The notes beneath the pieces were generated by a model, which did not search any database, had not been told where the DNA came from, and was given only the letters and a program-made list of their open reading frames with translations. Below, piece by piece: positions 1-64,000 of a stretch of DNA of 64,000 nt. Numbering within the stretch: position 1 is the stretch's first letter; every line of letters begins with the position of its first letter. Position numbers and translations under genes: made by a program. The stretch is from Hydractinia symbiolongicarpus (Eukaryota; Cnidaria; Hydrozoa; Anthoathecata; Hydractiniidae): contig NC_079880.1 of the NCBI RefSeq assembly GCF_029227915.1, positions 11,497,501-11,561,500 of the forward strand, written 5' to 3'.

Positions 1-1614
1 GCTGAAAAAAAAAAACAGGACAACTAACAAACGAGCTCTGTGATGACAACACATATGGGTAGAACATTTTCTTAACAGACCAGATATTACTTATATAACA
101 CATGGGAAAAACCAACAAAAATACCTTGGAAAGGTAAAAGGAGAAAGCCAATTCGCGCAGATCCGTTACGTATTGTGGAACCCTAACGACCTGTAACAAA
201 TTCCTAAGGCCAACACAGTGATTAGCAACAATGGATTTGTTTGTTTGGCACCTTGAGTTTATATACAACAAAGGATACACCGCAATCTAGATGTTTGTGC
301 GAAATAGGTTAAAATGCGGTTTACATTACAAAAACCATGTCTAACGTAAGAGATAATGTACCAACAAGTCCGCATTTTCTTGTGAAAATTTACTCCTGCG
401 ATTTATCTAACTGTAGTTATATGGAAGGCGGTTGCAAAGTTAGCTCGTCGCCGACTCAATTCGGTACCACAAATGAAGAAACCAGGCCTGTATTTTTGAT
501 GTCTCAATGCGCAAAGGTAGAGAAAAGTCAAGAAAAATAACAATTATTCCAAATTTTATCGAGTTAATCACTGAATTCAACATGCAGGTTACAAAGCTGA
601 AAACATATCTACGTCAAAAGGTGTCAAAATGAGTATTAGGATTCATTAAAACGAGACTTAAAGAGTGGAAAACCTTTTGTTAATGTTGATTACAGTGAAA
701 ATGTGTCAACAAAGAGCAGCAAGAGATTCCAAGCACTTATGTTGGTCACAAATCCCTTTCTATATTCACAGCTTGTTACATCCGCTGCTAACGGAGAGCT
801 TTTTTGTAAAAAGAAAAAAAATCACCATGGCAACAGGGGCAAGCGACCCTAGAAGCCCATCGAGTAAAAAGAGCATTTAATGTCAATGGGGCGTGCAATT
901 CTTTAAAATAGCCTCCGACAGTTTGCCGTTTCACACCCAGAAGTGTGTTACCATCCGATTTTGCTCCTTTCATTTAACCCTGACAACAATTGTGCCACCT
1001 GCCAAGACAGCTATTTTGGGAAGAAAGGTTGCCTCCAATACAGAATTTCCGAGCAATGCTTTCATGAATACTGTTTTACGACTTAGACTGTTTTAATATG
1101 GAGTTCCAAATTAGACTCATTGCGGAGCGTAGCGGAGCCTATTTCCTCCTAATTATAGTCAAATATTATAAAAAAGTTACTACGGTGGAGAGTATTTCGC
1201 ATTTCTATCAATTTCATCCCTATAAATCAAAAACGGCTAGCATTTTATTCGTGGAGAACTCGATTTCCCAGTATTATTGTCTGGTTATATTTTCTTATAT
1301 AAACTACGATGGAGTGCTTTAGATGTTTTTAAAAGATGGCTAAGCGGGAAATCGAATGATGAGACCAAATCAGCCCACACTTTTTAGCCACGCGATACAT
1401 CACATCACCATTTCTCGGACATATAGCGCCTCAAACTCAAACTTTCGTTAACCTAAGCTATATCAAAACTGACGGAAGCGCTTGTTCAAGAAAACGAAGA
1501 AAGGGTATGTTTTATCACTATTTTTCACATGTAAGGAACCCTTTCTTATTGTAACTCACACCTAAGACTATCTGACATAAATCTATTGACTGAGCTGGGA
1601 TTATAATAGAACTT
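1..1614. other. no gene recognised
   Basis: I see only short chance ORFs with biased composition and no domain, RNA gene or terminal repeat that I can name. The sequence is AT-rich with some runs of A or T. Confidence 0.5.
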
Positions 1615-1792
1615 AAATAGACTTTTAGCTGGCATAAAATAGAGCAAATATATATAAACATATAGCTAGCTATAGCATTAAAAACTAGCTATAAAGTTGG
1701 CATAAAATTAACTAATTTGCTGGGATAAAACTACCAATTCAGCTAGCATAAAATTAGCTCCTTTAGCTAGCATATAAATTTTTTTCACAGAT
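1615..1792 (+). repeat. degenerate minisatellite built on TAGCTGGCATAAAAT
   Basis: About five imperfect copies of a motif close to TTAGCTGGCATAAAATTA occur 30-45 bases apart (near 1627, 1694, 1717, 1741 and 1763). Differences are single substitutions such as AGCTAGCATAAAAT and TGCTGGGATAAAAC. No coding function is visible. The stretch may be an old tandem array or the AT-rich interior of a decayed element. Confidence 0.5.
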
Positions 1793-2196
1793 TTCTGTTA
1801 GGCATTAGGTAGCTACATACAAATGACACAGTAAGTGAGATAATTCTACTCTGATTAGCAATGTCCATTACATAGCTTGTTCTAGCCACAGTAATAAGAT
1901 ATGTAATGGGACAATTCTAGACCAAAAATCAAGGACCAAAATGTTTAGTGAAATCAGCGAAAGTACATACCTATATATTCTACAGATAGATTGGTTTAGG
2001 TGCATAGGATAACAACAGGTGGGTATTATGCCGAAATGTATGTGGAACACAATATACCTGTACAAATCTCTCAGCCCAGTGTTAACAACAAGCTGTTACC
2101 CGTGTTTCTAATTACCAGAAGTTGTGTTATTTTTTTTTTGAAATGGTTAAACCTATATGGATGTGCGACATTGTTTACCTGTACTAAGCAAAAAAT

Positions 2197-2537
2197 TTTA
2201 GACTAAATTTTACATATTCTTTTTGTTTTAATATATAGCATTTTTTTGTTTAAAAAATCGTTTTTTTCACTCACACTGGATTTAAATTCACTTTTTAAGT
2301 TTTTCACAACATGTAAGCTGTATTTTTTGGCGATGGACCAAATTGATTGTTTTTGCGAGCATTTAATTGGGTGATAGCTATTTTGATTTAAATGGATGGA
2401 CTGATTTTCTTTTTTTATGTATATAGCTTAAAATTTTATCCTAAAAGATTTGACTAAAAAGATATAAAAAAAACGATTTTTTAAACAAGAAAATGCTTTA
2501 TATTGAAACAAAAAGAATATGTAAAATTTAGCCTAAT
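2197..2537. repeat. foldback element with about 72-bp inverted arms
   Basis: The arm at about 2197-2267 is complementary, with a few mismatches, to the arm at about 2466-2537. Both contain TACATATTCTTTTTGTTT and GTTTAAAAAATCG or their complements. About 200 bases separate the arms. This looks like a small non-autonomous foldback or MITE-type element. I see no coding sequence and no convincing target duplication. Confidence 0.6.
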
Positions 2538-3314
2538 TTTTTTTGTCACATTTTTTGTATGTAAAAGAGTTGAAATGCATTGAATTTGGCAAAGATAAAA
2601 AATTTAGCAATGGATGAAAATAATTGAATTTGACGAACACTTATATGGCGATTTTATACAAAAATCGTTTGCAAAATTTGTACCAATAAGGTATAGGGCT
2701 GTGTTGAGGGTAAGATGACCACATTGGTTTTTGTTTGAATCTGGGGTTTACAAGGCCTATAAGAGATCAAGCCAGTTCTGAGAAATAAAAAACTAGCTGA
2801 GTCATTAATTGCTCCCCCAATTCCAAAAAATGTTTTTCTGGCTGGGCAATATCAATTTATGTCGCATGGAAATTAATGTTCTCCTTCTTATTATTTACAG
2901 TATAAAGGAACCAAAATATATACAAAGAGGTGAAATAAAATAGAGAAAAAAGACCGATAAAATATTTTAAGATATAAAAATCCATTTCTTTGTGTAATTC
3001 GCCAAATAAATTCCTGCCAAAATAAACATTTTTTTGTATTCGCCAAATTTTATAAAATTTATCATTTGGCAAATTAAATACTCACCAAAATTTATCCACT
3101 TAAAGGTATATTTCTATTTATTCAGATTGCTCACCCAGTTTAAATTATTATACTCTTGGGGGAGCGATTTATTTCTCGGGTGCTATTTTCTTATCGATAG
3201 GCTTGATTTACCCTGAGATATTTGTATAACAAAACTAATTATGATATCCCTAAAAAGCTTGGTTATAACTACACACTACTGCAAAATAGTCTGGGAAATT
3301 GTGTATGCATTCAT

Positions 3315-3384
3315 GCCCTGTTGGTCTAACGGTTATGACACTCATTTTTAAATGAGTGATCCATGTTCAAGTCCTGGACAGGGT
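3315..3384 (+). tRNA. tRNA-like sequence (degenerate tRNA or SINE head)
   Basis: The 70-base stretch starts GCCCTGT and ends ACAGGGT, giving a 7-bp acceptor stem with one G-T pair. It has an A-box-like TGGTCTAACGG, a D-arm stem GTC/GAC, and a B-box-like GTTCAAGTCC in a T arm with one mismatch. The anticodon arm CTCAT/ATGAG closes a 6-base loop (or CTCA/TGAG closes 8), not the normal 7. An anticodon TTT is suggested but cannot be placed cleanly. It could be a tRNA pseudogene or the head of a tRNA-derived SINE; there is no poly-A or SINE tail I can support. Confidence 0.45.
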
Positions 3385-4744
3385 TAGGAAAAACATTATT
3401 ATCTCCTACCTACAACGCTAGCTATATCGTACGGAAATTGAGAGTTGCATACAGCTCTCTATCCCAATATCATTCACAGAAAATAAAAACACCAAATCAA
3501 ACAGAAAGTGTAGCTAATATATTCTACATTATTCCATCAAAAAAGTGCTTTTGTATTGATCATCTTATTAAGATAGCACTGTATTGTCCTCTACCTAGCC
3601 AATGCTAAGAGCCTTCCAAAAAACCACACGCATCTCTGATCTAGCTAATAAAAAATTGTTCGTAATAGACACCTATTTTTAGGTAGCTAGCCATACAAAC
3701 TGCACACTTACTAAAGAAAATTTTGTTTTGATCATGACTGCCAATTAAGGCACATCACCTACACTGGATAGTACTTACACTGGGTGCTTACACTGGATAG
3801 TACTTACACTGGATAGTACAAAATGTTTAAGCGTGGACAGATAAAATTAAACTTTTAAAAGTTGACATTACAGTATTCAGTTATCTGAGAGCATCTGCTT
3901 TCGTTGGTCAAAAAATCGATTTTTTAACCATACGGGTAGGCATATTGACGCCGGATGCCATGATTGTTTACATTTTCCCAATTCATGATTCGTCGGATTG
4001 GCCCATGAAGCACTGTTCTGCCCGGATTATGAAGGCTGCCCGGATTGTACGGCAGCTTGTCTTGTTTATAAACAGGGCAGAAAATACATAATCGGGACAG
4101 ACCGGCTTATGTGCCCCGAAATCATTACTTTGCTTTGATTGGACAAAGAATAACACGTGAGAACTCGGTTTTTCAGTCACCTTCAATCAAAAGTGGCATC
4201 AAGTGCCTGGTACATGAAGGCAGAAAGTAAACCATCGTTTCGCGGTCGAAATACGTTTTTTCAAACCCTCTGGAAATTTACTGGAGCGTGTTTGTTTGCG
4301 AGAACTTTACTGATATTGCATTGAATGAATTGATTTCCCTGGAATATTGGATAAGTATTATTTAAAAATTTCATGCCTTTTCATTGTTGAATTTATCATT
4401 AGGTTCACTGTTTGCATATAAATAACGGAATTATATATTTGATTATTGTTTACATCATATTGTTTGTGCCTGCTTTTTGTCCTGTATTTGGCGTCTATAG
4501 GTACCACCAATTTACCAAACCACAACCGTAGAGACAAATTCATCATGATACCTGGCCAAGCATATCGTGTCACCATCGGCTCGTGCTATAATATAGCTGC
4601 TAGTCGCTCTAATAACATTAAGAATGAAATCATAAATTTTCAGACAGTCAGGAAAAACTTTTGAAAAACTGGATAATAATAACGACTTCATTCCTTTTTT
4701 GAAACTTTTTATTTCAATAATTTTGATGTGTTGTCTGAACTTTA
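3385..4744. other. no gene recognised
   Basis: There is AT-rich sequence with a short repeated phrase ACTGGATAGTACTTACAC near 3762-3815. Small ORFs on both strands show no recognisable family features. Confidence 0.45.
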
Positions 4745-5257
4745 ATGTCAATCTTGAATCAGTTAAATTACTACCCAGAACTACATTTTCAGAATCACCT
4801 CCAACTACGAGCACCTGTGGTCAAATTTGCTTATGAAAACAGTGATGTGGGGATTTTTCAAAATAGCAGAGACCTTTTATATACAAGCCCTGGAGAGTGG
4901 GAACGTGAATTACAAACTCAATCAAGACCTACTATGTATGTTGAAGAGATTTTTATACGAGCTGCTGCAATAATGTTGGGTGTGACTTTTTTGATAACAT
5001 CTGATACCAGTACTGTAATACACACATATACCCTTATTAGTCCCACTCATGAAACACATGATATTGCTGGGGAACAACAAGTGGCACATCTGTTGACTGA
5101 TGTTACCACTGCGGGTGCTTTTATTTTGCTTGGTAGGGTTAATGACAATCACTACCAATCATTGATCTTTGATGACAATGTGAGCATTCGTTTTGCTACA
5201 ACATCCACATCACTTAGTCCACCTAAAAAATTCTCTGTTTGTCATCAAATAATTTAA
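4745..5257 (+). pseudogene. OTU-type cysteine protease, C-terminal remnant
   Basis: An uninterrupted 170-residue frame matches the C-terminal half of OTU proteases found inside some Helitron-like proteins. The helical core contains FIRAAAIMLG (residues about 74-83), then a beta-rich stretch ends in NDNHYQSLIFDD, whose His is the expected catalytic histidine. The DGNCFF-type segment with the catalytic Cys is absent upstream, so the domain is truncated and should be inactive. It lies just upstream of a repeat-rich linker and a Helitron-like Rep on the same strand, the usual order for OTU-Rep fusion proteins. Family assignment is from remembered motif pattern, not a search. Confidence 0.6.
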
Positions 5258-6300
5258 TTCAGCAACAGCATCATGAGAAGAAAGGGATTGCTTTGAAAGA
5301 AAAACAAAATATTCTAGTAGAAAAAATAATGAAATCTTACATGTCTGCTGCAGTAAAAAAACAGCAACACAAACAAGGTCCTGCTCTAAAGGAAAATGCT
5401 TTGAAGGAAAAGTGTAATCAGTTGAATATTTATTATGAAGAGCACAAAATCAATGAAAAAAGTATCGAAAAAATAGAAGACACCAGCGAGTAAATCATAG
5501 GTGCAAAAAGAAACTTTCCAAAACATCTGTAGATAAAAAACCACCTGTTACAATGCCAATTACTCCACATTATCATGAAAATATTTTGTCAACTAATGTA
5601 CCAACTAAATGCTCCTTAGCAACAACACAGTCAATACCAACAAATTCATCAACTAAACAGTCAGTACTAACAATTTTTTTAACTACACAACAGTCAGTTC
5701 CTACAAATTTAATAACCAAACATCAGTCAATATCATCAAATTTAACAACCACACAACAGTCCATGCAAAAGAATTAACAGTTACACAGCAGTCAATGCGA
5801 AAGAATGTACCAACCACACAACAGTCAGTGCTAAAAAATGTACCAAGAACACAACAGTCAGTGCTAAAAAATGTACCAGCAACACAACAGTCAGTGCCAA
5901 AAAATGTACCAGCAGCACAACAATCAATAACAACAAATTTACCAGCCACACATTCAGAACCATCAATTGTAACGGATAACCAATTCGGTAACAATGATGA
6001 TATTTATGTAAATGAAATCTCCACCATTCATCAAAACCCTAATGTTGTGGCTGCTGTAGTGCAGTTTGAGAAGGATGAACCCGGCCAGTATTTCATGCCA
6101 TACCTCCAATTAGTCCTACCGCAAAAAGTGAAGCAAAACCAATTACCATTAAGCCTTGAAAAATTTTCAGTGTTGGAAGGTGTGACAGATGTCATAGAGA
6201 AAGTCTTAGTCGTTTCAAAAAGAATGTGAAGACACCTGCTAGATTTTCAGGTATACTCTCAGCAGATGATGACGATTTGGGCCCACTGTAAGATAATATC
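5239..6300 (+). pseudogene. low-complexity linker of the OTU-Rep protein
   Basis: Open frames encode a Lys/Glu-rich segment with the repeated words ALKEKQN and ALKEKCN (5290-5430), then Thr/Gln/Ser/Pro-rich repeats (5550-5950). A mixed region follows with NVVAAVVQFEKDEPGQYF (about 6040-6095). The frames are staggered by short stops and shifts. Position and orientation suggest the linker between the OTU remnant and the Rep domain. No function can be assigned. Confidence 0.45.
5783..5947 (+). repeat. 33-bp coding minisatellite (11-residue repeat)
   Basis: Five tandem 33-base units encode variants of TQQSVLKNVPR. Units start near 5783, 5816, 5849, 5882 and 5915. Looser relatives extend upstream to about 5600. 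The period is a multiple of three, so the reading frame is kept while copy number can change. Confidence 0.8.
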
Positions 6301-6399
6301 CGTCATAATGATATGCATATTTTACCAGCACCACCATATTTCCAAAATTTAACGATACTTGAAATCACTGTCATTATAAATATACACCTCCTATGGTAT

Positions 6400-8897
6400 G
6401 GCATGCTTGCATCAAAAGGTCATTGCATCAGTTTTCCTCAAAGAATGCAAATTGCTACCGAACTGCCATCATTACTGTCAGAGGTTGGAATAGAAGTTTT
6501 AAAAAAAAAGGAAGTAAAAATTCAATCCAACAGTATACTGTACAAAGGGTTACAGTTGAAAGCGCATTACGAAGACTGTGTTTTGGATACCCAGAATATA
6601 GTGTTGACTATCCATATACTAATAATAAACACCAATACAATGGCTCTGATCACATTGACAAACCTTTAACAGGACGCTACTTTCAGTTCATATCAAATGA
6701 ATACTACCGACCAAATTCAAGATTTACCAGAGATGCGTTCTAAATTACCTGATTTGCCAGTTATGGAATTGCCAAATATCATATCAGAAGGAGACAAGGG
6801 TCCAAAATCAATTTCAACAAAACTTACCTGAAGATGATGAAAGTATAACCCGTTCTGGTTTAGTTTGCCCGGTTGAACCTAAAGATGCTGACAAAGAGTT
6901 ACGAACAATACTGGAGAAGCTCTTATGCTCTGAAGATGCAGTTATTCAAGCTCTTCAACATGGCACAGTAGCGAATGCAAATTTAGAATATACACGAGAA
7001 CGTCCTATTCGGGAATTAAAAACTTCTGGTGTTTTTACTATGGCATACCCGACTTTTTTTATTAAGGGAAATTGTGACTTAACTGTTCCAAGATGGAACA
7101 AAATTAACTTTGAAGAATACATCGAGCACATATATTATTGTTCTGATAATCGTGTAGCACGTCATCCGTACTTGAAATTATTTTATTAAGTATGCGTTTG
7201 GAAATGCAAGCATTGCAGGAGGGTAGCTTTCTTGTTTTCCAACAGTTAAATGATGCTCATCTTACAATCGCTGAACTGAGAGATAATTTAGAAAATGATG
7301 ATGATTCAGTTCCACGAAAAATTATTAGTATTGGAAAAAACCTGGTGAATGCTGATCCATACTGGAGAGACCAAAAAAAATTGGATGCCATGTTGTTTTT
7401 TAGACGAAATGAAATTGGCGATTTACCAGCATATTTTGATACCAACAGTTGCGCAGAATTTCATTGGAAACCATTGCATGAACTACTTATTAAGTATCAT
7501 GCGTTAATAAACAATTTAAACAAAGTTGGTGTACATCAGCAAAAGGAGAGCGACAATAAATTCAAGCGGGAAATGATTATACAAAATCTTTATGTTGTCA
7601 CGCAGTATTTTGATGCAAGGACTATAAATTACTTTGCCACAGTTAGTAAGGAAGTATTTCAACATGATGACTATTGGTTGCAATATGAATTTGCTAAAAG
7701 TCGAGGTGAGATACATGGGACACGCAATAATATCGTCATTTAAACATGCCCGAAAAGTCAAAACTATTATGGATAGCTTGTCTGATAATATTGTAGACTC
7801 ACAAGCATTAAAACCTGCAAGATGGATGTTGCTAGACATAAAGGTGGTATAAAAGAGCAACATACCCATCTTGTGAACAGAATTGGCCTCCATAATTGTA
7901 ATTTCAATTGTTTACGTTATCGTCGTAAGAATAAAAAAGATACTGCTCCAGAAAAGTATTGTCGCTTTCATTTTGGCGATCTTGATCCACAAACCAAAAA
8001 AACAAGTGGTACAGAGATTCATCCTTTAAATGCTGTCATAACAGAAGGGGAACATCCCAGATATGAGGGACAACGCGATCATCCTCGTTTGATGATGCAT
8101 GTAAAAACACGACTACTTAGTTGGCTAGCAAATTGCGATAGTCAACCCATTATCAATCAGGACCTTCTCGCTCTACAAAAATACATTGCTAGTTATGCTC
8201 GCAAAGGTGCTGCTTCAACGGAAGATTTAGTACATGTTTATCGCCATCTCATTGAAAACACTGATGATGGAAGCACTGTTGAAAATTTAGCTCAACGACT
8301 ACTTCAAAAAATTGCTGGTCTAGTAGATGTTCCGGGTGCTGCGGCGGATTTCATTAATAGTGGTGGTCGTCTGACTAGATGTACCAGAAATTTCCGATAC
8401 ATTGGTATCAGTGCTGTCCGAGCCTTGGATACGTCTGAGGAAGATAGAACTGTTACAAAAAGTAGCACATTAGACAAATAATTAAGTGATAAGCGTAGAG
8501 AAACTGGAGCAAGAAATGTAATTGTACCTGTAAAGTAGATCACGTCCCAGTTTGTACCGGCATATCTACAAAACCTGTCTGGCCTGTTACTGAGGACTAT
8601 GCAAAAGCTATGCTCATTACATTTTCTGTTGGAACATGGCAGAATACCCAAGAATTGAAGGGACAAGATGAGTTATTTGCTGCTGCTTTGGCTTCCCTTG
8701 TTCAAGCCGAAGAATGTCCATCAATATTAATTGATTCATTGAAAGAGGCTAAACAATCATTTGATAAAAAGAGCGAGAGAACACACAGTCACACCCGTGC
8801 AATCAATATTGAAACCAATACTCAGTCTTCGGATCAATCATCACAATATACAGATGCAAGTTCCAATGTTCCCAAAATTCAGCTATTGCACAAATGA
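6400..8897 (+). pseudogene. Helitron-like Rep (HUH nuclease) pseudogene
   Basis: Spread over several shifted frames is a Helitron-type Rep. An N-terminal part contains SGLVCPVEPKDADKEL (about 6855) and MAYPTFFIKGNCDLTVPRW (7040-7100). A segment with KNLVNADPYWRD follows (7340-7370). The HUH region EFAKSRGEIHGHAI (7687-7728) is broken by an extra G at 7716-7719. The two-tyrosine motif KYIASYARK (about 8178-8205) has Tyr-x3-Tyr-x2-Lys spacing. The distal part carries ITFSVGTWQNTQELKGQDE (8615-8670). Other shifts or stops occur near 7190, 7740, 7820 and 8481-8600. No helicase follows: coding stops at 8897 and a tandem duplication starts four bases later. The element is dead and lacks its 3' half. 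Confidence 0.65.
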
Positions 8898-9296
8898 ACA
8901 TTTAACTTGACTTAGACTGATAGAATATATATAGCTCTTCTTAATAATTGTTTTGATAATTACTGACAGGCTATGTTAGTTATTCAGTGGAACTAACATA
9001 CTCTTGACCATTTTATGTAGTATGTGGATAAAAGCTCCTTTGCCACAAATACGGTTTTTTAAATTTGTTTTTCTGTTTATATATATATAACCTGTGTACA
9101 AAACCATGCAACAGTAGTATGAATGATATGAATGTTGTAAATTATTCTTGTTTTGTCTCGCTTTTAACTGTATATTTGTGTCATATTTTAGTTTTGAAGT
9201 GCATGCTTGTTTTACTGTTCTCTAAGACACGTCGGAAGCAATAACCACAATATTACGTTTTGCTTTATTTTTAGTAAAATAGTTTTAAATATAGAG

Positions 9297-9600
9297 ATGA
9301 CAAAGAACAAGTGTACCTTTCAGGATAAGTGGTTAGGTGATGAGAGGTTTTCCAAGTCGATTAAAAAGAAAATAAGAAAACTGCTAAATGTCGATATTGT
9401 CAAAAACATTTCAAATATGGGTGATATCGCATTTTATTAAAAAGAAGAAGCACATTGGGCAGAGTATAACTAACTCTAATGAGAGGCGAAAGTTAAGAAA
9501 AATAACCACAAACGAAAAGTCCAGCCAGTGAAAATAGGAGTAACTACATCGCAATGCAGACATAGCTAGCCTCTCTGCTTGTATCGTGTTTTCGTTGTAA
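9297..9600 (+). pseudogene. BED/hAT-like zinc-finger exon, copy A
   Basis: The frame starting at 9297 opens with MTKNKCTFQDKWLGDERFSK. After a one-base shift, a neighbouring frame gives KENKKTAKCRYCQKHF and then a Lys-rich stretch with KKKHIGQS. Together this resembles the C-x2-C...H...KH zinc-binding head seen before BED- or hAT-type transposase-derived proteins. As it stands the finger is split by a frameshift present in both tandem copies. Copy A has GATATCGC where copy B has GATCGC just after the ISNMGD segment. Confidence 0.45.
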
Positions 9601-10204
9601 AATTCACTTACATCAATAATTGTTTATTATTTAGAAGGAGAATGAGCCACAATTAACGTTGGATTTATTCAACAGAAGCGTGGAGGAAAAAAAAAGAAAT
9701 GGGTACGCCTGAGGAGAAAACTTTCAATTGTGGCGTGCAGCTGGGGGTAAAGGATTTTTTACCCGGGAAGATGCCGCAAATTCCCGGAAGCGTAGGCACA
9801 CAGTCCGTCCACTAAAGAAGATAAACGAATAAAAGATTTGCTTCTTTTTTCGTGTGCTAGTCTACCACAAATTAAAATTTTTGTGCTATTGTCCTACTTG
9901 TATACTCTTCAAAAAGTTTTGGATAGAAATTTATCTCCTATGTTGTCATATTGCTGTAATATTGTGCTACTACTCGATAAAGCCCGTGGAAAAATACACT
10001 AAGGCGCAGAAGAACAATGGAAATATAGGTTGCTTTAGAGTTTTTGCTGACGTCAGCAGTGCATATACAAAAAGAAAATTGGAGAATTTTAGTCATTTGT
10101 TGTCTGTAAGGTGTAGAGGTTGAAACGCTGATCAAAATAATGTACTGCTACTAACTGTTATGCAAAGAAACTTTTGTTTTATTGTGTTAAAGTAGTTGTT
10201 TTTA

Positions 10205-10237
10205 GTGTGTGTGTGTGTATGTGTGTGTGTATGTGTC
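10205..10237 (+). repeat. GT microsatellite
   Basis: A run of GTGTGTGTGTGT interrupted by TATG. The sister site in unit B at about 13796-13818 is shorter, so the repeat has changed length since the duplication. Confidence 0.8.
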
Positions 10238-10350
10238 TTTCTTTTTAATTTTTAAAAAAGTAATTTTAATCATCAATTTAGTTATTTAATTTGTAGGGGT
10301 ATGTCCCCACCCTGAAATGCACATTGCTAATATTCTTTCTGTGTTATTAG

Positions 10351-10599
10351 ATGGGTAATAGTGAAAGTTCTGACCAGTTGCAACTCCAGTGCAACCAAAT
10401 TGATTTGTTGCAGCGTTTGGAGCTGCAACAACAAAATATGTCAAATCAGCTCATGCAGCTGCAACAACAACAGCAGCTGCATGAGCAGCAATTGCAGCAG
10501 CTGCACCACCAGCAGTACCAGCACCATCAGCAGTACCAGCACTAGCACCAGAGCAGGATGGTGTAGAAGAGGAGGGGGGTCGGCTAGGTGCTGAAGAAG
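10351..10599 (+). CDS. polyglutamine exon, copy A
   Basis: The frame begins MGNSESSDQLQLQ and runs into a Gln-rich stretch (MQLQQQQQLHEQQLQQL, then HHQQYQHHQQYQH), stopping at 10545. An overlapping frame continues with APEQDGVEEEGGRLGAEE and ends at a good splice donor, GAAGAAG|GTATTT (10600). The exon may therefore be longer than the first frame if a shift is a mutation. Copy A has one more HQQYQH unit than copy B. No family is recognised. Gln repeats suggest a regulatory or scaffold protein, but this is a guess. Confidence 0.4.
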
Positions 10600-10768
10600 G
10601 TATTTTAATTTGTGTAATGAGAAAATAAATATCTTTTTCCGGTCTATATTCTACCGATTTTTGTTCAGTTTTGATAGCGTATATACCAAGTTTCATTACA
10701 GCCTCTTAGCTGTCGCATTAAATTTATCACCATTCTATATATATTTTGTAGTGGAGAAATTGTAGCAC

Positions 10769-11032
10769 GTGTGCTGGAGGAGCAGCAGCGAGAGCGCCGT
10801 GAAAGGCGGCAGGGTATGTTATTTTCAAAATGTGCATAAACAGTTGTTGCGGTTTCAGGAAGTTGAGGTTGCAGTTCTCGCAAAATTACATACAGACTTT
10901 ATGGAAAAAAACATATTGAAATTAGCAGAATTTAGTTTCATGGATATAAAAGAAATAATTCTTAAATACATTTTAAAATACCATACAACTATAAAATTAG
11001 ATCAAGTAAATTCACTCGTCGTCAAATATTAA
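10769..11032 (+). CDS. unrecognised ORF conserved in both tandem units, copy A
   Basis: The 87-residue frame shares with unit B (14822-15055) the words GRVCYFQNVHKQLL, NILKLAEFSFMDIKEIILKY and HTTIKLDQV. The two copies differ mainly by substitutions, and A has 24 extra bases upstream (a longer Arg/Glu/Gln-rich stretch, LEEQQRERR). The ORF ends just before the M1 repeat at 11088. I do not recognise it; it may be the last exon of the polyglutamine gene. Confidence 0.4.
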   Translation: MCWRSSSESAVKGGRVCYFQNVHKQLLRFQEVEVAVLAKLHTDFMEKNILKLAEFSFMDIKEIILKYILKYHTTIKLDQVNSLVVKY

Positions 11033-11087
11033 AATCAAAAAACTTTTTATTCTACCAATCAGCTTAAAAGAAAAGAATGATTATGAG

Positions 11088-11175
11088 GTAACAAAAAAGC
11101 AAGCTGTAGTGATTCGACTAGTCTTATTTTAATTGGTAGAAGTTAAACCCTCTAAAGATCTCTAAGCAAAGCAAA
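11088..11175 (+). repeat. SIR repeat, M1 domain only (copy C1)
   Basis: Begins GTAACAAAAAAGCAAGC after GATTATGAG and ends with CCCTCTAAAGATCTCT. It is the sister of C3 in unit B but lacks the TAATGACTCC segment, which destroys hairpin 2. It starts at a GAG|GT donor-like site like the intronic copy at 37312. Confidence 0.7.
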
Positions 11176-12609
11176 AAATATGGGTAATGTTACAAATCTG
11201 CCAAATTTTCTTTCTGCTAAAAGTTTCCTCCTTAAAGTTACTAAATAGTTTTTGTTTTTTACTTTTAGTGATTGAGTTTTGAATGGTTTTCATTCCTGTG
11301 CTTTGCTGACGCAAAAGTTTCGTTAATTCTGTAAAACCCGAACCTGTTTTATATATTTAGCTTTGTTTATCAAAAGTCACGCATACAGATCGAAGTAAAA
11401 TCTTCAATGTATGCATTGTCTTGTACTGCTTTTTGCAACTTTTTTATGTATTTTTTAGGAAAAAGACGTGGGCCGTATGCCGTTAGAAGGGGTTGGGTTG
11501 GGGGCTGAGGCGAGGGCGTGGTGGCAACAATTTCATTTTTAGTTTTTGTAGATAGAAGTTCCATAGTTCCGTTTTTTCTTTTGTTTATTTAATAGTTTTA
11601 TAAACAAGTTACATAGTTATTTTTGCTACCAACTTGATTAACTTTGAGTTTTAAGAAGTTCTTCAAAAGTTAGTAAAAACTATTACAACTTTTTAAAGCT
11701 GTAGTTATGTAGTACAAACTTTTTTTATTAAATATTTCTAGTTTTGCGGTTATTTTTTTAGAACTAGATTTTCGTTCCGATACGGTAGTTAGAGATTCAG
11801 TTTAAGATGTAGTAATCTACTGACAAAAGATAGTAAAAAGAAGTTGCAAATAAAATATAAGTAATACAGTAATGGAAATTTATAATTCTTATACTAGTTA
11901 AGTAGTGTTACAGAAAACCTCTAATACCCCTAATTGTTAATTACGCCGGCTATTTTACTACCTTTTTATCGGTGAGTCGAGTTAATTTAAGCATGAATGC
12001 CAGGTATGCCACAATCCTGGAAATCGTAGAATTTCAAAAAAATATGTGTCAAAACTCCTGGAATTCTACCCAGACCTTTCTATTTTTCCAGTACAGAAAG
12101 TGTTGGTGGTGCTTTTACATGTTGTTTTATCAGGGCTTCCACCGAGTCAGGGGAAATCAGGGAAAGTCAGGAAAAAGACCCATTTTGGGAGAAAGTCAGG
12201 GAATTTTTTGTCTTTTAACTTGACTTAGACTGATAGAATATACATAGCTCTTCTTAATAATTGTTTTGATAATTACTGACAGGCTATGTTAGTCATTCAG
12301 TGGAACTAACATACTCTTGACCATTTTATGTAGTATATGGATAAAAGCTCCTTTGCCACAAATACGGTTTTTTAAATTTGTTTTTCTGTTTATATATATA
12401 TAACCTGTGTACAAAACCATGCAACAGTAGTATGAATGATATGAATGTTGTAAATTATTCTTGTTTTGTCTCGCTTTTAACTGTATATTTGTGTCATATT
12501 TTAGTTTTGAAGTGCATGCTTGTTTTACTGTTCTATAAGACACGTCGGAAGCAATAACCACAATATTACGTTTTGCTTTATTTTTAGTAAAATAGTTTTA
12601 AATATAGAG

Positions 12610-12836
12610 ATGACAAAGAACAAGTGTACCTTTCAGGATAAGTGGTTAGGTGATGAGAGGTTTTCCAAGTCGATTAAAAAGAAAATAAGAAAACTGCTAA
12701 ATGTCGATATTGTCAAAAACATTTCAAATATGGGTGATCGCATTTTATTAAAAAGAAGAAGCACATTGGGCAGAGTATAACTAACTCTAATGAGAGGCGA
12801 AAGTTAAGAAAAATAACCACAAACGAAAAGTCCAGC
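12610..12836 (+). pseudogene. BED/hAT-like zinc-finger exon, copy B
   Basis: Same exon as at 9297, with the same shift before the CRYCQKHF segment. After ISNMGD the main frame stays open for another 12 residues (ending STLGRV), whereas copy A stops earlier. No intact zinc finger can be read in one frame. Confidence 0.45.
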
Positions 12837-13860
12837 TGCGTTAGACACGGATTTAACCAGTTCCTTGACAATTCAACCAGAAATTCAAAGCATCCTTAAC
12901 ATGTGCTCAAAATGTTCAACCGACCGAAAAAGTCTTGGAATTTCTTAATGTGTAATTATCCTGAAAATTAGTGTCTATAAATCATGGAAAAAATGATTAA
13001 ATGTCCTGTGGAATTTACCATAACTGTGACAAACACTGAATACTATATTGTATTTTCTGTTGTGTAAAAAATATGTGTGCCTTGCGTTGTGAGAATAGGA
13101 GTAACTACATCGCAATGCAGACATAGCTAGCCTCTCTGCTTGTATCGTGTTTTCGTTGTAAACTTCACTTACATCAATAATTGTTTTTTATTTAGAAGAA
13201 GAATGAGCCACAATTAACGTGGGATTTCTTCAACATAAGCGTGGAGGAAAACAAAGAGATGGTGGCTACGCCTGCGAAGAAAACTTTCAATTGTGGCGTG
13301 CAGCTGGGGGTAAAGGATTTTTTACCCGGGAAGATGCCGCAAATTCCCGGAAACGTACGCACCTACAGTCCGTCCACTAAAGAAGATAAACGAATAAAAT
13401 ATTTGCTTCTTTTTTCGTGTGCTAGTCTACCACAAATTAAAATTTTTGTGCTATTGTCCTACTTGCATACTCTTCAAAAAGTTTTGGATAGAAATTTATC
13501 TCCTATGTTGTCATATTGCTGTAATATTGTGCTACTACTCGATAAAGCCCGTGGAAAAATACACTAAGGCGCAGAAGAACAATGGAAATATAGGTTGCTT
13601 TAGAGTTTTTGCTGACGTCAGCAGTGCATATACAAAAAGAAAATTGGAGAATTTTAGTCATTTGTTGTCTGTAATGTGTAGAGGTTGAAACGCTGATCAA
13701 AATAATGTACTGCTACTAATATTTCTACTACTAATACTGCTACTACTGTTATGCAAAGAAACTTTTGTTTTATTGTGTTAAAGTAGTTGTTTTGTAGTGT
13801 GTGTGTGTGCATGTGTCTTTCTTTTTAATTTTTAAAAAAGTAATTTAAATCATCAATTTA

Positions 13861-14356
13861 GGAGGGGAGAAAATAATTTACGAAGAGGTGGCAAGCCACC
13901 ACAATGATGAACTCAACCTGTTAGGTCTTTGGAAATAAAGCTAGAGGTTGTACTCCTCTAGAGAAAATGCCTCTAAAAGCACAATTCTCCCTTTTACAAG
14001 GATTTAATTAATAAATATAAAAAAATAAAAAGGACACAACACATTTGAAAAGATGAACAGAACTTTAACCAAGGGCAGGTAGGTTTCCACCCATATTTCT
14101 GAACCTAGGTAGCCTGGATGTCTAGCTGGGTCACCTCGAAGAGGTCCGCAGACGGTCATCAGCAGAAACTAGACATCCCTATCTTCCTAAAGTAAACTTT
14201 GACCACTTTCTGTTCAACTATGCTATTCTTTTTTTTTTTAACTCAGGTAATAAGTGGAGTCGTTACTCTCCAAAGACAAGATCATGTGTGATCAAACCCC
14301 CCTGCTAATATTTTTTTTGTGTTTTTTTTATTATTTAACTGGGGTAATAAGTGGAG
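13861..14356 (+). repeat. SIR repeat, full copy M1-M2-M3 (C2, type copy)
   Basis: The insertion is defined by comparison with unit A, where CATCAATTTA is followed by GTTATT and TAATTTGTAG. Here 496 bp replace GTTATT. M1: hairpin 1 GGTGGC-AA-GCCACC (13887-13900), hairpin 2 ACCT/AGGT (13916-13926), hairpin 3 CTAGAGG/CCTCTAG (13941-13961), then a pyrimidine tract and CAAGG (to 14001). M2: a 10-bp stem GGATGTCTAG/CTAGACATCC (14116-14125, 14169-14178) encloses hairpins ACCTC/GAGGT and CCG/CGG. M3: GGAG/CTCC and GATCA/TGATC hairpins, ending in a run of C (14241-14308). A second M3 is cut off at GTGGAG. No ORF of note. Confidence 0.85.
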
Positions 14357-14420
14357 TAATTTGTAGGTCTATGTCCCCACCCTGAAATGCGCATTGCTAA
14401 TATTCTTTCTGTGTTATTGG

Positions 14421-14651
14421 ATGGGTAATAGTGAAAGTTCTCACCAGTTGCAACTCCAGCGCAACCAAATTGATTTGTTGCAGCGTTTGAAGCTGCAACA
14501 ACAAAATATGTCAAATCAGCTCATGCAGCTGCAACAACAACAGCAGCTGCATGAGCAGCAATTGCAACAGCTGCACCACCAGCAGTACCAGCACTAGCAC
14601 CAGAGCAGGATGGTGTAGAGGAGGAGGGGCGTCGGCTCGGTGCTAAAGAAG
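14421..14651 (+). CDS. polyglutamine exon, copy B
   Basis: Sister of 10351-10599. It starts MGNSESSHQLQLQRN and has one fewer HQQYQH unit, again followed by an acidic segment in another frame and a donor-like GAAG|GTATTT at 14652. The function is unknown. Confidence 0.4.
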
Positions 14652-14821
14652 GTATTTTCATTTGTGTAATGAGAAAATAAATATCTTTTTCCGGTCTATA
14701 TCCTACCGAGTTTTGTTCAGTTTTGATAGCGTATATACCAAGTTTCATTACAGCGTTTTAGCTGTTGTATTAAATTTATCACCATTCTGTATATATTTTG
14801 TAGTGGAGCAGCGAGAGCGCC

Positions 14822-15055
14822 GTGAAAGACGGCAGGGTATGTTATTTTCAAAATGTGCATAAACAGTTGTTGCTGTTTCAGAAAGATGAGGTTGCAGTTC
14901 TCGCAAAATTAAATACAGATTTTATGGAGGAAAACATATTGAAATTAGCAGAATTTAGTTTCATGGATATAAAAGAAATAATTCTTAAATACATTTTAAA
15001 ATACCATACAACTATAAAATTAGATCAAGTAAAGTCACTCGTCATCAAATATTAA
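14822..15055 (+). CDS. unrecognised ORF conserved in both tandem units, copy B
   Basis: 77 residues, about 90% identical to 10769-11032 over the shared part, including NILKLAEFSFMDIKEIILKY. The upstream Arg/Glu-rich stretch is shorter than in A. No known domain recognised. Confidence 0.4.
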   Translation: MKDGRVCYFQNVHKQLLLFQKDEVAVLAKLNTDFMEENILKLAEFSFMDIKEIILKYILKYHTTIKLDQVKSLVIKY

Positions 15056-15109
15056 AATCAAAAAACTTTTTATTCTACCAATCAGCTTAATAGAAAAGAA
15101 TGATTATGA

Positions 15110-15205
15110 CATAACAAAACAGCAAGCTGTAGTGATTCAACTAGTCTAATGACTCCTATTTTAATTGGTAGAGGTTAAACCCTCTAAAGATCTCTATGCA
15201 AAGCA
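15110..15205 (+). repeat. SIR repeat, M1 domain only (copy C3)
   Basis: Follows GATTATGAC. It has hairpin 1 CAGC-AA-GCTG, hairpin 2 AGTC-TAAT-GACT and the GAGG...CCTC part of hairpin 3. The first bases are ATAACA where C1 has GTAACA, so the donor-like GT is lost here. Confidence 0.75.
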
Positions 15206-16341
15206 AAAAATATGGGGTGGAATTTAATGTCACAAATCTGCCAAATTCTCTTTCTGCTAAAAGTTTCCTCTTTAAAGTTACTAAATAGTTTTTGTTTTTT
15301 TACTTTTAGTGATTTAGTTTTGAATGGTTTTCATTCCTTTGTTTTGCTGACGCAAAAGTTTCATTATTTTGTAAAACCCGAACCTGTTTTCTTTATTTAG
15401 CTGTGTTTATCAAAAGTCACGCATACAGATCGAAGTAAAATCTTTAATGTAAGCATTGTCTTGTACTGCCTTTTGCAACTTTTTTTATGTAATTTTTAGG
15501 AAGAAGACGTGGGCCGTATGCCGTTAGAAGGGGTTGGGTTTGGGGGCTGAGGCGGGGGCGTGGTGGCAACAATTTTCATTTTTAGGTTTTGTAGATAGAA
15601 GTTCCATAGTTCCGTTTTTTCTTTTGTTTATTTAATAGTTTTATAAACAGGTTACATAGTTATTTTTGTTACCAAGTTGATTAACTGTGAGTTTTAAGAA
15701 GTTCTTCAAAAGTTAGTAAAAACTATTACAAATTAGCCCTAATTGTACAACTTTTTAAAGCTGTAGTTATGTAGTACAAACTTTTTTTTATTAAATATTC
15801 CTAGTTTTGCGGTTATTTTTTTTAGAACTAGATTTTCGTTCCAATACGGTAGTTACAGATTCAGTTTAAGATGTAGTAATCTACTGACAAAATATAGTAA
15901 AAAGAAGTTGCAAATAAAATATAAGTAATACAGTAATGGAAATTTATAATTCTTTTACTAGTTAAGTAGTGTTACAGAAAGCCTCTAATCACCCCTAATT
16001 GTTAATTACGCCGGCTATTTTACTACCTTTTTATCGGTGAGTCGAGTTAATTTAAGCATGAATGCCAGGTATGCCACAATCCTGGAAATCGTGGAATTCC
16101 AAAAAAATATTTGTCAAAACTCCTGGAATTCTACCCAGACCTTTCTATTTTTTCTCAATACAGAAAGTGTTGGTGGTGTTTTTATATGTTGTTTTATCAG
16201 GTCTTCCACCGAGTCAGGGGAAATCAGGGAAAGTCAGGAAAAAGACCCATTTTGGGAAAAAGTCAGGGAATTTTTTGTCTTTTAACTTGACTTAGACTGA
16301 TAGAATATATATTGCTCTTCTTAATAATTGTTTTGATAATT

Positions 16342-17040
16342 ATGCAATGCTTGGCGCAGGTATACTTTTTTTACATTCTCCACGGAGGCTCTGATAGGTA
16401 TTAAAAGAATTCTCCAGCGAGCAGCCAAAATGGCAAATGCATTTTCAATTGTTCTGCGAGCTGTTGGATTACAGTAGTTATATATATGTGCAGTGGTTCT
16501 GTAAGGTTATTTCTAGGATATGGTCGCATCAACAAGGACTTCAAAGAAATTTCATCTCCGATCAGAAAGTACGGTAATGGTTTGTATGGGAACCCACATA
16601 GATCTTCATCTTCAGGGAGGTGAAAATCTTTATCAGAGAATTTATTCCCCATTTCTGACTTAGTTAATACGCCGCTATCGTTATTGCTACCATACTCTCC
16701 GACATCAAATAAAGTAAAGCAGTAATTTGCATCGCACACCGCCAACAAAACAATGCTATAAAATCCTTTGTATTTATAGTATAAAGTACCAGAATTCTTG
16801 GGCATTCGATACAGATATGCTGGCATCTATAGCGCCAATAACGTGGGGGATATGCCAATGTCTTCAAAAATATTCTACCTGCAGACATGTGAATAGGCCT
16901 CGCATGTTTTAGTGACAATAGTTGATACATTATTACGCCCAATACGGTAAGAAAAAGACAATGATTGTTGACTCTCTCCAGTCGCTAGAAAACGCAGTGT
17001 AACAGAAAGACGTTCTCTCGCTGAAATAGGCTTGCAAAAA
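16342..17040 (-). pseudogene. PIF/Harbinger transposase relic
   Basis: Read on the minus strand in shifted frames, the order matches HARBI1-like DDE transposases. ISARERLSVTLRFLATGES (near 17020) is followed by the IGAIDAS segment with the first catalytic Asp. Next come MPKNSGTLYYKYKGFYSIVL, CDANYCFTLFDVGEYGSNND with the second Asp, LPYFLIGDE, MRPYPRNNL, and RTIENAFAILAARWRI with the Glu region. The C-terminal end (KKVYLRQALHNY) stops exactly where the truncated third tandem unit starts at 16341. At least two frameshifts separate the catalytic blocks. No TIR was found. Confidence 0.75.
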
Positions 17041-17071
17041 ATTGGTTCTTTTCTTCGTCATCTGAGGAAAA

Positions 17072-17195
17072 TTTTCAATATTGCAGCAAGACACAATGAA
17101 TACTCAACCTATTACGTTTTGGGGTTAAGTCATAGAGGTTTTGTTCCTCCAAAGTTACTGCTAAAAAGACAGTTAAACTTCTTTTTCGCAGGACT
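17072..17195 (+). repeat. SIR repeat, M1 domain, diverged subtype (copy C4)
   Basis: Same subtype as the M1 at 25592: TTGCAGCAAGACACAATGAA, then AACCTATTACGTT (hairpin 2 as AAC/GTT) and AGAGGTTTTGTTCCTC (hairpin 3). It ends with a pyrimidine tract and TTCGCAGG, a good 3' splice-site look-alike at 17192. It lies just upstream of the Harbinger relic on the opposite strand. Confidence 0.65.
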
Positions 17196-17449
17196 TGACA
17201 CTTGTTTTGAGATATGACCATTTGACATAATAAAACGTTTTAACTGCACTAAAAGTGTGAATCACTGTTTACAATTTCCGTCTTGCTGTTTGATGGGAAT
17301 TACACAGAGGGCAAAACCACTTATCATTCCCTGCCAAAACCTCGGGTTGTAAGAAGAGGCTCAATGACTTTTGAATTGTGGGTCTTGGTTGCAATTCAAG
17401 AAATAGAGACATTTCATCAGTAGAGTGCGATTGGAAACATGTGTCACAT

Positions 17450-18700
17450 GTGATTGTAGTTTTGGAACATGGTGGTAGTAAAAAGCGAGTCCTTTGTTGA
17501 CCCTGGGGATTTTATTATCCTGTCAGTTATGTGGACAGGTGATTTGCTTTTGGCACATTTGAAAGGTGACTTGCTTTCAGGGAAACTGTCTGTTGTTGTA
17601 GTAAGCGTTTCCCAAGGTTTTGAATGAAGTGTCATGACGTTATGTAAACCTACCCTGAGTTAAGGCAACTTTACAAGCTCCTAAGATATGTGGAACTGTA
17701 CAGATGTTTTTTACACAAATTACAGCTTACGTCTTTTTGTAATCCCCAGCGAACTAGATTACTTGGTGAAGGCAGTGTGTCATATGTGGAGCCAATCCAA
17801 AATGAAATTAGACATTGTGGCAGAGCCAAAAGGGTGCTCCACGAAAGATCGTTTTTCACATAACTGCACCATTTCATTCAGTTGCCTTGAATATGGAGTT
17901 GCACTGCCCGGGCTTGGAAAATGTCAGAGATGGTTTTGCGGTATTTTTGGCATCCTTTAGTAGGCATACCCTTCTGTGTAATCAAATCAAAACCAGCTTA
18001 CCCTGTTTGATGATACTCAGCTACCTTGATTGAATGATGGAGCCGTAACCATTTCCTAATCAGGACGGAAATCTTTCGTTCCAGTTTGATGACAGTTGAC
18101 AAAGAAACTTTAACCAAAGTTTATGAGTGCCTTTAAATGACGAGGATAAATTTGTCAACAGCAGCATGATCCGAAAGTTGGTGAGTAATGGTGCGACCAA
18201 GAAACCTAACAGGGTTTTCGTGAATCGATGGAATGGATTCGCCGTGAGCTGTAAAGGGCGATATATTCTTACACACTCCATTATCAATGACAATACTGCG
18301 GGACTTTGTTGCGCGAAACGACATGCCTGCCCAGTTAAGACCAGTAACACAGGGGTCAAGCAACGTCTGACAATCATGTGCTGAGGGAGACATTAGAAAT
18401 ATGTCGTCCATACACGCTTTCATTGGTGGTTGGGCGGAATCATTTACCGCTACACAAACAAATTCGATGATAATATTGATGGCTGCCAAGAAATAATCGA
18501 GAGGGTGCAGCCAACCTTTTTCATGCAAGTGCCACCCTGATGGAGAAGAGAGTGAAAAGGATTTACTCCATAAACCACCATAATAAATCTTAATAAGTTC
18601 TATCCAGGAAGGTGATACACCATAACGTTCTAAAGCAAAGAAGATAAGTTTGCGCGGAACTGAAGGGTATGCATTAGCTACATTATTAATGTAACGCGGT
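17450..18700 (-). pseudogene. non-LTR retrotransposon reverse transcriptase fragment
   Basis: On the minus strand a frame from about 18690 to 18133 reads through NVANAYPSVPRKLIFFALER, YGVSPSWIELIKIYYGGLW and the active-site segment CMDDIFLMSPS (DD at about 18405). It continues with WAGMSFRATKSRSIVIDNG and PSIHENPVRFLGRTI. Another frame at 17877-17671 carries the C-terminal words IGSTYDTLPSPSNLVRW and CNLCKKH, then KVALTQGRFT. The YxDD box reads C-M-D-D. I place it near R2-like elements by pattern only. The N-terminal half, an endonuclease and both ends are missing. Confidence 0.65.
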
Positions 18701-18859
18701 CAGGCAGTGATTTCCGGCGTTGTCGGGAAAAAAATAATCAAAATGGTAGCCTTAACTATAAACAACTGTAACTAGTTGACTACCTGGCTTACTTGTGAAT
18801 TAAAATGCAAGTATTTATGCTTCAAAATTGGAAATTTTGTTACAAAATTGAACCAAGAA

Positions 18860-20334
18860 ACCGTTTCTTCGTTGACTCATGAGGAATGCATGGAATAATT
18901 AAAAGAAATAGGCCAACATTGCTCTGGTACTACAGATGACATTGGCTATATCCAAAACTTCATGAAAGACTCAAAGCGAAGTGCAAAAGACAATACAAAT
19001 TTAACTGTAGCTTAGACCCACTATATATACCCCCTGTCACTGCCAAATGGAACAGCAATGAGCATAATTATCCAACGATAAATGAAGAAGTGTTCAAAAC
19101 GTAGTGTTTAAATAAATTTCAGGGAAGTAAAGGCCAGCAAGAAAAAACAGTGCGGATGTTGAAAAGCAGAAAAATAGCTTCTGTTAAAACAATAAAAAGA
19201 TAACGATAAAATTTAGGTTAAAGAAATGATTAAAAAATCCTATGTTACTTAAATTAGACCAGCAGTCATTTTATTTGAAAAAATTCAGTTCCCCAGAAAG
19301 CACATTGTTCTTGTCCAGTTGGTTAAAGTGGTCTATGTTGTCATGTAATTGCCCTATTGCTGTTGCTAAAACACTATTATGATACCAAAGAAAAACTTTT
19401 AGAGCTGACATGTACTCAACAAATTCAGAAATGGCACAGGAAATCACAAAAAGGGTCAGAACCTATGGTTCCCTTAGCTGAAATTAAATCTAAGTATGTA
19501 TGAAACATAAACATCAATGCTGCTGGCCTTGGTAGTTCATATTTTAAAAGAAATGTACCTAAAATGATTACAGATTGACAAAATAAACTAAAAAATGAAA
19601 AATCAGTTGAGGATCATATTCAAAACGTTCTAAATAACTCGAAAGTAGGGAGAGCTTTCTCAGTTGGAATCATGCTAAACTATAAATAGCATTGGGCATT
19701 GGCAAATTCATGAGCGGATCATGTTTATTGTATAACACCTTTATTTGATTCAAAAGTTATTGACATCGAGCCACAGCAATCAAAAGGAATCCAAAAAGAA
19801 ATACATAAACAATATATCAGTGATTTCTTGCTAGAAAAAAACACAGACAGTGAAAGAAATAAAATAACTACATATAAAATACTTGAACAGAACGGACTGG
19901 AATTAGAAATAGTAAATCCAATCATGACATACAAGGACCTCTTAAATATTCCTCTTCATAATAAAATCAATACTCAAATAGAAAGAAAAGCATCAGTAAT
20001 CGAAGTAGATTTGTGCTTTTTGAGAGCAACCAAACCACATGGTGATAATTACCAACATGTGACCCAAAACACAAACGATTGGTTAGAACTGCGAAAATAC
20101 AAAGTTCCTGGAAGCCGTCTGCCAGCTCTTTTAGGACTATACGGGAGTTCAAAATATGAGGTGACATGGGATATGATAAAAACAGGAAAAACCGAATCAA
20201 ACCAAAATCATATTAGAAATATAAAACGTGGCCATTATTTTGAAGACACAGCAGATTCCGTGGCTTCAAGAAATCGGTTTTTACAACTAGTGCCGTTATT
20301 TTTACTTGAAAAAACCCACAAGCTGCTTCGTTAG
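18860..20334 (+). pseudogene. SWIM zinc finger plus YqaJ-like nuclease relic
   Basis: Broken frames contain a SWIM-type finger (AHCSCPVG...CCHVIALL, about 19300-19370), then QKWHRKSQKGSEP and PLAEIKSKYV (to 19495). Further down lies a 168-residue open frame (19828-20334) with DNYQHVTQNTNDWLELRKYK, GSRLPALLGLYGSSKYEV and HIRNIKRGHYFEDTA. This is the pattern of the YqaJ viral-recombinase/exonuclease fold found in multicopy cnidarian proteins. Several stops lie upstream, and the C-terminal catalytic part is lost after FEDTA. Its job is unknown; nuclease activity is inferred from the family. Confidence 0.6.
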
Positions 20335-21600
20335 CCTTCTCATCTCCAAAATCGTTAACGCGAAAGTCTCTATTATTACCTGCGTTCCGAGTATTATTTT
20401 CCGGTTGAAAGAGTGTACCTTACGACGCGTATCCCCTTAATTCGTGACATTTTCGCACGTCTCCAGGGTTTTCTACCTCTATAATATTCAGTTTTGGTGT
20501 ATTCCCAGATATCAGCTGCAGTAAAAGATGTTAGCACCTTGCCGTATTGTATCAAAGAGAAACATTGACTAATTTCAAATTTGCTTGCAACTCGCGTAAT
20601 GCTTCGCAACTTTTTTTTTAACTTCTAGTTAATAATAGAAAGAGAACAATAAATTTTAGAAAGATTTTGTAAGTGATTTTTTGTTTGTTCTAAACATGAA
20701 TGTGAAATTTATTTTGTTAAGTTTTGATCAGCGCCCGAAGAGAGCCTGACCTTTGGTTTCACCTTTGCGTTTATTCGTCGTGGTGTACCGATGTTTAAGG
20801 GTATAGCTATAAATTAACCTGTTGTTGTTCGAAAAAAATGAGATACAAGGACTTTAAAAGCTGGCTGTGCAATCATTTTAATTTTTATATATTCATTCAT
20901 TTAAAGAGTTTTATGTTTTGTATTTTTATATATGTTCTTGATTTGTGGGGTATAATGATATATTTTCAATTTTTATCTCTTTTGAACAAACGAAATGTCT
21001 ATTTTGTCATCCCATACGTATCTACCATTCGCCTTGCGCAAGCTTGCGGTAAACAGCGAGCTAGAAATCACAACTTAACTTTTATTTGATAGTAATATAT
21101 ATATACTAACTATAGCTATAAGCTAAAACATTGATTTGCTCCTTCAACAAAACCTTAACAAGTGGTGGATATCTTTGCTCTGGTCTGCTCCCATATACAG
21201 CTATACACCCTTTTACAGTAAGTATTCATATAATATTTTTTGCCAACGTTGTTTTAAGGTTTTATTATAACAAGCACTAACTCTTTAGCTAGCTGTTATG
21301 TTGTTTACACAGTTAGGAAAAACTTTAAATTAAACTCTTCTGTAAAACGAAGTAGCTCAATTTGCAACTTTATCCATTGTGAGATAAGGTACTGGTTTCA
21401 GCATCTATATAATTAAGGAAATTCTTTATAATTATGCCAAATTAGGTTGAACTGCAAGAATTAATCCTCACAAAAAATCGAAAATAAGATAATAATAAAA
21501 AAATCTTCCAGTAAGGTAGATACGACAATTATCAAGAATCTGCCGTAACGATTCAATTAAGCATTAAGTATTTTTTTAAGCCTCCCCCAATAAGCACTTA
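20335..21600. other. no gene recognised
   Basis: AT-rich DNA. Small ORFs (for example 20838-21089) look like chance hydrophobic frames. I see no repeat boundaries. Confidence 0.4.
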
Positions 21601-21607
21601 TGTAAAC

Positions 21608-21999
21608 ACGAGGGTGCCGACTTGCCGGAAACGCCATCGTTAACCGTTAACCACCCGAAAAGGCCTGGGCCCTTCCAAAAGCGCCCGAAATGCAACGTGG
21701 GAAAGCTTTTTGTTTTCATTTAAATTTTTACAAGAAGCAAGGAGGTGCTATTTTGTTGTCGTACTTACAGTTTATTCTTTGTGGGATTTACTTATGGAGC
21801 AAATGATATAAAAAACAGTCTTCCGCAATCATTCCTTGACATTAAAAGAATAAATTATATATGGTTATAAATGTTTAAAAAATGTTGTTTTGATTTCGGG
21901 TTGTCTCCGGACTAAATTTTAAGTTTATGTTAAAAGCCGGAACTCATCTGACAGCCCCCTTGGTGTTTTAGGCGTTTCGGACGAGTCAGCACCCTCGTT
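21608..21999. mobile_element. 392-bp MITE with TIRs and TGTAAAC target duplication
   Basis: The left end reads ACGAGGGTGCCGACTTGCCG and the right end reads inward AACGAGGGTGCTGACTCGTC. Both continue to GAAACGCC, giving TIRs of about 28 bp with 4-5 mismatches. TGTAAAC lies immediately outside both ends (21601-21607 and 22000-22006), with an ATG/TTG difference one base further out. A 7-8 bp duplication fits a hAT-like MITE, which is an inference. No ORF. Confidence 0.75.
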
Positions 22000-22006
22000 T
22001 GTAAAC

Positions 22007-23019
22007 GGGCAAAAGAATGGCTGTTAATTTTAAACTTGTGAACCACATGAAAGTCAAGCTAATGGTGGTAAAAAAATTATGATCACTGAGGGCATAAACA
22101 TCTAAAAATATATTATTATGTATCCAAATATAACTGAAAAAAAAAGAAATGTTTTCTTCCTATGTATCTGGATATCCATAATTTATTCGATATCTACCTA
22201 CCCTGCTTTTAAGTCATGTTTTCTAGGAAAACAAACTTCATACTTTTTGAGCTAGCTAGGGATTCATTTGCTTTAAACTCTTGCATAACAATTTACAACT
22301 TCATTGCACGTAAAGCCAATGGAAGCCCCAATAATGACTTTAAAAGCTTTAGAGGTTTACCTTCTCAAAGCTAATAACACTTTTTAACAAATATAGTTGT
22401 GTTGACTCTGTTCCCATGTCAAAACAAACTTTTCTAATACTTTGTATATTTGTTTTGCTTCCCAAGAATACTGAGGGGAATTTTTTCTGAAAATTTTGCT
22501 TCACATGTGAACATCTCTACAGAGCATAAATAGGAAATTTTCTTCATATTTTTGTTTATATTGTTCAAGGAACAATAAAAATGAAAACTATATTGTTTAA
22601 TTTCTACAATGCTTTTGTCAGCGCTCCTGTCAAAAAATTTCTTATAACCCTTGCGCAGATCATTACGGTATTTGAGGTATTTAAATATCATGACTGATAT
22701 TGCTATTTTGAATTCGGAAGAACATTAATGTTGTTCTGGGATATATTTAATCTGTTTCCTTTTTAGGTTGGTGTTACACGGAGTTATTCGTAAAGCTCTC
22801 AGATTCTCAGACTCTCAAACACTCATTTTCTCAATATTCATACTTTGTTGGGTGTTGCAGGTTGAAATCAAATTTAATACCAGGTCAAAGGAGAAGGAAG
22901 GTCAAAGGAGAAGGAAGTATACACCCGAATTTTTATTTTCTTAAAAGGGCTGTAATATAACCCTGCGATTTTTAAATAAATATTATTTACAATAACCTTG
23001 TTGTGACTTTGTGACTGCG
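22007..23019. other. no gene recognised
   Basis: AT-rich. There is a short direct repeat GGTCAAAGGAGAAGGAAG (22884 and about 22902). Nothing else can be supported. Confidence 0.4.
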
Positions 23020-23925
23020 CATTCATTTAGGAGACTTGTGCGTGGCTCATTTCACCAAGGCGATGCGAAATTCTCCGATACTGCCGGCATGCAGTGCATG
23101 TACAATGCATTATTGTCTATGCTATTCTACATTAAAAAATGCAGGGTACTGGACTCATTAGGATCTTGATTATATTTTAAGATGGAAACCACCTTTATAT
23201 GTAAATCTGAATCACGGGTCTGATTTCCTTGATGTGGATGAACTTTCAACAAATATTAGGCTTCAAGGTGAACGCGTTGAAATAAGTAGACTTCACAGTG
23301 GTATTATAAGCACCGACAACCAGGAATCGTTTTTTATTTATATCATTTGAACCAACATAATTTAGGGACTCGTCTTTGTAGTTGGTGGTTATGATTTCTC
23401 AATAGTATGGGGCAACAATCAATTCTTCCTTTTTGATTCACACAGTAGAGATGAAAATGCTCTACCATCACCCTCGGGTGCCTCAGTTTTGCTGCATTTT
23501 GGTAATTTATCCGATGTTGAAGTTTACATTCGGAAAGTACATGCTAAGGCAACGGTACGCTGCAGATTCGAGTACTTTCAAATACAGTACGTTGACACTT
23601 CTGCAACAGACCTTTCCAGGTCACAAATTAGTCTGTTGTTAAATAGAAAGAAAACAAAAGACAAAATGGATGTCATTCAATTTAAGCCTTGATGGCAAAA
23701 AAAAGAACGAACTTAGACGCATCTCTAGAGTCACTCGGAGAATTTAATTAAATGAGAAACGTTGCAAAGAATACAGCGAAAAGAAAGATAAAATAAACAA
23801 AAGAAGACGGTTGCTCTATGCAAGAAGAAAGAGAGAAAGAGAGCTACATGCAGTTAATAAAGAACCTGCGGTGAAAAGAAAACAACAAAACCGTGCCCGG
23901 GATAATGAAACTGACCAAGAGAAGA
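23020..23925 (+). pseudogene. C76-like (UL36-fold) cysteine peptidase relic
   Basis: Frames contain RGSFHQGDAKFSDTAGMQCM with the candidate nucleophile Cys (about 23047-23106), then an Asp-rich stretch (DFLDVDELSTNIRLQGERVE), and further on FFLFDSHSRDEN (about 23425-23460) with the Asp-x-His pair. This Cys...DSH pattern is that of the peptidase C76/UL36-like fold, which also occurs in multicopy mobile-element proteins of cnidarians. A one-base shift follows the Cys block and TGA/TAG stops lie near 23346-23366. A basic tail (23700-23925) follows, cut off by the Tigger TIR. Confidence 0.5.
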
Positions 23926-23931
23926 TAAATA

Positions 23932-24110
23932 CAGTAGACTCCCGGTTATTCAAACTGCATTTATTCGAAATTCTCGGTTATTAACTCGTTTTAGAGTAAA
24001 TCTCTGTCAGTTATTCAAACTTCAGTTAGTCGAAAATTCGTGTATTTGAAGTGGTTTTCTAACCCCCCCCTGGCTCAATATTCTCTCAGTTATTCAAAAT
24101 TCTTGACAAT
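23932..24110 (+). mobile_element. 5' terminal repeat of a pogo/Tigger transposon
   Basis: CAGTAGACTCCCGGTTATTC starts directly after a TA dinucleotide (23930-23931), the expected target for pogo/Tigger elements. The subterminal region repeats GTTATTCAAA-like words at about 23944, 24010 and 24089. The matching right-hand TIR was not found downstream of the transposase, so the element is probably truncated or its end has diverged. Confidence 0.7.
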
Positions 24111-24139
24111 AGCTGGAATAAAAGTGAGAATTTTCAACT

Positions 24140-24614
24140 TCAAACACTTTTTATAAAAGAAAAATAGTCTTTATTCCTAAAACTAAAACTATGTACAACT
24201 ATATAATTTTGTTTTAAAAGTTGAATGCTTTCACCATTTCCGGAAAATTCAAGCAAACAAGGGCTTCCAATTCCTTTGTCATCACCCATATTTATCGCCT
24301 TACCTGTGACTTTAACAAAACAACTATTCAATGGATCTGATCTTAGGAAGTAAAATATAGTCTGCATATTTTCCACTTTTTCCCTTTGGCAAGTGACCCA
24401 CTACGTTATTCTCCTTGTCATCAAGGACAGCCACAGCATATATTTCGGCTTCATTCATAGGCTCCATTCGTGTTTTAAGAACTTGTGCAATAACAGGTTG
24501 CCACTTGTTTCGGTACAGATGAAACCCCATAACTGTTGAAGTTGTTTTAAAGTTCTTTAGAATAATTATCCCCATCGGATTTTCATTGTTTACTATCAAT
24601 GACATAAGATCCAT
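24140..24614 (-). pseudogene. HIRAN-domain protein, antisense inside the Tigger element
   Basis: Two overlapping minus-strand frames read as one domain. The first (24614-24324) has TVMGFHLYRNKWQPVIAQVL, MEPMNEAEIYAVAVLDD and VVGHLPKGKSGKYADYILL. The second (24376-24140) has RSDPLNSCFVKVTGKAINMG and PCLLEFSGN. The motif order (GFHxY...W.P, N..D/E.YAVAV, VGHLP) is that of HIRAN domains, which bind 3' ends of single-stranded DNA in HLTF. A frameshift near 24370 separates the halves. It sits between the Tigger 5' TIR and the transposase, in opposite orientation, so it looks like cargo. Confidence 0.65.
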
Positions 24615-25328
24615 AATTTTTTTTCTCCTCGACTGCTGTAGGAAATTTCATTGAATACTTTTGATGCAACGCAATGACATCTTTTTTTTTGAAAACATTC
24701 AAAAGCCTTCTTTATACCGCAATGACATCTGTATCATCAAACATTGTAAGGAGTTTTAAAATAGTTCGACCTTGCAGCAAGGAAAAGTATCTCGCTCTGA
24801 AAGAACTTGAAGAAAAAGGAATAACAAAAACTAGTATAGCTGAAAAGTATGGTGTTCCGCCAAGTACCTTAACATACCGGGTCAAAAACATAGAAGACAC
24901 AATCAGTAGTTAAGAGTCAGGCAAATATGGAGCTAAGAGAATAAAACTAAGCTCTGGTAAACACGATCAGATTAATAAAGCTATGTATAAATGTTTTATG
25001 AATGCACGTGAAAAACATTTACCACTTAGTGGCCGTATTCTTCGAGAGAAAGCATTGGAATTTGCTGAACAATTCAATGTAACATATTTCAAAGCCTCTG
25101 AAGGATGGCTTGATCGCTGGAAATATAGAAATAACATTGTACATCGTGCCATATCAAGAGAAGAAAAAATGTCCTGCACACCCAGAAGTAGAAAACCTCA
25201 AAGCTATAGAGTTGATACTCAACCTATGGACCAAGGTGTGATTAGGGCATTGAAAGCATTTTATCGCTCTAATGTTGTTAAGCGTCAGCTCAAAGACATC
25301 GATGCCGGTAAGGAATTCCTGTTATCAG

Positions 25329-25450
25329 AGAAAATAATTTACAGTGGCAAGCCACCGCAATGATGAACTCAACCTGTTAGGTCTTTGGAAATAAGCTAGA
25401 GGTTGTACTCCTCTGGAGAAAATGCCTCTAAAAGCACACTTCTGCCTTGA
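25329..25450 (+). repeat. SIR repeat, M1 domain, interrupting the Tigger ORF (copy C5)
   Basis: Nearly identical to M1 of the type copy: GTGGCAAGCCACC at 25343, then CAATGATGAACTC and CTAGAGG/CCTCTGG with one G-T pair. It shares the 5' flank GAGAAAATAATTTAC with C2, C11 and C12. Transposase coding stops before it and resumes after it. A possible GT...AG intron is 25343-25434, but I cannot fix the exact boundaries. Confidence 0.75.
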
Positions 25451-25589
25451 AGCAATGAGAGTTTTGGTCAAATCTTGGAAGCTGTATCCATAAATACCGT
25501 TATTAATTGCTTTGAGAAAGCAGGTATCTCGAAAGAAACACAAACTGCAAGAATTAATGATGAGGATGACCCATTTAAATCAGGGGAAA

Positions 25590-25915
25590 GTTTAAACATT
25601 GCAGCAAGGCGCAATGAAATACTCAACATGTAAGTTTTTAGGATTAAATCATAGAGGTTTTGTTCCTCCAAAGTTACTGCCAATAAGACAGTTAACTTCC
25701 TTTTCGCAGGATACACAATATCAGTGAAAAAAAACACAAAAAAAACACACACACATAACACAGATTGCACAATCCCAACCTTAAAACCAAGCGGTTTCGC
25801 CTCAAAGCCTCAACCAAGGGGTGTCAGGATTTCAGGCGGGGCACCTCTAATCCGAGGTCCACTAAGTGGTCATCAGGAGGCCCTGGAATCCTCTTCTGTC
25901 ATCAAATGTTCTTTT
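25590..25915 (+). repeat. SIR repeat, M1 plus M2, interrupting the Tigger ORF (copy C6)
   Basis: M1 (25596-25711) is of the same subtype as C4 and ends with CTTCCTTTTCGCAGG. M2 (25826-25892) has outer stem AGGATTTCAGG/CCTGGAATCCT and inner hairpins ACCTC/GAGGT and CCAC/GTGG, all with pairs different from the type copy. A GTAAGT donor-like word occurs at 25630. Transposase coding resumes around 25920-25945. Confidence 0.75.
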
Positions 25916-26154
25916 AATCCGTGCAATCTATTGACACCAGAAAACATCAACGAGCTGAAAAAGCGTGGTTTAGTAGACGATAAATTTGATTCTGATGAAT
26001 TCATCGACATAGATTTTGAGATTTCTACAAACAGTAAAACTATTTTGACCGATAAAGAAATAGTTGAATCCATTGTTAATAATACTGACGGTAAGAACGT
26101 ACAGGAGGAAGACGAAAATGATGAAGAAATGATGAAGAAACGATGAAGAAACGA

Positions 26155-26402
26155 TAAACGATGTTTTGAATTTTTTCTGCCTCGTTAGACTTTGATAAAA
26201 GAATTTTATAGCACTTTTTCTCGCAGTCTTTTATAACCCACTCACAATCTTTCAATTTCTGGCATCTTTCAATAAAAGATAATACATCAGGGTCTGAACT
26301 TCCGCCATTTGCTGTCAATTTGATGTCCAAATCAGAGCAAGCAATTTCCAGCATATTAAATATTTTAAGGAAGGTTCCTAAAGAGATGTGTAGTGCAGGC
26401 AA
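26155..26402 (-). pseudogene. fragment of an unnamed multicopy protein (LHISLG motif)
   Basis: A minus-strand frame starts MPALHISLGTFLKIFNMLE and continues with CQKLKDCEWVIKDCEKKC. I associate the ALHISLG...FLK.FN..E pattern with unnamed multicopy invertebrate proteins but cannot name the family. The right limit is the start of the frame; the last part overlaps the end of the Tigger transposase on the other strand. Confidence 0.35.
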
Positions 26403-26658
26403 TGCAACCTAAATATATAGTTATTAAAAATTATGTAGAAAATAACCTGGTCAATTGCAATGTTGAATAACTATTATTGTCCATTCCCCGAGGTAATACA
26501 TCGCAAATATCTTCAGCACTGATTGGCACATTACAAATTGGGCCTCTTACTTTCGGAGACTGGCCTTAATAATAATCTTTCTTCAACTCGAAGCTATTTG
26601 ATACTGCTTGACAGGGAATACGTCCTTTTAATAATTTGGATGATTATTTTGATTTTGA

Positions 26659-26775
26659 GATAACAAGACAGCAAGCTGTGATGATGGAACTGGTCTAACG
26701 ACCCTTGAAGTTAAAATTAGAGGTTACACCCTCTAAAGATCAAAACGCAATGCAAGATCTCCCTTTTTGCAAGGA
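26659..26775 (+). repeat. SIR repeat, M1 domain (copy C7)
   Basis: After GATTTTGAG, ATAACAAGACAGCAAGCTGT has hairpin 1 CAGC-AA-GCTG. Hairpin 2 is GGTC-TAAC-GACC and hairpin 3 TTAGAGG...CCTCTAA. It ends CTCCCTTTTTGCAAGG. It lacks a recognisable M2 or M3. The downstream stretch to 27580 is AT-rich with only a weak GAACCTGG echo near 26987. Confidence 0.8.
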
Positions 26776-27587
26776 TAATCTGTAGATTCAAGGTAATTGA
26801 ACCAAACAACCCTCTCTACACAATACAATACGTACAACTAACGGTCGGTACACAAAAATTGACAACATGAAAACAGAAGACAGACATAACGACAACAATA
26901 CAACAAAGAATTTACTATGAAAATAAATAAATAAATATAAAACTATAAATATGAGTAGACAACCACCCGAGCGCTAGGACTTGTGAACCTGGCAGTAGCT
27001 TTCCACATGTGTTACGGGATCCCAACACTGGGTTAGGTGGCTCACTAATTTCCAATTTTTACTAAGTTTTAGCACCTTTTTGTTTTTGATTAATACAGTG
27101 TATTAATGTATATAGAGCGAGGTTTGTAGCAGTATATATATAGTAGACATATAAAATATTACACCGCTGGTTTTTTTTTTTCAAGTTGATGGATAATTAT
27201 AAGCGTATGTATGTGGCTTCAACAATTAATGCCTATGAAATTTAAAAGACACTGAAGGACAAAATTTATCCACTGGTGAATTTCGCATTCAAGAATATTT
27301 TGAGAAAAATTAAGAGATGTCTTACTGTGCGACAACCTCTTCGTAATCCGTGGCGTGTATAAATCACATGAAATCCATAACAAGTTGTTTTATGCATGGT
27401 GCAAGGGAGTTGGCAAAAAGATTTACAAATATTAACAGTTTTTTATTTTATCTATCGAAAGCCTTGGACGGCAGTAATAAAGGAGGAAAAGTTTTTGTAG
27501 GCCGGATAAGAGATTGCACTGTTAACCTGGTTGCATCAAGATTACCAACTTAAGTTGATCTTGAATCGCCGAAAAAAAAATGAAAAT
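26776..27587. other. no gene recognised
   Basis: Contains a small 67-residue frame at 27350-27553 (MACINHMKSITSCFMHGARE...) that I do not recognise and that may be chance. Otherwise AT-rich. Confidence 0.35.
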
Positions 27588-28145
27588 TACAAAGTGCACG
27601 CACAATGATAAACTCGACCAGTTAAGTCTTAAAATTTAAATTCTAGAGGTTTTCTCCTCTAAAGAATATGCTCATATAAAAGAACACAATTCTTCCTTTT
27701 TCCAAGGAGGTAATAGGCACAAAAATTAAACAGAGGGAGAGAGAGTAGGACAGGACTTCTGTATAGGGTACAAGGGTTTCGACTCAAATTCCTGAACCAA
27801 GGTACCCAAAATGTCTAGTTAAGTCACCTCAAAAGAGGTCTGCGAACAGTCTTCAGCAGGAACTAGACATTTCTTTCATCCATAACTTTTCATCTGACCT
27901 ACTCTGTACAACCTTGTGTGACTGGGGTAAGAAGTGGAGTCGTCACTCTCCAAAGATAGGACCTGGTACAGTCAAACCCCCTTGCTGGCGTAATTTGTTT
28001 TTGTTTTTCGCTTTCACTTTGACTGGTGTAAGTGGAGTCGTCATTCTCCAAAGACCAGACTACAAAAAAAAAAAAAAAATAAAAAATAAAAAAAAAAATA
28101 AAAATAAAAATAAAAAATAAGAATAGTTAAACCCCCTTGCTGACA
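27588..28145 (+). repeat. SIR repeat, full copy M1-M2-M3-M3 (copy C8)
   Basis: M1 has a third version of hairpin 1, GTGC-AC-GCAC (27594-27603), and CTAGAGG/CCTCTA. M2 (27811-27870) has ATGTCTAGTT/AACTAGACAT enclosing ACCTC-AAAA-GAGGT and CTG-CGAA-CAG. Two M3 modules follow (27920-27990 and 28021-28145), each GACTGG(G)GTAA...GTGGAGTCGTC...AAACCCCCTTGCTG. The second contains an A-rich insertion (28064-28118). A fragment of a ubiquitin protease starts on the opposite strand directly beyond the end. Confidence 0.85.
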
Positions 28146-28149
28146 TAAG

Positions 28150-28485
28150 CTGGAAGTTGTGGTGCTGACTGCAATTTACCTAACCTCTTCAAGGAAAAGG
28201 ATGTAAGGTTGTACACCATTAAGCAAGCTTTGTTAGCAAGGGACCACTGCTCTGCCGTTGCAATGAAACCACTTACCATGCACTTGGTTATAAGCAACAG
28301 TAGTGTAATAGCCATTGTTCAAATTTCCGGAGTGGTTAATTACAGCATTGAAGTTGTAGTGCTTGCAACAAGAGACTTCACTGTCTACAGTGATAGGAAT
28401 AGAAACGGTGCCCGGGTAAGATGTGACAGAAGAACAAACCTTAGACACAAGACCTTTGTTATAGGCAAAGCGCTTTTGTAGTTAG
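28150..28485 (-). pseudogene. USP-type ubiquitin protease, C-terminal fragment 1
   Basis: The minus strand reads LQKRFAYNKGLVSKVCSSV, SYPGTVSIPITVDSEVS and the histidine-box region INHSGNLNNGYYTTVAY, then WFHCNGRAVV. In USP (C19) peptidases the box is normally GHY; here the catalytic His position is Tyr. The Cys-box half is absent and a stop follows RAVVPC. It is a non-functional fragment, one of three in the window. Confidence 0.65.
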
Positions 28486-28675
28486 TCTATCTCTCCGTTA
28501 CAGTGTTTTGAACAGTTATAGAAATCTCATTTCCTGCTAATTATTGACACATTTTTTTATTGATATTATAGTAATATGCCTCCAAAAGCTAAAAAAATGC
28601 ACATTTATTAGAGATTAACAGTAACAAAATAACCATTTCAAGATCTCATTTAACAATCACGGAGTTTTTAAATCA

Positions 28676-28740
28676 AGTAATAAGTGGAGTCGTTACTCTC
28701 CAAAGACAAGATCATGTGTGATCAAACCTCCCGGCTAATA
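28676..28740 (+). repeat. SIR repeat, M3 module only (copy C9)
   Basis: TAATAAGTGGAGTCGTTACT, CCAAAGACAAGATCATGTGTG, then ATCAAACCTCCCGGCTAAT. It is nearly the same as the first M3 of the type copy (14250-14310). An AT run follows. Confidence 0.75.
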
Positions 28741-29037
28741 TATATATATTTATATGTCAAGTTTCAAAGACCAGCTACGAAACAATTGGTAATATATAAT
28801 GTCCAGCATAATAGTGTCATTAGTATAAACAATAGTATAAAAGTATAAATAATAATAAGATAGCAAGCCTGAGCCGCAGCGTAAATATCTAGCATTAAGT
28901 GTGTATTGAACTAATAAAAAACTGTCACAGACAGACATAAAATAAAATAATGTTGCAAATATAAATAATATGATGGAGGAAATATAAATATATCATATGA
29001 TGGAGGAATAACTTTCCAGCCGGTAAAAATGGTTTGA

Positions 29038-29255
29038 TTTTGAAAAAACTCCATGAAACAGCTAGCCAGCAGCAGATTATGGATTAGGAAACACGGCCTT
29101 CCGTGAAATATTTGAGATACATATGGTGTGTGAATGGATCCAAAGAGTTTTACATAGTGCAGTAATATCAATATAGACAAATTCGTGTAGCAAAAGTATG
29201 TTTATCCTCTTGAGTTATAAATAATATAATTATTTTTACACTGTTTTTGTTATAT
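29038..29255 (+). repeat. 218-bp direct repeat, left copy
   Basis: Begins GAAAAAACTCCATGAAACAG and ends at TTTACACTGTTTTTGTTAT. It is almost identical to 29604-29818. The pair flanks the USP fragment at 29297-29552, so together they look like a small duplicated or inserted unit. Confidence 0.8.
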
Positions 29256-29296
29256 TTATTAATGTTTTTAATTGTTATTGTTATTAATGTTATATT

Positions 29297-29552
29297 TATT
29301 AATAACGCTCATCAAACTGCTCAGGTTGAAAAAGAGGTAGTGTCGTGCGGTTCCCATCTCATTTTACAACAAAAATTTCACTTAAGGGCTATTATCAACC
29401 ATTGCGGCAACTTAAATAATGGTCACTACACAACCATAGCCTTCGACCAAATGGTTCACAGGTGGATACATTGCAACGATAGAGCAGAAATTTTCTGTGA
29501 TGTTATTAACAGTCACCAGTCATATGTTTTCTTTATAGTAGAGCTGAGATAA
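29297..29552 (+). pseudogene. USP-type ubiquitin protease, C-terminal fragment 2
   Basis: Reads NAHQTAQVEKEVVSCGSHLI, then jumps to KFHLRAIINHCGNLNNGHYT, WIHCNDRAEIFCDV and YVFFIVELR. Compared with fragment 3 it lacks the segment between LILQ and KFHL (about 125 bp). The GHY histidine is present but the Cys-box half is absent. It is followed by the last part of a SIR M3 module in antisense (to 29604). Confidence 0.7.
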
Positions 29553-29567
29553 GAATATTTTAACCAG

Positions 29568-29604
29568 AATGAGTCAGCAAGGGGGCTTGACTACACTCAG
29601 TCTT
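29568..29604 (-). repeat. SIR repeat, M3 terminal fragment (copy C10)
   Basis: Antisense GTCAGCAAGGGGGCTTGACT and CACTCAGTCTTG, cut off by the right-hand direct repeat. The same junction with the USP fragment occurs at 34684. Confidence 0.7.
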
Positions 29605-29818
29605 GAAAAAACTCCATGAAACAGCTAGCCAGCAGCAGATTATGGATTAGGAAACACGGCCTTCCGTGAAATATTTGAGATACATATGGTGTGTGAATGG
29701 ATCCAAAGAGTTTTACATAGTGCAGTGATATCAATATAGACAAATTCGTGTAGCAAAAGTATGTTTATCCTCTTGAGTTATAAATAATTTAATTATTTTT
29801 ACACTGTTTTTGTTATAT
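29604..29818 (+). repeat. direct repeat, right copy
   Basis: Second copy of 29038-29255, differing at a few positions (CAGTGATATC against CAGTAATATC; ATTTAATT against ATATAATT). Confidence 0.8.
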
Positions 29819-29984
29819 AACTTACAGATCATATTTTTATTTCCTCCTTGTTTAATCATTCTATTAAAAAGTATGGAAGCTCCGGAAATAAAGTCTTCGA
29901 CTAGTAAGGAGATCTGCTAATTCGTAAAAATTCGGAAAAGATTGGTCCATAAAAGGTAGATGATGGTTTTGATATTGCTTTTCC

Positions 29985-32720
29985 GATATTGCATCAAAAC
30001 ATCCAGAAGAAGTAGATCAGCTATACCACCAGATATCAAATATCATCAATAAATACAAAAATAAAAGTCTGATCACCTTAATAGCTGGGGATTTTAATAG
30101 CAGAGTAGGAAAAGCGAAAGAGGAATGTACAGGTATCTATGGTAAAGGAAAAAGAAATGACAATGGACAACTCCTAATTGATTTTTGCAACATCAGCAAA
30201 TTATTTTTAGCCAATACAGCATTCAACCATCCTGCTAAACATATAACAACTTGGGCAAATCAAAGACAAAATGCAAACAAAGATAAAGTCATCACAATAT
30301 ATTCACAAATAGATTTCATCATTGTTCTTCAAAAACAAAAACATATCCTACAAGATGCCAGGTCATTTAGTGGAACCATGACAAGTAGTGACCACAGATT
30401 AGTACTGAGTAAAATTAAAGTTAAACCTTTTCAAGTCTTTAAAAAAACAAGGACGGTGAAAGATAACATCAAGAAAGTAGACATAGCACACCTTACCAAT
30501 AACGAAAACATGAGAAAAGCTTACCAACAAAATCTAGAAACAAGTTTACAATCAAATGTTTCAGAAAACATCAGTATTAAAGAAAAATGGGATGCAGTGA
30601 AACAATCAATTAAATCTGCTGCTGAACAAACACTTCCTAGACAGATCCCAAGAAATCGTAACCATGGTCATAACTATGATCCAGAAATTGAACAAATGTC
30701 AAAAACACAAAAGGAACTTCGTATTCAAATCAGTAACTGCAAAGATCTTGACAAGATGACAAGGTTAAAAAACGAAAGAAATAACATCATGAGACGTATC
30801 AAAGACAAGCTGCTAGAAAATAAAACAAAAGAAATCGAAAATAAATTAAGTGAAATCAACCAAATGAAGGATACAGCAAAAACGTTCAAAGCCCTACGGA
30901 TGCTGCACTCAAAACCATATGAAAATCCATATGTTCACGACGAAACTGGTAAACATATCGCATCACCACAACTAGTATATGAAACAATTAAATCTCACTT
31001 TCAAACACAATTCTACAAACCAAATGAAACCAACTTACAACAATTCATCGATAATCCTAAACCATTGAACCAACCAATTACTACTGAGGAAATCAGAAAA
31101 TGTGCAAATCTACTTAACAACAACAGAGCATCAGGTTTCGATAACATCTCAGCTGAACTTATTAAATATGCTCCCACGATTTGTCACAATGAAATAGCTG
31201 ATATAGTGAATGACTGTTTCAACAAAAATGAAGACATCGATGTTGGAAAAGGTATCCTCATCCCACTGTGTAAGCCTAAAAAACCTAAAGGCCCTGTTAA
31301 AAATCTACGTCCTGTAACTCTACTTCCAATCATTCGAAAGATTATTTCCAACGTAGCTCTTCAACGCATCAAACCAAAAATTGACGACTACCTTTCATTA
31401 AGCCAAAGTGCTTTCCGACAAAATCGAAGCACGTCAGACGCTGTATGGACTCATCGCTGGTTAGTTGCAAGAATTGAAAAATACCAGGAGAAGATTTATA
31501 TTACAGGTATCGACATGAGTTCCGCATTTGACACCATCAAAAGAGACGAGTTGTTAAACATCCTTGGTAATGTAATAAACGAAGATGAATTGAGATTAAT
31601 TCGATTTTTACTTGCTAACACAAGTCTTGAAATCAGAATGTAAGATGTAGATACGACACCTTTTCCCAGTAACATCGGAAGTCCTCAAGGTGACGGAATA
31701 AGTGGTTGTTTGTTTAACATATATTTCGAAAGCTCCTTACGTAAAGTTAGAAAAATTCTGGAAAAAGACCATATCCTTGACGAACATTCATACTCAAAGA
31801 GAAACGAATCATTACTCCCAGTGACTGAAGTGATATACGCTGATGATTACGACCACATCACAGATGACATCAACAAAAAGAAGAAATTCAATAACATCAT
31901 AAAAGAAATTTTAGCTAAGGATAATTTGTTGGTAAACGAGACAAAAACAGAACACACATTACTAGAAAGAAAGAAAAAAGTAAACAACGAAACAAATGAA
32001 CCGTGGAGACATGTCAAGAAATTGGGGTCAAAGCTAGGTATCCATGAAGATATAGCTAACAGAAAAGCATTGTTAACAGCTGCCCTACAGAAAATAAGTG
32101 ATGTGTGGATTAAGAAAGATAAAATCAGTACTCAGCTAAAAATCAGAATCTATCAAACTGTAGTCAAATCCATATTATTATACAACTGTGGTACATGGGG
32201 TTTGAACAAAAATGAAGAAAAGAACATGAATTCCTTCCATCGTCGACAACTTCGTCAAGTATTAAACATCAAATACCCAGTAACAATAAGGAACAAGAAG
32301 TTGTACGAAATATCAAAAACAAGACCTATTACATTGGATATAATCCAAGCTCGATGGAGGTTATTTGGGCATGTTCTCAGATTACAGAAAGACACACCCG
32401 CTCAACTGGCTATGAATCACTATTTTGAACAATCGCAAGTATCAAAATTCAAAGGTCGTCAACGAATTACGTTACCAATCAGTTTAAACAATGATATAAG
32501 AAGAGCAGTGGAATCTGATAACAGTTTTGCAATAAAATTTGGCGTCTCGCAATTGATTTCGAAACATGACCTAAAGGTCTTAAGGGTAATCGCTGAAGAT
32601 CGAAATACATGGAAGTCCCTTTCAAGGCACATATATATTGCAGCTGAAGCAACTACTTATACTGAAGAAAATCTTACAGTAGATGATAGAAGCGAAGACA
32701 GCTGATACATACATACATTT
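29985..32720 (+). pseudogene. RTE-like LINE ORF (endonuclease and reverse transcriptase), one stop codon
   Basis: One frame runs from about 29970 to 32705 with a single in-frame TAA at 31641-31643. It starts inside an apurinic-type endonuclease (LIAGDFNSRVGK; SSDHRLVLSK). The reverse transcriptase follows (LRPVTLLPIIRKIISN, ITGIDMSSAFDTIKRDE, SNIGSPQGDGISG, VIYADDYDHIT with the YADD box at about 31840). A C-terminal part has WIKKDKISTQLKIRIYQT, YNCGTWGL and HRRQLRQVLNI. A few bases past the stop are CATACATACAT repeats, as is usual for RTE 3' ends; the clade is an inference. The 5' part is truncated and spliced onto unrelated DNA. Confidence 0.85.
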
Positions 32721-32989
32721 TCCGATCTGGCATGCGTACTATATGGAATGGAAATTTATCTCTTTTGTCAAAAGTTTATATATGAAAATGTTGTCTTTTA
32801 TTTCAATATCTAAATCTAGAAATGTAGCTTTGGTTCCCTGGTGTTAGACTTCAGGTGTAAGGAAATCTTCTCCATTATTTATTGTACACAGATCATCAAT
32901 AAATCGTCCTGTGTTGTTGTACTTATATGCTCTGGGAGAAACCTCAGAGATTAATTTTTGAACTAATTGTTTTTCACAGAAGTACAAGA

Positions 32990-33196
32990 CAAGGGTGCCA
33001 ATATGCCGCATACGCCGTAAAAAATGCAGGCGTTTTCGGGCGAGTTCGGCGTTGTAAAATAATATATTCTAAAAAAATATTCGCCCGATAAAAACAGCAT
33101 AGACCCCAACAATGCCCGAAAAAGACCCCAAAAAACAGACACTAAAAAAAAAAAACTACCAGAGACATAAAATTGTAGTAGGCCGTATTGCCCTTT
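32990..33196. mobile_element. short MITE related to the one at 21608
   Basis: Left end CAAGGGTGCCAATATGCCGC followed by ATACGCC; right end GGCCGTATTGCCCTTT. The left end matches the 21608 element (AGGGTGCCGACTTGCCGG, then AAACGCC) at about 20 of 25 positions. The interior contains GGGCGAGTTCGGCG. No clear target duplication. Confidence 0.55.
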
Positions 33197-33499
33197 CAAA
33201 TGAAATTATTTTTCGACAAGTTGCTAACGTAAAGCCCATTTTCAAACCAGAGATTTTGTTAACTTAACTTGACATGTGTTCGATCTTAACGATCTATCTT
33301 TTCATGTTTCATCAAGAGATTTAAACATGTACCCAGTCGCCTCTATAAATATCACATATGCGAATGTAAAAAGAAATGCAGTTGACACACTAATGACCTT
33401 TGTTTAACAATATATATATTAAATATGTGTTGGTGCTCTCCTACATTAAACTGTAACTCACTTCTCCGCTACAGTAAAGGAATACTGACTTTACACCAG

Positions 33500-33960
33500 G
33501 ATGAGTCGGCAAGGGGGCTTGACTACACTCAGTCTTGTCTTTGGAGAGTGACGACTCCACTTATTACCCCAGTCAAAAATAAAACAAAATCAAATAAAAA
33601 TTAAGTTAGCAAGGGGGTTTGATCATACTAGGTCTTGTCTTTGGAGAGTGACGAATCCACTTATTACCCCAGTAAAAATAAATAAATAAATAAAAATATA
33701 TTAGCAGGGGGGGTTTGATCACACATGATCTTGTCTTTGGAGAGTAACGGCTCCACTTATATATGAGTTAAAAACAAAGAATAGCACAGAACAAAAAGTG
33801 GTCAAAGTTTACTTTAGGAAGATAGGGATGTCTAGTTTCTGCTGAATGGGTCGAAAGAGGAGTACAACCTCTATCTTATTTCCAAAGAAAACAGGTTGAG
33901 TTCATCATTGCGGTGGCTTGCCACCTCTTTGTAAATTATTTTCTTTCTTTAACACCTTTA
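33500..33960 (-). repeat. SIR repeat with three M3 modules (copy C11)
   Basis: On the minus strand it starts GAAAATAATTTACAAAGAGG, GTGGCAAGCCACC. After hairpin 3 it jumps directly to the tail of M2 (CAGCAGAAACTAGACATCC), so most of M2 is deleted. Three M3 modules follow, each about 90 bp with AT-rich spacers (33705-33775, 33610-33680 and 33500-33570). Their second hairpins are GATCA/TGATC, a weakened GACC...GATC form, and GACT/AGTC. Confidence 0.85.
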
Positions 33961-34214
33961 ATACATTTGATAAAACATGTGCAAGAAGAACATGTGGGTG
34001 AGGAAAAAATATTGTTGGCAGTTGACGTTGAGTAACAATGAGGGAAATAAAAACGGAAGACTGAAGTAAGTTTAAAACTGCTTTTTATACATTTTCTCCA
34101 TGATAGCTAGGAATTTTGTGTTTTTATCAATCCTTTAAGAAACATGATATCTAATCTATATTAAATATGGCCAACAAGTAGTAACTATGGAGGGACATCT
34201 ACCACCTGCAATTC

Positions 34215-34667
34215 ATGTCATATTACCAGCTCCTCAGAAGTTATAGCACCGTATATCCAACTTTCTCTGCACCCTACGTTACAATCTTCCTTTGCCATGT
34301 TTGCAACGCTCATCAAACTGCTCAGGTTGAAAAAGAGGTAGTGTCGTGCTGTTCCCATCTCATTTTACAACTTAAACATTTTGCCAGTGCCAACGGCCTT
34401 GTGTCAAAAATTGCCTCTCGTATTACTGCTTACCCTGGTACCCTTTCCATACCTTTTACCGTAGATGGAGAAGTGAAATTTCGTAAAAAATTTCACTTAA
34501 GGGCTATTATCAACCATTGCGGCAACTTCAATAATGGTCACTACACAACCATAGCCTTCGACCAAATGGTTCACAGGTGGATACATTGCAACGATAGAGC
34601 AGAAATTTTCTGTGATGTTATTAACAGTCACCAGTCATATGTTTTCTTTATAGTAGAGCTGAGATAA
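34215..34667 (+). pseudogene. USP-type ubiquitin protease, C-terminal fragment 3
   Basis: The longest of the three. Reads HQTAQVEKEVVSCCSHLILQ, LKHFASANGLVSKIASRITA, YPGTLSIPFTVDGEVKF, then KFHLRAIINHCGNFNNGHYT with the catalytic His, and YVFFIVELR. The N-terminal half with the catalytic Cys is missing, so activity is not expected. It ends 17 bp before an antisense SIR repeat. Confidence 0.7.
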
Positions 34668-34683
34668 GAATATTTTAACCAGA

Positions 34684-35230
34684 ATGAGTCAGCAAGGGGG
34701 CTTGACTACACTCAGTCTTGTCTTTGAAGAGTGACGACTCCACTTATTACCCAGTCAAAAATAAAACAAAATCAAATAAAAATTAAGTTAGCAAGGGTTT
34801 TGATCATACTAGGTCTTGTCTTTGGAGAGTAACGATTCCACTTATTACCTGAGTTAAAAACAAAGAATAGCACAGTTGAACAGAAAGTGGTCAAAGTTTA
34901 CTTCAGGAAGATAGGGATGCCTAGTTTCTGCTGATGACCGTCCGCGCACCTCTTCGAGGTGACCCAGCTAGACATCCAGGGTACTTAGGTTCAGAAATAT
35001 GGGTCGAAACCTACCTGCCATTGGTTAAAGTTCTGTTCATCTTTTCAAATGTGTTGTGTCCCTTTTATTTTTTATATATTTTTTAATTAATTCCTTGTAA
35101 AAAGGGAGAATTGTGCTTTTAAAGGCATTTTCTCTAGAGGAGTACAACCTCTAGCTTATTTCCAAAGACCTAACAGGTTGAGTTCATCATTGCGGTGGCT
35201 TGCCACCTCTTTGCAAATTATTTTCTTCTC
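34684..35230 (-). repeat. SIR repeat, full antisense copy M1-M2-M3-M3 (copy C12)
   Basis: Minus strand order: GAAAATAATTTGCAAAGAGG with GTGGCAAGCCACC (35190-35215), CTAGAGG/CCTCTAG (35130-35155), M2 with GGATGTCTAG/CTAGGCATCC (34915-34978, one wobble) and ACCTC/GAGGT, then two M3 modules (34790-34855 and 34684-34750). The CCG/CGG hairpin of the type copy is disturbed here (GTGCGCGGACGGT). Confidence 0.85.
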
Positions 35231-35599
35231 CAAAAAAGCGATCGAGAAGAAAGATGGGAGCTGAAAAGCACAGTGTGGGGATATTGTGAAAGACGCATGA
35301 AGCTTATATGTAAAAAGAGAAAATATAAAAAACTGACCAGATCGAACTTGCGAAATGTGCAGTTAAGTATTCTTCGAAAAATAACCAATAATTAGAGCAT
35401 ATGATAAAAACACATCTGTAAAACATCTGATTCTCAAGTAAAATTCGATGGTTACATCATTGTCTGGACTATAAGAAATGTATATAATTCTTTAATAGTA
35501 AAACCTGGCAAATAGCGGGTCTTCATTTCCACAAATCAGAAAAAAAATCTGCTGAAAAACAGTAATAGAATTAGTAATAGTAAAAAAATGTACCTACTT

Positions 35600-36543
35600 G
35601 TGGTCTACATTACAGCTGTTTTGCATAAAATGCTCGTTGCAATGCTTCTGTTGGAATAATGAAATGAAACAAATCATCGAAACTGATACCAGGTCCAAAT
35701 TGTATATGGCGTTGTCATCATATGCATATGCTGACATTTGCAACATTTGATTGGGAAATCTTGAATCACCATCAGCAACAAATTGAAGAACTGGCACAAT
35801 TATTTTACTATAAAAGAAAATAATATTTAAAAATATATAGTATATGTAACGACATTACCTGGTTTTGCAGAAAACGATTGTTGGTACTAATTGCTGACAC
35901 TTCATACAATGGTGCATCCAGTGTTGTCTGACAAACAGCCAAGGGGTAAACATAAGTAAATCTTGGTCTACTTAAGGCTTCGGCTTCAGCAAAAACATGA
36001 TAAATATCTGAGGGATATGGTTGTAAAAGTTGGTATGGATTCTACAACTACACCATCACAACCATTTTTATCTATTGCTCTTTTCCGGTTTTCATATGTC
36101 TTAAATTGAGTATATCCCCATAAATAATGGTCATTGTTTACGTCGATATGTGTAACGCCAATTAATCTTTTACAGGGTTTTCTGTCAAACTGCACTGACA
36201 TATCACCGAAAAATTCATTGATGTCAAATTCCTCACGTGTTTCGGACTAAGACTCATCTTATCTCTTCGAATGCAGAAAGTGTTTTTTTTAATCAAGCAG
36301 ATGGTTTTTTTAAAAGTAAACAAGAAACCTTGACGGTTTGAAACACTCGTCGTTTCTGTATATGTGCATGTTCATGAGTATTCTATTACTTATATTTTGA
36401 TAGATGGGATTGCTTAAGCCATAACCGCTTCCATCGATACTGGTTACCGTCTGTGTTGCTTCTACTGTTCTAGCCAGTCGCGAAGTTCCAGAAGGGAAGT
36501 ACGAAAGTTGCTTCAACAAACAACATGACAATGCCTGTTGCAT
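35600..36543 (-). pseudogene. unrecognised multi-exon gene, head-to-head with the RPA-like gene
   Basis: A first exon (36543 to about 36327) encodes MQQALSCCLLKQLSYFPSG... and ends at TCAAG|GTTTCT. A second block (about 36260-35858) encodes FDINEFFGDMSVQFDRKPCK, YLWGYTQFKTYENRKRAID, KNGCDGVVVES and, after a one-base shift, PYPSDIYHVFAEAEALSRPR to NNRFLQNQ followed by a donor GTAATG. A third (about 35810-35618) encodes VPVLQFVADGDSRFPNQMLQ and, after another shift, GPGISFDDLFHFIIPTEALQ. Splice-like ends and coherent protein suggest a real gene with small frameshifts. I do not recognise the family. Confidence 0.5.
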
Positions 36544-36619
36544 GACGAACCAATTAGATTACTGATTTTTTCGCGGTGAGCGAATTGCATTTATTTCTTC
36601 ATTTAAAACTCTGGATAAA

Positions 36620-38085
36620 ATGGCAGCATGGCGTATGAATGTTCTGTTTGGTGAAAGTGTGGTGGTGATTAAGCAACGTAGAATGGCGCAATCCGGAAAG
36701 CAACCTAGAACCCCAGGTAAAATAGAACAGACTTTACTTTCACCTACGCATACGAAGAAGTGTTTTGTGCTGCTGTTGTATAGATAATAAGGCCTTCATG
36801 AGTGTTAAACTTTAGGTAGTTTTAAAGTTAATAAAACGAGTGACTACTACACTACTTCTACCACTACTACTTGCATAGTTACCTACGTATAGCTAGGTAT
36901 AATTTTTTGTATGTATGTAGTTAGCTATAATTTTTCCATGATGATATATATCTTTTATTTTATTTTTTAGAGAAAGGAACTGGTCAAAATTTGGAAGGAT
37001 ATGTGGTGCAACTGTCTCCAATACAGACAGCCAAAAGTAATTCAAGTACCAAATTTTTCGACATGACGTTCAAAACCGAGGATGAAAAGTTTCGTGCTGT
37101 CTGTTTTTCGCCAGAGAAACGACGGAGACTTGAAAAATACTTCGAAAGTGGTACCAGTTGCCAGGTCACCAATGTTATGACTGGCAACAACAAGATGGAA
37201 GTAAAACTCACAAACTTTTCATCCATCAAACCAAAAACAGTCCCTTTCAAGAATGAAAAAATCGAGTGGCAGTATCACACAATTGATGATATCATCAATG
37301 ATGATGATGAGGTGACAAAACAGCTAGCTGTAATGATATTTCTTGTCTAATGACAGCTGGTTCTACTATAGTTAGAGGTTGCAACCCTCTAGAGATTTTT
37401 TGAGCCAGCAACCTATGTCAACATCAAATTCAGAGTCGTATCACGAGGGGAGATAAACAACAAGGGCACCTAAACAACAAGGGCACCTATAAGTTACGAG
37501 AACATGTCATCACAGATGATGGTGTCAATGCAATTATCTTGACAATGTTTGGTGACCTAGTCGATAAACTTGAAGAAACACGTTTATTCGTTGGTTAACT
37601 GCCAAGTCACGACTTTCATGAATAAAAAAAGGCTGAAAAGTTCATATCTTTCTGTTGCGGAGGAAGCAGAAGGATCAATTCCTGATTGAAGCTCTACCGA
37701 GGTGGAAGAAGAATTAGCTTCAACATTGGATTCCACGACAGGGAGTGCAGAAGTCAAGATACGTTCAATTGATGATGGAAGTTTGTGTTCAGTGTTGTCG
37801 TGCAATGAATGTGCAGAACAACTGATAGAGAGTGGGAACAAAAAGTTGCACAAATGTGAATCTTGTGGTGCTGTGCAGTTGGTAAGCATGTGCAAATCAA
37901 AGATAATGGTGTCATTCACTTCATCAACAAACGAGAAGTTCCAGTGCGAGGGTCCCTTAATTCGAGGTGTCTTACCGAATGACATTGAAATTGGTGACAA
38001 TGAGGACTTTTTAATTTTTATGCTTTCGAAAACTTTCGCAATTGAACATGTGAATGGAAAAATTACCAACATAAGTGTCAAGTAG
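36620..38085 (+). pseudogene. RPA-like OB-fold protein gene with introns
   Basis: Exon 1 (36620-36719) begins MAAWRMNVLFGESVVV and ends CCCCAG|GTAAAA. Exon 2 (36972-37311) follows TATTTTTTAG and, in matching phase, encodes an OB fold: LEGYVVQLSPIQTAKS, FKTEDEKFRAVCFSPEKRRR, TSCQVTNVMTGNNKMEV, WQYHTIDDIINDDDE. The next intron (37312-37404) is a SIR M1. Exon 3 resumes PATYVNIKFRVVSRGEINNK but has a 17-bp tandem duplication (37455-37488) that shifts the frame, and further stops near 37600 and 37688. The last part (37702-38085) has a C-x2-C...C-x2-C ribbon (CNEC, CESC), as in the C-terminal domain of the RPA large subunit. Single-stranded DNA binding is inferred. Confidence 0.6.
37312..37404 (+). 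repeat. SIR repeat M1 forming a 93-nt GT-AG intron (copy C13)
   Basis: Starts GTGACAAAACAGCTAGCTGT right after GATGATGATGAG and ends CTCTAGAGATTTTTTGAG before CCAGCA. Removing it joins GAG to CCA and keeps the OB-protein frame. It has hairpin 1 CAGC-TA-GCTG, hairpin 2 TGTC-TAAT-GACA and hairpin 3 TTAGAGG...CCTCTAG. It contains no M2 or M3. Confidence 0.8.
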
Positions 38086-38508
38086 TTCAGTTTGAGATTT
38101 TATTGTTTTTTTTTGTATATATGTTGTGCCCACTTCGCTTTTATGAAGTCTTCTGTTTAGAAACAGAAGACTTCATAAAAGCGAAGTGGGCACAACATAT
38201 ATACAAAAAAAAACAATAAAATCTCAAACTGAACTACTTGACACTTATGTTGGTAATTTTTCCATTCACATGTTCAATTGCGAAAGTTTTCGAAAGCATA
38301 AAAATTAAAAAGTCCTCATTGTCACCAATTTCAATGTCATTCGGTAAGACACCTCGAATTAAGGGACCCTCGCACTGGAACTTCTCGTTTGTTGATGAAG
38401 TGAATGACACCATTATCTTTGATTTGCACATGCTTACCAACTGCACAGCACCACAAGATTCACATTTGTGCAACTTTTTGTTCCCACTCTCTATCAGTTG
38501 TTCTGCAC
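37811..38508. repeat. perfect 348-bp palindrome with 2-nt spacer
   Basis: 37811-38158 and 38161-38508 are exact reverse complements wherever I compared them, separated only by AG. Both arms contain the last exon of the RPA-like gene, so it exists in two tail-to-tail copies. The lengths of the T9 and A9 runs match. Confidence 0.9.
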
Positions 38509-38747
38509 TTTGTACAAGTCTTTTGGTGTGGTTGAAGCACTTTGATTCCGAAGTAAGCAGGTTGACACTGAGATATTACCTTGCGCAAGAAACTGCTCTT
38601 TTGAAAGGGAAATTATCAAGTAATTATACCTAAGAAGAAAGGCAGAAACAGTACTTTGTAAACGTTTCGGAGTTTCTTGCATATGTGAAAAAATTATAAC
38701 ATTTGTTCGTTTCGAGCGCGCGCTGCTGTGAAGGTTGCCCTTTAAGC

Positions 38748-38923
38748 CGGGTTTCCACTAGGCGACGTTTTTCGCGCGAAGCGAAAAATAATTTTTTTCC
38801 CTCCATATTTTTCTCTTCAATTTATTGCGCAATATACACGACATTTTTCAGACACAATGGAAGAGAACAATAGAGACTGAAATTTTTCGCTTCGCGCAAA
38901 AAAAGTAGTCTAGTAGAAATCCG
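38748..38923. mobile_element. 176-bp MITE with about 40-bp TIRs
   Basis: The left end reads CGGGTTTCCACTAGGCGACG and the right end reads inward CGGATTTCTACTAGACTACT. Both continue to GCGCGAAGCGAAAAA. No clean target duplication. It abuts the next element at 38930. Confidence 0.7.
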
Positions 38924-38929
38924 TTTTTA

Positions 38930-39786
38930 AGCTATATCTCCATTCAGCGCTTTTATCGCTGAAGCGCAAAAAGCGCCGGAAGGTGGCTGCGATTTTGTCG
39001 CGCGCTCGCCATTAAATTTAATTTCCATTATGCGCACCAAACTTTCGAGGGGGTAAAAATAGCCTGTTTCATGGTAAAAAAATATGCTGCTTGCGAAACA
39101 AAAGTCAATATCTGCTGTTGTTTGAGTACTTGGTGTTGTTGGTGCTGGTTTGTTGGTTGTTGATACGCGTTTCTTATTGATTCCAAGTAACGATAACCTT
39201 CTTTCGCAAGTTGATCGCCTTCTCAAATTTATTATCAACGAAACCTTGACTCACATCCTCATTTTGAACTTCTAGTTCTACTTGCTGGTTTATTTGCTCT
39301 TGGCGGTTATAAAAGCTAAAAAATGAGGTCGGTTGGTTTTGCCTATTATTATTCTGAAAATGGAATAAACATAAACATCAAGAAAAATGAAGAATGGAGA
39401 ATATATATTTGAAAGTGGGGACATTTCTATAAAGGACAACAAGTGCTATATTATTATCATTCAATGGACAATTTTTGTATTTTGTTCAGTAAACTGTAAA
39501 AAAGTTTGTTTATGTGCGAATACCATCCACGAAGAAGTGCTCTGTTCAGCGGTACCGTGAGGGAGTTTCATTTTTCATTGATTCTGATTGGTTGAGAAAA
39601 GTAGAGTGCGAAGATCTCGGCGATAAAATAGGATAAATTCAACTTTTTCTCTTCAGCGCTTTTGTCGCTCTTTCGCATGACACGTCGGTGCCAGAGGGGT
39701 AATTCGTCATCATTGCGCATGCTCCGATCAGAAGTCACGGCGCTTTTTGCGAAATAGCGACAAAATCGCTGAATGGACATATAGCT
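38930..39786. mobile_element. 857-bp Harbinger-like element with 50-bp TIRs and TTA duplication
   Basis: The left end reads AGCTATATCTCCATTCAGCG and the right end reads inward AGCTATATGTCCATTCAGCG. The similarity continues for about 50 bp to GCAAAAAGCGCC. TTA lies directly outside each end (38927-38929 and 39787-39789), matching the TWA duplication of PIF/Harbinger elements. The interior has short frames only (for example 39238-38927 minus), none recognised as a transposase. Confidence 0.8.
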
Positions 39787-39789
39787 TTA

Positions 39790-40450
39790 CGGCCGTAGTT
39801 GAGCGGGCGCGGGTTCAACTACCAAGTGAAAAGTTTTGTTCATCGGACAGACGATCATATATATTGCGCAATATCCTCAGAGCGCGCGTTCAACTGAAAA
39901 CGGGTCTTAAAATACTCATGAACCGGCTTCGCAGCTGTGCGGTTCGTTAAGCACGGTCTCACCTCCGTAACACGTGACTATCCATACATAACTGTCTCAC
40001 ACTACGTTTCCCCGAGGCGACTATCCATACATCACCGCTGTCTTCGCGCTACACTTTCCTAAGGCTGAGAACGTTTCAATGCGTTGTTTTCACGACACAT
40101 CGTGATCGAGATTTTCTAAAGAAAAATGATTTGAGAAATTTCAAAACAAAATGCGCATGCCCGAAACTTTCTTACACCAATGTGCCATGGATTATGCAAT
40201 AGAAATAATTAAGCGAGTAACTTATTGCATCAACCAATCACAAGACTTGAAAACTTATCCGCGTAGAGGGATTTACCCGTGGTTTCACAAATCGATTATA
40301 AATTTCATGATTAGTACGCAAAGAATTTTGAGTCATAAATATTGTTTCGAATAATGCATTATTACATAAAAAATTAATACAAACATTGTTCCGCTGACGT
40401 TTTCACGAAGTAGCAACCTGCTGCTCCACAAGATTGTTCTATAACATTCT
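39790..40450. other. GC-richer stretch without a recognised gene
   Basis: Less AT-rich than its surroundings, with CGACTATCCATACAT repeated (39966 area and 40018). A 67-residue frame at 40151-40354 is not recognised. Confidence 0.35.
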
Positions 40451-40640
40451 GCATGTCAATCGTATATGTCCCAGGAAAAAACGTAATGCGTTTTCTTTCC
40501 ATTATAAGATTAGGCAAGTCCGCATGTGAATCGTATATGTCCCAGCATGGAACGTAATGCGTTCTCTATCATTATAAGATTAGGCATGTCGCCATGTGCA
40601 TCGTATACGCCCCAGCATAGAACGTAATGCGATTTCTAGA
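40451..40640 (+). repeat. three direct repeats of about 70 bp
   Basis: Units start near 40451, 40522 and 40592 and share GCATGTGAATCGTATATGTC, CCCAGCATGGAACGTAATGCG and ATTATAAGATTAGGCA. The third is truncated. They lie directly upstream of a TATA box. Confidence 0.8.
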
Positions 40641-40680
40641 TTGCCTGATGGATTAATGCTCACGTGATGGTTCAGACGAA

Positions 40681-40716
40681 TATAAAGGCTGCATACGATC
40701 TGTGTAGTCTTCAGTT
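40681..40716 (+). promoter_or_regulatory. candidate core promoter (TATA plus initiator)
   Basis: TATAAAGG at 40681-40688 is followed by TCAGTT at 40711-40716. The distance from the first T of the TATA box to the A of the initiator is about 31-32 bases, the usual spacing for RNA polymerase II. Three direct repeats lie just upstream. No long ORF follows on the plus strand, so a transcript, if any, would be short, spliced or non-coding. Confidence 0.4.
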
Positions 40717-41296
40717 GCACTCGTGTGACTGTTGTAGCAAATGACAAGCATTAGAGAAAAGCTATGAATGAGAACAAACAATTTTCGAAACAAGAAAAAG
40801 TATCGTTTCAGCAGTTTATAGGTTTAAATAACAACAAAATACTGTTGAGGTTCATTATTGCAAAACAATGAAAAAAAATGAAGCTTATCTTAGTGTAAAT
40901 ATAAACTAAATATTTTCTAGCCAAGATAGGGTCATTCGTCGGAAACTTTATTACGAAATAATTGATATGGCTTACCAAAATATGACGACTTGGGCATCAA
41001 ATAGTTGTGAGGTCATTGGTGTGATACACTTGCGCTGATGATTGCAATTACTTTCAATCGAATGAGGTTGAAAAGTTTTAGGTGTAATACAGCACACCAA
41101 CATTTTTTGAAAAACCTAATCCAAAATAACAGAACATGAGAAGAAGTTCATAATGTAGACAACCATCTTGTTGATAGTAGAACAATGTGATTTTGGTTGA
41201 CTGCAATGTCACATAAATACAAAAGGTATATATACAACCAAACTACTAAAAATATTTAAACAAATGTATTTTTTTAATAAAAAAATATCTATATAA

Positions 41297-41450
41297 TATA
41301 TATATATATATATATATGGACTGAAGAAGATTTGAAAAAATTCGAAAATTTTATACCACACCATGTGTTTTGAATGTTTTTATATTCATACACACATAGA
41401 CGAAACTGGTTTTCCTTGTGTATACACTGAAGAAGATTTGAAAAGGATCG
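41297..41450. repeat. AT microsatellite and duplicated motif at the edge of the Helentron
   Basis: An (AT)n run (41297-41318) is followed by CTGAAGAAGATTTGAAAA at 41322 and again at 41427. Each is followed by CGAAAATTTTATACCACACC and ATGTGTTTT. The second copy's tail is the left breakpoint of the 4990-bp tandem unit. It may belong to the 3' end of the Helentron. Confidence 0.6.
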
Positions 41451-41605
41451 AAAATTTTATACCACACCATGTGTTTTTAATGTTATATTTAATATAATAA
41501 ATATTAATATATATATTTAAAATATGCTAACAGGATGATATCATCATCGTAACTCTATAAAAGTGGCTGCAAAGTTGATTGATCAAAATATGGCTTGTCA
41601 GTTTG

Positions 41606-43639
41606 TCAGCGTGTTGTCGTTGAAAGGCTAAATTTGATAGCATCATGATCAGAGAAATGTATACACTTAACATAGCAATTAATGCAGTACATCGACAAAA
41701 CGCTACTCTTCACATAAACATGATCAAGGATAGCACCAGCTAGATGAGTAGGTCCTGGTACAATTTGTGTATAATCATTCATGATATCTGCTAATTCTGG
41801 CTGGTCAGCTTGGGCATTTATATTGAAATCTCCAAGTATAACATGTATGTCAGAACTTGCAATTTTCCTTGACAGCATGTCGTAAAATGTCTGCAGATGA
41901 CTGTTAACTTTTCTGTAAATAACCATGACATTAAGAACATCAGATGAAAAGGACGGTTTGCGAAGTGAAACAGAACTGACCCCAGGATTATCATGAATAT
42001 TATGAACCAATATATGCTTTCAAAAACACAATGAAATACTTTGAAATTTGTCCGGGTTGCAGTTATGGTGAACATTGAAGGAGGACAAAGTGTTTTCAAT
42101 ACTTTGAGTATCTTGATTAGGATATAATTGTGTTTTAGTTAAACATAAAACATCAGAGTTCATCAGTGCAACATCAGAATCAATATCAGTAGCATGCCGA
42201 GGTAATGATTTTGTATTTAATAGTGTGATAGATAATGTGTTGTCACTTGGTGGACAAATATGTTCAAGAGGTTGCAGAACACTTTCTTGTCTAAGGCGTT
42301 CATACTCAACAGATGCACGCATATCAGATTTTATTGCTGAAGTATTGAAATGACCAGACAAAAACATGCCATCTAAGGATGTCACTCTGCTCAGCGCCAC
42401 ATACATTTGCCCATTATTGAATGATCGCTGCCTTAATAAGTCGAAATTGATCACAGCTTTGTCTAATGTTAAACCTTGAACTTTGTGAACAGTACAAGCC
42501 CAAGATAACATCAACGGAAATTGAGTACGACGAATTATAGGAGATGTTGCTTTTGTGACTCTGAGTCTAATGTCTGCAGAAGAACGTTCAATTGGAACCC
42601 ATGCATTAGCTCGACCAAAATTATCCTTTGACATGGCAGTCAAACCAGCATTAGAGTCATCAAGGTGTAGGTATATTTTTAATACATTTTTGTTTGAGTC
42701 GGTGGTCACATGTTTCACAGTTCCAATCTGACCATTGATTAGTCTATCTGCAATGTCTATATTCACAGTAAGCATCACCCTTGCATTAATCTTGATTTTC
42801 AGTACCTTTGTAAGACCCCCTGTTTCACTTTGATTACGGTTGAGTGCTTTATCAATGGTAGATTTTGGGATATTTTTTGGTAACTGATCAATTGATTGAA
42901 GAGTAAAACAGTTGCCACTAACTGAATCTAACATGAGTTCATTGTGAGCCCTAGCTGGCCCGTTTTCAGCAAATATGTGCAGAGCATCATAAGGATATTC
43001 CGAATCGGCTGATGAAATAACTCTGGATTTTAACAACTTTATATCACAATCATCTAAATTCGCCAATCTTACCTTATTCAGTAAGTCAATTAGCTGGCTA
43101 TCGCCTCTCTGCCGCATTACCTCAGTGAGTTCTGCCAATTTGAAATACTTCCACAGATGTGGAAAATTAAGCCAATCATTTTTGAAATCTGCAAACACAG
43201 AACGTTGTTGCACTGGAGGTAATTGATACAAATCACCACATGCTATAACGGTAACACCTGCAAATGGAAGTTCTTCACTGCAACTAAATATCTCGACTAA
43301 ACGCATGTGAATATATAATAACTGTAGATTAGATACCATGGAAATTTCATCAATGATAAGCACTTTGATGTCAGCCAACTTATTACGCAAGGTAGATCTC
43401 ATTTTGTCATTCAAACGAGGTAGATTTGCTCCAAAATAGCCCACAGGTATTCCCAAAGCTGTGTGAATAGTAGTGCCGTTGATATTAATCGCATCAACAC
43501 CAGTAGGTGCGACAAGCAATACTTTTGGTCTATTTAATTCTCTTGATCTGTATGAAAGCACTTTTGACAATGCATGGTACATTGTTTTAATCAGATGTGA
43601 TTTTCCGCAGCCACCTGCACCAGTCAAGAATACATACAA
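41606..43639 (-). pseudogene. Helentron helicase-endonuclease, copy 1 (one stop)
   Basis: Same 677-codon frame as copy 3 (51586-53619), but CGA is changed to TGA at 42022-42020, between the helicase and the endonuclease. The helicase motifs (GAGGCGKS, LIIDEISM, GDLYQLPPV, TVHKVQGLTL, VALSRVT) remain upstream of the stop; the endonuclease part (LGDFNINAQ, SDHDAIKF) lies after it. Confidence 0.9.
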
Positions 43640-44208
43640 TGGTTCGATTCATAAAGCACATCAAAAATCTGCTTCTGTTTAAAATTTAGTGACAATATCA
43701 TGGTATTTAATTCTTGGTCATTCATGAAAACAGGGGCAGAGCTTGGGGCAAGAACTTCAGAGTTAAAATCTACAGCACCATCAGCTTATCCTCATTTTCA
43801 CTTCATCGTTTTCCTGGGCAGCAAAGGAATCTTGGTTTGAAACAACATTGGTGTGTAGGTTCATTAAAGGGGAATTAAGCATCAAACTTAAATAGCATTA
43901 TTTCGGTTAACATTATGTTCGTTTCCCAAATTCTGGTCAAAATTTTGAAAAATAAATATTATTTGGATTGATTTTAATATAAAAGTTACCCCTTCTATAA
44001 GCGAACGGTAAGCGCCATTCAAATTTTCTGAGGCCACGGCTGATTCTGGAGACCGTTATATCGTGACGTATATTACGCTGAAGAAGCATAAGCTTGCGCT
44101 GAGCGAAAGCAGCGAGATACGGAAAATTCAAGCTCCTGCTCTGACTCTCCTATTTCAGAAGTAGAATATTCAAGTGACTCTAGCGAAACGTCAGTAACAG
44201 GATGTTAC

Positions 44209-45027
44209 ATGAATGAGCCTGAATACTCCAAAGCAGAACTTGAAAAAGTGACTTATAAATCTAGTGACAGCGAAGAAGAAGACGAACTGAATTCAAGCAG
44301 ACTTGAAAATTTGCATTGGTGTACTTGTACATGTTGCGTTATTTATAATTGCTTCACTCTTGTGGAATGCAAGTGTTGCCAAGAATCTTTCAATTTATTG
44401 AACGGCAAGTTGAATGATAACAAGTGCATCACGATGCACAAGGATTTTGAAATTTTATGTTTGAACCGCACAGTGTTAGAGACAGCCAGCATACGACATC
44501 GACGATATCAGAAAAAATATAACGAACTCTCCACATATACTAATAAGTAAGTCTTTCTTCAAAAAACATGTTTCTCGTAAATATTTTCACAGACCATATT
44601 TCTCATTGTCACACACAAATAAAACGTTCTTCTTATCTTCTCACTTTTCGCTTTATAATATTACAGGTCCATGCGCTATGAAAATACACACCATCGCAGA
44701 TTATTTAATTAAATTAAAAATAATGTCATTCCTTAAATATCTAATAAAAAAGGAGGAGAGCCCATGTGCCTCAAAGAAGTTTTGATGAATAAATAATTTC
44801 TTTCGAATATTTTATCCTGGTTTACACTATAACATAAACTTTGATTCCGTTGTAGGGAAATGAGGTACACCAGTTACCGACAGTACACGGCCTGGGTACA
44901 TTATTATGAAAGGCTTGGAAAAGGATGTCGCGTGGTGATTCCAGCTTGTGTTGTGCGGAAAATAAGGGAAGAATTTCCTGATTCAGATGGAAAATATACT
45001 GGATTCAGAGAATTTATTGACATATAA
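44209..45027 (+). CDS. P2X7-ballast-like zinc-binding protein, copy 1 (two exons)
   Basis: Exon 1 (44209-44546) starts MNEPEYSKAELEKVTYKSSD and has the Cys cluster WCTCTCC...ECKCCQE. Exon 2 (44856-45027) encodes RYTSYRQYTAWVHYYERLGK and VVIPACVVRKIREEFPDSDG and ends YTGFREFIDI. The donor AATAA|GTAAGT and acceptor CGTTGTAG|G join in phase to give a Lys codon. This Cys-rich domain is the intracellular ballast of vertebrate P2X7 receptors and exists as stand-alone genes in invertebrates; no channel part is present. An upstream open stretch (from about 44100, ENSSSCSDSPIS) may extend the N-terminus. It is convergent with the transposase, 70 bp apart. Confidence 0.7.
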
Positions 45028-45096
45028 CGGGACTTAACATTCTTAAACAAACAATAACAACAATAAAAAAGCGAAATAAAGTACAACGGACCAGAG

Positions 45097-45530
45097 TTAT
45101 TTTTTGAATCGTTTTGCATAATTCCGTTTCTCTAAAATTTTCGAAGTGTCAGGTCTGGCCGTGTGGGCAATGTTACGTGGTCGACTAAGCTTGTTTACAA
45201 CTTCTTTACCAGAGATCTTTACCTTTACCCCACTCTCCTTTCTTTCAATTATGTCATTTATTATCGCATCAACAAAACTGAAAGACTTGGGTTCTTTCAC
45301 AGGTTTCGCGACCCACTCTTTATTCAATTTGCTTGAGACAAACTTCCACTTTTTTTCACCGACCTTCTGACTCCCTTTACGCGCGCATTTTACAACAGCC
45401 TGCTTTCGACCAACGTTATTGTTATGGTCCAAGATAGCCAACTTCACTCGGGCGTTCATCACATTCAACTCGAAATGTTGCCGTTTTGGTGCGTACGCTG
45501 TTATCAGTGAGTGAAAAACTTCCACGCCCC
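45097..45530 (-). pseudogene. THAP-transposase C-terminal part, copy 1
   Basis: The frame reads GVEVFHSLITAYAPKRQHFE, LNVMNARVKLAILDHNNNVG, then KEWVAKPVKEPKSFSF and DIIERKESG. I recognise the pattern (E.FHSL...YAPKR..F, N.R..LA.LDHN.N) from the C-terminus of THAP-domain transposase-like multicopy proteins. The LINE insertion removed everything upstream in this unit. Stand-alone function is unlikely. Confidence 0.6.
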
Positions 45531-46440
45531 TTTGTAAATTTGTAAATTTATCTATAGTCGGTACATTATATACAAGTTTCGTGAAAAGAAAAATTATATG
45601 CATAGCTCTAAAAAGTAGTGCTAATCAAAACCGACTGATATTAAAGTGCAAATAGAAATAATATTAAATAATATTAATTGAATGAGAGAAAATATTTTTA
45701 AATTTTTATATATACAAAAAAGAGTAAAATTTAACTAAAAGCGTGTTTGGGACAATTCACATACCTCACAAAAACATTTACTTCCATTCCAACTTTTGAT
45801 CGCATTTTTAAACGTACTAAGAGACTCTGAGATTCCATATTTTTGGCCCCAGGGAAGAGAGACTTTTTGTTCCAAAACTAACGGTATCTATATTTGGGAC
45901 TGGTATATTATTAACATTTTGTGATCTCACTGGTCTACCACTCCCATGAAATTTAAAGATATCTTTAATGTATGTCGGATTGAGTTCGTGCAAAGTCTTA
46001 TATATTTCTGTACATAATGTTTTAAGTCTATAGACGCTCATTTGGTATTTTCCTGCTTTCAAAAGGAGTTCGTCGTAAGTACTATCATTATCATTTAATG
46101 AGAAACGTAAAGCTTTCTTCTGAATTTGTTCAATTCTCAACAAAGATTTATATGAAGAGAAATTCCATACTAAAGGGCAATAATTAAAGTTAGAGTATAT
46201 AAAACTTTGTACCAGCGCTAATTTGGCTTTGTGAGATAAAAACGTGCTAAGTCTAAACAGTGCATTCAATTGTGCTGATGATTTTTTGATAAGTTTAGAA
46301 ATGTGAGAGTCGAAATTTAAGCCATTATCAATGGTCACTCCTAGTAATTTAACTTCGCTTTCTGTTTTAATTAACTTGTCACCAATTTTTACCACTAAAT
46401 CACAATTGTTACATTTATCTCTGGTGACAATGATTGATTG
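45531..46440 (-). pseudogene. LINE 3' fragment, copy 1
   Basis: Last 910 bp of the LINE that is complete at 55511-60305. It encodes the end of the reverse transcriptase (KLLGVTIDNGLNFDSHISKL, NYCPLVWNFSSYKSLLRIEQ, RQKALRF-like). It is cut at 46440 where unit 2 begins. Confidence 0.85.
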
Positions 46441-46595
46441 AAATTTTTATACCACACCATGTGTTTTTAATGTTATATTTAATATAATAAATATTAATAT
46501 ATATATTTAAAATATGCTAACAGGATGATATCATCATCGTAACTCTATAAAAGTGGCTGCAAAGTTGATTGATCAAAATATGGCTTGTCAGTTTG

Positions 46596-48629
46596 TCAGC
46601 GTGTTGTCGTTGAAAGGCTAAATTTGATAGCATCATGATCAGAGAAATGTATACACTTAACATAGCAATTAATGCAGTACATCGACAAAACGCTACTCTT
46701 CACATAAACATGATCAAGGATAGCACCAGCTAGATGAGTAGGTCCTGGTACAATTTGTGTATAATCATTCATGATATCTGCTAATTCTGGCTGGTCAGCT
46801 TGGGCATTTATATTGAAATCTCCAAGTATAACATGTATGTCAGAACTTTCAATTTTCCTTGACAGCATGTCGTAAAATGTCTGCAGATGACTGTTAACTT
46901 TTCTGTAAATAACCATGACATTAAGAACATCAGATGAAAAGGACGGTTTGCGAAGTGAAACAGAACTGACCCCAGGATTATCATGAATATTATGAACCAA
47001 TATATGCTTTCGAAAACACAATGAAATACTTTGAAATTTGTCCGGGTTGCAGTTATGGTGAACATTGAAGGAGGACAAAGTGTTTTCAATACTTTGAGTA
47101 TCTTGATTAGGATATAATTGTGTTTTAGTTAAACATAAAACATCAGAGTTCATCAGTGCAACATCAGAATCAATATCAGTAGCATGCCGAGGTAATGATT
47201 TTGTATTTAATAGTGTGATAGATAATGTGTTGTCACTTGGTGGACAAATATGTTCAAGAGGTTGCAGAACACTTTCTTGTCTAAGGCGTTCATACTCAAC
47301 AGATGCACGCATATCAGATTTTATTGCTGAAGTATTGAAATGACCAGACAAAAACATGCCATCTAAGGATGTCACTCTGCTCAGCGCCACATACATTTGC
47401 CCATTATTGAATGATCGCTGCCTTAATAAGTCGAAATTGATCACAGCTTTGTCTAATGTTAAACCTTGAACTTTGTGAACAGTACAAGCCCAAGATAACA
47501 TCAACGGAAATTGAGTACGACGAATTATAGGAGATGTTGCTTTTGTGACTCTGAGTCTAATGTCTGCAGAAGAACGTTCAATTGGAACCCATGCATTAGC
47601 TCGACCAAAATTATCCTTTGACATGGCAGTCAAACCAGCATTAGAGTCATCAAGGTGTAGGTATATTTTTAATACATTTTTGTTTGAGTCGGTGGTCACA
47701 TGTTTCACAGTTCCAATCTGACCATTGATTAGTCTATCTGCAATGTCTATATTCACAGTAAGCATCACCCTTGCATTAATCTTGATTTTCAGTACCTTTG
47801 TAAGACCCCCTGTTTCACTTTGATTACGGTTGAGTGCTTTATCAATGGTAGATTTTGGGATATTTTTTGGTAACTGATCAATTGATTGAAGAGTAAAACA
47901 GTTGCCACTAACTGAATCTAACATGAGTTCATTGTGAGCCCTAGCTGGCCCGTTTTCAGCAAATATGTGCAGAGCATCATAAGGATATTCCGAATCGGCT
48001 GATGAAATAACTCTGGATTTTAACAACTTTATATCACAATCATCTAAATTCGCCAATCTTACCTTATTCAGTAAGTCAATTAGCTGGCTATCGCCTCTCT
48101 GCCGCATTACCTCAGTGAGTTCTGCCAATTTGAAATACTTCCACAGATGTGGAAAATTAAGCCAATCATTTTTGAAATCTGCAAACACAGAACGTTGTTG
48201 CACTGGAGGTTATTGATACAAATCACCACATGCTATAACGGTAACACCTGCAAATGGAAGTTCTTCACTGCAACTAAATATCTCGACTAAACGCATGTGA
48301 ATATATAATAACTGTAGATTAGATACCATGGAAATTTCATCAATGATAAGCACTTTGATGTCAGCCAACTTATTACGCAAGGTAGATCTCATTTTGTCAT
48401 TCAAACGAGGTAGATTTGCTCCAAAATAGCCCACAGGTATTCCCAAAGCTGTGTGAATAGTAGTGCCGTTGATATTAATCGCATCAACACCAGTAGGTGC
48501 GACAAGCAATACTTTTGGTCTATTTAATTCTCTTGATCTGTATGAAAGCACTTTTGACAATGCATGGTACATTGTTTTAATCAGATGTGATTTTCCGCAG
48601 CCACCTGCACCAGTCAAGAATACATACAA
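46596..48629 (-). pseudogene. Helentron helicase-endonuclease, copy 2 (one stop)
   Basis: Identical frame to copy 3 except that TTA (Leu in GDLYQLPPV) has become TAA at about 48212-48210, within the helicase. The downstream 535 residues remain open. Confidence 0.9.
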
Positions 48630-49198
48630 TGGTTCGATTCATAAAGCACATCAAAAATCTGCTTCTGTTTAAAATTTAGTGACAATATCATGGTATTTAA
48701 TTCTTGGTCATTCATGAAAACAGGGGCAGAGCTTGGGGCAAGAACTTCAGAGTTAAAATCTACAGCACCATCAGCTTATCCTCATTTTCACTTCATCGTT
48801 TTCCTGGGCAGCAAAGGAATCTTGGTTTGAAACAACATTGGTGTGTAGGTTCATTAAAGGGGAATTAAGCATCAAACTTAAATAGCATTATTTCGGTTAA
48901 CATTATGTTCGTTTCCCAAATTCTGGTCAAAATTTTGAAAAATAAATATTATTTGGATTGATTTTAATATAAAAGTTACCCCTTCTATAAGCGAACGGTA
49001 AGCGCCATTCAAATTTTCTGAGGCCACGGCTGATTCTGGAGACCGTTATATCGTGACGTATATTACGCTGAAGAAGCATAAGCTTGCGCTGAGCGAAAGC
49101 AGCGAGATACGGAAAATTCAAGCTCCTGCTCTGACTCTCCTATTTCAGAAGTAGAATATTCAAGTGACTCTAGCGAAACGTCAGTAACAGGATGTTAC

Positions 49199-50017
49199 AT
49201 GAATGAGCCTGAATACTCCAAAGCAGAACTTGAAAAAGTGACTTATAAATCTAGTGACAGCGAAGAAGAAGACGAACTGAATTCAAGCAGACTTGAAAAT
49301 TTGCATTGGTGTACTTGTACATGTTGCGTTATTTATAATTGCTTCACTCTTGTGGAATGCAAGTGTTGCCAAGAATCTTTCAATTTATTGAACGGCAAGT
49401 TGAATGATAACAAGTGCATCACGATGCACAAGGATTTTGAAATTTTATGTTTGAACCGCACAGTGTTAGAGACAGCCAGCATACGACATCGACGATATCA
49501 GAAAAAATATAACGAACTCTCCACATATACTAATAAGTAAGTCTTTCTTCAAAAAACATGTTTCTCGTAAATATTTTCACAGACCATATTTCTCATTGTC
49601 ACACACAAATAAAACGTTCTTCTTATCTTCTCACTTTTCGCTTTATAATATTACAGGTCCATGCGCTATGAAAATACACACCATCGCAGATTATTTAATT
49701 AAATTAAAAATAATGTCATTCCTTAAATATCTAATAAAAAAGGAGGAGAGCCCATGTGCCTCAAAGAAGTTTTGATGAATAAATAATTTCTTTCGAATAT
49801 TTTATCCTGGTTTACACTATAACATAAACTTTGATTCCGTTGTAGGGAAATGAGGTACACCAGTTACCGACAGTACACGGCCTGGGTACATTATTATGAA
49901 AGGCTTGGAAAAGGATGTCGCGTGGTGATTCCAGCTTGTGTTGTGCGGAAAATAAGGGAAGAATTTCCTGATTCAGATGGAAAATATACTGGATTCAGAG
50001 AATTTATTGACATATAA
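49199..50017 (+). CDS. P2X7-ballast-like zinc-binding protein, copy 2 (two exons)
   Basis: Same as 44209-45027, shifted by 4990. Exons 49199-49536 and 49846-50017. No difference in coding sequence was noticed. Confidence 0.7.
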
Positions 50018-50086
50018 CGGGACTTAACATTCTTAAACAAACAATAACAACAATAAAAAAGCGAAATAAAGTACAACGGACCAGAG

Positions 50087-50520
50087 TTATTTTTTGAATC
50101 GTTTTGCATAATTCCGTTTCTCTAAAATTTTCGAAGTGTCAGGTCTGGCCGTGTGGGCAATGTTACGTGGTCGACTAAGCTTGTTTACAACTTCTTTACC
50201 AGAGATCTTTACCTTTACCCCACTCTCCTTTCTTTCAATTATGTCATTTATTATCGCATCAACAAAACTGAAAGACTTGGGTTCTTTCACAGGTTTCGCG
50301 ACCCACTCTTTATTCAATTTGCTTGAGACAAACTTCCACTTTTTTTCACCGACCTTCTGACTCCCTTTACGCGCGCATTTTACAACAGCCTGCTTTCGAC
50401 CAACGTTATTGTTATGGTCCAAGATAGCCAACTTCACTCGGGCGTTCATCACATTCAACTCGAAATGTTGCCGTTTTGGTGCGTACGCTGTTATCAGTGA
50501 GTGAAAAACTTCCACGCCCC
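50087..50520 (-). pseudogene. THAP-transposase C-terminal part, copy 2
   Basis: Identical in translation to copy 1 and separated from its N-terminal half by the tandem duplication. Confidence 0.6.
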
Positions 50521-51430
50521 TTTGTAAATTTGTAAATTTATCTATAGTCGGTACATTATATACAAGTTTCGTGAAAAGAAAAATTATATGCATAGCTCTA
50601 AAAAGTAGTGCTAATCAAAACCGACTGATATTAAAGTGCAAATAGAAATAATATTAAATAATATTAATTGAATGAGAGAAAATATTTTTAAATTTTTATA
50701 TATACAAAAAAGAGTAAAATTTAACTAAAAGCGTGTTTGGGACAATTCACATACCTCACAAAAACATTTACTTCCATTCCAACTTTTGATCGCATTTTTA
50801 AACGTACTAAGAGACTCTGAGATTCCATATTTTTGGCCCCAGGGAAGAGAGACTTTTTGTTCCAAAACTAACGGTATCTATATTTGGGACTGGTATATTA
50901 TTAACATTTTGTGATCTCACTGGTCTACCACTCCCATGAAATTTAAAGATATCTTTAATGTATGTCGGATTGAGTTCGTGCAAAGTCTTATATATTTCTG
51001 TACATAATGTTTTAAGTCTATAGACGCTCATTTGGTATTTTCCTGCTTTCAAAAGGAGTTCGTCGTAAGTACTATCATTATCATTTAATGAGAAACGTAA
51101 AGCTTTCTTCTGAATTTGTTCAATTCTCAACAAAGATTTATATGAAGAGAAATTCCATACTAAAGGGCAATAATTAAAGTTAGAGTATATAAAACTTTGT
51201 ACCAGCGCTAATTTGGCTTTGTGAGATAAAAACGTGCTAAGTCTAAACAGTGCATTCAATTGTGCTGATGATTTTTTGATAAGTTTAGAAATGTGAGAGT
51301 CGAAATTTAAGCCATTATCAATGGTCACTCCTAGTAATTTAACTTCGCTTTCTGTTTTAATTAACTTGTCACCAATTTTTACCACTAAATCACAATTGTT
51401 ACATTTATCTCTGGTGACAATGATTGATTG
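50521..51430 (-). pseudogene. LINE 3' fragment, copy 2
   Basis: Same 910-bp LINE end as in copy 1, truncated at 51430 where unit 3 begins. Confidence 0.85.
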
Positions 51431-51585
51431 AAATTTTTATACCACACCATGTGTTTTTAATGTTATATTTAATATAATAAATATTAATATATATATTTAA
51501 AATATGCTAACAGGATGATATCATCATCGTAACTCTATAAAAGTGGCTGCAAAGTTGATTGATCAAAATATGGCTTGTCAGTTTG

Positions 51586-53619
51586 TCAGCGTGTTGTCGT
51601 TGAAAGGCTAAATTTGATAGCATCATGATCAGAGAAATGTATACACTTAACATAGCAATTAATGCAGTACATCGACAAAACGCTACTCTTCACATAAACA
51701 TGATCAAGGATAGCACCAGCTAGATGAGTAGGTCCTGGTACAATTTGTGTATAATCATTCATGATATCTGCTAATTCTGGCTGGTCAGCTTGGGCATTTA
51801 TATTGAAATCTCCAAGTATAACATGTATGTCAGAACTTTCAATTTTCCTTGACAGCATGTCGTAAAATGTCTGCAGATGACTGTTAACTTTTCTGTAAAT
51901 AACCATGACATTAAGAACATCAGATGAAAAGGACGGTTTGCGAAGTGAAACAGAACTGACCCCAGGATTATCATGAATATTATGAACCAATATATGCTTT
52001 CGAAAACACAATGAAATACTTTGAAATTTGTCCGGGTTGCAGTTATGGTGAACATTGAAGGAGGACAAAGTGTTTTCAATACTTTGAGTATCTTGATTAG
52101 GATATAATTGTGTTTTAGTTAAACATAAAACATCAGAGTTCATCAGTGCAACATCAGAATCAATATCAGTAGCATGCCGAGGTAATGATTTTGTATTTAA
52201 TAGTGTGATAGATAATGTGTTGTCACTTGGTGGACAAATATGTTCAAGAGGTTGCAGAACACTTTCTTGTCTAAGGCGTTCATACTCAACAGATGCACGC
52301 ATATCAGATTTTATTGCTGAAGTATTGAAATGACCAGACAAAAACATGCCATCTAAGGATGTCACTCTGCTCAGCGCCACATACATTTGCCCATTATTGA
52401 ATGATCGCTGCCTTAATAAGTCGAAATTGATCACAGCTTTGTCTAATGTTAAACCTTGAACTTTGTGAACAGTACAAGCCCAAGATAACATCAACGGAAA
52501 TTGAGTACGACGAATTATAGGAGATGTTGCTTTTGTGACTCTGAGTCTAATGTCTGCAGAAGAACGTTCAATTGGAACCCATGCATTAGCTCGACCAAAA
52601 TTATCCTTTGACATGGCAGTCAAACCAGCATTAGAGTCATCAAGGTGTAGGTATATTTTTAATACATTTTTGTTTGAGTCGGTGGTCACATGTTTCACAG
52701 TTCCAATCTGACCATTGATTAGTCTATCTGCAATGTCTATATTCACAGTAAGCATCACCCTTGCATTAATCTTGATTTTCAGTACCTTTGTAAGACCCCC
52801 TGTTTCACTTTGATTACGGTTGAGTGCTTTATCAATGGTAGATTTTGGGATATTTTTTGGTAACTGATCAATTGATTGAAGAGTAAAACAGTTGCCACTA
52901 ACTGAATCTAACATGAGTTCATTGTGAGCCCTAGCTGGCCCGTTTTCAGCAAATATGTGCAGAGCATCATAAGGATATTCCGAATCGGCTGATGAAATAA
53001 CTCTGGATTTTAACAACTTTATATCACAATCATCTAAATTCGCCAATCTTACCTTATTCAGTAAGTCAATTAGCTGGCTATCGCCTCTCTGCCGCATTAC
53101 CTCAGTGAGTTCTGCCAATTTGAAATACTTCCACAGATGTGGAAAATTAAGCCAATCATTTTTGAAATCTGCAAACACAGAACGTTGTTGCACTGGAGGT
53201 AATTGATACAAATCACCACATGCTATAACGGTAACACCTGCAAATGGAAGTTCTTCACTGCAACTAAATATCTCGACTAAACGCATGTGAATATATAATA
53301 ACTGTAGATTAGATACCATGGAAATTTCATCAATGATAAGCACTTTGATGTCAGCCAACTTATTACGCAAGGTAGATCTCATTTTGTCATTCAAACGAGG
53401 TAGATTTGCTCCAAAATAGCCCACAGGTATTCCCAAAGCTGTGTGAATAGTAGTGCCGTTGATATTAATCGCATCAACACCAGTAGGTGCGACAAGCAAT
53501 ACTTTTGGTCTATTTAATTCTCTTGATCTGTATGAAAGCACTTTTGACAATGCATGGTACATTGTTTTAATCAGATGTGATTTTCCGCAGCCACCTGCAC
53601 CAGTCAAGAATACATACAA
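51586..53619 (-). CDS. Helentron PIF1-like helicase with C-terminal endonuclease (intact copy)
   Basis: 677 codons open. Helicase (residues about 1-440): Walker A GAGGCGKS, Walker B LIIDEISM, GDLYQLPPVQQ, LSWACTVHKVQGLTL, YVALSRVTSLDG. C-terminal apurinic-type endonuclease (about 470-677): LLNTKSLPRHATDIDSDVAL, NVMVIYRKVN, HVILGDFNINAQ, HFSDHDAIKF. A helicase followed by this endonuclease is the Helentron (Helitron2) arrangement. The frame begins at a TTG codon only because a one-base shift at about 53622 separates it from the upstream part (NDQELNTMILSLNFKQKQIF, to about 53720), so the true protein was longer. Rep lies at 62.1-64 kb. Confidence 0.85.
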   Translation of the reverse strand: MYVFLTGAGGCGKSHLIKTMYHALSKVLSYRSRELNRPKVLLVAPTGVDAININGTTIHTALGIPVGYFGANLPRLNDKMRSTLRNKLADIKVLIIDEISMVSNLQLLYIHMRLVEIFSCSEELPFAGVTVIACGDLYQLPPVQQRSVFADFKNDWLNFPHLWKYFKLAELTEVMRQRGDSQLIDLLNKVRLANLDDCDIKLLKSRVISSADSEYPYDALHIFAENGPARAHNELMLDSVSGNCFTLQSIDQLPKNIPKSTIDKALNRNQSETGGLTKVLKIKINARVMLTVNIDIADRLINGQIGTVKHVTTDSNKNVLKIYLHLDDSNAGLTAMSKDNFGRANAWVPIERSSADIRLRVTKATSPIIRRTQFPLMLSWACTVHKVQGLTLDKAVINFDLLRQRSFNNGQMYVALSRVTSLDGMFLSGHFNTSAIKSDMRASVEYERLRQESVLQPLEHICPPSDNTLSITLLNTKSLPRHATDIDSDVALMNSDVLCLTKTQLYPNQDTQSIENTLSSFNVHHNCNPDKFQSISLCFRKHILVHNIHDNPGVSSVSLRKPSFSSDVLNVMVIYRKVNSHLQTFYDMLSRKIESSDIHVILGDFNINAQADQPELADIMNDYTQIVPGPTHLAGAILDHVYVKSSVLSMYCINCYVKCIHFSDHDAIKFSLSTTTR

Positions 53620-53870
53620 TGGTTCGATTCATAAAGCACATCAAAAATCTGCTTCTGTTTAAAATTTAGTGACAATATCATGGTATTTAATTCTTGGTCA
53701 TTCATGAAAACAGGGGCAGAGCTTGGGGCAAGAACTTCAGAGTTAAAATCTACAGCACCATCAGCTTATCCTCATTTTCACTTCATCGTTTTCCTGGGCA
53801 GCAAAGGAATCTTGGTTTGAAACAACATTGGTGTGTAGGTTCATTAAAGGGGAATTAAGCATCAAACTTA
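53620..53870 (-). pseudogene. Helentron inter-domain segment
   Basis: Minus-strand frames give NLHTNVVSNQDSFAAQENDE and, after a stop, APVFMNDQELNTMILSLN followed by FDVLYESNH. This leads into the helicase after a one-base shift. The same segment with the same breaks is in copies 1 (43640-43890) and 2 (48630-48880), so the breaks predate the tandem amplification. Its upstream end, about 53870, is where the THAP transposon begins. Confidence 0.55.
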
Positions 53871-54188
53871 AATAGCATTATTTCGGTTAACATTATGTTC
53901 GTTTCCCAAATTCTGGTCAAAATTTTGAAAAATAAATATTATTTGGATTGATTTTAATATAAAAGTTACCCCTTCTATAAGCGAACGGTAAGCGCCATTC
54001 AAATTTTCTGAGGCCACGGCTGATTCTGGAGACCGTTATATCGTGACGTATATTACGCTGAAGAAGCATAAGCTTGCGCTGAGCGAAAGCAGCGAGATAC
54101 GGAAAATTCAAGCTCCTGCTCTGACTCTCCTATTTCAGAAGTAGAATATTCAAGTGACTCTAGCGAAACGTCAGTAACAGGATGTTAC

Positions 54189-55007
54189 ATGAATGAGCCT
54201 GAATACTCCAAAGCAGAACTTGAAAAAGTGACTTATAAATCTAGTGACAGCGAAGAAGAAGACGAACTGAATTCAAGCAGACTTGAAAATTTGCATTGGT
54301 GTACTTGTACATGTTGCGTTATTTATAATTGCTTCACTCTTGTGGAATGCAAGTGTTGCCAAGAATCTTTCAATTTATTGAACGGCAAGTTGAATGATAA
54401 CAAGTGCATCACGATGCACAAGGATTTTGAAATTTTATGTTTGAACCGCACAGTGTTAGAGACAGCCAGCATACGACATCGACGATATCAGAAAAAATAT
54501 AACGAACTCTCCACATATACTAATAAGTAAGTCTTTCTTCAAAAAACATGTTTCTCGTAAATATTTTCACAGACCATATTTCTCATTGTCACACACAAAT
54601 AAAACGTTCTTCTTATCTTCTCACTTTTCGCTTTATAATATTACAGGTCCATGCGCTATGAAAATACACACCATCGCAGATTATTTAATTAAATTAAAAA
54701 TAATGTCATTCCTTAAATATCTAATAAAAAAGGAGGAGAGCCCATGTGCCTCAAAGAAGTTTTGATGAATAAATAATTTCTTTCGAATATTTTATCCTGG
54801 TTTACACTATAACATAAACTTTGATTCCGTTGTAGGGAAATGAGGTACACCAGTTACCGACAGTACACGGCCTGGGTACATTATTATGAAAGGCTTGGAA
54901 AAGGATGTCGCGTGGTGATTCCAGCTTGTGTTGTGCGGAAAATAAGGGAAGAATTTCCTGATTCAGATGGAAAATATACTGGATTCAGAGAATTTATTGA
55001 CATATAA
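54189..55007 (+). CDS. P2X7-ballast-like zinc-binding protein, copy 3 (two exons)
   Basis: Exons 54189-54526 and 54836-55007, same sequence and splice sites as copy 1. Stops face the transposase stop at 55077. It is one of three copies made by the tandem amplification. Confidence 0.7.
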
Positions 55008-55076
55008 CGGGACTTAACATTCTTAAACAAACAATAACAACAATAAAAAAGCGAAATAAAGTACAACGGACCAGAG

Positions 55077-55510
55077 TTATTTTTTGAATCGTTTTGCATA
55101 ATTCCGTTTCTCTAAAATTTTCGAAGTGTCAGGTCTGGCCGTGTGGGCAATGTTACGTGGTCGACTAAGCTTGTTTACAACTTCTTTACCAGAGATCTTT
55201 ACCTTTACCCCACTCTCCTTTCTTTCAATTATGTCATTTATTATCGCATCAACAAAACTGAAAGACTTGGGTTCTTTCACAGGTTTCGCGACCCACTCTT
55301 TATTCAATTTGCTTGAGACAAACTTCCACTTTTTTTCACCGACCTTCTGACTCCCTTTACGCGCGCATTTTACAACAGCCTGCTTTCGACCAACGTTATT
55401 GTTATGGTCCAAGATAGCCAACTTCACTCGGGCGTTCATCACATTCAACTCGAAATGTTGCCGTTTTGGTGCGTACGCTGTTATCAGTGAGTGAAAAACT
55501 TCCACGCCCC
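55077..55510 (-). pseudogene. THAP-transposase C-terminal part, copy 3 (original locus)
   Basis: Reads GVEVFHSLITAYAPKRQHFE onward to the stop at 55077. It continues from the segment ending CEPYHTG at about 60306; the LINE at 55511-60305 separates them. This is the only copy still linked to its N-terminal half. Confidence 0.65.
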
Positions 55511-55796
55511 TTTGTAAATTTGTAAATTTATCTATCGTCGGTACATTATATACAAGTTTCGTGAAAAGAAAAATTATATGCATAGCTCTAAAAAGTAGTG
55601 CTAATCAAAACCGACTGATATTAAAGTGCAAATAGAAATAATATTAAATAATATTAATTGAATGAGAGAAAATATTTTTAAATTTTTATATATACAAAAA
55701 AGAGTAAAATTTAACTAAAAGCGTGTTTGGGACAATTCACATACCTCACAAAAACATTTACTTCCATTCCAACTTTTGATCGCATTTTTAAACGTA

Positions 55797-57747
55797 CTAA
55801 GAGACTCTGAGATTCCATATTTTTGGCCCCAGGGAAGAAAGACTTTTTGTTCCAAAACTAACGGTATCTATATTTGGGACTGGTATATTATTAACATTTT
55901 GTGATCTCACTGGTCTACCACTCCCATGAAATTTAAAGATATCTTTAATGTATGTCGGATTGAGTTCGTGCAAAGTCTTATATATTTCTGTACATAATGT
56001 TTTAAGTCTATAGACGCTCATTTGGTATTTTCCTGCTTTCAAAAGGAGTTCGTCGTAAGTACTATCATTATCATTTAATGAGAAACGTAAAGCTTTCTTC
56101 TGAATTTGTTCAATTCTCAACAAAGATTTATATGAAGAGAAATTCCATACTAAAGGGCAATAATTAAAGTTAGAGTATATAAAACTTTGTACCAGCGCTA
56201 ATTTGGCTTTGTGAGATAAAAACGTGCTAAGTCTAAACAGTGCATTCAATTGTGCTGATGATTTTTTGATAAGTTTAGAAATGTGAGAGTCGAAATTTAA
56301 GCCATTATCAATGGTCACTCCTAGTAATTTAACTTCGCTTTCTGTTTTAATTAACTTGTCACCAATTTTTACCACTAAATCACAATTGTTACATTTATCT
56401 CTGGTGACAATGATTGATTGAAATTTTTTTGGATTCGCCATTATTTTGTTATTTTTTAACCACACTAGTGCTATATTAGATTCACATTCTAAAAGTTTAA
56501 TTAAGTTTGAAATTGAGTTTGAGAAAGCAGAAAGGGAATTGTCATCAGCATAATTGTGTACACTGGCTTTTTTAATAAAATAAATAAAGTCATTAATAAA
56601 AATGTTAAATAAAATAGGTCCTAAAATTGATCCTTGGGGTACTCCAGACAGAATTAATTGGAAAAGACTATGCTGATTATTTATGCGGGTAGATTGCTCT
56701 CTGTCAGAAAGGTACGATAAAATTAGAAGTAGGGCATCCTGGCTAAAGCCATAGGCATTTAATTTAGCAATAAGTAAATCATGAGGCACGCAATCAAAAG
56801 CTTTAGATAGATCCATTAAAACTGCACCAACTACGTAATGTTTATCTAATTTTTGTTTCCATTCTTCAAATAATCTTATAAGTACATGTTGTGTGCCATA
56901 TGATTCCCTATAGGCTGATAAAAATTCTGAAAGTTTTTTATCAATATAATCAACAATTTGAGATTTAATTATTCTCTCATAAAACTTTGAAAATATATTT
57001 AAAATGCCGACTGGTCTATAGTTGTTTACACATAATTTATCTTTCCCACCTTTATCAATAGGGGATACAGTAGCGCGTTTGGCTCTCCTCGGAAAAACAA
57101 AAAGACAAATACTGTTGTTAATGGCATTTGTTAAGGGTTTTATCAAATAAGGTTTTGCTAACTTCACCATTTTAGCCGTTATCTTGTCCTCTCCAGATGC
57201 CACACCTACTTTTAGATCCCCGAAAAGTTTAGAGACTTCATTTTCCGAGACTTCCTTAAAGTTAAACAACATTTCATTATTTTGATCAATTAGTGAATTT
57301 TTAATTTCAAGAATACTAGGGTGATTTTTATGTTTCCAGAATCTTTGAGATAACTTCATTTCTATTTTCAGATTGATAATTTCGTAGCGACACTGGTTTA
57401 ACTCCACTATATTTTTCAACTATATGTATGTACTCTTCATTGAAAATTTCCGCTAATTCATTTCCATCCGTTACTATAATACCATAGTGAACAATAATAA
57501 TTTCATTAGAGCTCTTACCTGATTTGTTAGTAAGGAAAGGTTTAACAGTGCTCCAAAATTTCTTATTTTGAATAATGCCACCCTCCATAACACTATTAAA
57601 ATGCTCTTTAATCGCCTGTCGTCTCATACTAACACACTTATTTCTTTGTTTTTTATATTTTGCCCTATTTTCATCTGTTCGATTTTTGTTAAAATTGTTT
57701 TTAAGACGAGATCTTGTGTAAATTGCTTTTCGTAATTTTTTATTCAT
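55797..57747 (-). pseudogene. LINE ORF2, reverse transcriptase part
   Basis: Two overlapping frames (57747-57328 and 57419-55797) separated by a shift near 57400. The second has the core motifs NNYRPVGILNIFSKFYERII, GAVLMDLSKAFDCVPHDLLI, LSGVPQGSILGPILFNIFIN and NYADDNSLSAF (YADD at about 56545), then the thumb WLKNNKIMANPKKFQ. The first carries the endonuclease-RT linker (FNKNRTDENRAKYKKQRNK). The order and motifs are those of CR1/L2-type elements. One repair would restore the frame, so the copy is fairly young. Confidence 0.8.
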
Positions 57748-57849
57748 AAACGGGGCTTCGTTACCCCGAACTATTTAATTTTTATAGGTGCATGTTTATC
57801 AATTATATTTCGAAATTTCAGTACAAGGTTCTCATAACTTTCATTTGGA

Positions 57850-58575
57850 TCTATGTTATCACAACAAAAACTTGCTCATCAAATTTTTTAAAACACCTAT
57901 ACGATATCTCTTTCGATTTTAAACGTACTAAAAAAGTCTTCATAAAAGTAGAAATCATATGGTGGTGGTCACTAAGTCCAGTTTCAAAAGATTTAGAATT
58001 ATGGAAACATGCATGTTTAATTGTTAAAAACACATCTATTCGTGATGCACGAGTATTTGTGAAACATGTTTTTTGTGTTATTAAATTTTTTAAATTGTAG
58101 GTTTCGCAAAAAGTTGTAAAACTGTCAAAACCTGTCGAACTTGAGTCATCACAATCAATATTTATATCGCCCATGACTACAACATTATCATAAGTTTTGA
58201 AAGCCAAATCAAGTGAGCGTTCTATCTCAATAAAAAAGTTACTTAAGTTAGAAGATTCTGGTGGTCTATATACAGTAAAAATGGCCCATTTTTTATTTCT
58301 CACTGTAATCTCAGAACAAATAACTTCATTTTTCTTTGGCTCAAGGTTCGATAATTGCTTACAAATCAGACGTATTCAATAAGTCCCCCTCCATTTTTAT
58401 CCCTGTCCCTTCTGTTTCGTATTTCATAATTTTCAATATCAAATTGAGCAGACGGAAATTCAAGGTTTAATTTAGTTTCTGCCAAAACAAAGTAATCTGG
58501 TGATATTTTTGTTACAACTTCGCGAACATCTACTATCTTGTTCCTTAAGCTATTTAAGTTTAAATAGCAAAGCAA
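57850..58575 (-). pseudogene. LINE ORF2, apurinic-type endonuclease part
   Basis: Frames 58575-58366 (LCYLNLNSLRNKIVDVREVV, YFVLAETKLN, GGGLIEYV) and 58303-57851 (WAIFTVYRPPESSNLSNFF, VVVMGDINID, SDHHHMISTF) form an endonuclease split by a frameshift near 58340. Motifs N, ET, GD.N and SDHH are visible. Confidence 0.75.
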
Positions 58576-58769
58576 AGGATTATTCGGATAAGCCGCAAAT
58601 GTTTAACATTTTCTAAATCACATTCATTAGAATAACCATCTTGCTCCTTATTTGAGACATCACTTAAAATTACGGAACACCCCAAGAAACCGTGTTTACA
58701 TATAAAAAATTATTTAAATAATTCAAAAAATTATTGGCTAAAAATACTTTCCCATTATCATTTAAGTGT

Positions 58770-60290
58770 AGACCATCTTTCCACAAGTTGAGCTCTTTAA
58801 TCATTTCGTTGTGTGCAAATAGCTTTATCTTCTACGGCTCTATTCACTTTATTAATTTTCTCAAAATATACTCGCTTGCACCTGATGATACTTGATATAA
58901 AAACTTTTTCCACGCCATGCTCTTTACATTTATCTGCTATTACGATGTTATTAGCAATTTGTTCTTCAGTATTGTCGTTTTCGTCCATATTAAGAAGATC
59001 GTTAATTCCTACGTGCAACACAACGATATCGGGGCGCTCGTCGATTAGGGTGGGTAGGGCATAATGGCCAAGATTCTTCACATTTGTACCTGGAAAACTT
59101 TTTATTCTTGCATCACCATTTTTCAAGTGTCTATTAAATTCTCTTGTCTTAATTCCCTTAGGAATACTATCGCAGATGATTCTGATTTTTTTCTTCTCCG
59201 CGGCTGGCTCTCTCATACCTTGTTGATCATTGTTAGTATTATAAAAGTATTTTTCCCTTTCCGGATAGTGACTTACAACTGGATTTGGCCTTCTGGGAGG
59301 AAACGGAATATTACGTGCATTTGTTGACCCATTAGTTTGTGACAAAAAACCTTCCACTTGATTGATTGTCAGAGTCTGTATGAACGTTTCTATTGTTTGG
59401 GTTTTCAAAGTTTAAAACCTCATGAGGAAGATTATCAAATCTATTTCTCGAAGTATAATCATAATAATTACTACCTGACTTTGTAGATGGTGGTCCTCTG
59501 GGGACTTTATGCCAATTTTTCATTTTTTCTGTTCTGGTTGACCGTGCTTGTGTTACGTTGTTGTTGTTTTCAAAGTTTAAAACCTCATGAGGAAGATTAT
59601 CAAATCTATTTCTCTAAGTATAATCATAATAATTACTACCTGACTTTGTTGATGGTGGTCCTCTGGGGACTTTATGCCAATTATCGATTTTTTCTGTTCT
59701 GGTTGACCGTGCTTGTATTACGTTGTTGTTGTTTTCACAAAGTTGAATAATAAGATTCCTATATTCTTTTAATTCGTCCTTTAAAAAACTATTTTCTTGT
59801 CTAAGCTGTTCCACTAAATCATCAGAAAAACACTTTCGAGTTTGATCGATTTTATACGTAAAATATTCTTTTAGGTCACTGATTTGTGTGACCAGACGTT
59901 GAAAAACTTCAAACTCACGACAACTGGAGATTTCTTTTGACAAGAAAGATTCTTCTTTTGCCGACGACATATTTAAACCACTCTCTTTAGAAATCACAAA
60001 TTCTTCGTTATCTTCGTCACTGCATTTCTGTAAATCAACATTTTCGTTATCTGTTTTACAAAATCAATAACTTTGTTTACCATTTCTCTCTGTAACGTAA
60101 ATAAACACAAAGTTTCCAATGTAGACTTTATTACATCAGGTTCTAAGTCTTTTGTATTATTCATTATGGCATCTGTGTCCGCTCTTTTTCTTTTTTTGTG
60201 AATTTCTCTGATTGAATCAATAACTTTCCTTTCAAAATCTAAAACATGAACTTGAGAACTGTACGATTGACCGCCTTCGACCGCCATCAT
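58770..60290 (-). pseudogene. LINE ORF1: coiled coil and SGNH-type esterase
   Basis: Starts at ATGATGGCG (60290), 15 bases from the element's end. After VIDFVKQ a one-base shift (about 60060) leads to a coiled-coil segment (FEVFQRLVTQISDLKEYFTY, VEQLRQENSFLKDELKEY), then a duplicated linker. The esterase follows: ICDSIPKGI (block I), FPGTNVKNLGHYA, PDIVVLHVGINDLL (GxND block III) and, after a shift near 58810, KDGLHLNDNG with the DxxH of block V. CR1-type ORF1 esterases have this make-up. Confidence 0.7.
59406..59740 (-). repeat. 167-bp tandem duplication inside LINE ORF1
   Basis: AAGTTTAAAACCTCATGAGG starts both copies (about 59408 and 59575). Both contain TGGTGGTCCTCTGGGGACTT and end CGTTGTTGTTGTTTTC. 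The period is not a multiple of three, so the duplication shifts the frame. Confidence 0.85.
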
Positions 60291-60305
60291 GGTTTTTTCA
60301 AAAAC

Positions 60306-61901
60306 CCTGTGTGGTATGGTTCGCAAAGAAGTTCCATATCCTTTAAGTTTTTTTTATCAAGGACGATTTCTTCCAATGCATTATACGCTGGCGAATGTTT
60401 CTCAATCCACTTCTTCTTTCGTGCCTCAGCACTAGAATAGGCTTCGTGTCGGCACCTGGGATACTTGGGATATTGATTCGCGAAATTATGTTTATTCGTA
60501 ACATGTTGAAGTATCGACTTCCACATTCATTTCAACCCGTTTGAAAACATGGCATAGCCCTGCTGTAAATTTGCATATCATCATGCAGTATGCAAAAGAA
60601 GATTTTTTTTACCTGAACAAAATATTGCAGAGGATAGCAACAAATTAAATGCTGGCATTTTTCCAAACATGGGTTGACTTTTCCAGTCAAAAACCACATG
60701 CTCATTGATGCAATACCCTTTGTATAGTACACACGTTCCCTGCTCACGCTTTTCGATACTGGTTGCGGTTCCATCACATGAACGACAGGGCAGTAAGTTA
60801 AATATTTCATCTAGCATGCTTTCGAAAACAACAAATTTCTTTTCTTTTAAAATGCTTCGTTCGGTTTCATGAGCATCACTAATATTGATTGACTCTTCTG
60901 CACTTTCAGCGATGTAATCAGAGTCTTTTTCATCGTCAGTTGGTAAGGATTGTAATGACGAGTTTATAGGAGAGAGTGAGACGTCCTCACAAACATGCTT
61001 TCTTTTAGAAGGAGTGGAGTAAACAGTTTTTTCTTTGGAATATGAGTGATCGTTTACCACAGCAACGTAATTAGCAGAAATGGAATAATACTCGGGAGCT
61101 TGCGCTTCAAAGTCACATGATTCTAACCGATCAGTTTGACAGCTTCTGTTTAAGTCGCTTAGTGATATTTCACATTGAACTCCAACGTTCTTGTGGGTTG
61201 GTTCAATAATCTTGAAAGATAAAATAACTAAGTTTTACCGAAAAAAAAGTTGCAACAAATCAAAATCAGTTACAGCGTGCCTTACATCCTTCACATTTAT
61301 GATCATGATGGTTTCTTCTTCAACCAAAGTTGGATTTGTTTGAACATTCACAGTTTCGTTTTGAGATAAGCTGTAAAACACAAAATTAAATACAACTCAG
61401 TGTAAACAGGACCTAAACAATATCATTTGAAAACACTCCAGAGGTAGTCTAGATAAAAAATAGAAAGAAAACTGATGTATTTATATGTTAGACAAAAGTG
61501 ACCAACTTCAGAACGTGCTAATTCTTCACTTCGTCTAACAGATAATTTTCGTTGCTGTAAATGTTTTGTGCCGTCCATGTTTATTTCATCGTATGTTTTG
61601 TGCGAAAATTTTGTTGGCACTGCCCCCGGTACTAACTCTTTCCTTTTTCTTTTCGTAAAATATTTCGGCAATGTTATTTCTTTTTTTAAACAATCTGGGT
61701 GAAAATGATCTTCGCATAACACAGCGTCTTTACCAAATTTCAACGTATTGATGTTCACATCGGCACGACCCATGTTGTTTATCCATCTCAAAAAACGCAA
61801 CTTTTCTTCGTTACTGTTCGGTCGAGGAATCATAAAAAAGACTTCTTCACCTCTCCTTTCCCAGTACTATTTCTACAGCCATAAGCTTTACAAGTAGGCA
61901 T
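60306..61901 (-). pseudogene. THAP-domain transposase, N-terminal and middle parts
   Basis: ATG at 61901 begins MPTCKAYGCRNSTGKGEVKK. In a run of six T (about 61832-61837) one base appears missing, after which MIPRPNSNEEKLRFLRWINN continues to CEDHFHPDCLKK and LVPGAVPTKF. Together these give the C2CH zinc-binding THAP domain. A second part (61060-60600) has a Ser/Glu-rich linker and FNLLPCRSCDG, CINEHVVFDWKSQP, NLLLSSAIFCSGKK. A third (60526-60306) has HVTNKHNFANQYPKYPRC and LKDMELLCEPYHTG, where the LINE begins. Likely introns or gaps lie at 61420-61060. The Kolobok-like transposase identity is inferred from the THAP-plus-C-terminal pattern. Confidence 0.65.
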
Positions 61902-62108
61902 CGTTTTTGGAAGAAAGATAACATCAACAAAAACGCTGTTACGTTTGTTCACATTGTGTAAACAACTTTAAAAAAGATGAAGAGATCAAAAAATTGAAAT
62001 GAGCGTAAAATATGTCATAGATCTCCATCGCAGATTTTTTATGATTTAAACATGGCGATTACTGTTGTCAACTTTTATGCTAGAAAAGGGATGTAAATTC
62101 AAAGAATT

Positions 62109-64000
62109 TCAAAAGGCAGCATCAACTAAATCACTGAATGGCTGAAAGACATGTTTGTTTTGATTAACTAAAGTTAAAACACCGGGTTCATTAAGTTTTT
62201 CTATATAGCTCCCATTCATAGACATCAGATCACCTTCTTTTCTGAATGGATAATACAATAAAAGTAAATGGTGTGCATATTGTTCAGGGCATTTATGCTT
62301 GTTTGGCACATGAAATCTTAATACTGACTTCACTTTACGGCATTTAAGTTTTTAATTTGTTCTCATCAAAGGTATTGGTGAGGGATAGGTACTTGTGTTA
62401 TGGTTATTTTCTAAATCATTTTCAAGAAGTATAGTAGGTTGGCAATCATTGTTATCATCGAATTTACCAGCTAAATAGTAATTAGCAAGAAAATTTGCAT
62501 AACAAAATTGATCTAAAACAGCATATTTCCCCTTATCAAAGTTCAAATCATGTCTATCAACATAACGATCAAGCATATTCCTTTGAAATACATCACAGCT
62601 ATCTTCAGGCAGTTCATCAATCTTCTCTTTACTCAGGCATATTCTATATCGCTTTTCAGGTAAATTTGTATTTGCAAATACAACTTTAGGAAATGTTCGT
62701 CTGAGCCAAAGTTCAGGCATTAATAAGTAAACAGCTTCTTGAATTGAGCACTGCCTCTTTGTTGTGAAAATGCGTGCTATTGATCTCATCTGTTCAACAT
62801 ATGTCTTATCCGAACAGAAAGCCTCTTTTGCAGCTTGTTTCATTGCTTCTGATGTCTCATCCTCACATTTGGAGAAGTAGGCACACATGTATGTGACAGC
62901 TTTATAATGATTAAACACTGGCTGAATATCAATATTAGCTTCCCATGCTAGTAAGCCTTCTTCAAAATAATTGTTTAAAAAACAAGAATTTGGTGGTCGT
63001 CTCAAGTGAAGCTGGAAATCATTATCACTGGAAATACCTAGTGCATGATAATATTCATTTTTAGTAATATTAAGTTCATGCAAGATGTCTGTTATAGTAG
63101 GCACCTGCTCAAAGTTCTCTTTATCTGAATATAGAATATTTCTCTGCCTTGGATTTAAATTACAATCAATATAAGCCTTGACCTTATTTAATATTGCCTC
63201 TCGTTTTTCGAAAATTATACTACGTTCAGCAGGGTTTAAGTTCTCACAAAGTGGCAGAGCAACAATAGTCTTTTCAGAGAAAAAACGATCAAACTGGTAT
63301 CGACAACTTTTATTTTTATATTTTCTGCACGATTTTGAGTGAGAATGTACCTGATAAGAGGTTACTAAATTAAACAATTCTAAATTCTGTTCTCGTTCTG
63401 GAACTTTTGCTTTGATAATTGCATCAACAAATCTAATATATTCATCAACGCTCTGCCTGGTCAAGGTTGGTGCATTCAGAACCCACAAAAAAGAATGGAT
63501 CTGTGGACTACCACGAATCTGGAATTCAACACGAATAGCATGATAGGTAACTTTGCCAAGAGGTCCATCTACAATGATTTCTTTGAAAAAATATTCAACA
63601 CGGTATTGGAAATGGCGAGCTAGTAGAACAGGGTTTAAATTTAAAAACCGGCATCGTTCAAAGTAGGTCATATTGATGATTTCCTCATCAGACAGATTTT
63701 CACCATTCAGTTTGGCAATTATTGATATTAGTTCATTCCACCTCAAAGCAGCACAACTTAAAGTCATAAAGAAAGTTGGGCGACCAAGCTGTTTTACCAT
63801 AGATAGAACCTCTGAAAGAAATTGCTTCCAATAGGCTGGTGTTCCCTTCACAGAATTCCGCAATAAAAGACTTCACAGCCTCTGGAAAATTTCTTGACAA
63901 CATTCCTGCTGTAAGAGAATCAGTTGAAACTTTTTTCATGGCAATATTAATTTGGCTGTTGAGATTGAGTTGTTGGATGGTAGATAATGCATAAAATATA
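62109..64000 (-). pseudogene. Helentron Rep (HUH) domain, continuing beyond the window
   Basis: A 503-residue frame (63863-62352) has GTPAYWKQFLSEVLSMVKQL, PTFFMTLSCAALRWNELIS, LLARHFQYRVEYFF, VEFQIRGSPQIHSFLWVLN, the Cys/His cluster HSHSKSCRKYKNKSCRYQF and the two-tyrosine motif VTYMCAYFSK (Tyr-x3-Tyr-x2-Lys, about 62890). The HUH motif reads Q-I-H: the first His is Gln (CAG, about 63509). A frameshift near 63865 separates the upstream part (MKKVSTDSLTAGMLSRNFPE), and an in-frame TAA at 62352 precedes KVKSVLRFHVPNKHKCPEQY and PFSDLVDAAF. The THAP transposon begins just after. Confidence 0.8.

Follow-up and report, generated by a model that had tools for sequence, protein, structure and literature searches.

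The interspersed repeat found in a 64,000-nucleotide stretch of Hydractinia symbiolongicarpus DNA (referred to below as the window) is, with a probability of about 0.9, the structured 3' UTR of RLE-type LINE (non-LTR) retrotransposons whose protein ends in a USP domain. It had been taken for a free-standing unrecognised family, a view that was not upheld, the block being the 3' UTR of elements with RT, knuckle, RLE-motif and USP coding sequence upstream. The element order on the RNA strand, pieced together from several broken copies, is RT, CCHC knuckle, RLE, USP, stop, M3 units (one to three per copy, with A-rich linkers between them), M2, linker, M1 and 3' end. The RNA is most likely read from the strand opposite to that assumed in the original prediction, as 5'-M3(n)-M2-M1-3', with M1 as its constant 3' end. 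The fold stability of M2 and M3 favoured neither strand, and some single-copy cells (two in M2, and cells of C5, C13 and C4 in M1) pair as G-U on the originally assumed strand only, which argues against the reversal.

Copies of the repeat in the window

Profile searches of the window confirmed homology for each of the 13 listed places, whether copy or fragment. The M1 profile gave 11 matches (nhmmer, E ≤ 2.3e-6), distributed over all four subfamilies (A to D), the M2 profile five, one of them partial (E ≤ 9.6e-8), and the M3 profile ten (E ≤ 5.8e-7), together with two M3 pieces at E 0.003-0.006. When three mismatches were tolerated, the core pattern of M3 was present nine times in the window and never in 100 shuffles. 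The supposed common plan of M1, M2 and M3 holds in full for C2, C8 and C12 only; C11 consists of parts of all three modules, and the remaining copies are incomplete. Nor do the 13 copies represent 13 independent events, as C1 and C3 share one tandem duplication and C10 sits within a 235-bp duplicate (100%) of the C12 region. Every copy of the LINE in the window is decayed. The copies and the associated coding remnants are as follows.

11080..11161, minus strand: C1, M1, subfamily D; duplicate of C3 with a deletion (nhmmer E 2.3e-6)
13862..14356, minus strand: C2, subfamily A, M1-M2-M3 and part of a second M3; an insertion whose empty site also lies within the window
15103..15200, minus strand: C3, subfamily D, M1; partner of C1 in the tandem duplication (nhmmer E 5.3e-15)
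17066..17194, minus strand: C4, subfamily C, the M1 with which a decayed LINE ends (RNA-strand 3' terminus), downstream of same-strand RT, Zn-knuckle and USP remnants (nhmmer E 3e-27)
17133..17511, minus strand: USP remnants of the LINE ending in C4 (translation; tblastn with USP queries, pieces 17481 to 17205)
17643..17726, minus strand: CCHC-knuckle region of the C4 LINE, translations CNLCKK... and ...HILGACKVALTQGRFT in two different frames
18136..18699, minus strand: RT remnant of the C4 LINE, open frame of 188 aa (RVT_1 E 1.4e-4; its 22.1 bits fall short of the Pfam cut-off, 29.6)
25328..25445, minus strand: C5, M1, 5'-truncated, inside a Tigger transposase pseudogene (nhmmer 25331-25448; ends from Tigger relatives)
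25583..25936, minus strand: C6, subfamily C, 5'-truncated, with M1 and M2, in the Tigger pseudogene that also holds C5 (profile search; RNA 5' side from genome copies)
26652..26775, minus strand: C7, M1, subfamily D (nhmmer E 1.1e-22)
27584..28150, minus strand: C8, M1-M2-M3-M3, subfamily B (profile search)
28179..28475, minus strand: remnant of USP coding sequence, immediately upstream of C8 on the RNA strand (tblastn E 2.3e-53 to subfamily B USP)
28665..28742, minus strand: C9, solitary M3 (nhmmer E 3.7e-23)
29307..29605, plus strand: C10, which duplicates part of the C12 region and holds a USP remnant and the start of an M3 (profile search, tblastn)
33502..33942, plus strand: C11, an internally deleted copy with three M3 units and portions of M2 and M1 (profile search)
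34204..34664, plus strand: USP coding remnant upstream of C12 (UCH PF00443 E 4e-11; tblastn E 4e-73)
34684..35224, plus strand: C12, M3-M3-M2-M1, 3' UTR of the element with the USP remnant at 34204..34664, subfamily A (profile search; order kept in copies elsewhere)
37308..37399, minus strand: C13, M1, 5'-truncated, subfamily D, inside an RPA/OB-like pseudogene (profile search; coding relatives)

Coding region upstream of the repeat

In the window, C4 is preceded by remnants of RT-like, Zn and USP coding sequence, and C8, C10 and C12 by USP remnants. The RT remnant of C4 (18699-18136) has no PDB match and shares motifs with genome copies whose RVT_1 score exceeds the cut-off; in two of the latter a LINE-type reverse transcriptase was identified (E 1.2e-9 in L033, 2e-11 in L034), and a comparison of the RT sequence with the PDB returned LINE-1 ORF2 (E 1e-10) and R2 (E 1e-7). 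RLE LINEs have been described as carrying a CCHC knuckle of the form CX2-3CX7-8HX4C between RT and endonuclease, as well as a motif of the RPD..LELT..KxxKY type (PMC5678591). The knuckle CILCKKPSSNVSHILGAC (CX2CX8HX4C) is found in L033 and L038, and in L033 it shares one frame with the RPD..LELT..KxxKY motif; the Pfam zf-RVT score was below its cut-off. The putative RLE is recognised by its motif (RPDVLLIS...LELT...KLSKY); comparison of the 329-aa stretch with PDB sequences gave no match at a limit of E 10.

RLE motif and USP share one open frame in L032, L037, L042 and L063, with RAD in place of RPD in L037. The 596-aa RLE-USP frame of L063 includes UCH positions 1-254 of 254 (E 1e-33) along with the GNTCYANS and GHYW boxes (Cys and His boxes, respectively), and thus a complete, putatively active USP domain. 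The USP of a subfamily A copy matches the sequences of the solved USP8, USP21 and USP15. RT, RLE and USP are consecutive in L032 and L034; no RT joined to RLE-USP in a single unbroken frame was seen among the copies examined.

Genome-wide loci and insertion sites

Genomic loci were fetched with 3'-UTR queries only, and the best 30 (A), 12 (B), 12 (D) and 6 (C) of 40 scored for each subfamily were retained; they are best matches and not a random sample. Among these best-matching loci, a USP is encoded on the same strand no more than 1.5 kb upstream in 24/30 A, 8/12 B, 6/12 D and 1/6 C, i.e. in copies of all four subfamilies, though in a single locus for C. The USP belongs to the same subfamily and stands at the usual distance in 20/30 A (108-280 nt), 7/12 B (159-319 nt) and 5/12 D loci (705-946 nt), the matches being far off or from another subfamily in four A, one B and one D; no USP was found within 1.5 kb in 6/30 A, 4/12 B, 6/12 D and 5/6 C.

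All 30 A loci terminate within 3 bases of one 3' end (24 at the last base), and all 12 B loci within 2. A constant 3' end in the best A and B loci, together with variable or truncated 5' ends in the window copies, is the arrangement of RLE-type LINEs. The flanks vary among loci, and the hosts include Tigger and RPA-like genes; the 28S rDNA site used by R2 was not encountered. Comparison of C2 with its empty site (10080-10320) revealed no target-site duplication and a 5-bp target deletion, the ends being good to about a base. C5, C6 and C13 interrupt coding sequence that is continuous in relatives. A 4-bp target-site duplication initially read at C13 and C6 was dropped after the ends had been re-placed by relatives and genome copies. 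The 89-bp core of C13 is identical in 40/40 scored places (of 273 candidates, C13 itself counted). C9, a solitary M3 without a 3' end, is not what simple 5' truncation is expected to produce.

Fold and covariation

The proposal that stems change in both arms was borne out for helices of M2, M3 and M1. In M2, a sequence-only alignment of four of the five copies (the C11 part was left out) contains 18 pairs, eight of them changed on both sides, with 98.6% of cells paired, and none of 500 shuffles scored as high. In M3, counted over 9 of 10 units from the window and the genome (a 39-base piece was left out), five of nine pairs are changed on both sides and 92.4% of cells are paired. The M1 helices H4 and H2, counted in 8 of 14 rows, have 11 pairs, five changed on both sides, with 85.2% paired; H1 and H3 were left out of this count because H1 (A, C/D) and H3 (B) are out of register, and H2 of subfamily D, out of register as well, was nevertheless counted. 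The covariation score was equalled by 0/500 shuffles both in the M3 and in the M1 H4/H2 test, and the count of doubly changed pairs by 14/500 and 25/500, respectively, for helices which in these two counts had been named after the alignment was viewed. Further pair types did not stand clearly above the shuffles (154, 99 and 266 of 500 for M2, M3 and M1 H4/H2). All these shuffle controls ignore relatedness among the copies.

An arm-swap test of five helices with hand-picked arms yielded 98 versus 67.5 ± 8.8, a value matched by 1 of 20000 permutations; taken singly, H1 and P2 were indistinct (3/24 and 2/6 permutations as high). When ten of the eleven window copies of M1 were aligned with MAFFT (C11 left out), helix H3 alone was recovered, with zero paired changes, H3 being nearly invariant among the copies. 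H1 was therefore taken from a loop-anchored hand alignment, which, like the fold scores of M1, covers 9 of 11 copies (left out were C1, the C3 duplicate with a deletion, and C11, which has lost part of H2). The stability of M3 is no greater than that of shuffles (mean z about 0). The covarying helices nevertheless support the fold as real and its paired changes as products of RNA-level selection in the source elements, as the original prediction had proposed.

Alternative explanations and probable role of the fold

One alternative is that M3-M2-M1, some 550 nt long, constitutes a SINE-like family of its own which borrows the LINE 3' tail and moves in trans. Many window copies without coding sequence, the A loci lacking a nearby USP and the common sequence of C8, C11 and C12, which on the RNA 5' side ends at approximately CCAG, would suit such a family; many genome copies, however, run on beyond the CCAG edge into USP coding, and no tRNA, 5S or 7SL relation that could represent the pol III head of a SINE was met in the block by Rfam or ARAGORN. 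In addition, T-rich runs terminate RNA polymerase III, and the linker has such runs, which makes this explanation improbable. An origin as introners, spliceable intron-like insertions, is suggested by the position of C5, C6 and C13 within coding sequence, and C13 can indeed be read as GAG/GTGACA...TTTTTTGAG/CC, with GT-AG boundaries and the frame kept. Yet C5 and C6 show no such fit, the full copies C2, C8 and C12 lie outside coding frames, the host genes are broken and the block forms the LINE 3' end, so that introners are very improbable. A MITE (non-autonomous DNA transposon) with simple inverted repeats as hairpins would likewise be short, AT-rich, interspersed and hairpin-bearing; the C2 ends without terminal inverted repeat or target-site duplication, the single constant end, the internal and covarying hairpins and the RT-RLE-USP coding upstream leave it hardly any probability.

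A more serious alternative accepts the block as a LINE 3' UTR and assigns its fold to RNA stability, translation or export instead of template recognition. Three separate domains do seem beyond a minimal handle; the R2 3' UTR, on the other hand, provides a published precedent for template recognition (PMC3414825), and M1, the 3'-most domain, occurs in each of the four subfamilies. We consider such another role unlikely, if clearly less so than the readings above. Most likely the fold helps the element to copy its own RNA, putatively through template recognition; it would then act, as in R2, as the handle by which the element's protein selects its own RNA. Target-primed reverse transcription would then begin at the RNA 3' end, and incomplete copying would leave 5'-truncated pieces such as C5, C6 and C13, which would be why modules without coding sequence were originally met.

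No Rfam family reached its threshold within the block, and permissive searches returned weak matches only, far below gathering scores. The earlier exclusion of ribozymes, SINEs, group I and II introns and spliced-leader RNA agrees with Rfam and with the insertion evidence; a LINE 3' UTR had not been weighed. Three candidates were dropped on specific features. For a spliced-leader RNA, the GT donor and Sm-like site are not conserved among copies. The tRNA B box has an invariant C, which is absent from the B-box-like part of H3 in the copies compared. Of the two hammerhead motifs, CTGANGA and GAAA, the strand opposite to M2 has the former and lacks the latter. Scans of viral contigs with the M3, M2 and M1 patterns and of prokaryote genome contigs with the M3 pattern returned nothing.

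Comparison with known systems

Among the closest parallels is R2 of Drosophila, also an RLE-type LINE, whose structured 3' UTR is described as folding with compensatory changes despite drifting sequence, binding the R2 protein and starting target-primed reverse transcription, and whose 5' junctions vary, with target deletions (PMC3414825). R2 resides in 28S genes, whereas the Hydractinia elements occupy scattered sites and have repeated M3 units and a C-terminal USP. The R2 SIDEs, short pieces with the 3' UTR fold that are thought to be mobilised by the parent machinery (PMC3414825), differ in being defined short elements, while the window pieces resemble the result of 5' truncation and decay. 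NeSL and Utopia are RLE-type LINEs as well, some with a ubiquitin/SUMO-kind cysteine protease, and Utopia is reported to have precise 3' and varied 5' boundaries (PMC4640811); the protease described there is Ulp1-like and N-terminal, in contrast to the C-terminal USP (UCH, PF00443) found here, where the reading stops short of the element N-terminus, which may yet hold an Ulp1-like domain. Mobile elements joined to deubiquitinase-type domains (OTU, Ulp1, or a Trichomonas transposase with peptidase C19) have also been described (PMC2836005), but these are DNA transposons. The literature consulted contained no USP-bearing LINE; the Repbase and Dfam catalogues lie outside this comparison, so the family may already have been described there.

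It is tempting to suggest, at somewhat less than even odds, that a Hydractinia RLE-LINE lineage acquired a deubiquitinase at its C-terminus and that a recently active branch has preserved it intact, along with a modular 3' UTR of three domains (repeated M3, M2, M1) that is subject to selection at the RNA level. Such a protease may shield the RNP, or the intermediate of integration, against ubiquitin-dependent removal, and the several parts of the 3' UTR may work as a recognition code by which coexisting subfamilies are kept apart. A USP joined to an RLE LINE adds a further kind of ubiquitin-type protease to those of retroelements and opens the link proposed between ubiquitin and transposition to testing. 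Moreover, four subfamilies coexisting in a laboratory animal, one with many identical copies, constitute a natural covariation set for RNA self-recognition by RLE LINEs. What was an unknown repeat can thus be placed as the tail of an element of a named kind. In the published description of the H. symbiolongicarpus genome, unclassified repeats account for about 48% (PMC10411563), a fraction to which LINE tails such as M3-M2-M1 may contribute.

Copies of the repeat and the LINEs that carry it

Profile searches of the window revealed three modules (M1, M2 and M3) common to the 13 places C1-C13, confirming the homology proposed in the original prediction. The searches returned 11 matches to M1, 5 to M2 and 10 to M3, together with two M3 pieces, and the M3 core pattern occurs nine times in the window versus none in 100 shuffles. 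Since C1 and C3 lie within one tandem duplication and C10 falls within 235 bp that duplicate the C12 region, the independent copies are fewer than 13. As had been suspected, the block has no family at the Rfam threshold.

8901-16342: tandem duplication, copies 3.3-4.1 kb apart; source of the C2 empty site
3315-3385: tRNA-like sequence whose anticodon call is odd; no other Rfam match reaches gathering scores in the window

In searches of the 480.9-Mb genome, no more than 40 hits were scored per query, these being candidates rather than confirmed copies. The 40 scored (the query itself included) were 93-96% identical, self apart, for the C2 block of subfamily A (817 candidates), 90-94% for C8 of subfamily B (722; M3 is common to the C2 and C8 queries), 81-94% for C6 of subfamily C (110) and all identical over 89 bp for the C13 core of subfamily D (273). 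The repeat is not a free-standing family, as genome copies run beyond M3 into coding sequence for a ubiquitin-specific protease (USP), upstream on the RNA strand. Upstream of the 3′ block, the domains identified comprise reverse transcriptase (RT), a CCHC knuckle (CX2CX8HX4C), a restriction-like endonuclease (RLE) motif that includes KX2KY, and USP. The RLE motif and the USP share a single open frame at four loci (L032, L037, L042 and L063), and the 596-aa frame of L063 contains a complete UCH domain (E 1e-33). Among loci retrieved with the 3′ block alone as query, USP coding was located at most 1.5 kb upstream on the same strand in 24/30 (A), 8/12 (B), 6/12 (D) and 1/6 (C); the subfamily's own USP stood at its usual distance in 20/30, 7/12 and 5/12 loci of A, B and D, respectively. 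In the window itself, C4 is preceded by remnants of RT, Zn and USP, and C8, C10 and C12 by remnants of USP. In subfamily D, M1 is separated from USP by segments that seem to be M3 and M2 in diverged form, of which M3 was aligned.

The repeat is explained as the tail of RLE-type LINEs with a USP domain: RT, knuckle and boundaries are those of this class, the endonuclease being assigned by motif only. Nematode NeSL elements and Utopia-1_TSP are described as having N-terminal Ulp1-like proteases (PMC4640811), whereas the USP of the Hydractinia elements, whose N-terminus was not reached, is C-terminal. A literature search, with Repbase and Dfam outside its scope, found no LINE with a C-terminal USP in print. 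A second, diverged RLE-USP frame adjoins a subfamily A copy (L031:3805-4575, minus strand), and several RLE-USP families seem to coexist.

RNA fold and strand

The RNA fold of the repeat is real. The predicted paired stem changes were recovered in M2, M3 and helices H4 and H2 of M1; helix H3, the only one recovered by MAFFT from the ten window M1 copies, showed no paired change. In the M2 alignment, built from sequence alone, 8 of 18 pairs are changed on both sides and 98.6% of cells are paired (best slid control, 44.4%); both the paired cells and the covariation score were equalled in 0/500 shuffles. M3 units of subfamilies A, B and D gave 9 pairs, five with both-side changes, and 92.4% pairing (best slid control, 48.1%), the covariation score being matched in 0/500 shuffles and the number of changed pairs in 14/500. 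For H4 and H2 in the four subfamilies the figures were 11 pairs, five both-side changes and 85.2% pairing (64.8% with the control slid by +1), with 0/500 and 25/500, respectively; all these shuffles ignore kinship among the copies. The measure of further pair types was not clearly over shuffles in any of the three tests, and M3 folds are no more stable than shuffles. Swapping arms between subfamilies over five helices gave 98 observed against 67.5 ± 8.8 permuted (1/20000), although H1 alone and the M2 hairpin P2 alone were without significance.

Window copies other than C9 and C10 retain the M1 end. The strand originally read as RNA places it on the 5′ side; on the opposite one M1 forms the 3′ end, as is typical of target-primed retrotransposition, and the LINE coding is found there as well. 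The RNA strand is probably the opposite one. On that strand the H1 loop is CUUG in C1, C2, C3, C5, C7, C11 and C12, CUAG in C13 and CGUG in C8, and the P2 loop is UCUG, UCCG or UUCG, with a triloop in C6; CUUG and UNCG are stable tetraloops. The mean z of the M1 fold is also lower there (-1.61 versus -0.86), C13 being reversed, and G-U pairs form there alone in five cells of M3. Against it, G-U pairs limited to the strand first read occur in two cells of M2 and, in M1, in single cells of C4, C5 and C13. M2 and M3 fold stability did not discriminate between strands.

Insertion sites and a role for the fold

Compared with its empty site, C2 has no target-site duplication and has lost 5 bp of target. 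C13 splits an RPA/OB-like gene that is uninterrupted there in its 95% identical relative P0110, and C5 and C6 split Tigger coding whose relatives read through without a break; codons lost at the protein level suggest target losses of about 5 bp (C5), 4-5 bp (C6) and 2-5 bp (C13). The 3′ end is constant within 3 bases in 30/30 subfamily A loci (24 to the last base), which have 26 distinct flanks as read from the locus list, and within 2 bases in 12/12 B loci, and D loci terminate in a short run of ATC units that varies in length.

36619-38085: RPA/OB-like pseudogene sharing 95% identity with P0110
37454-37489: 17-bp tandem duplication shifting the frame of this pseudogene
37808-38511: inverted repeat at the pseudogene end (351-bp arms, 100% complementary, 2-nt spacer), either an assembly artefact or a fold-back

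The 3′ UTR fold would most likely be the recognition site to which the element's own RT binds in target-primed reverse transcription; its position, the constancy of M1 and the truncation pattern are consistent with this. The R2 protein binds the 3′ UTR to start this reaction, and the 3′ UTR structure is maintained by compensatory changes (PMC3414825). In work on DNA transposons, ubiquitin has been proposed as generally involved in transposition (PMC2836005).

Other elements in the window

30378-32705 (plus strand): LINE distinct from the USP LINEs; across 40% of the query, its RT has 96% identity with a protein from Hydractinia symbiolongicarpus
41446-56415 (end inferred from the spacing): three copies spaced 4,990 bp (99% identity in the listed 300-nt stretches), in which helicase and LINE frames recur, with PIF1 in the first copy
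62352-63863 (minus strand): Helitron_like_N
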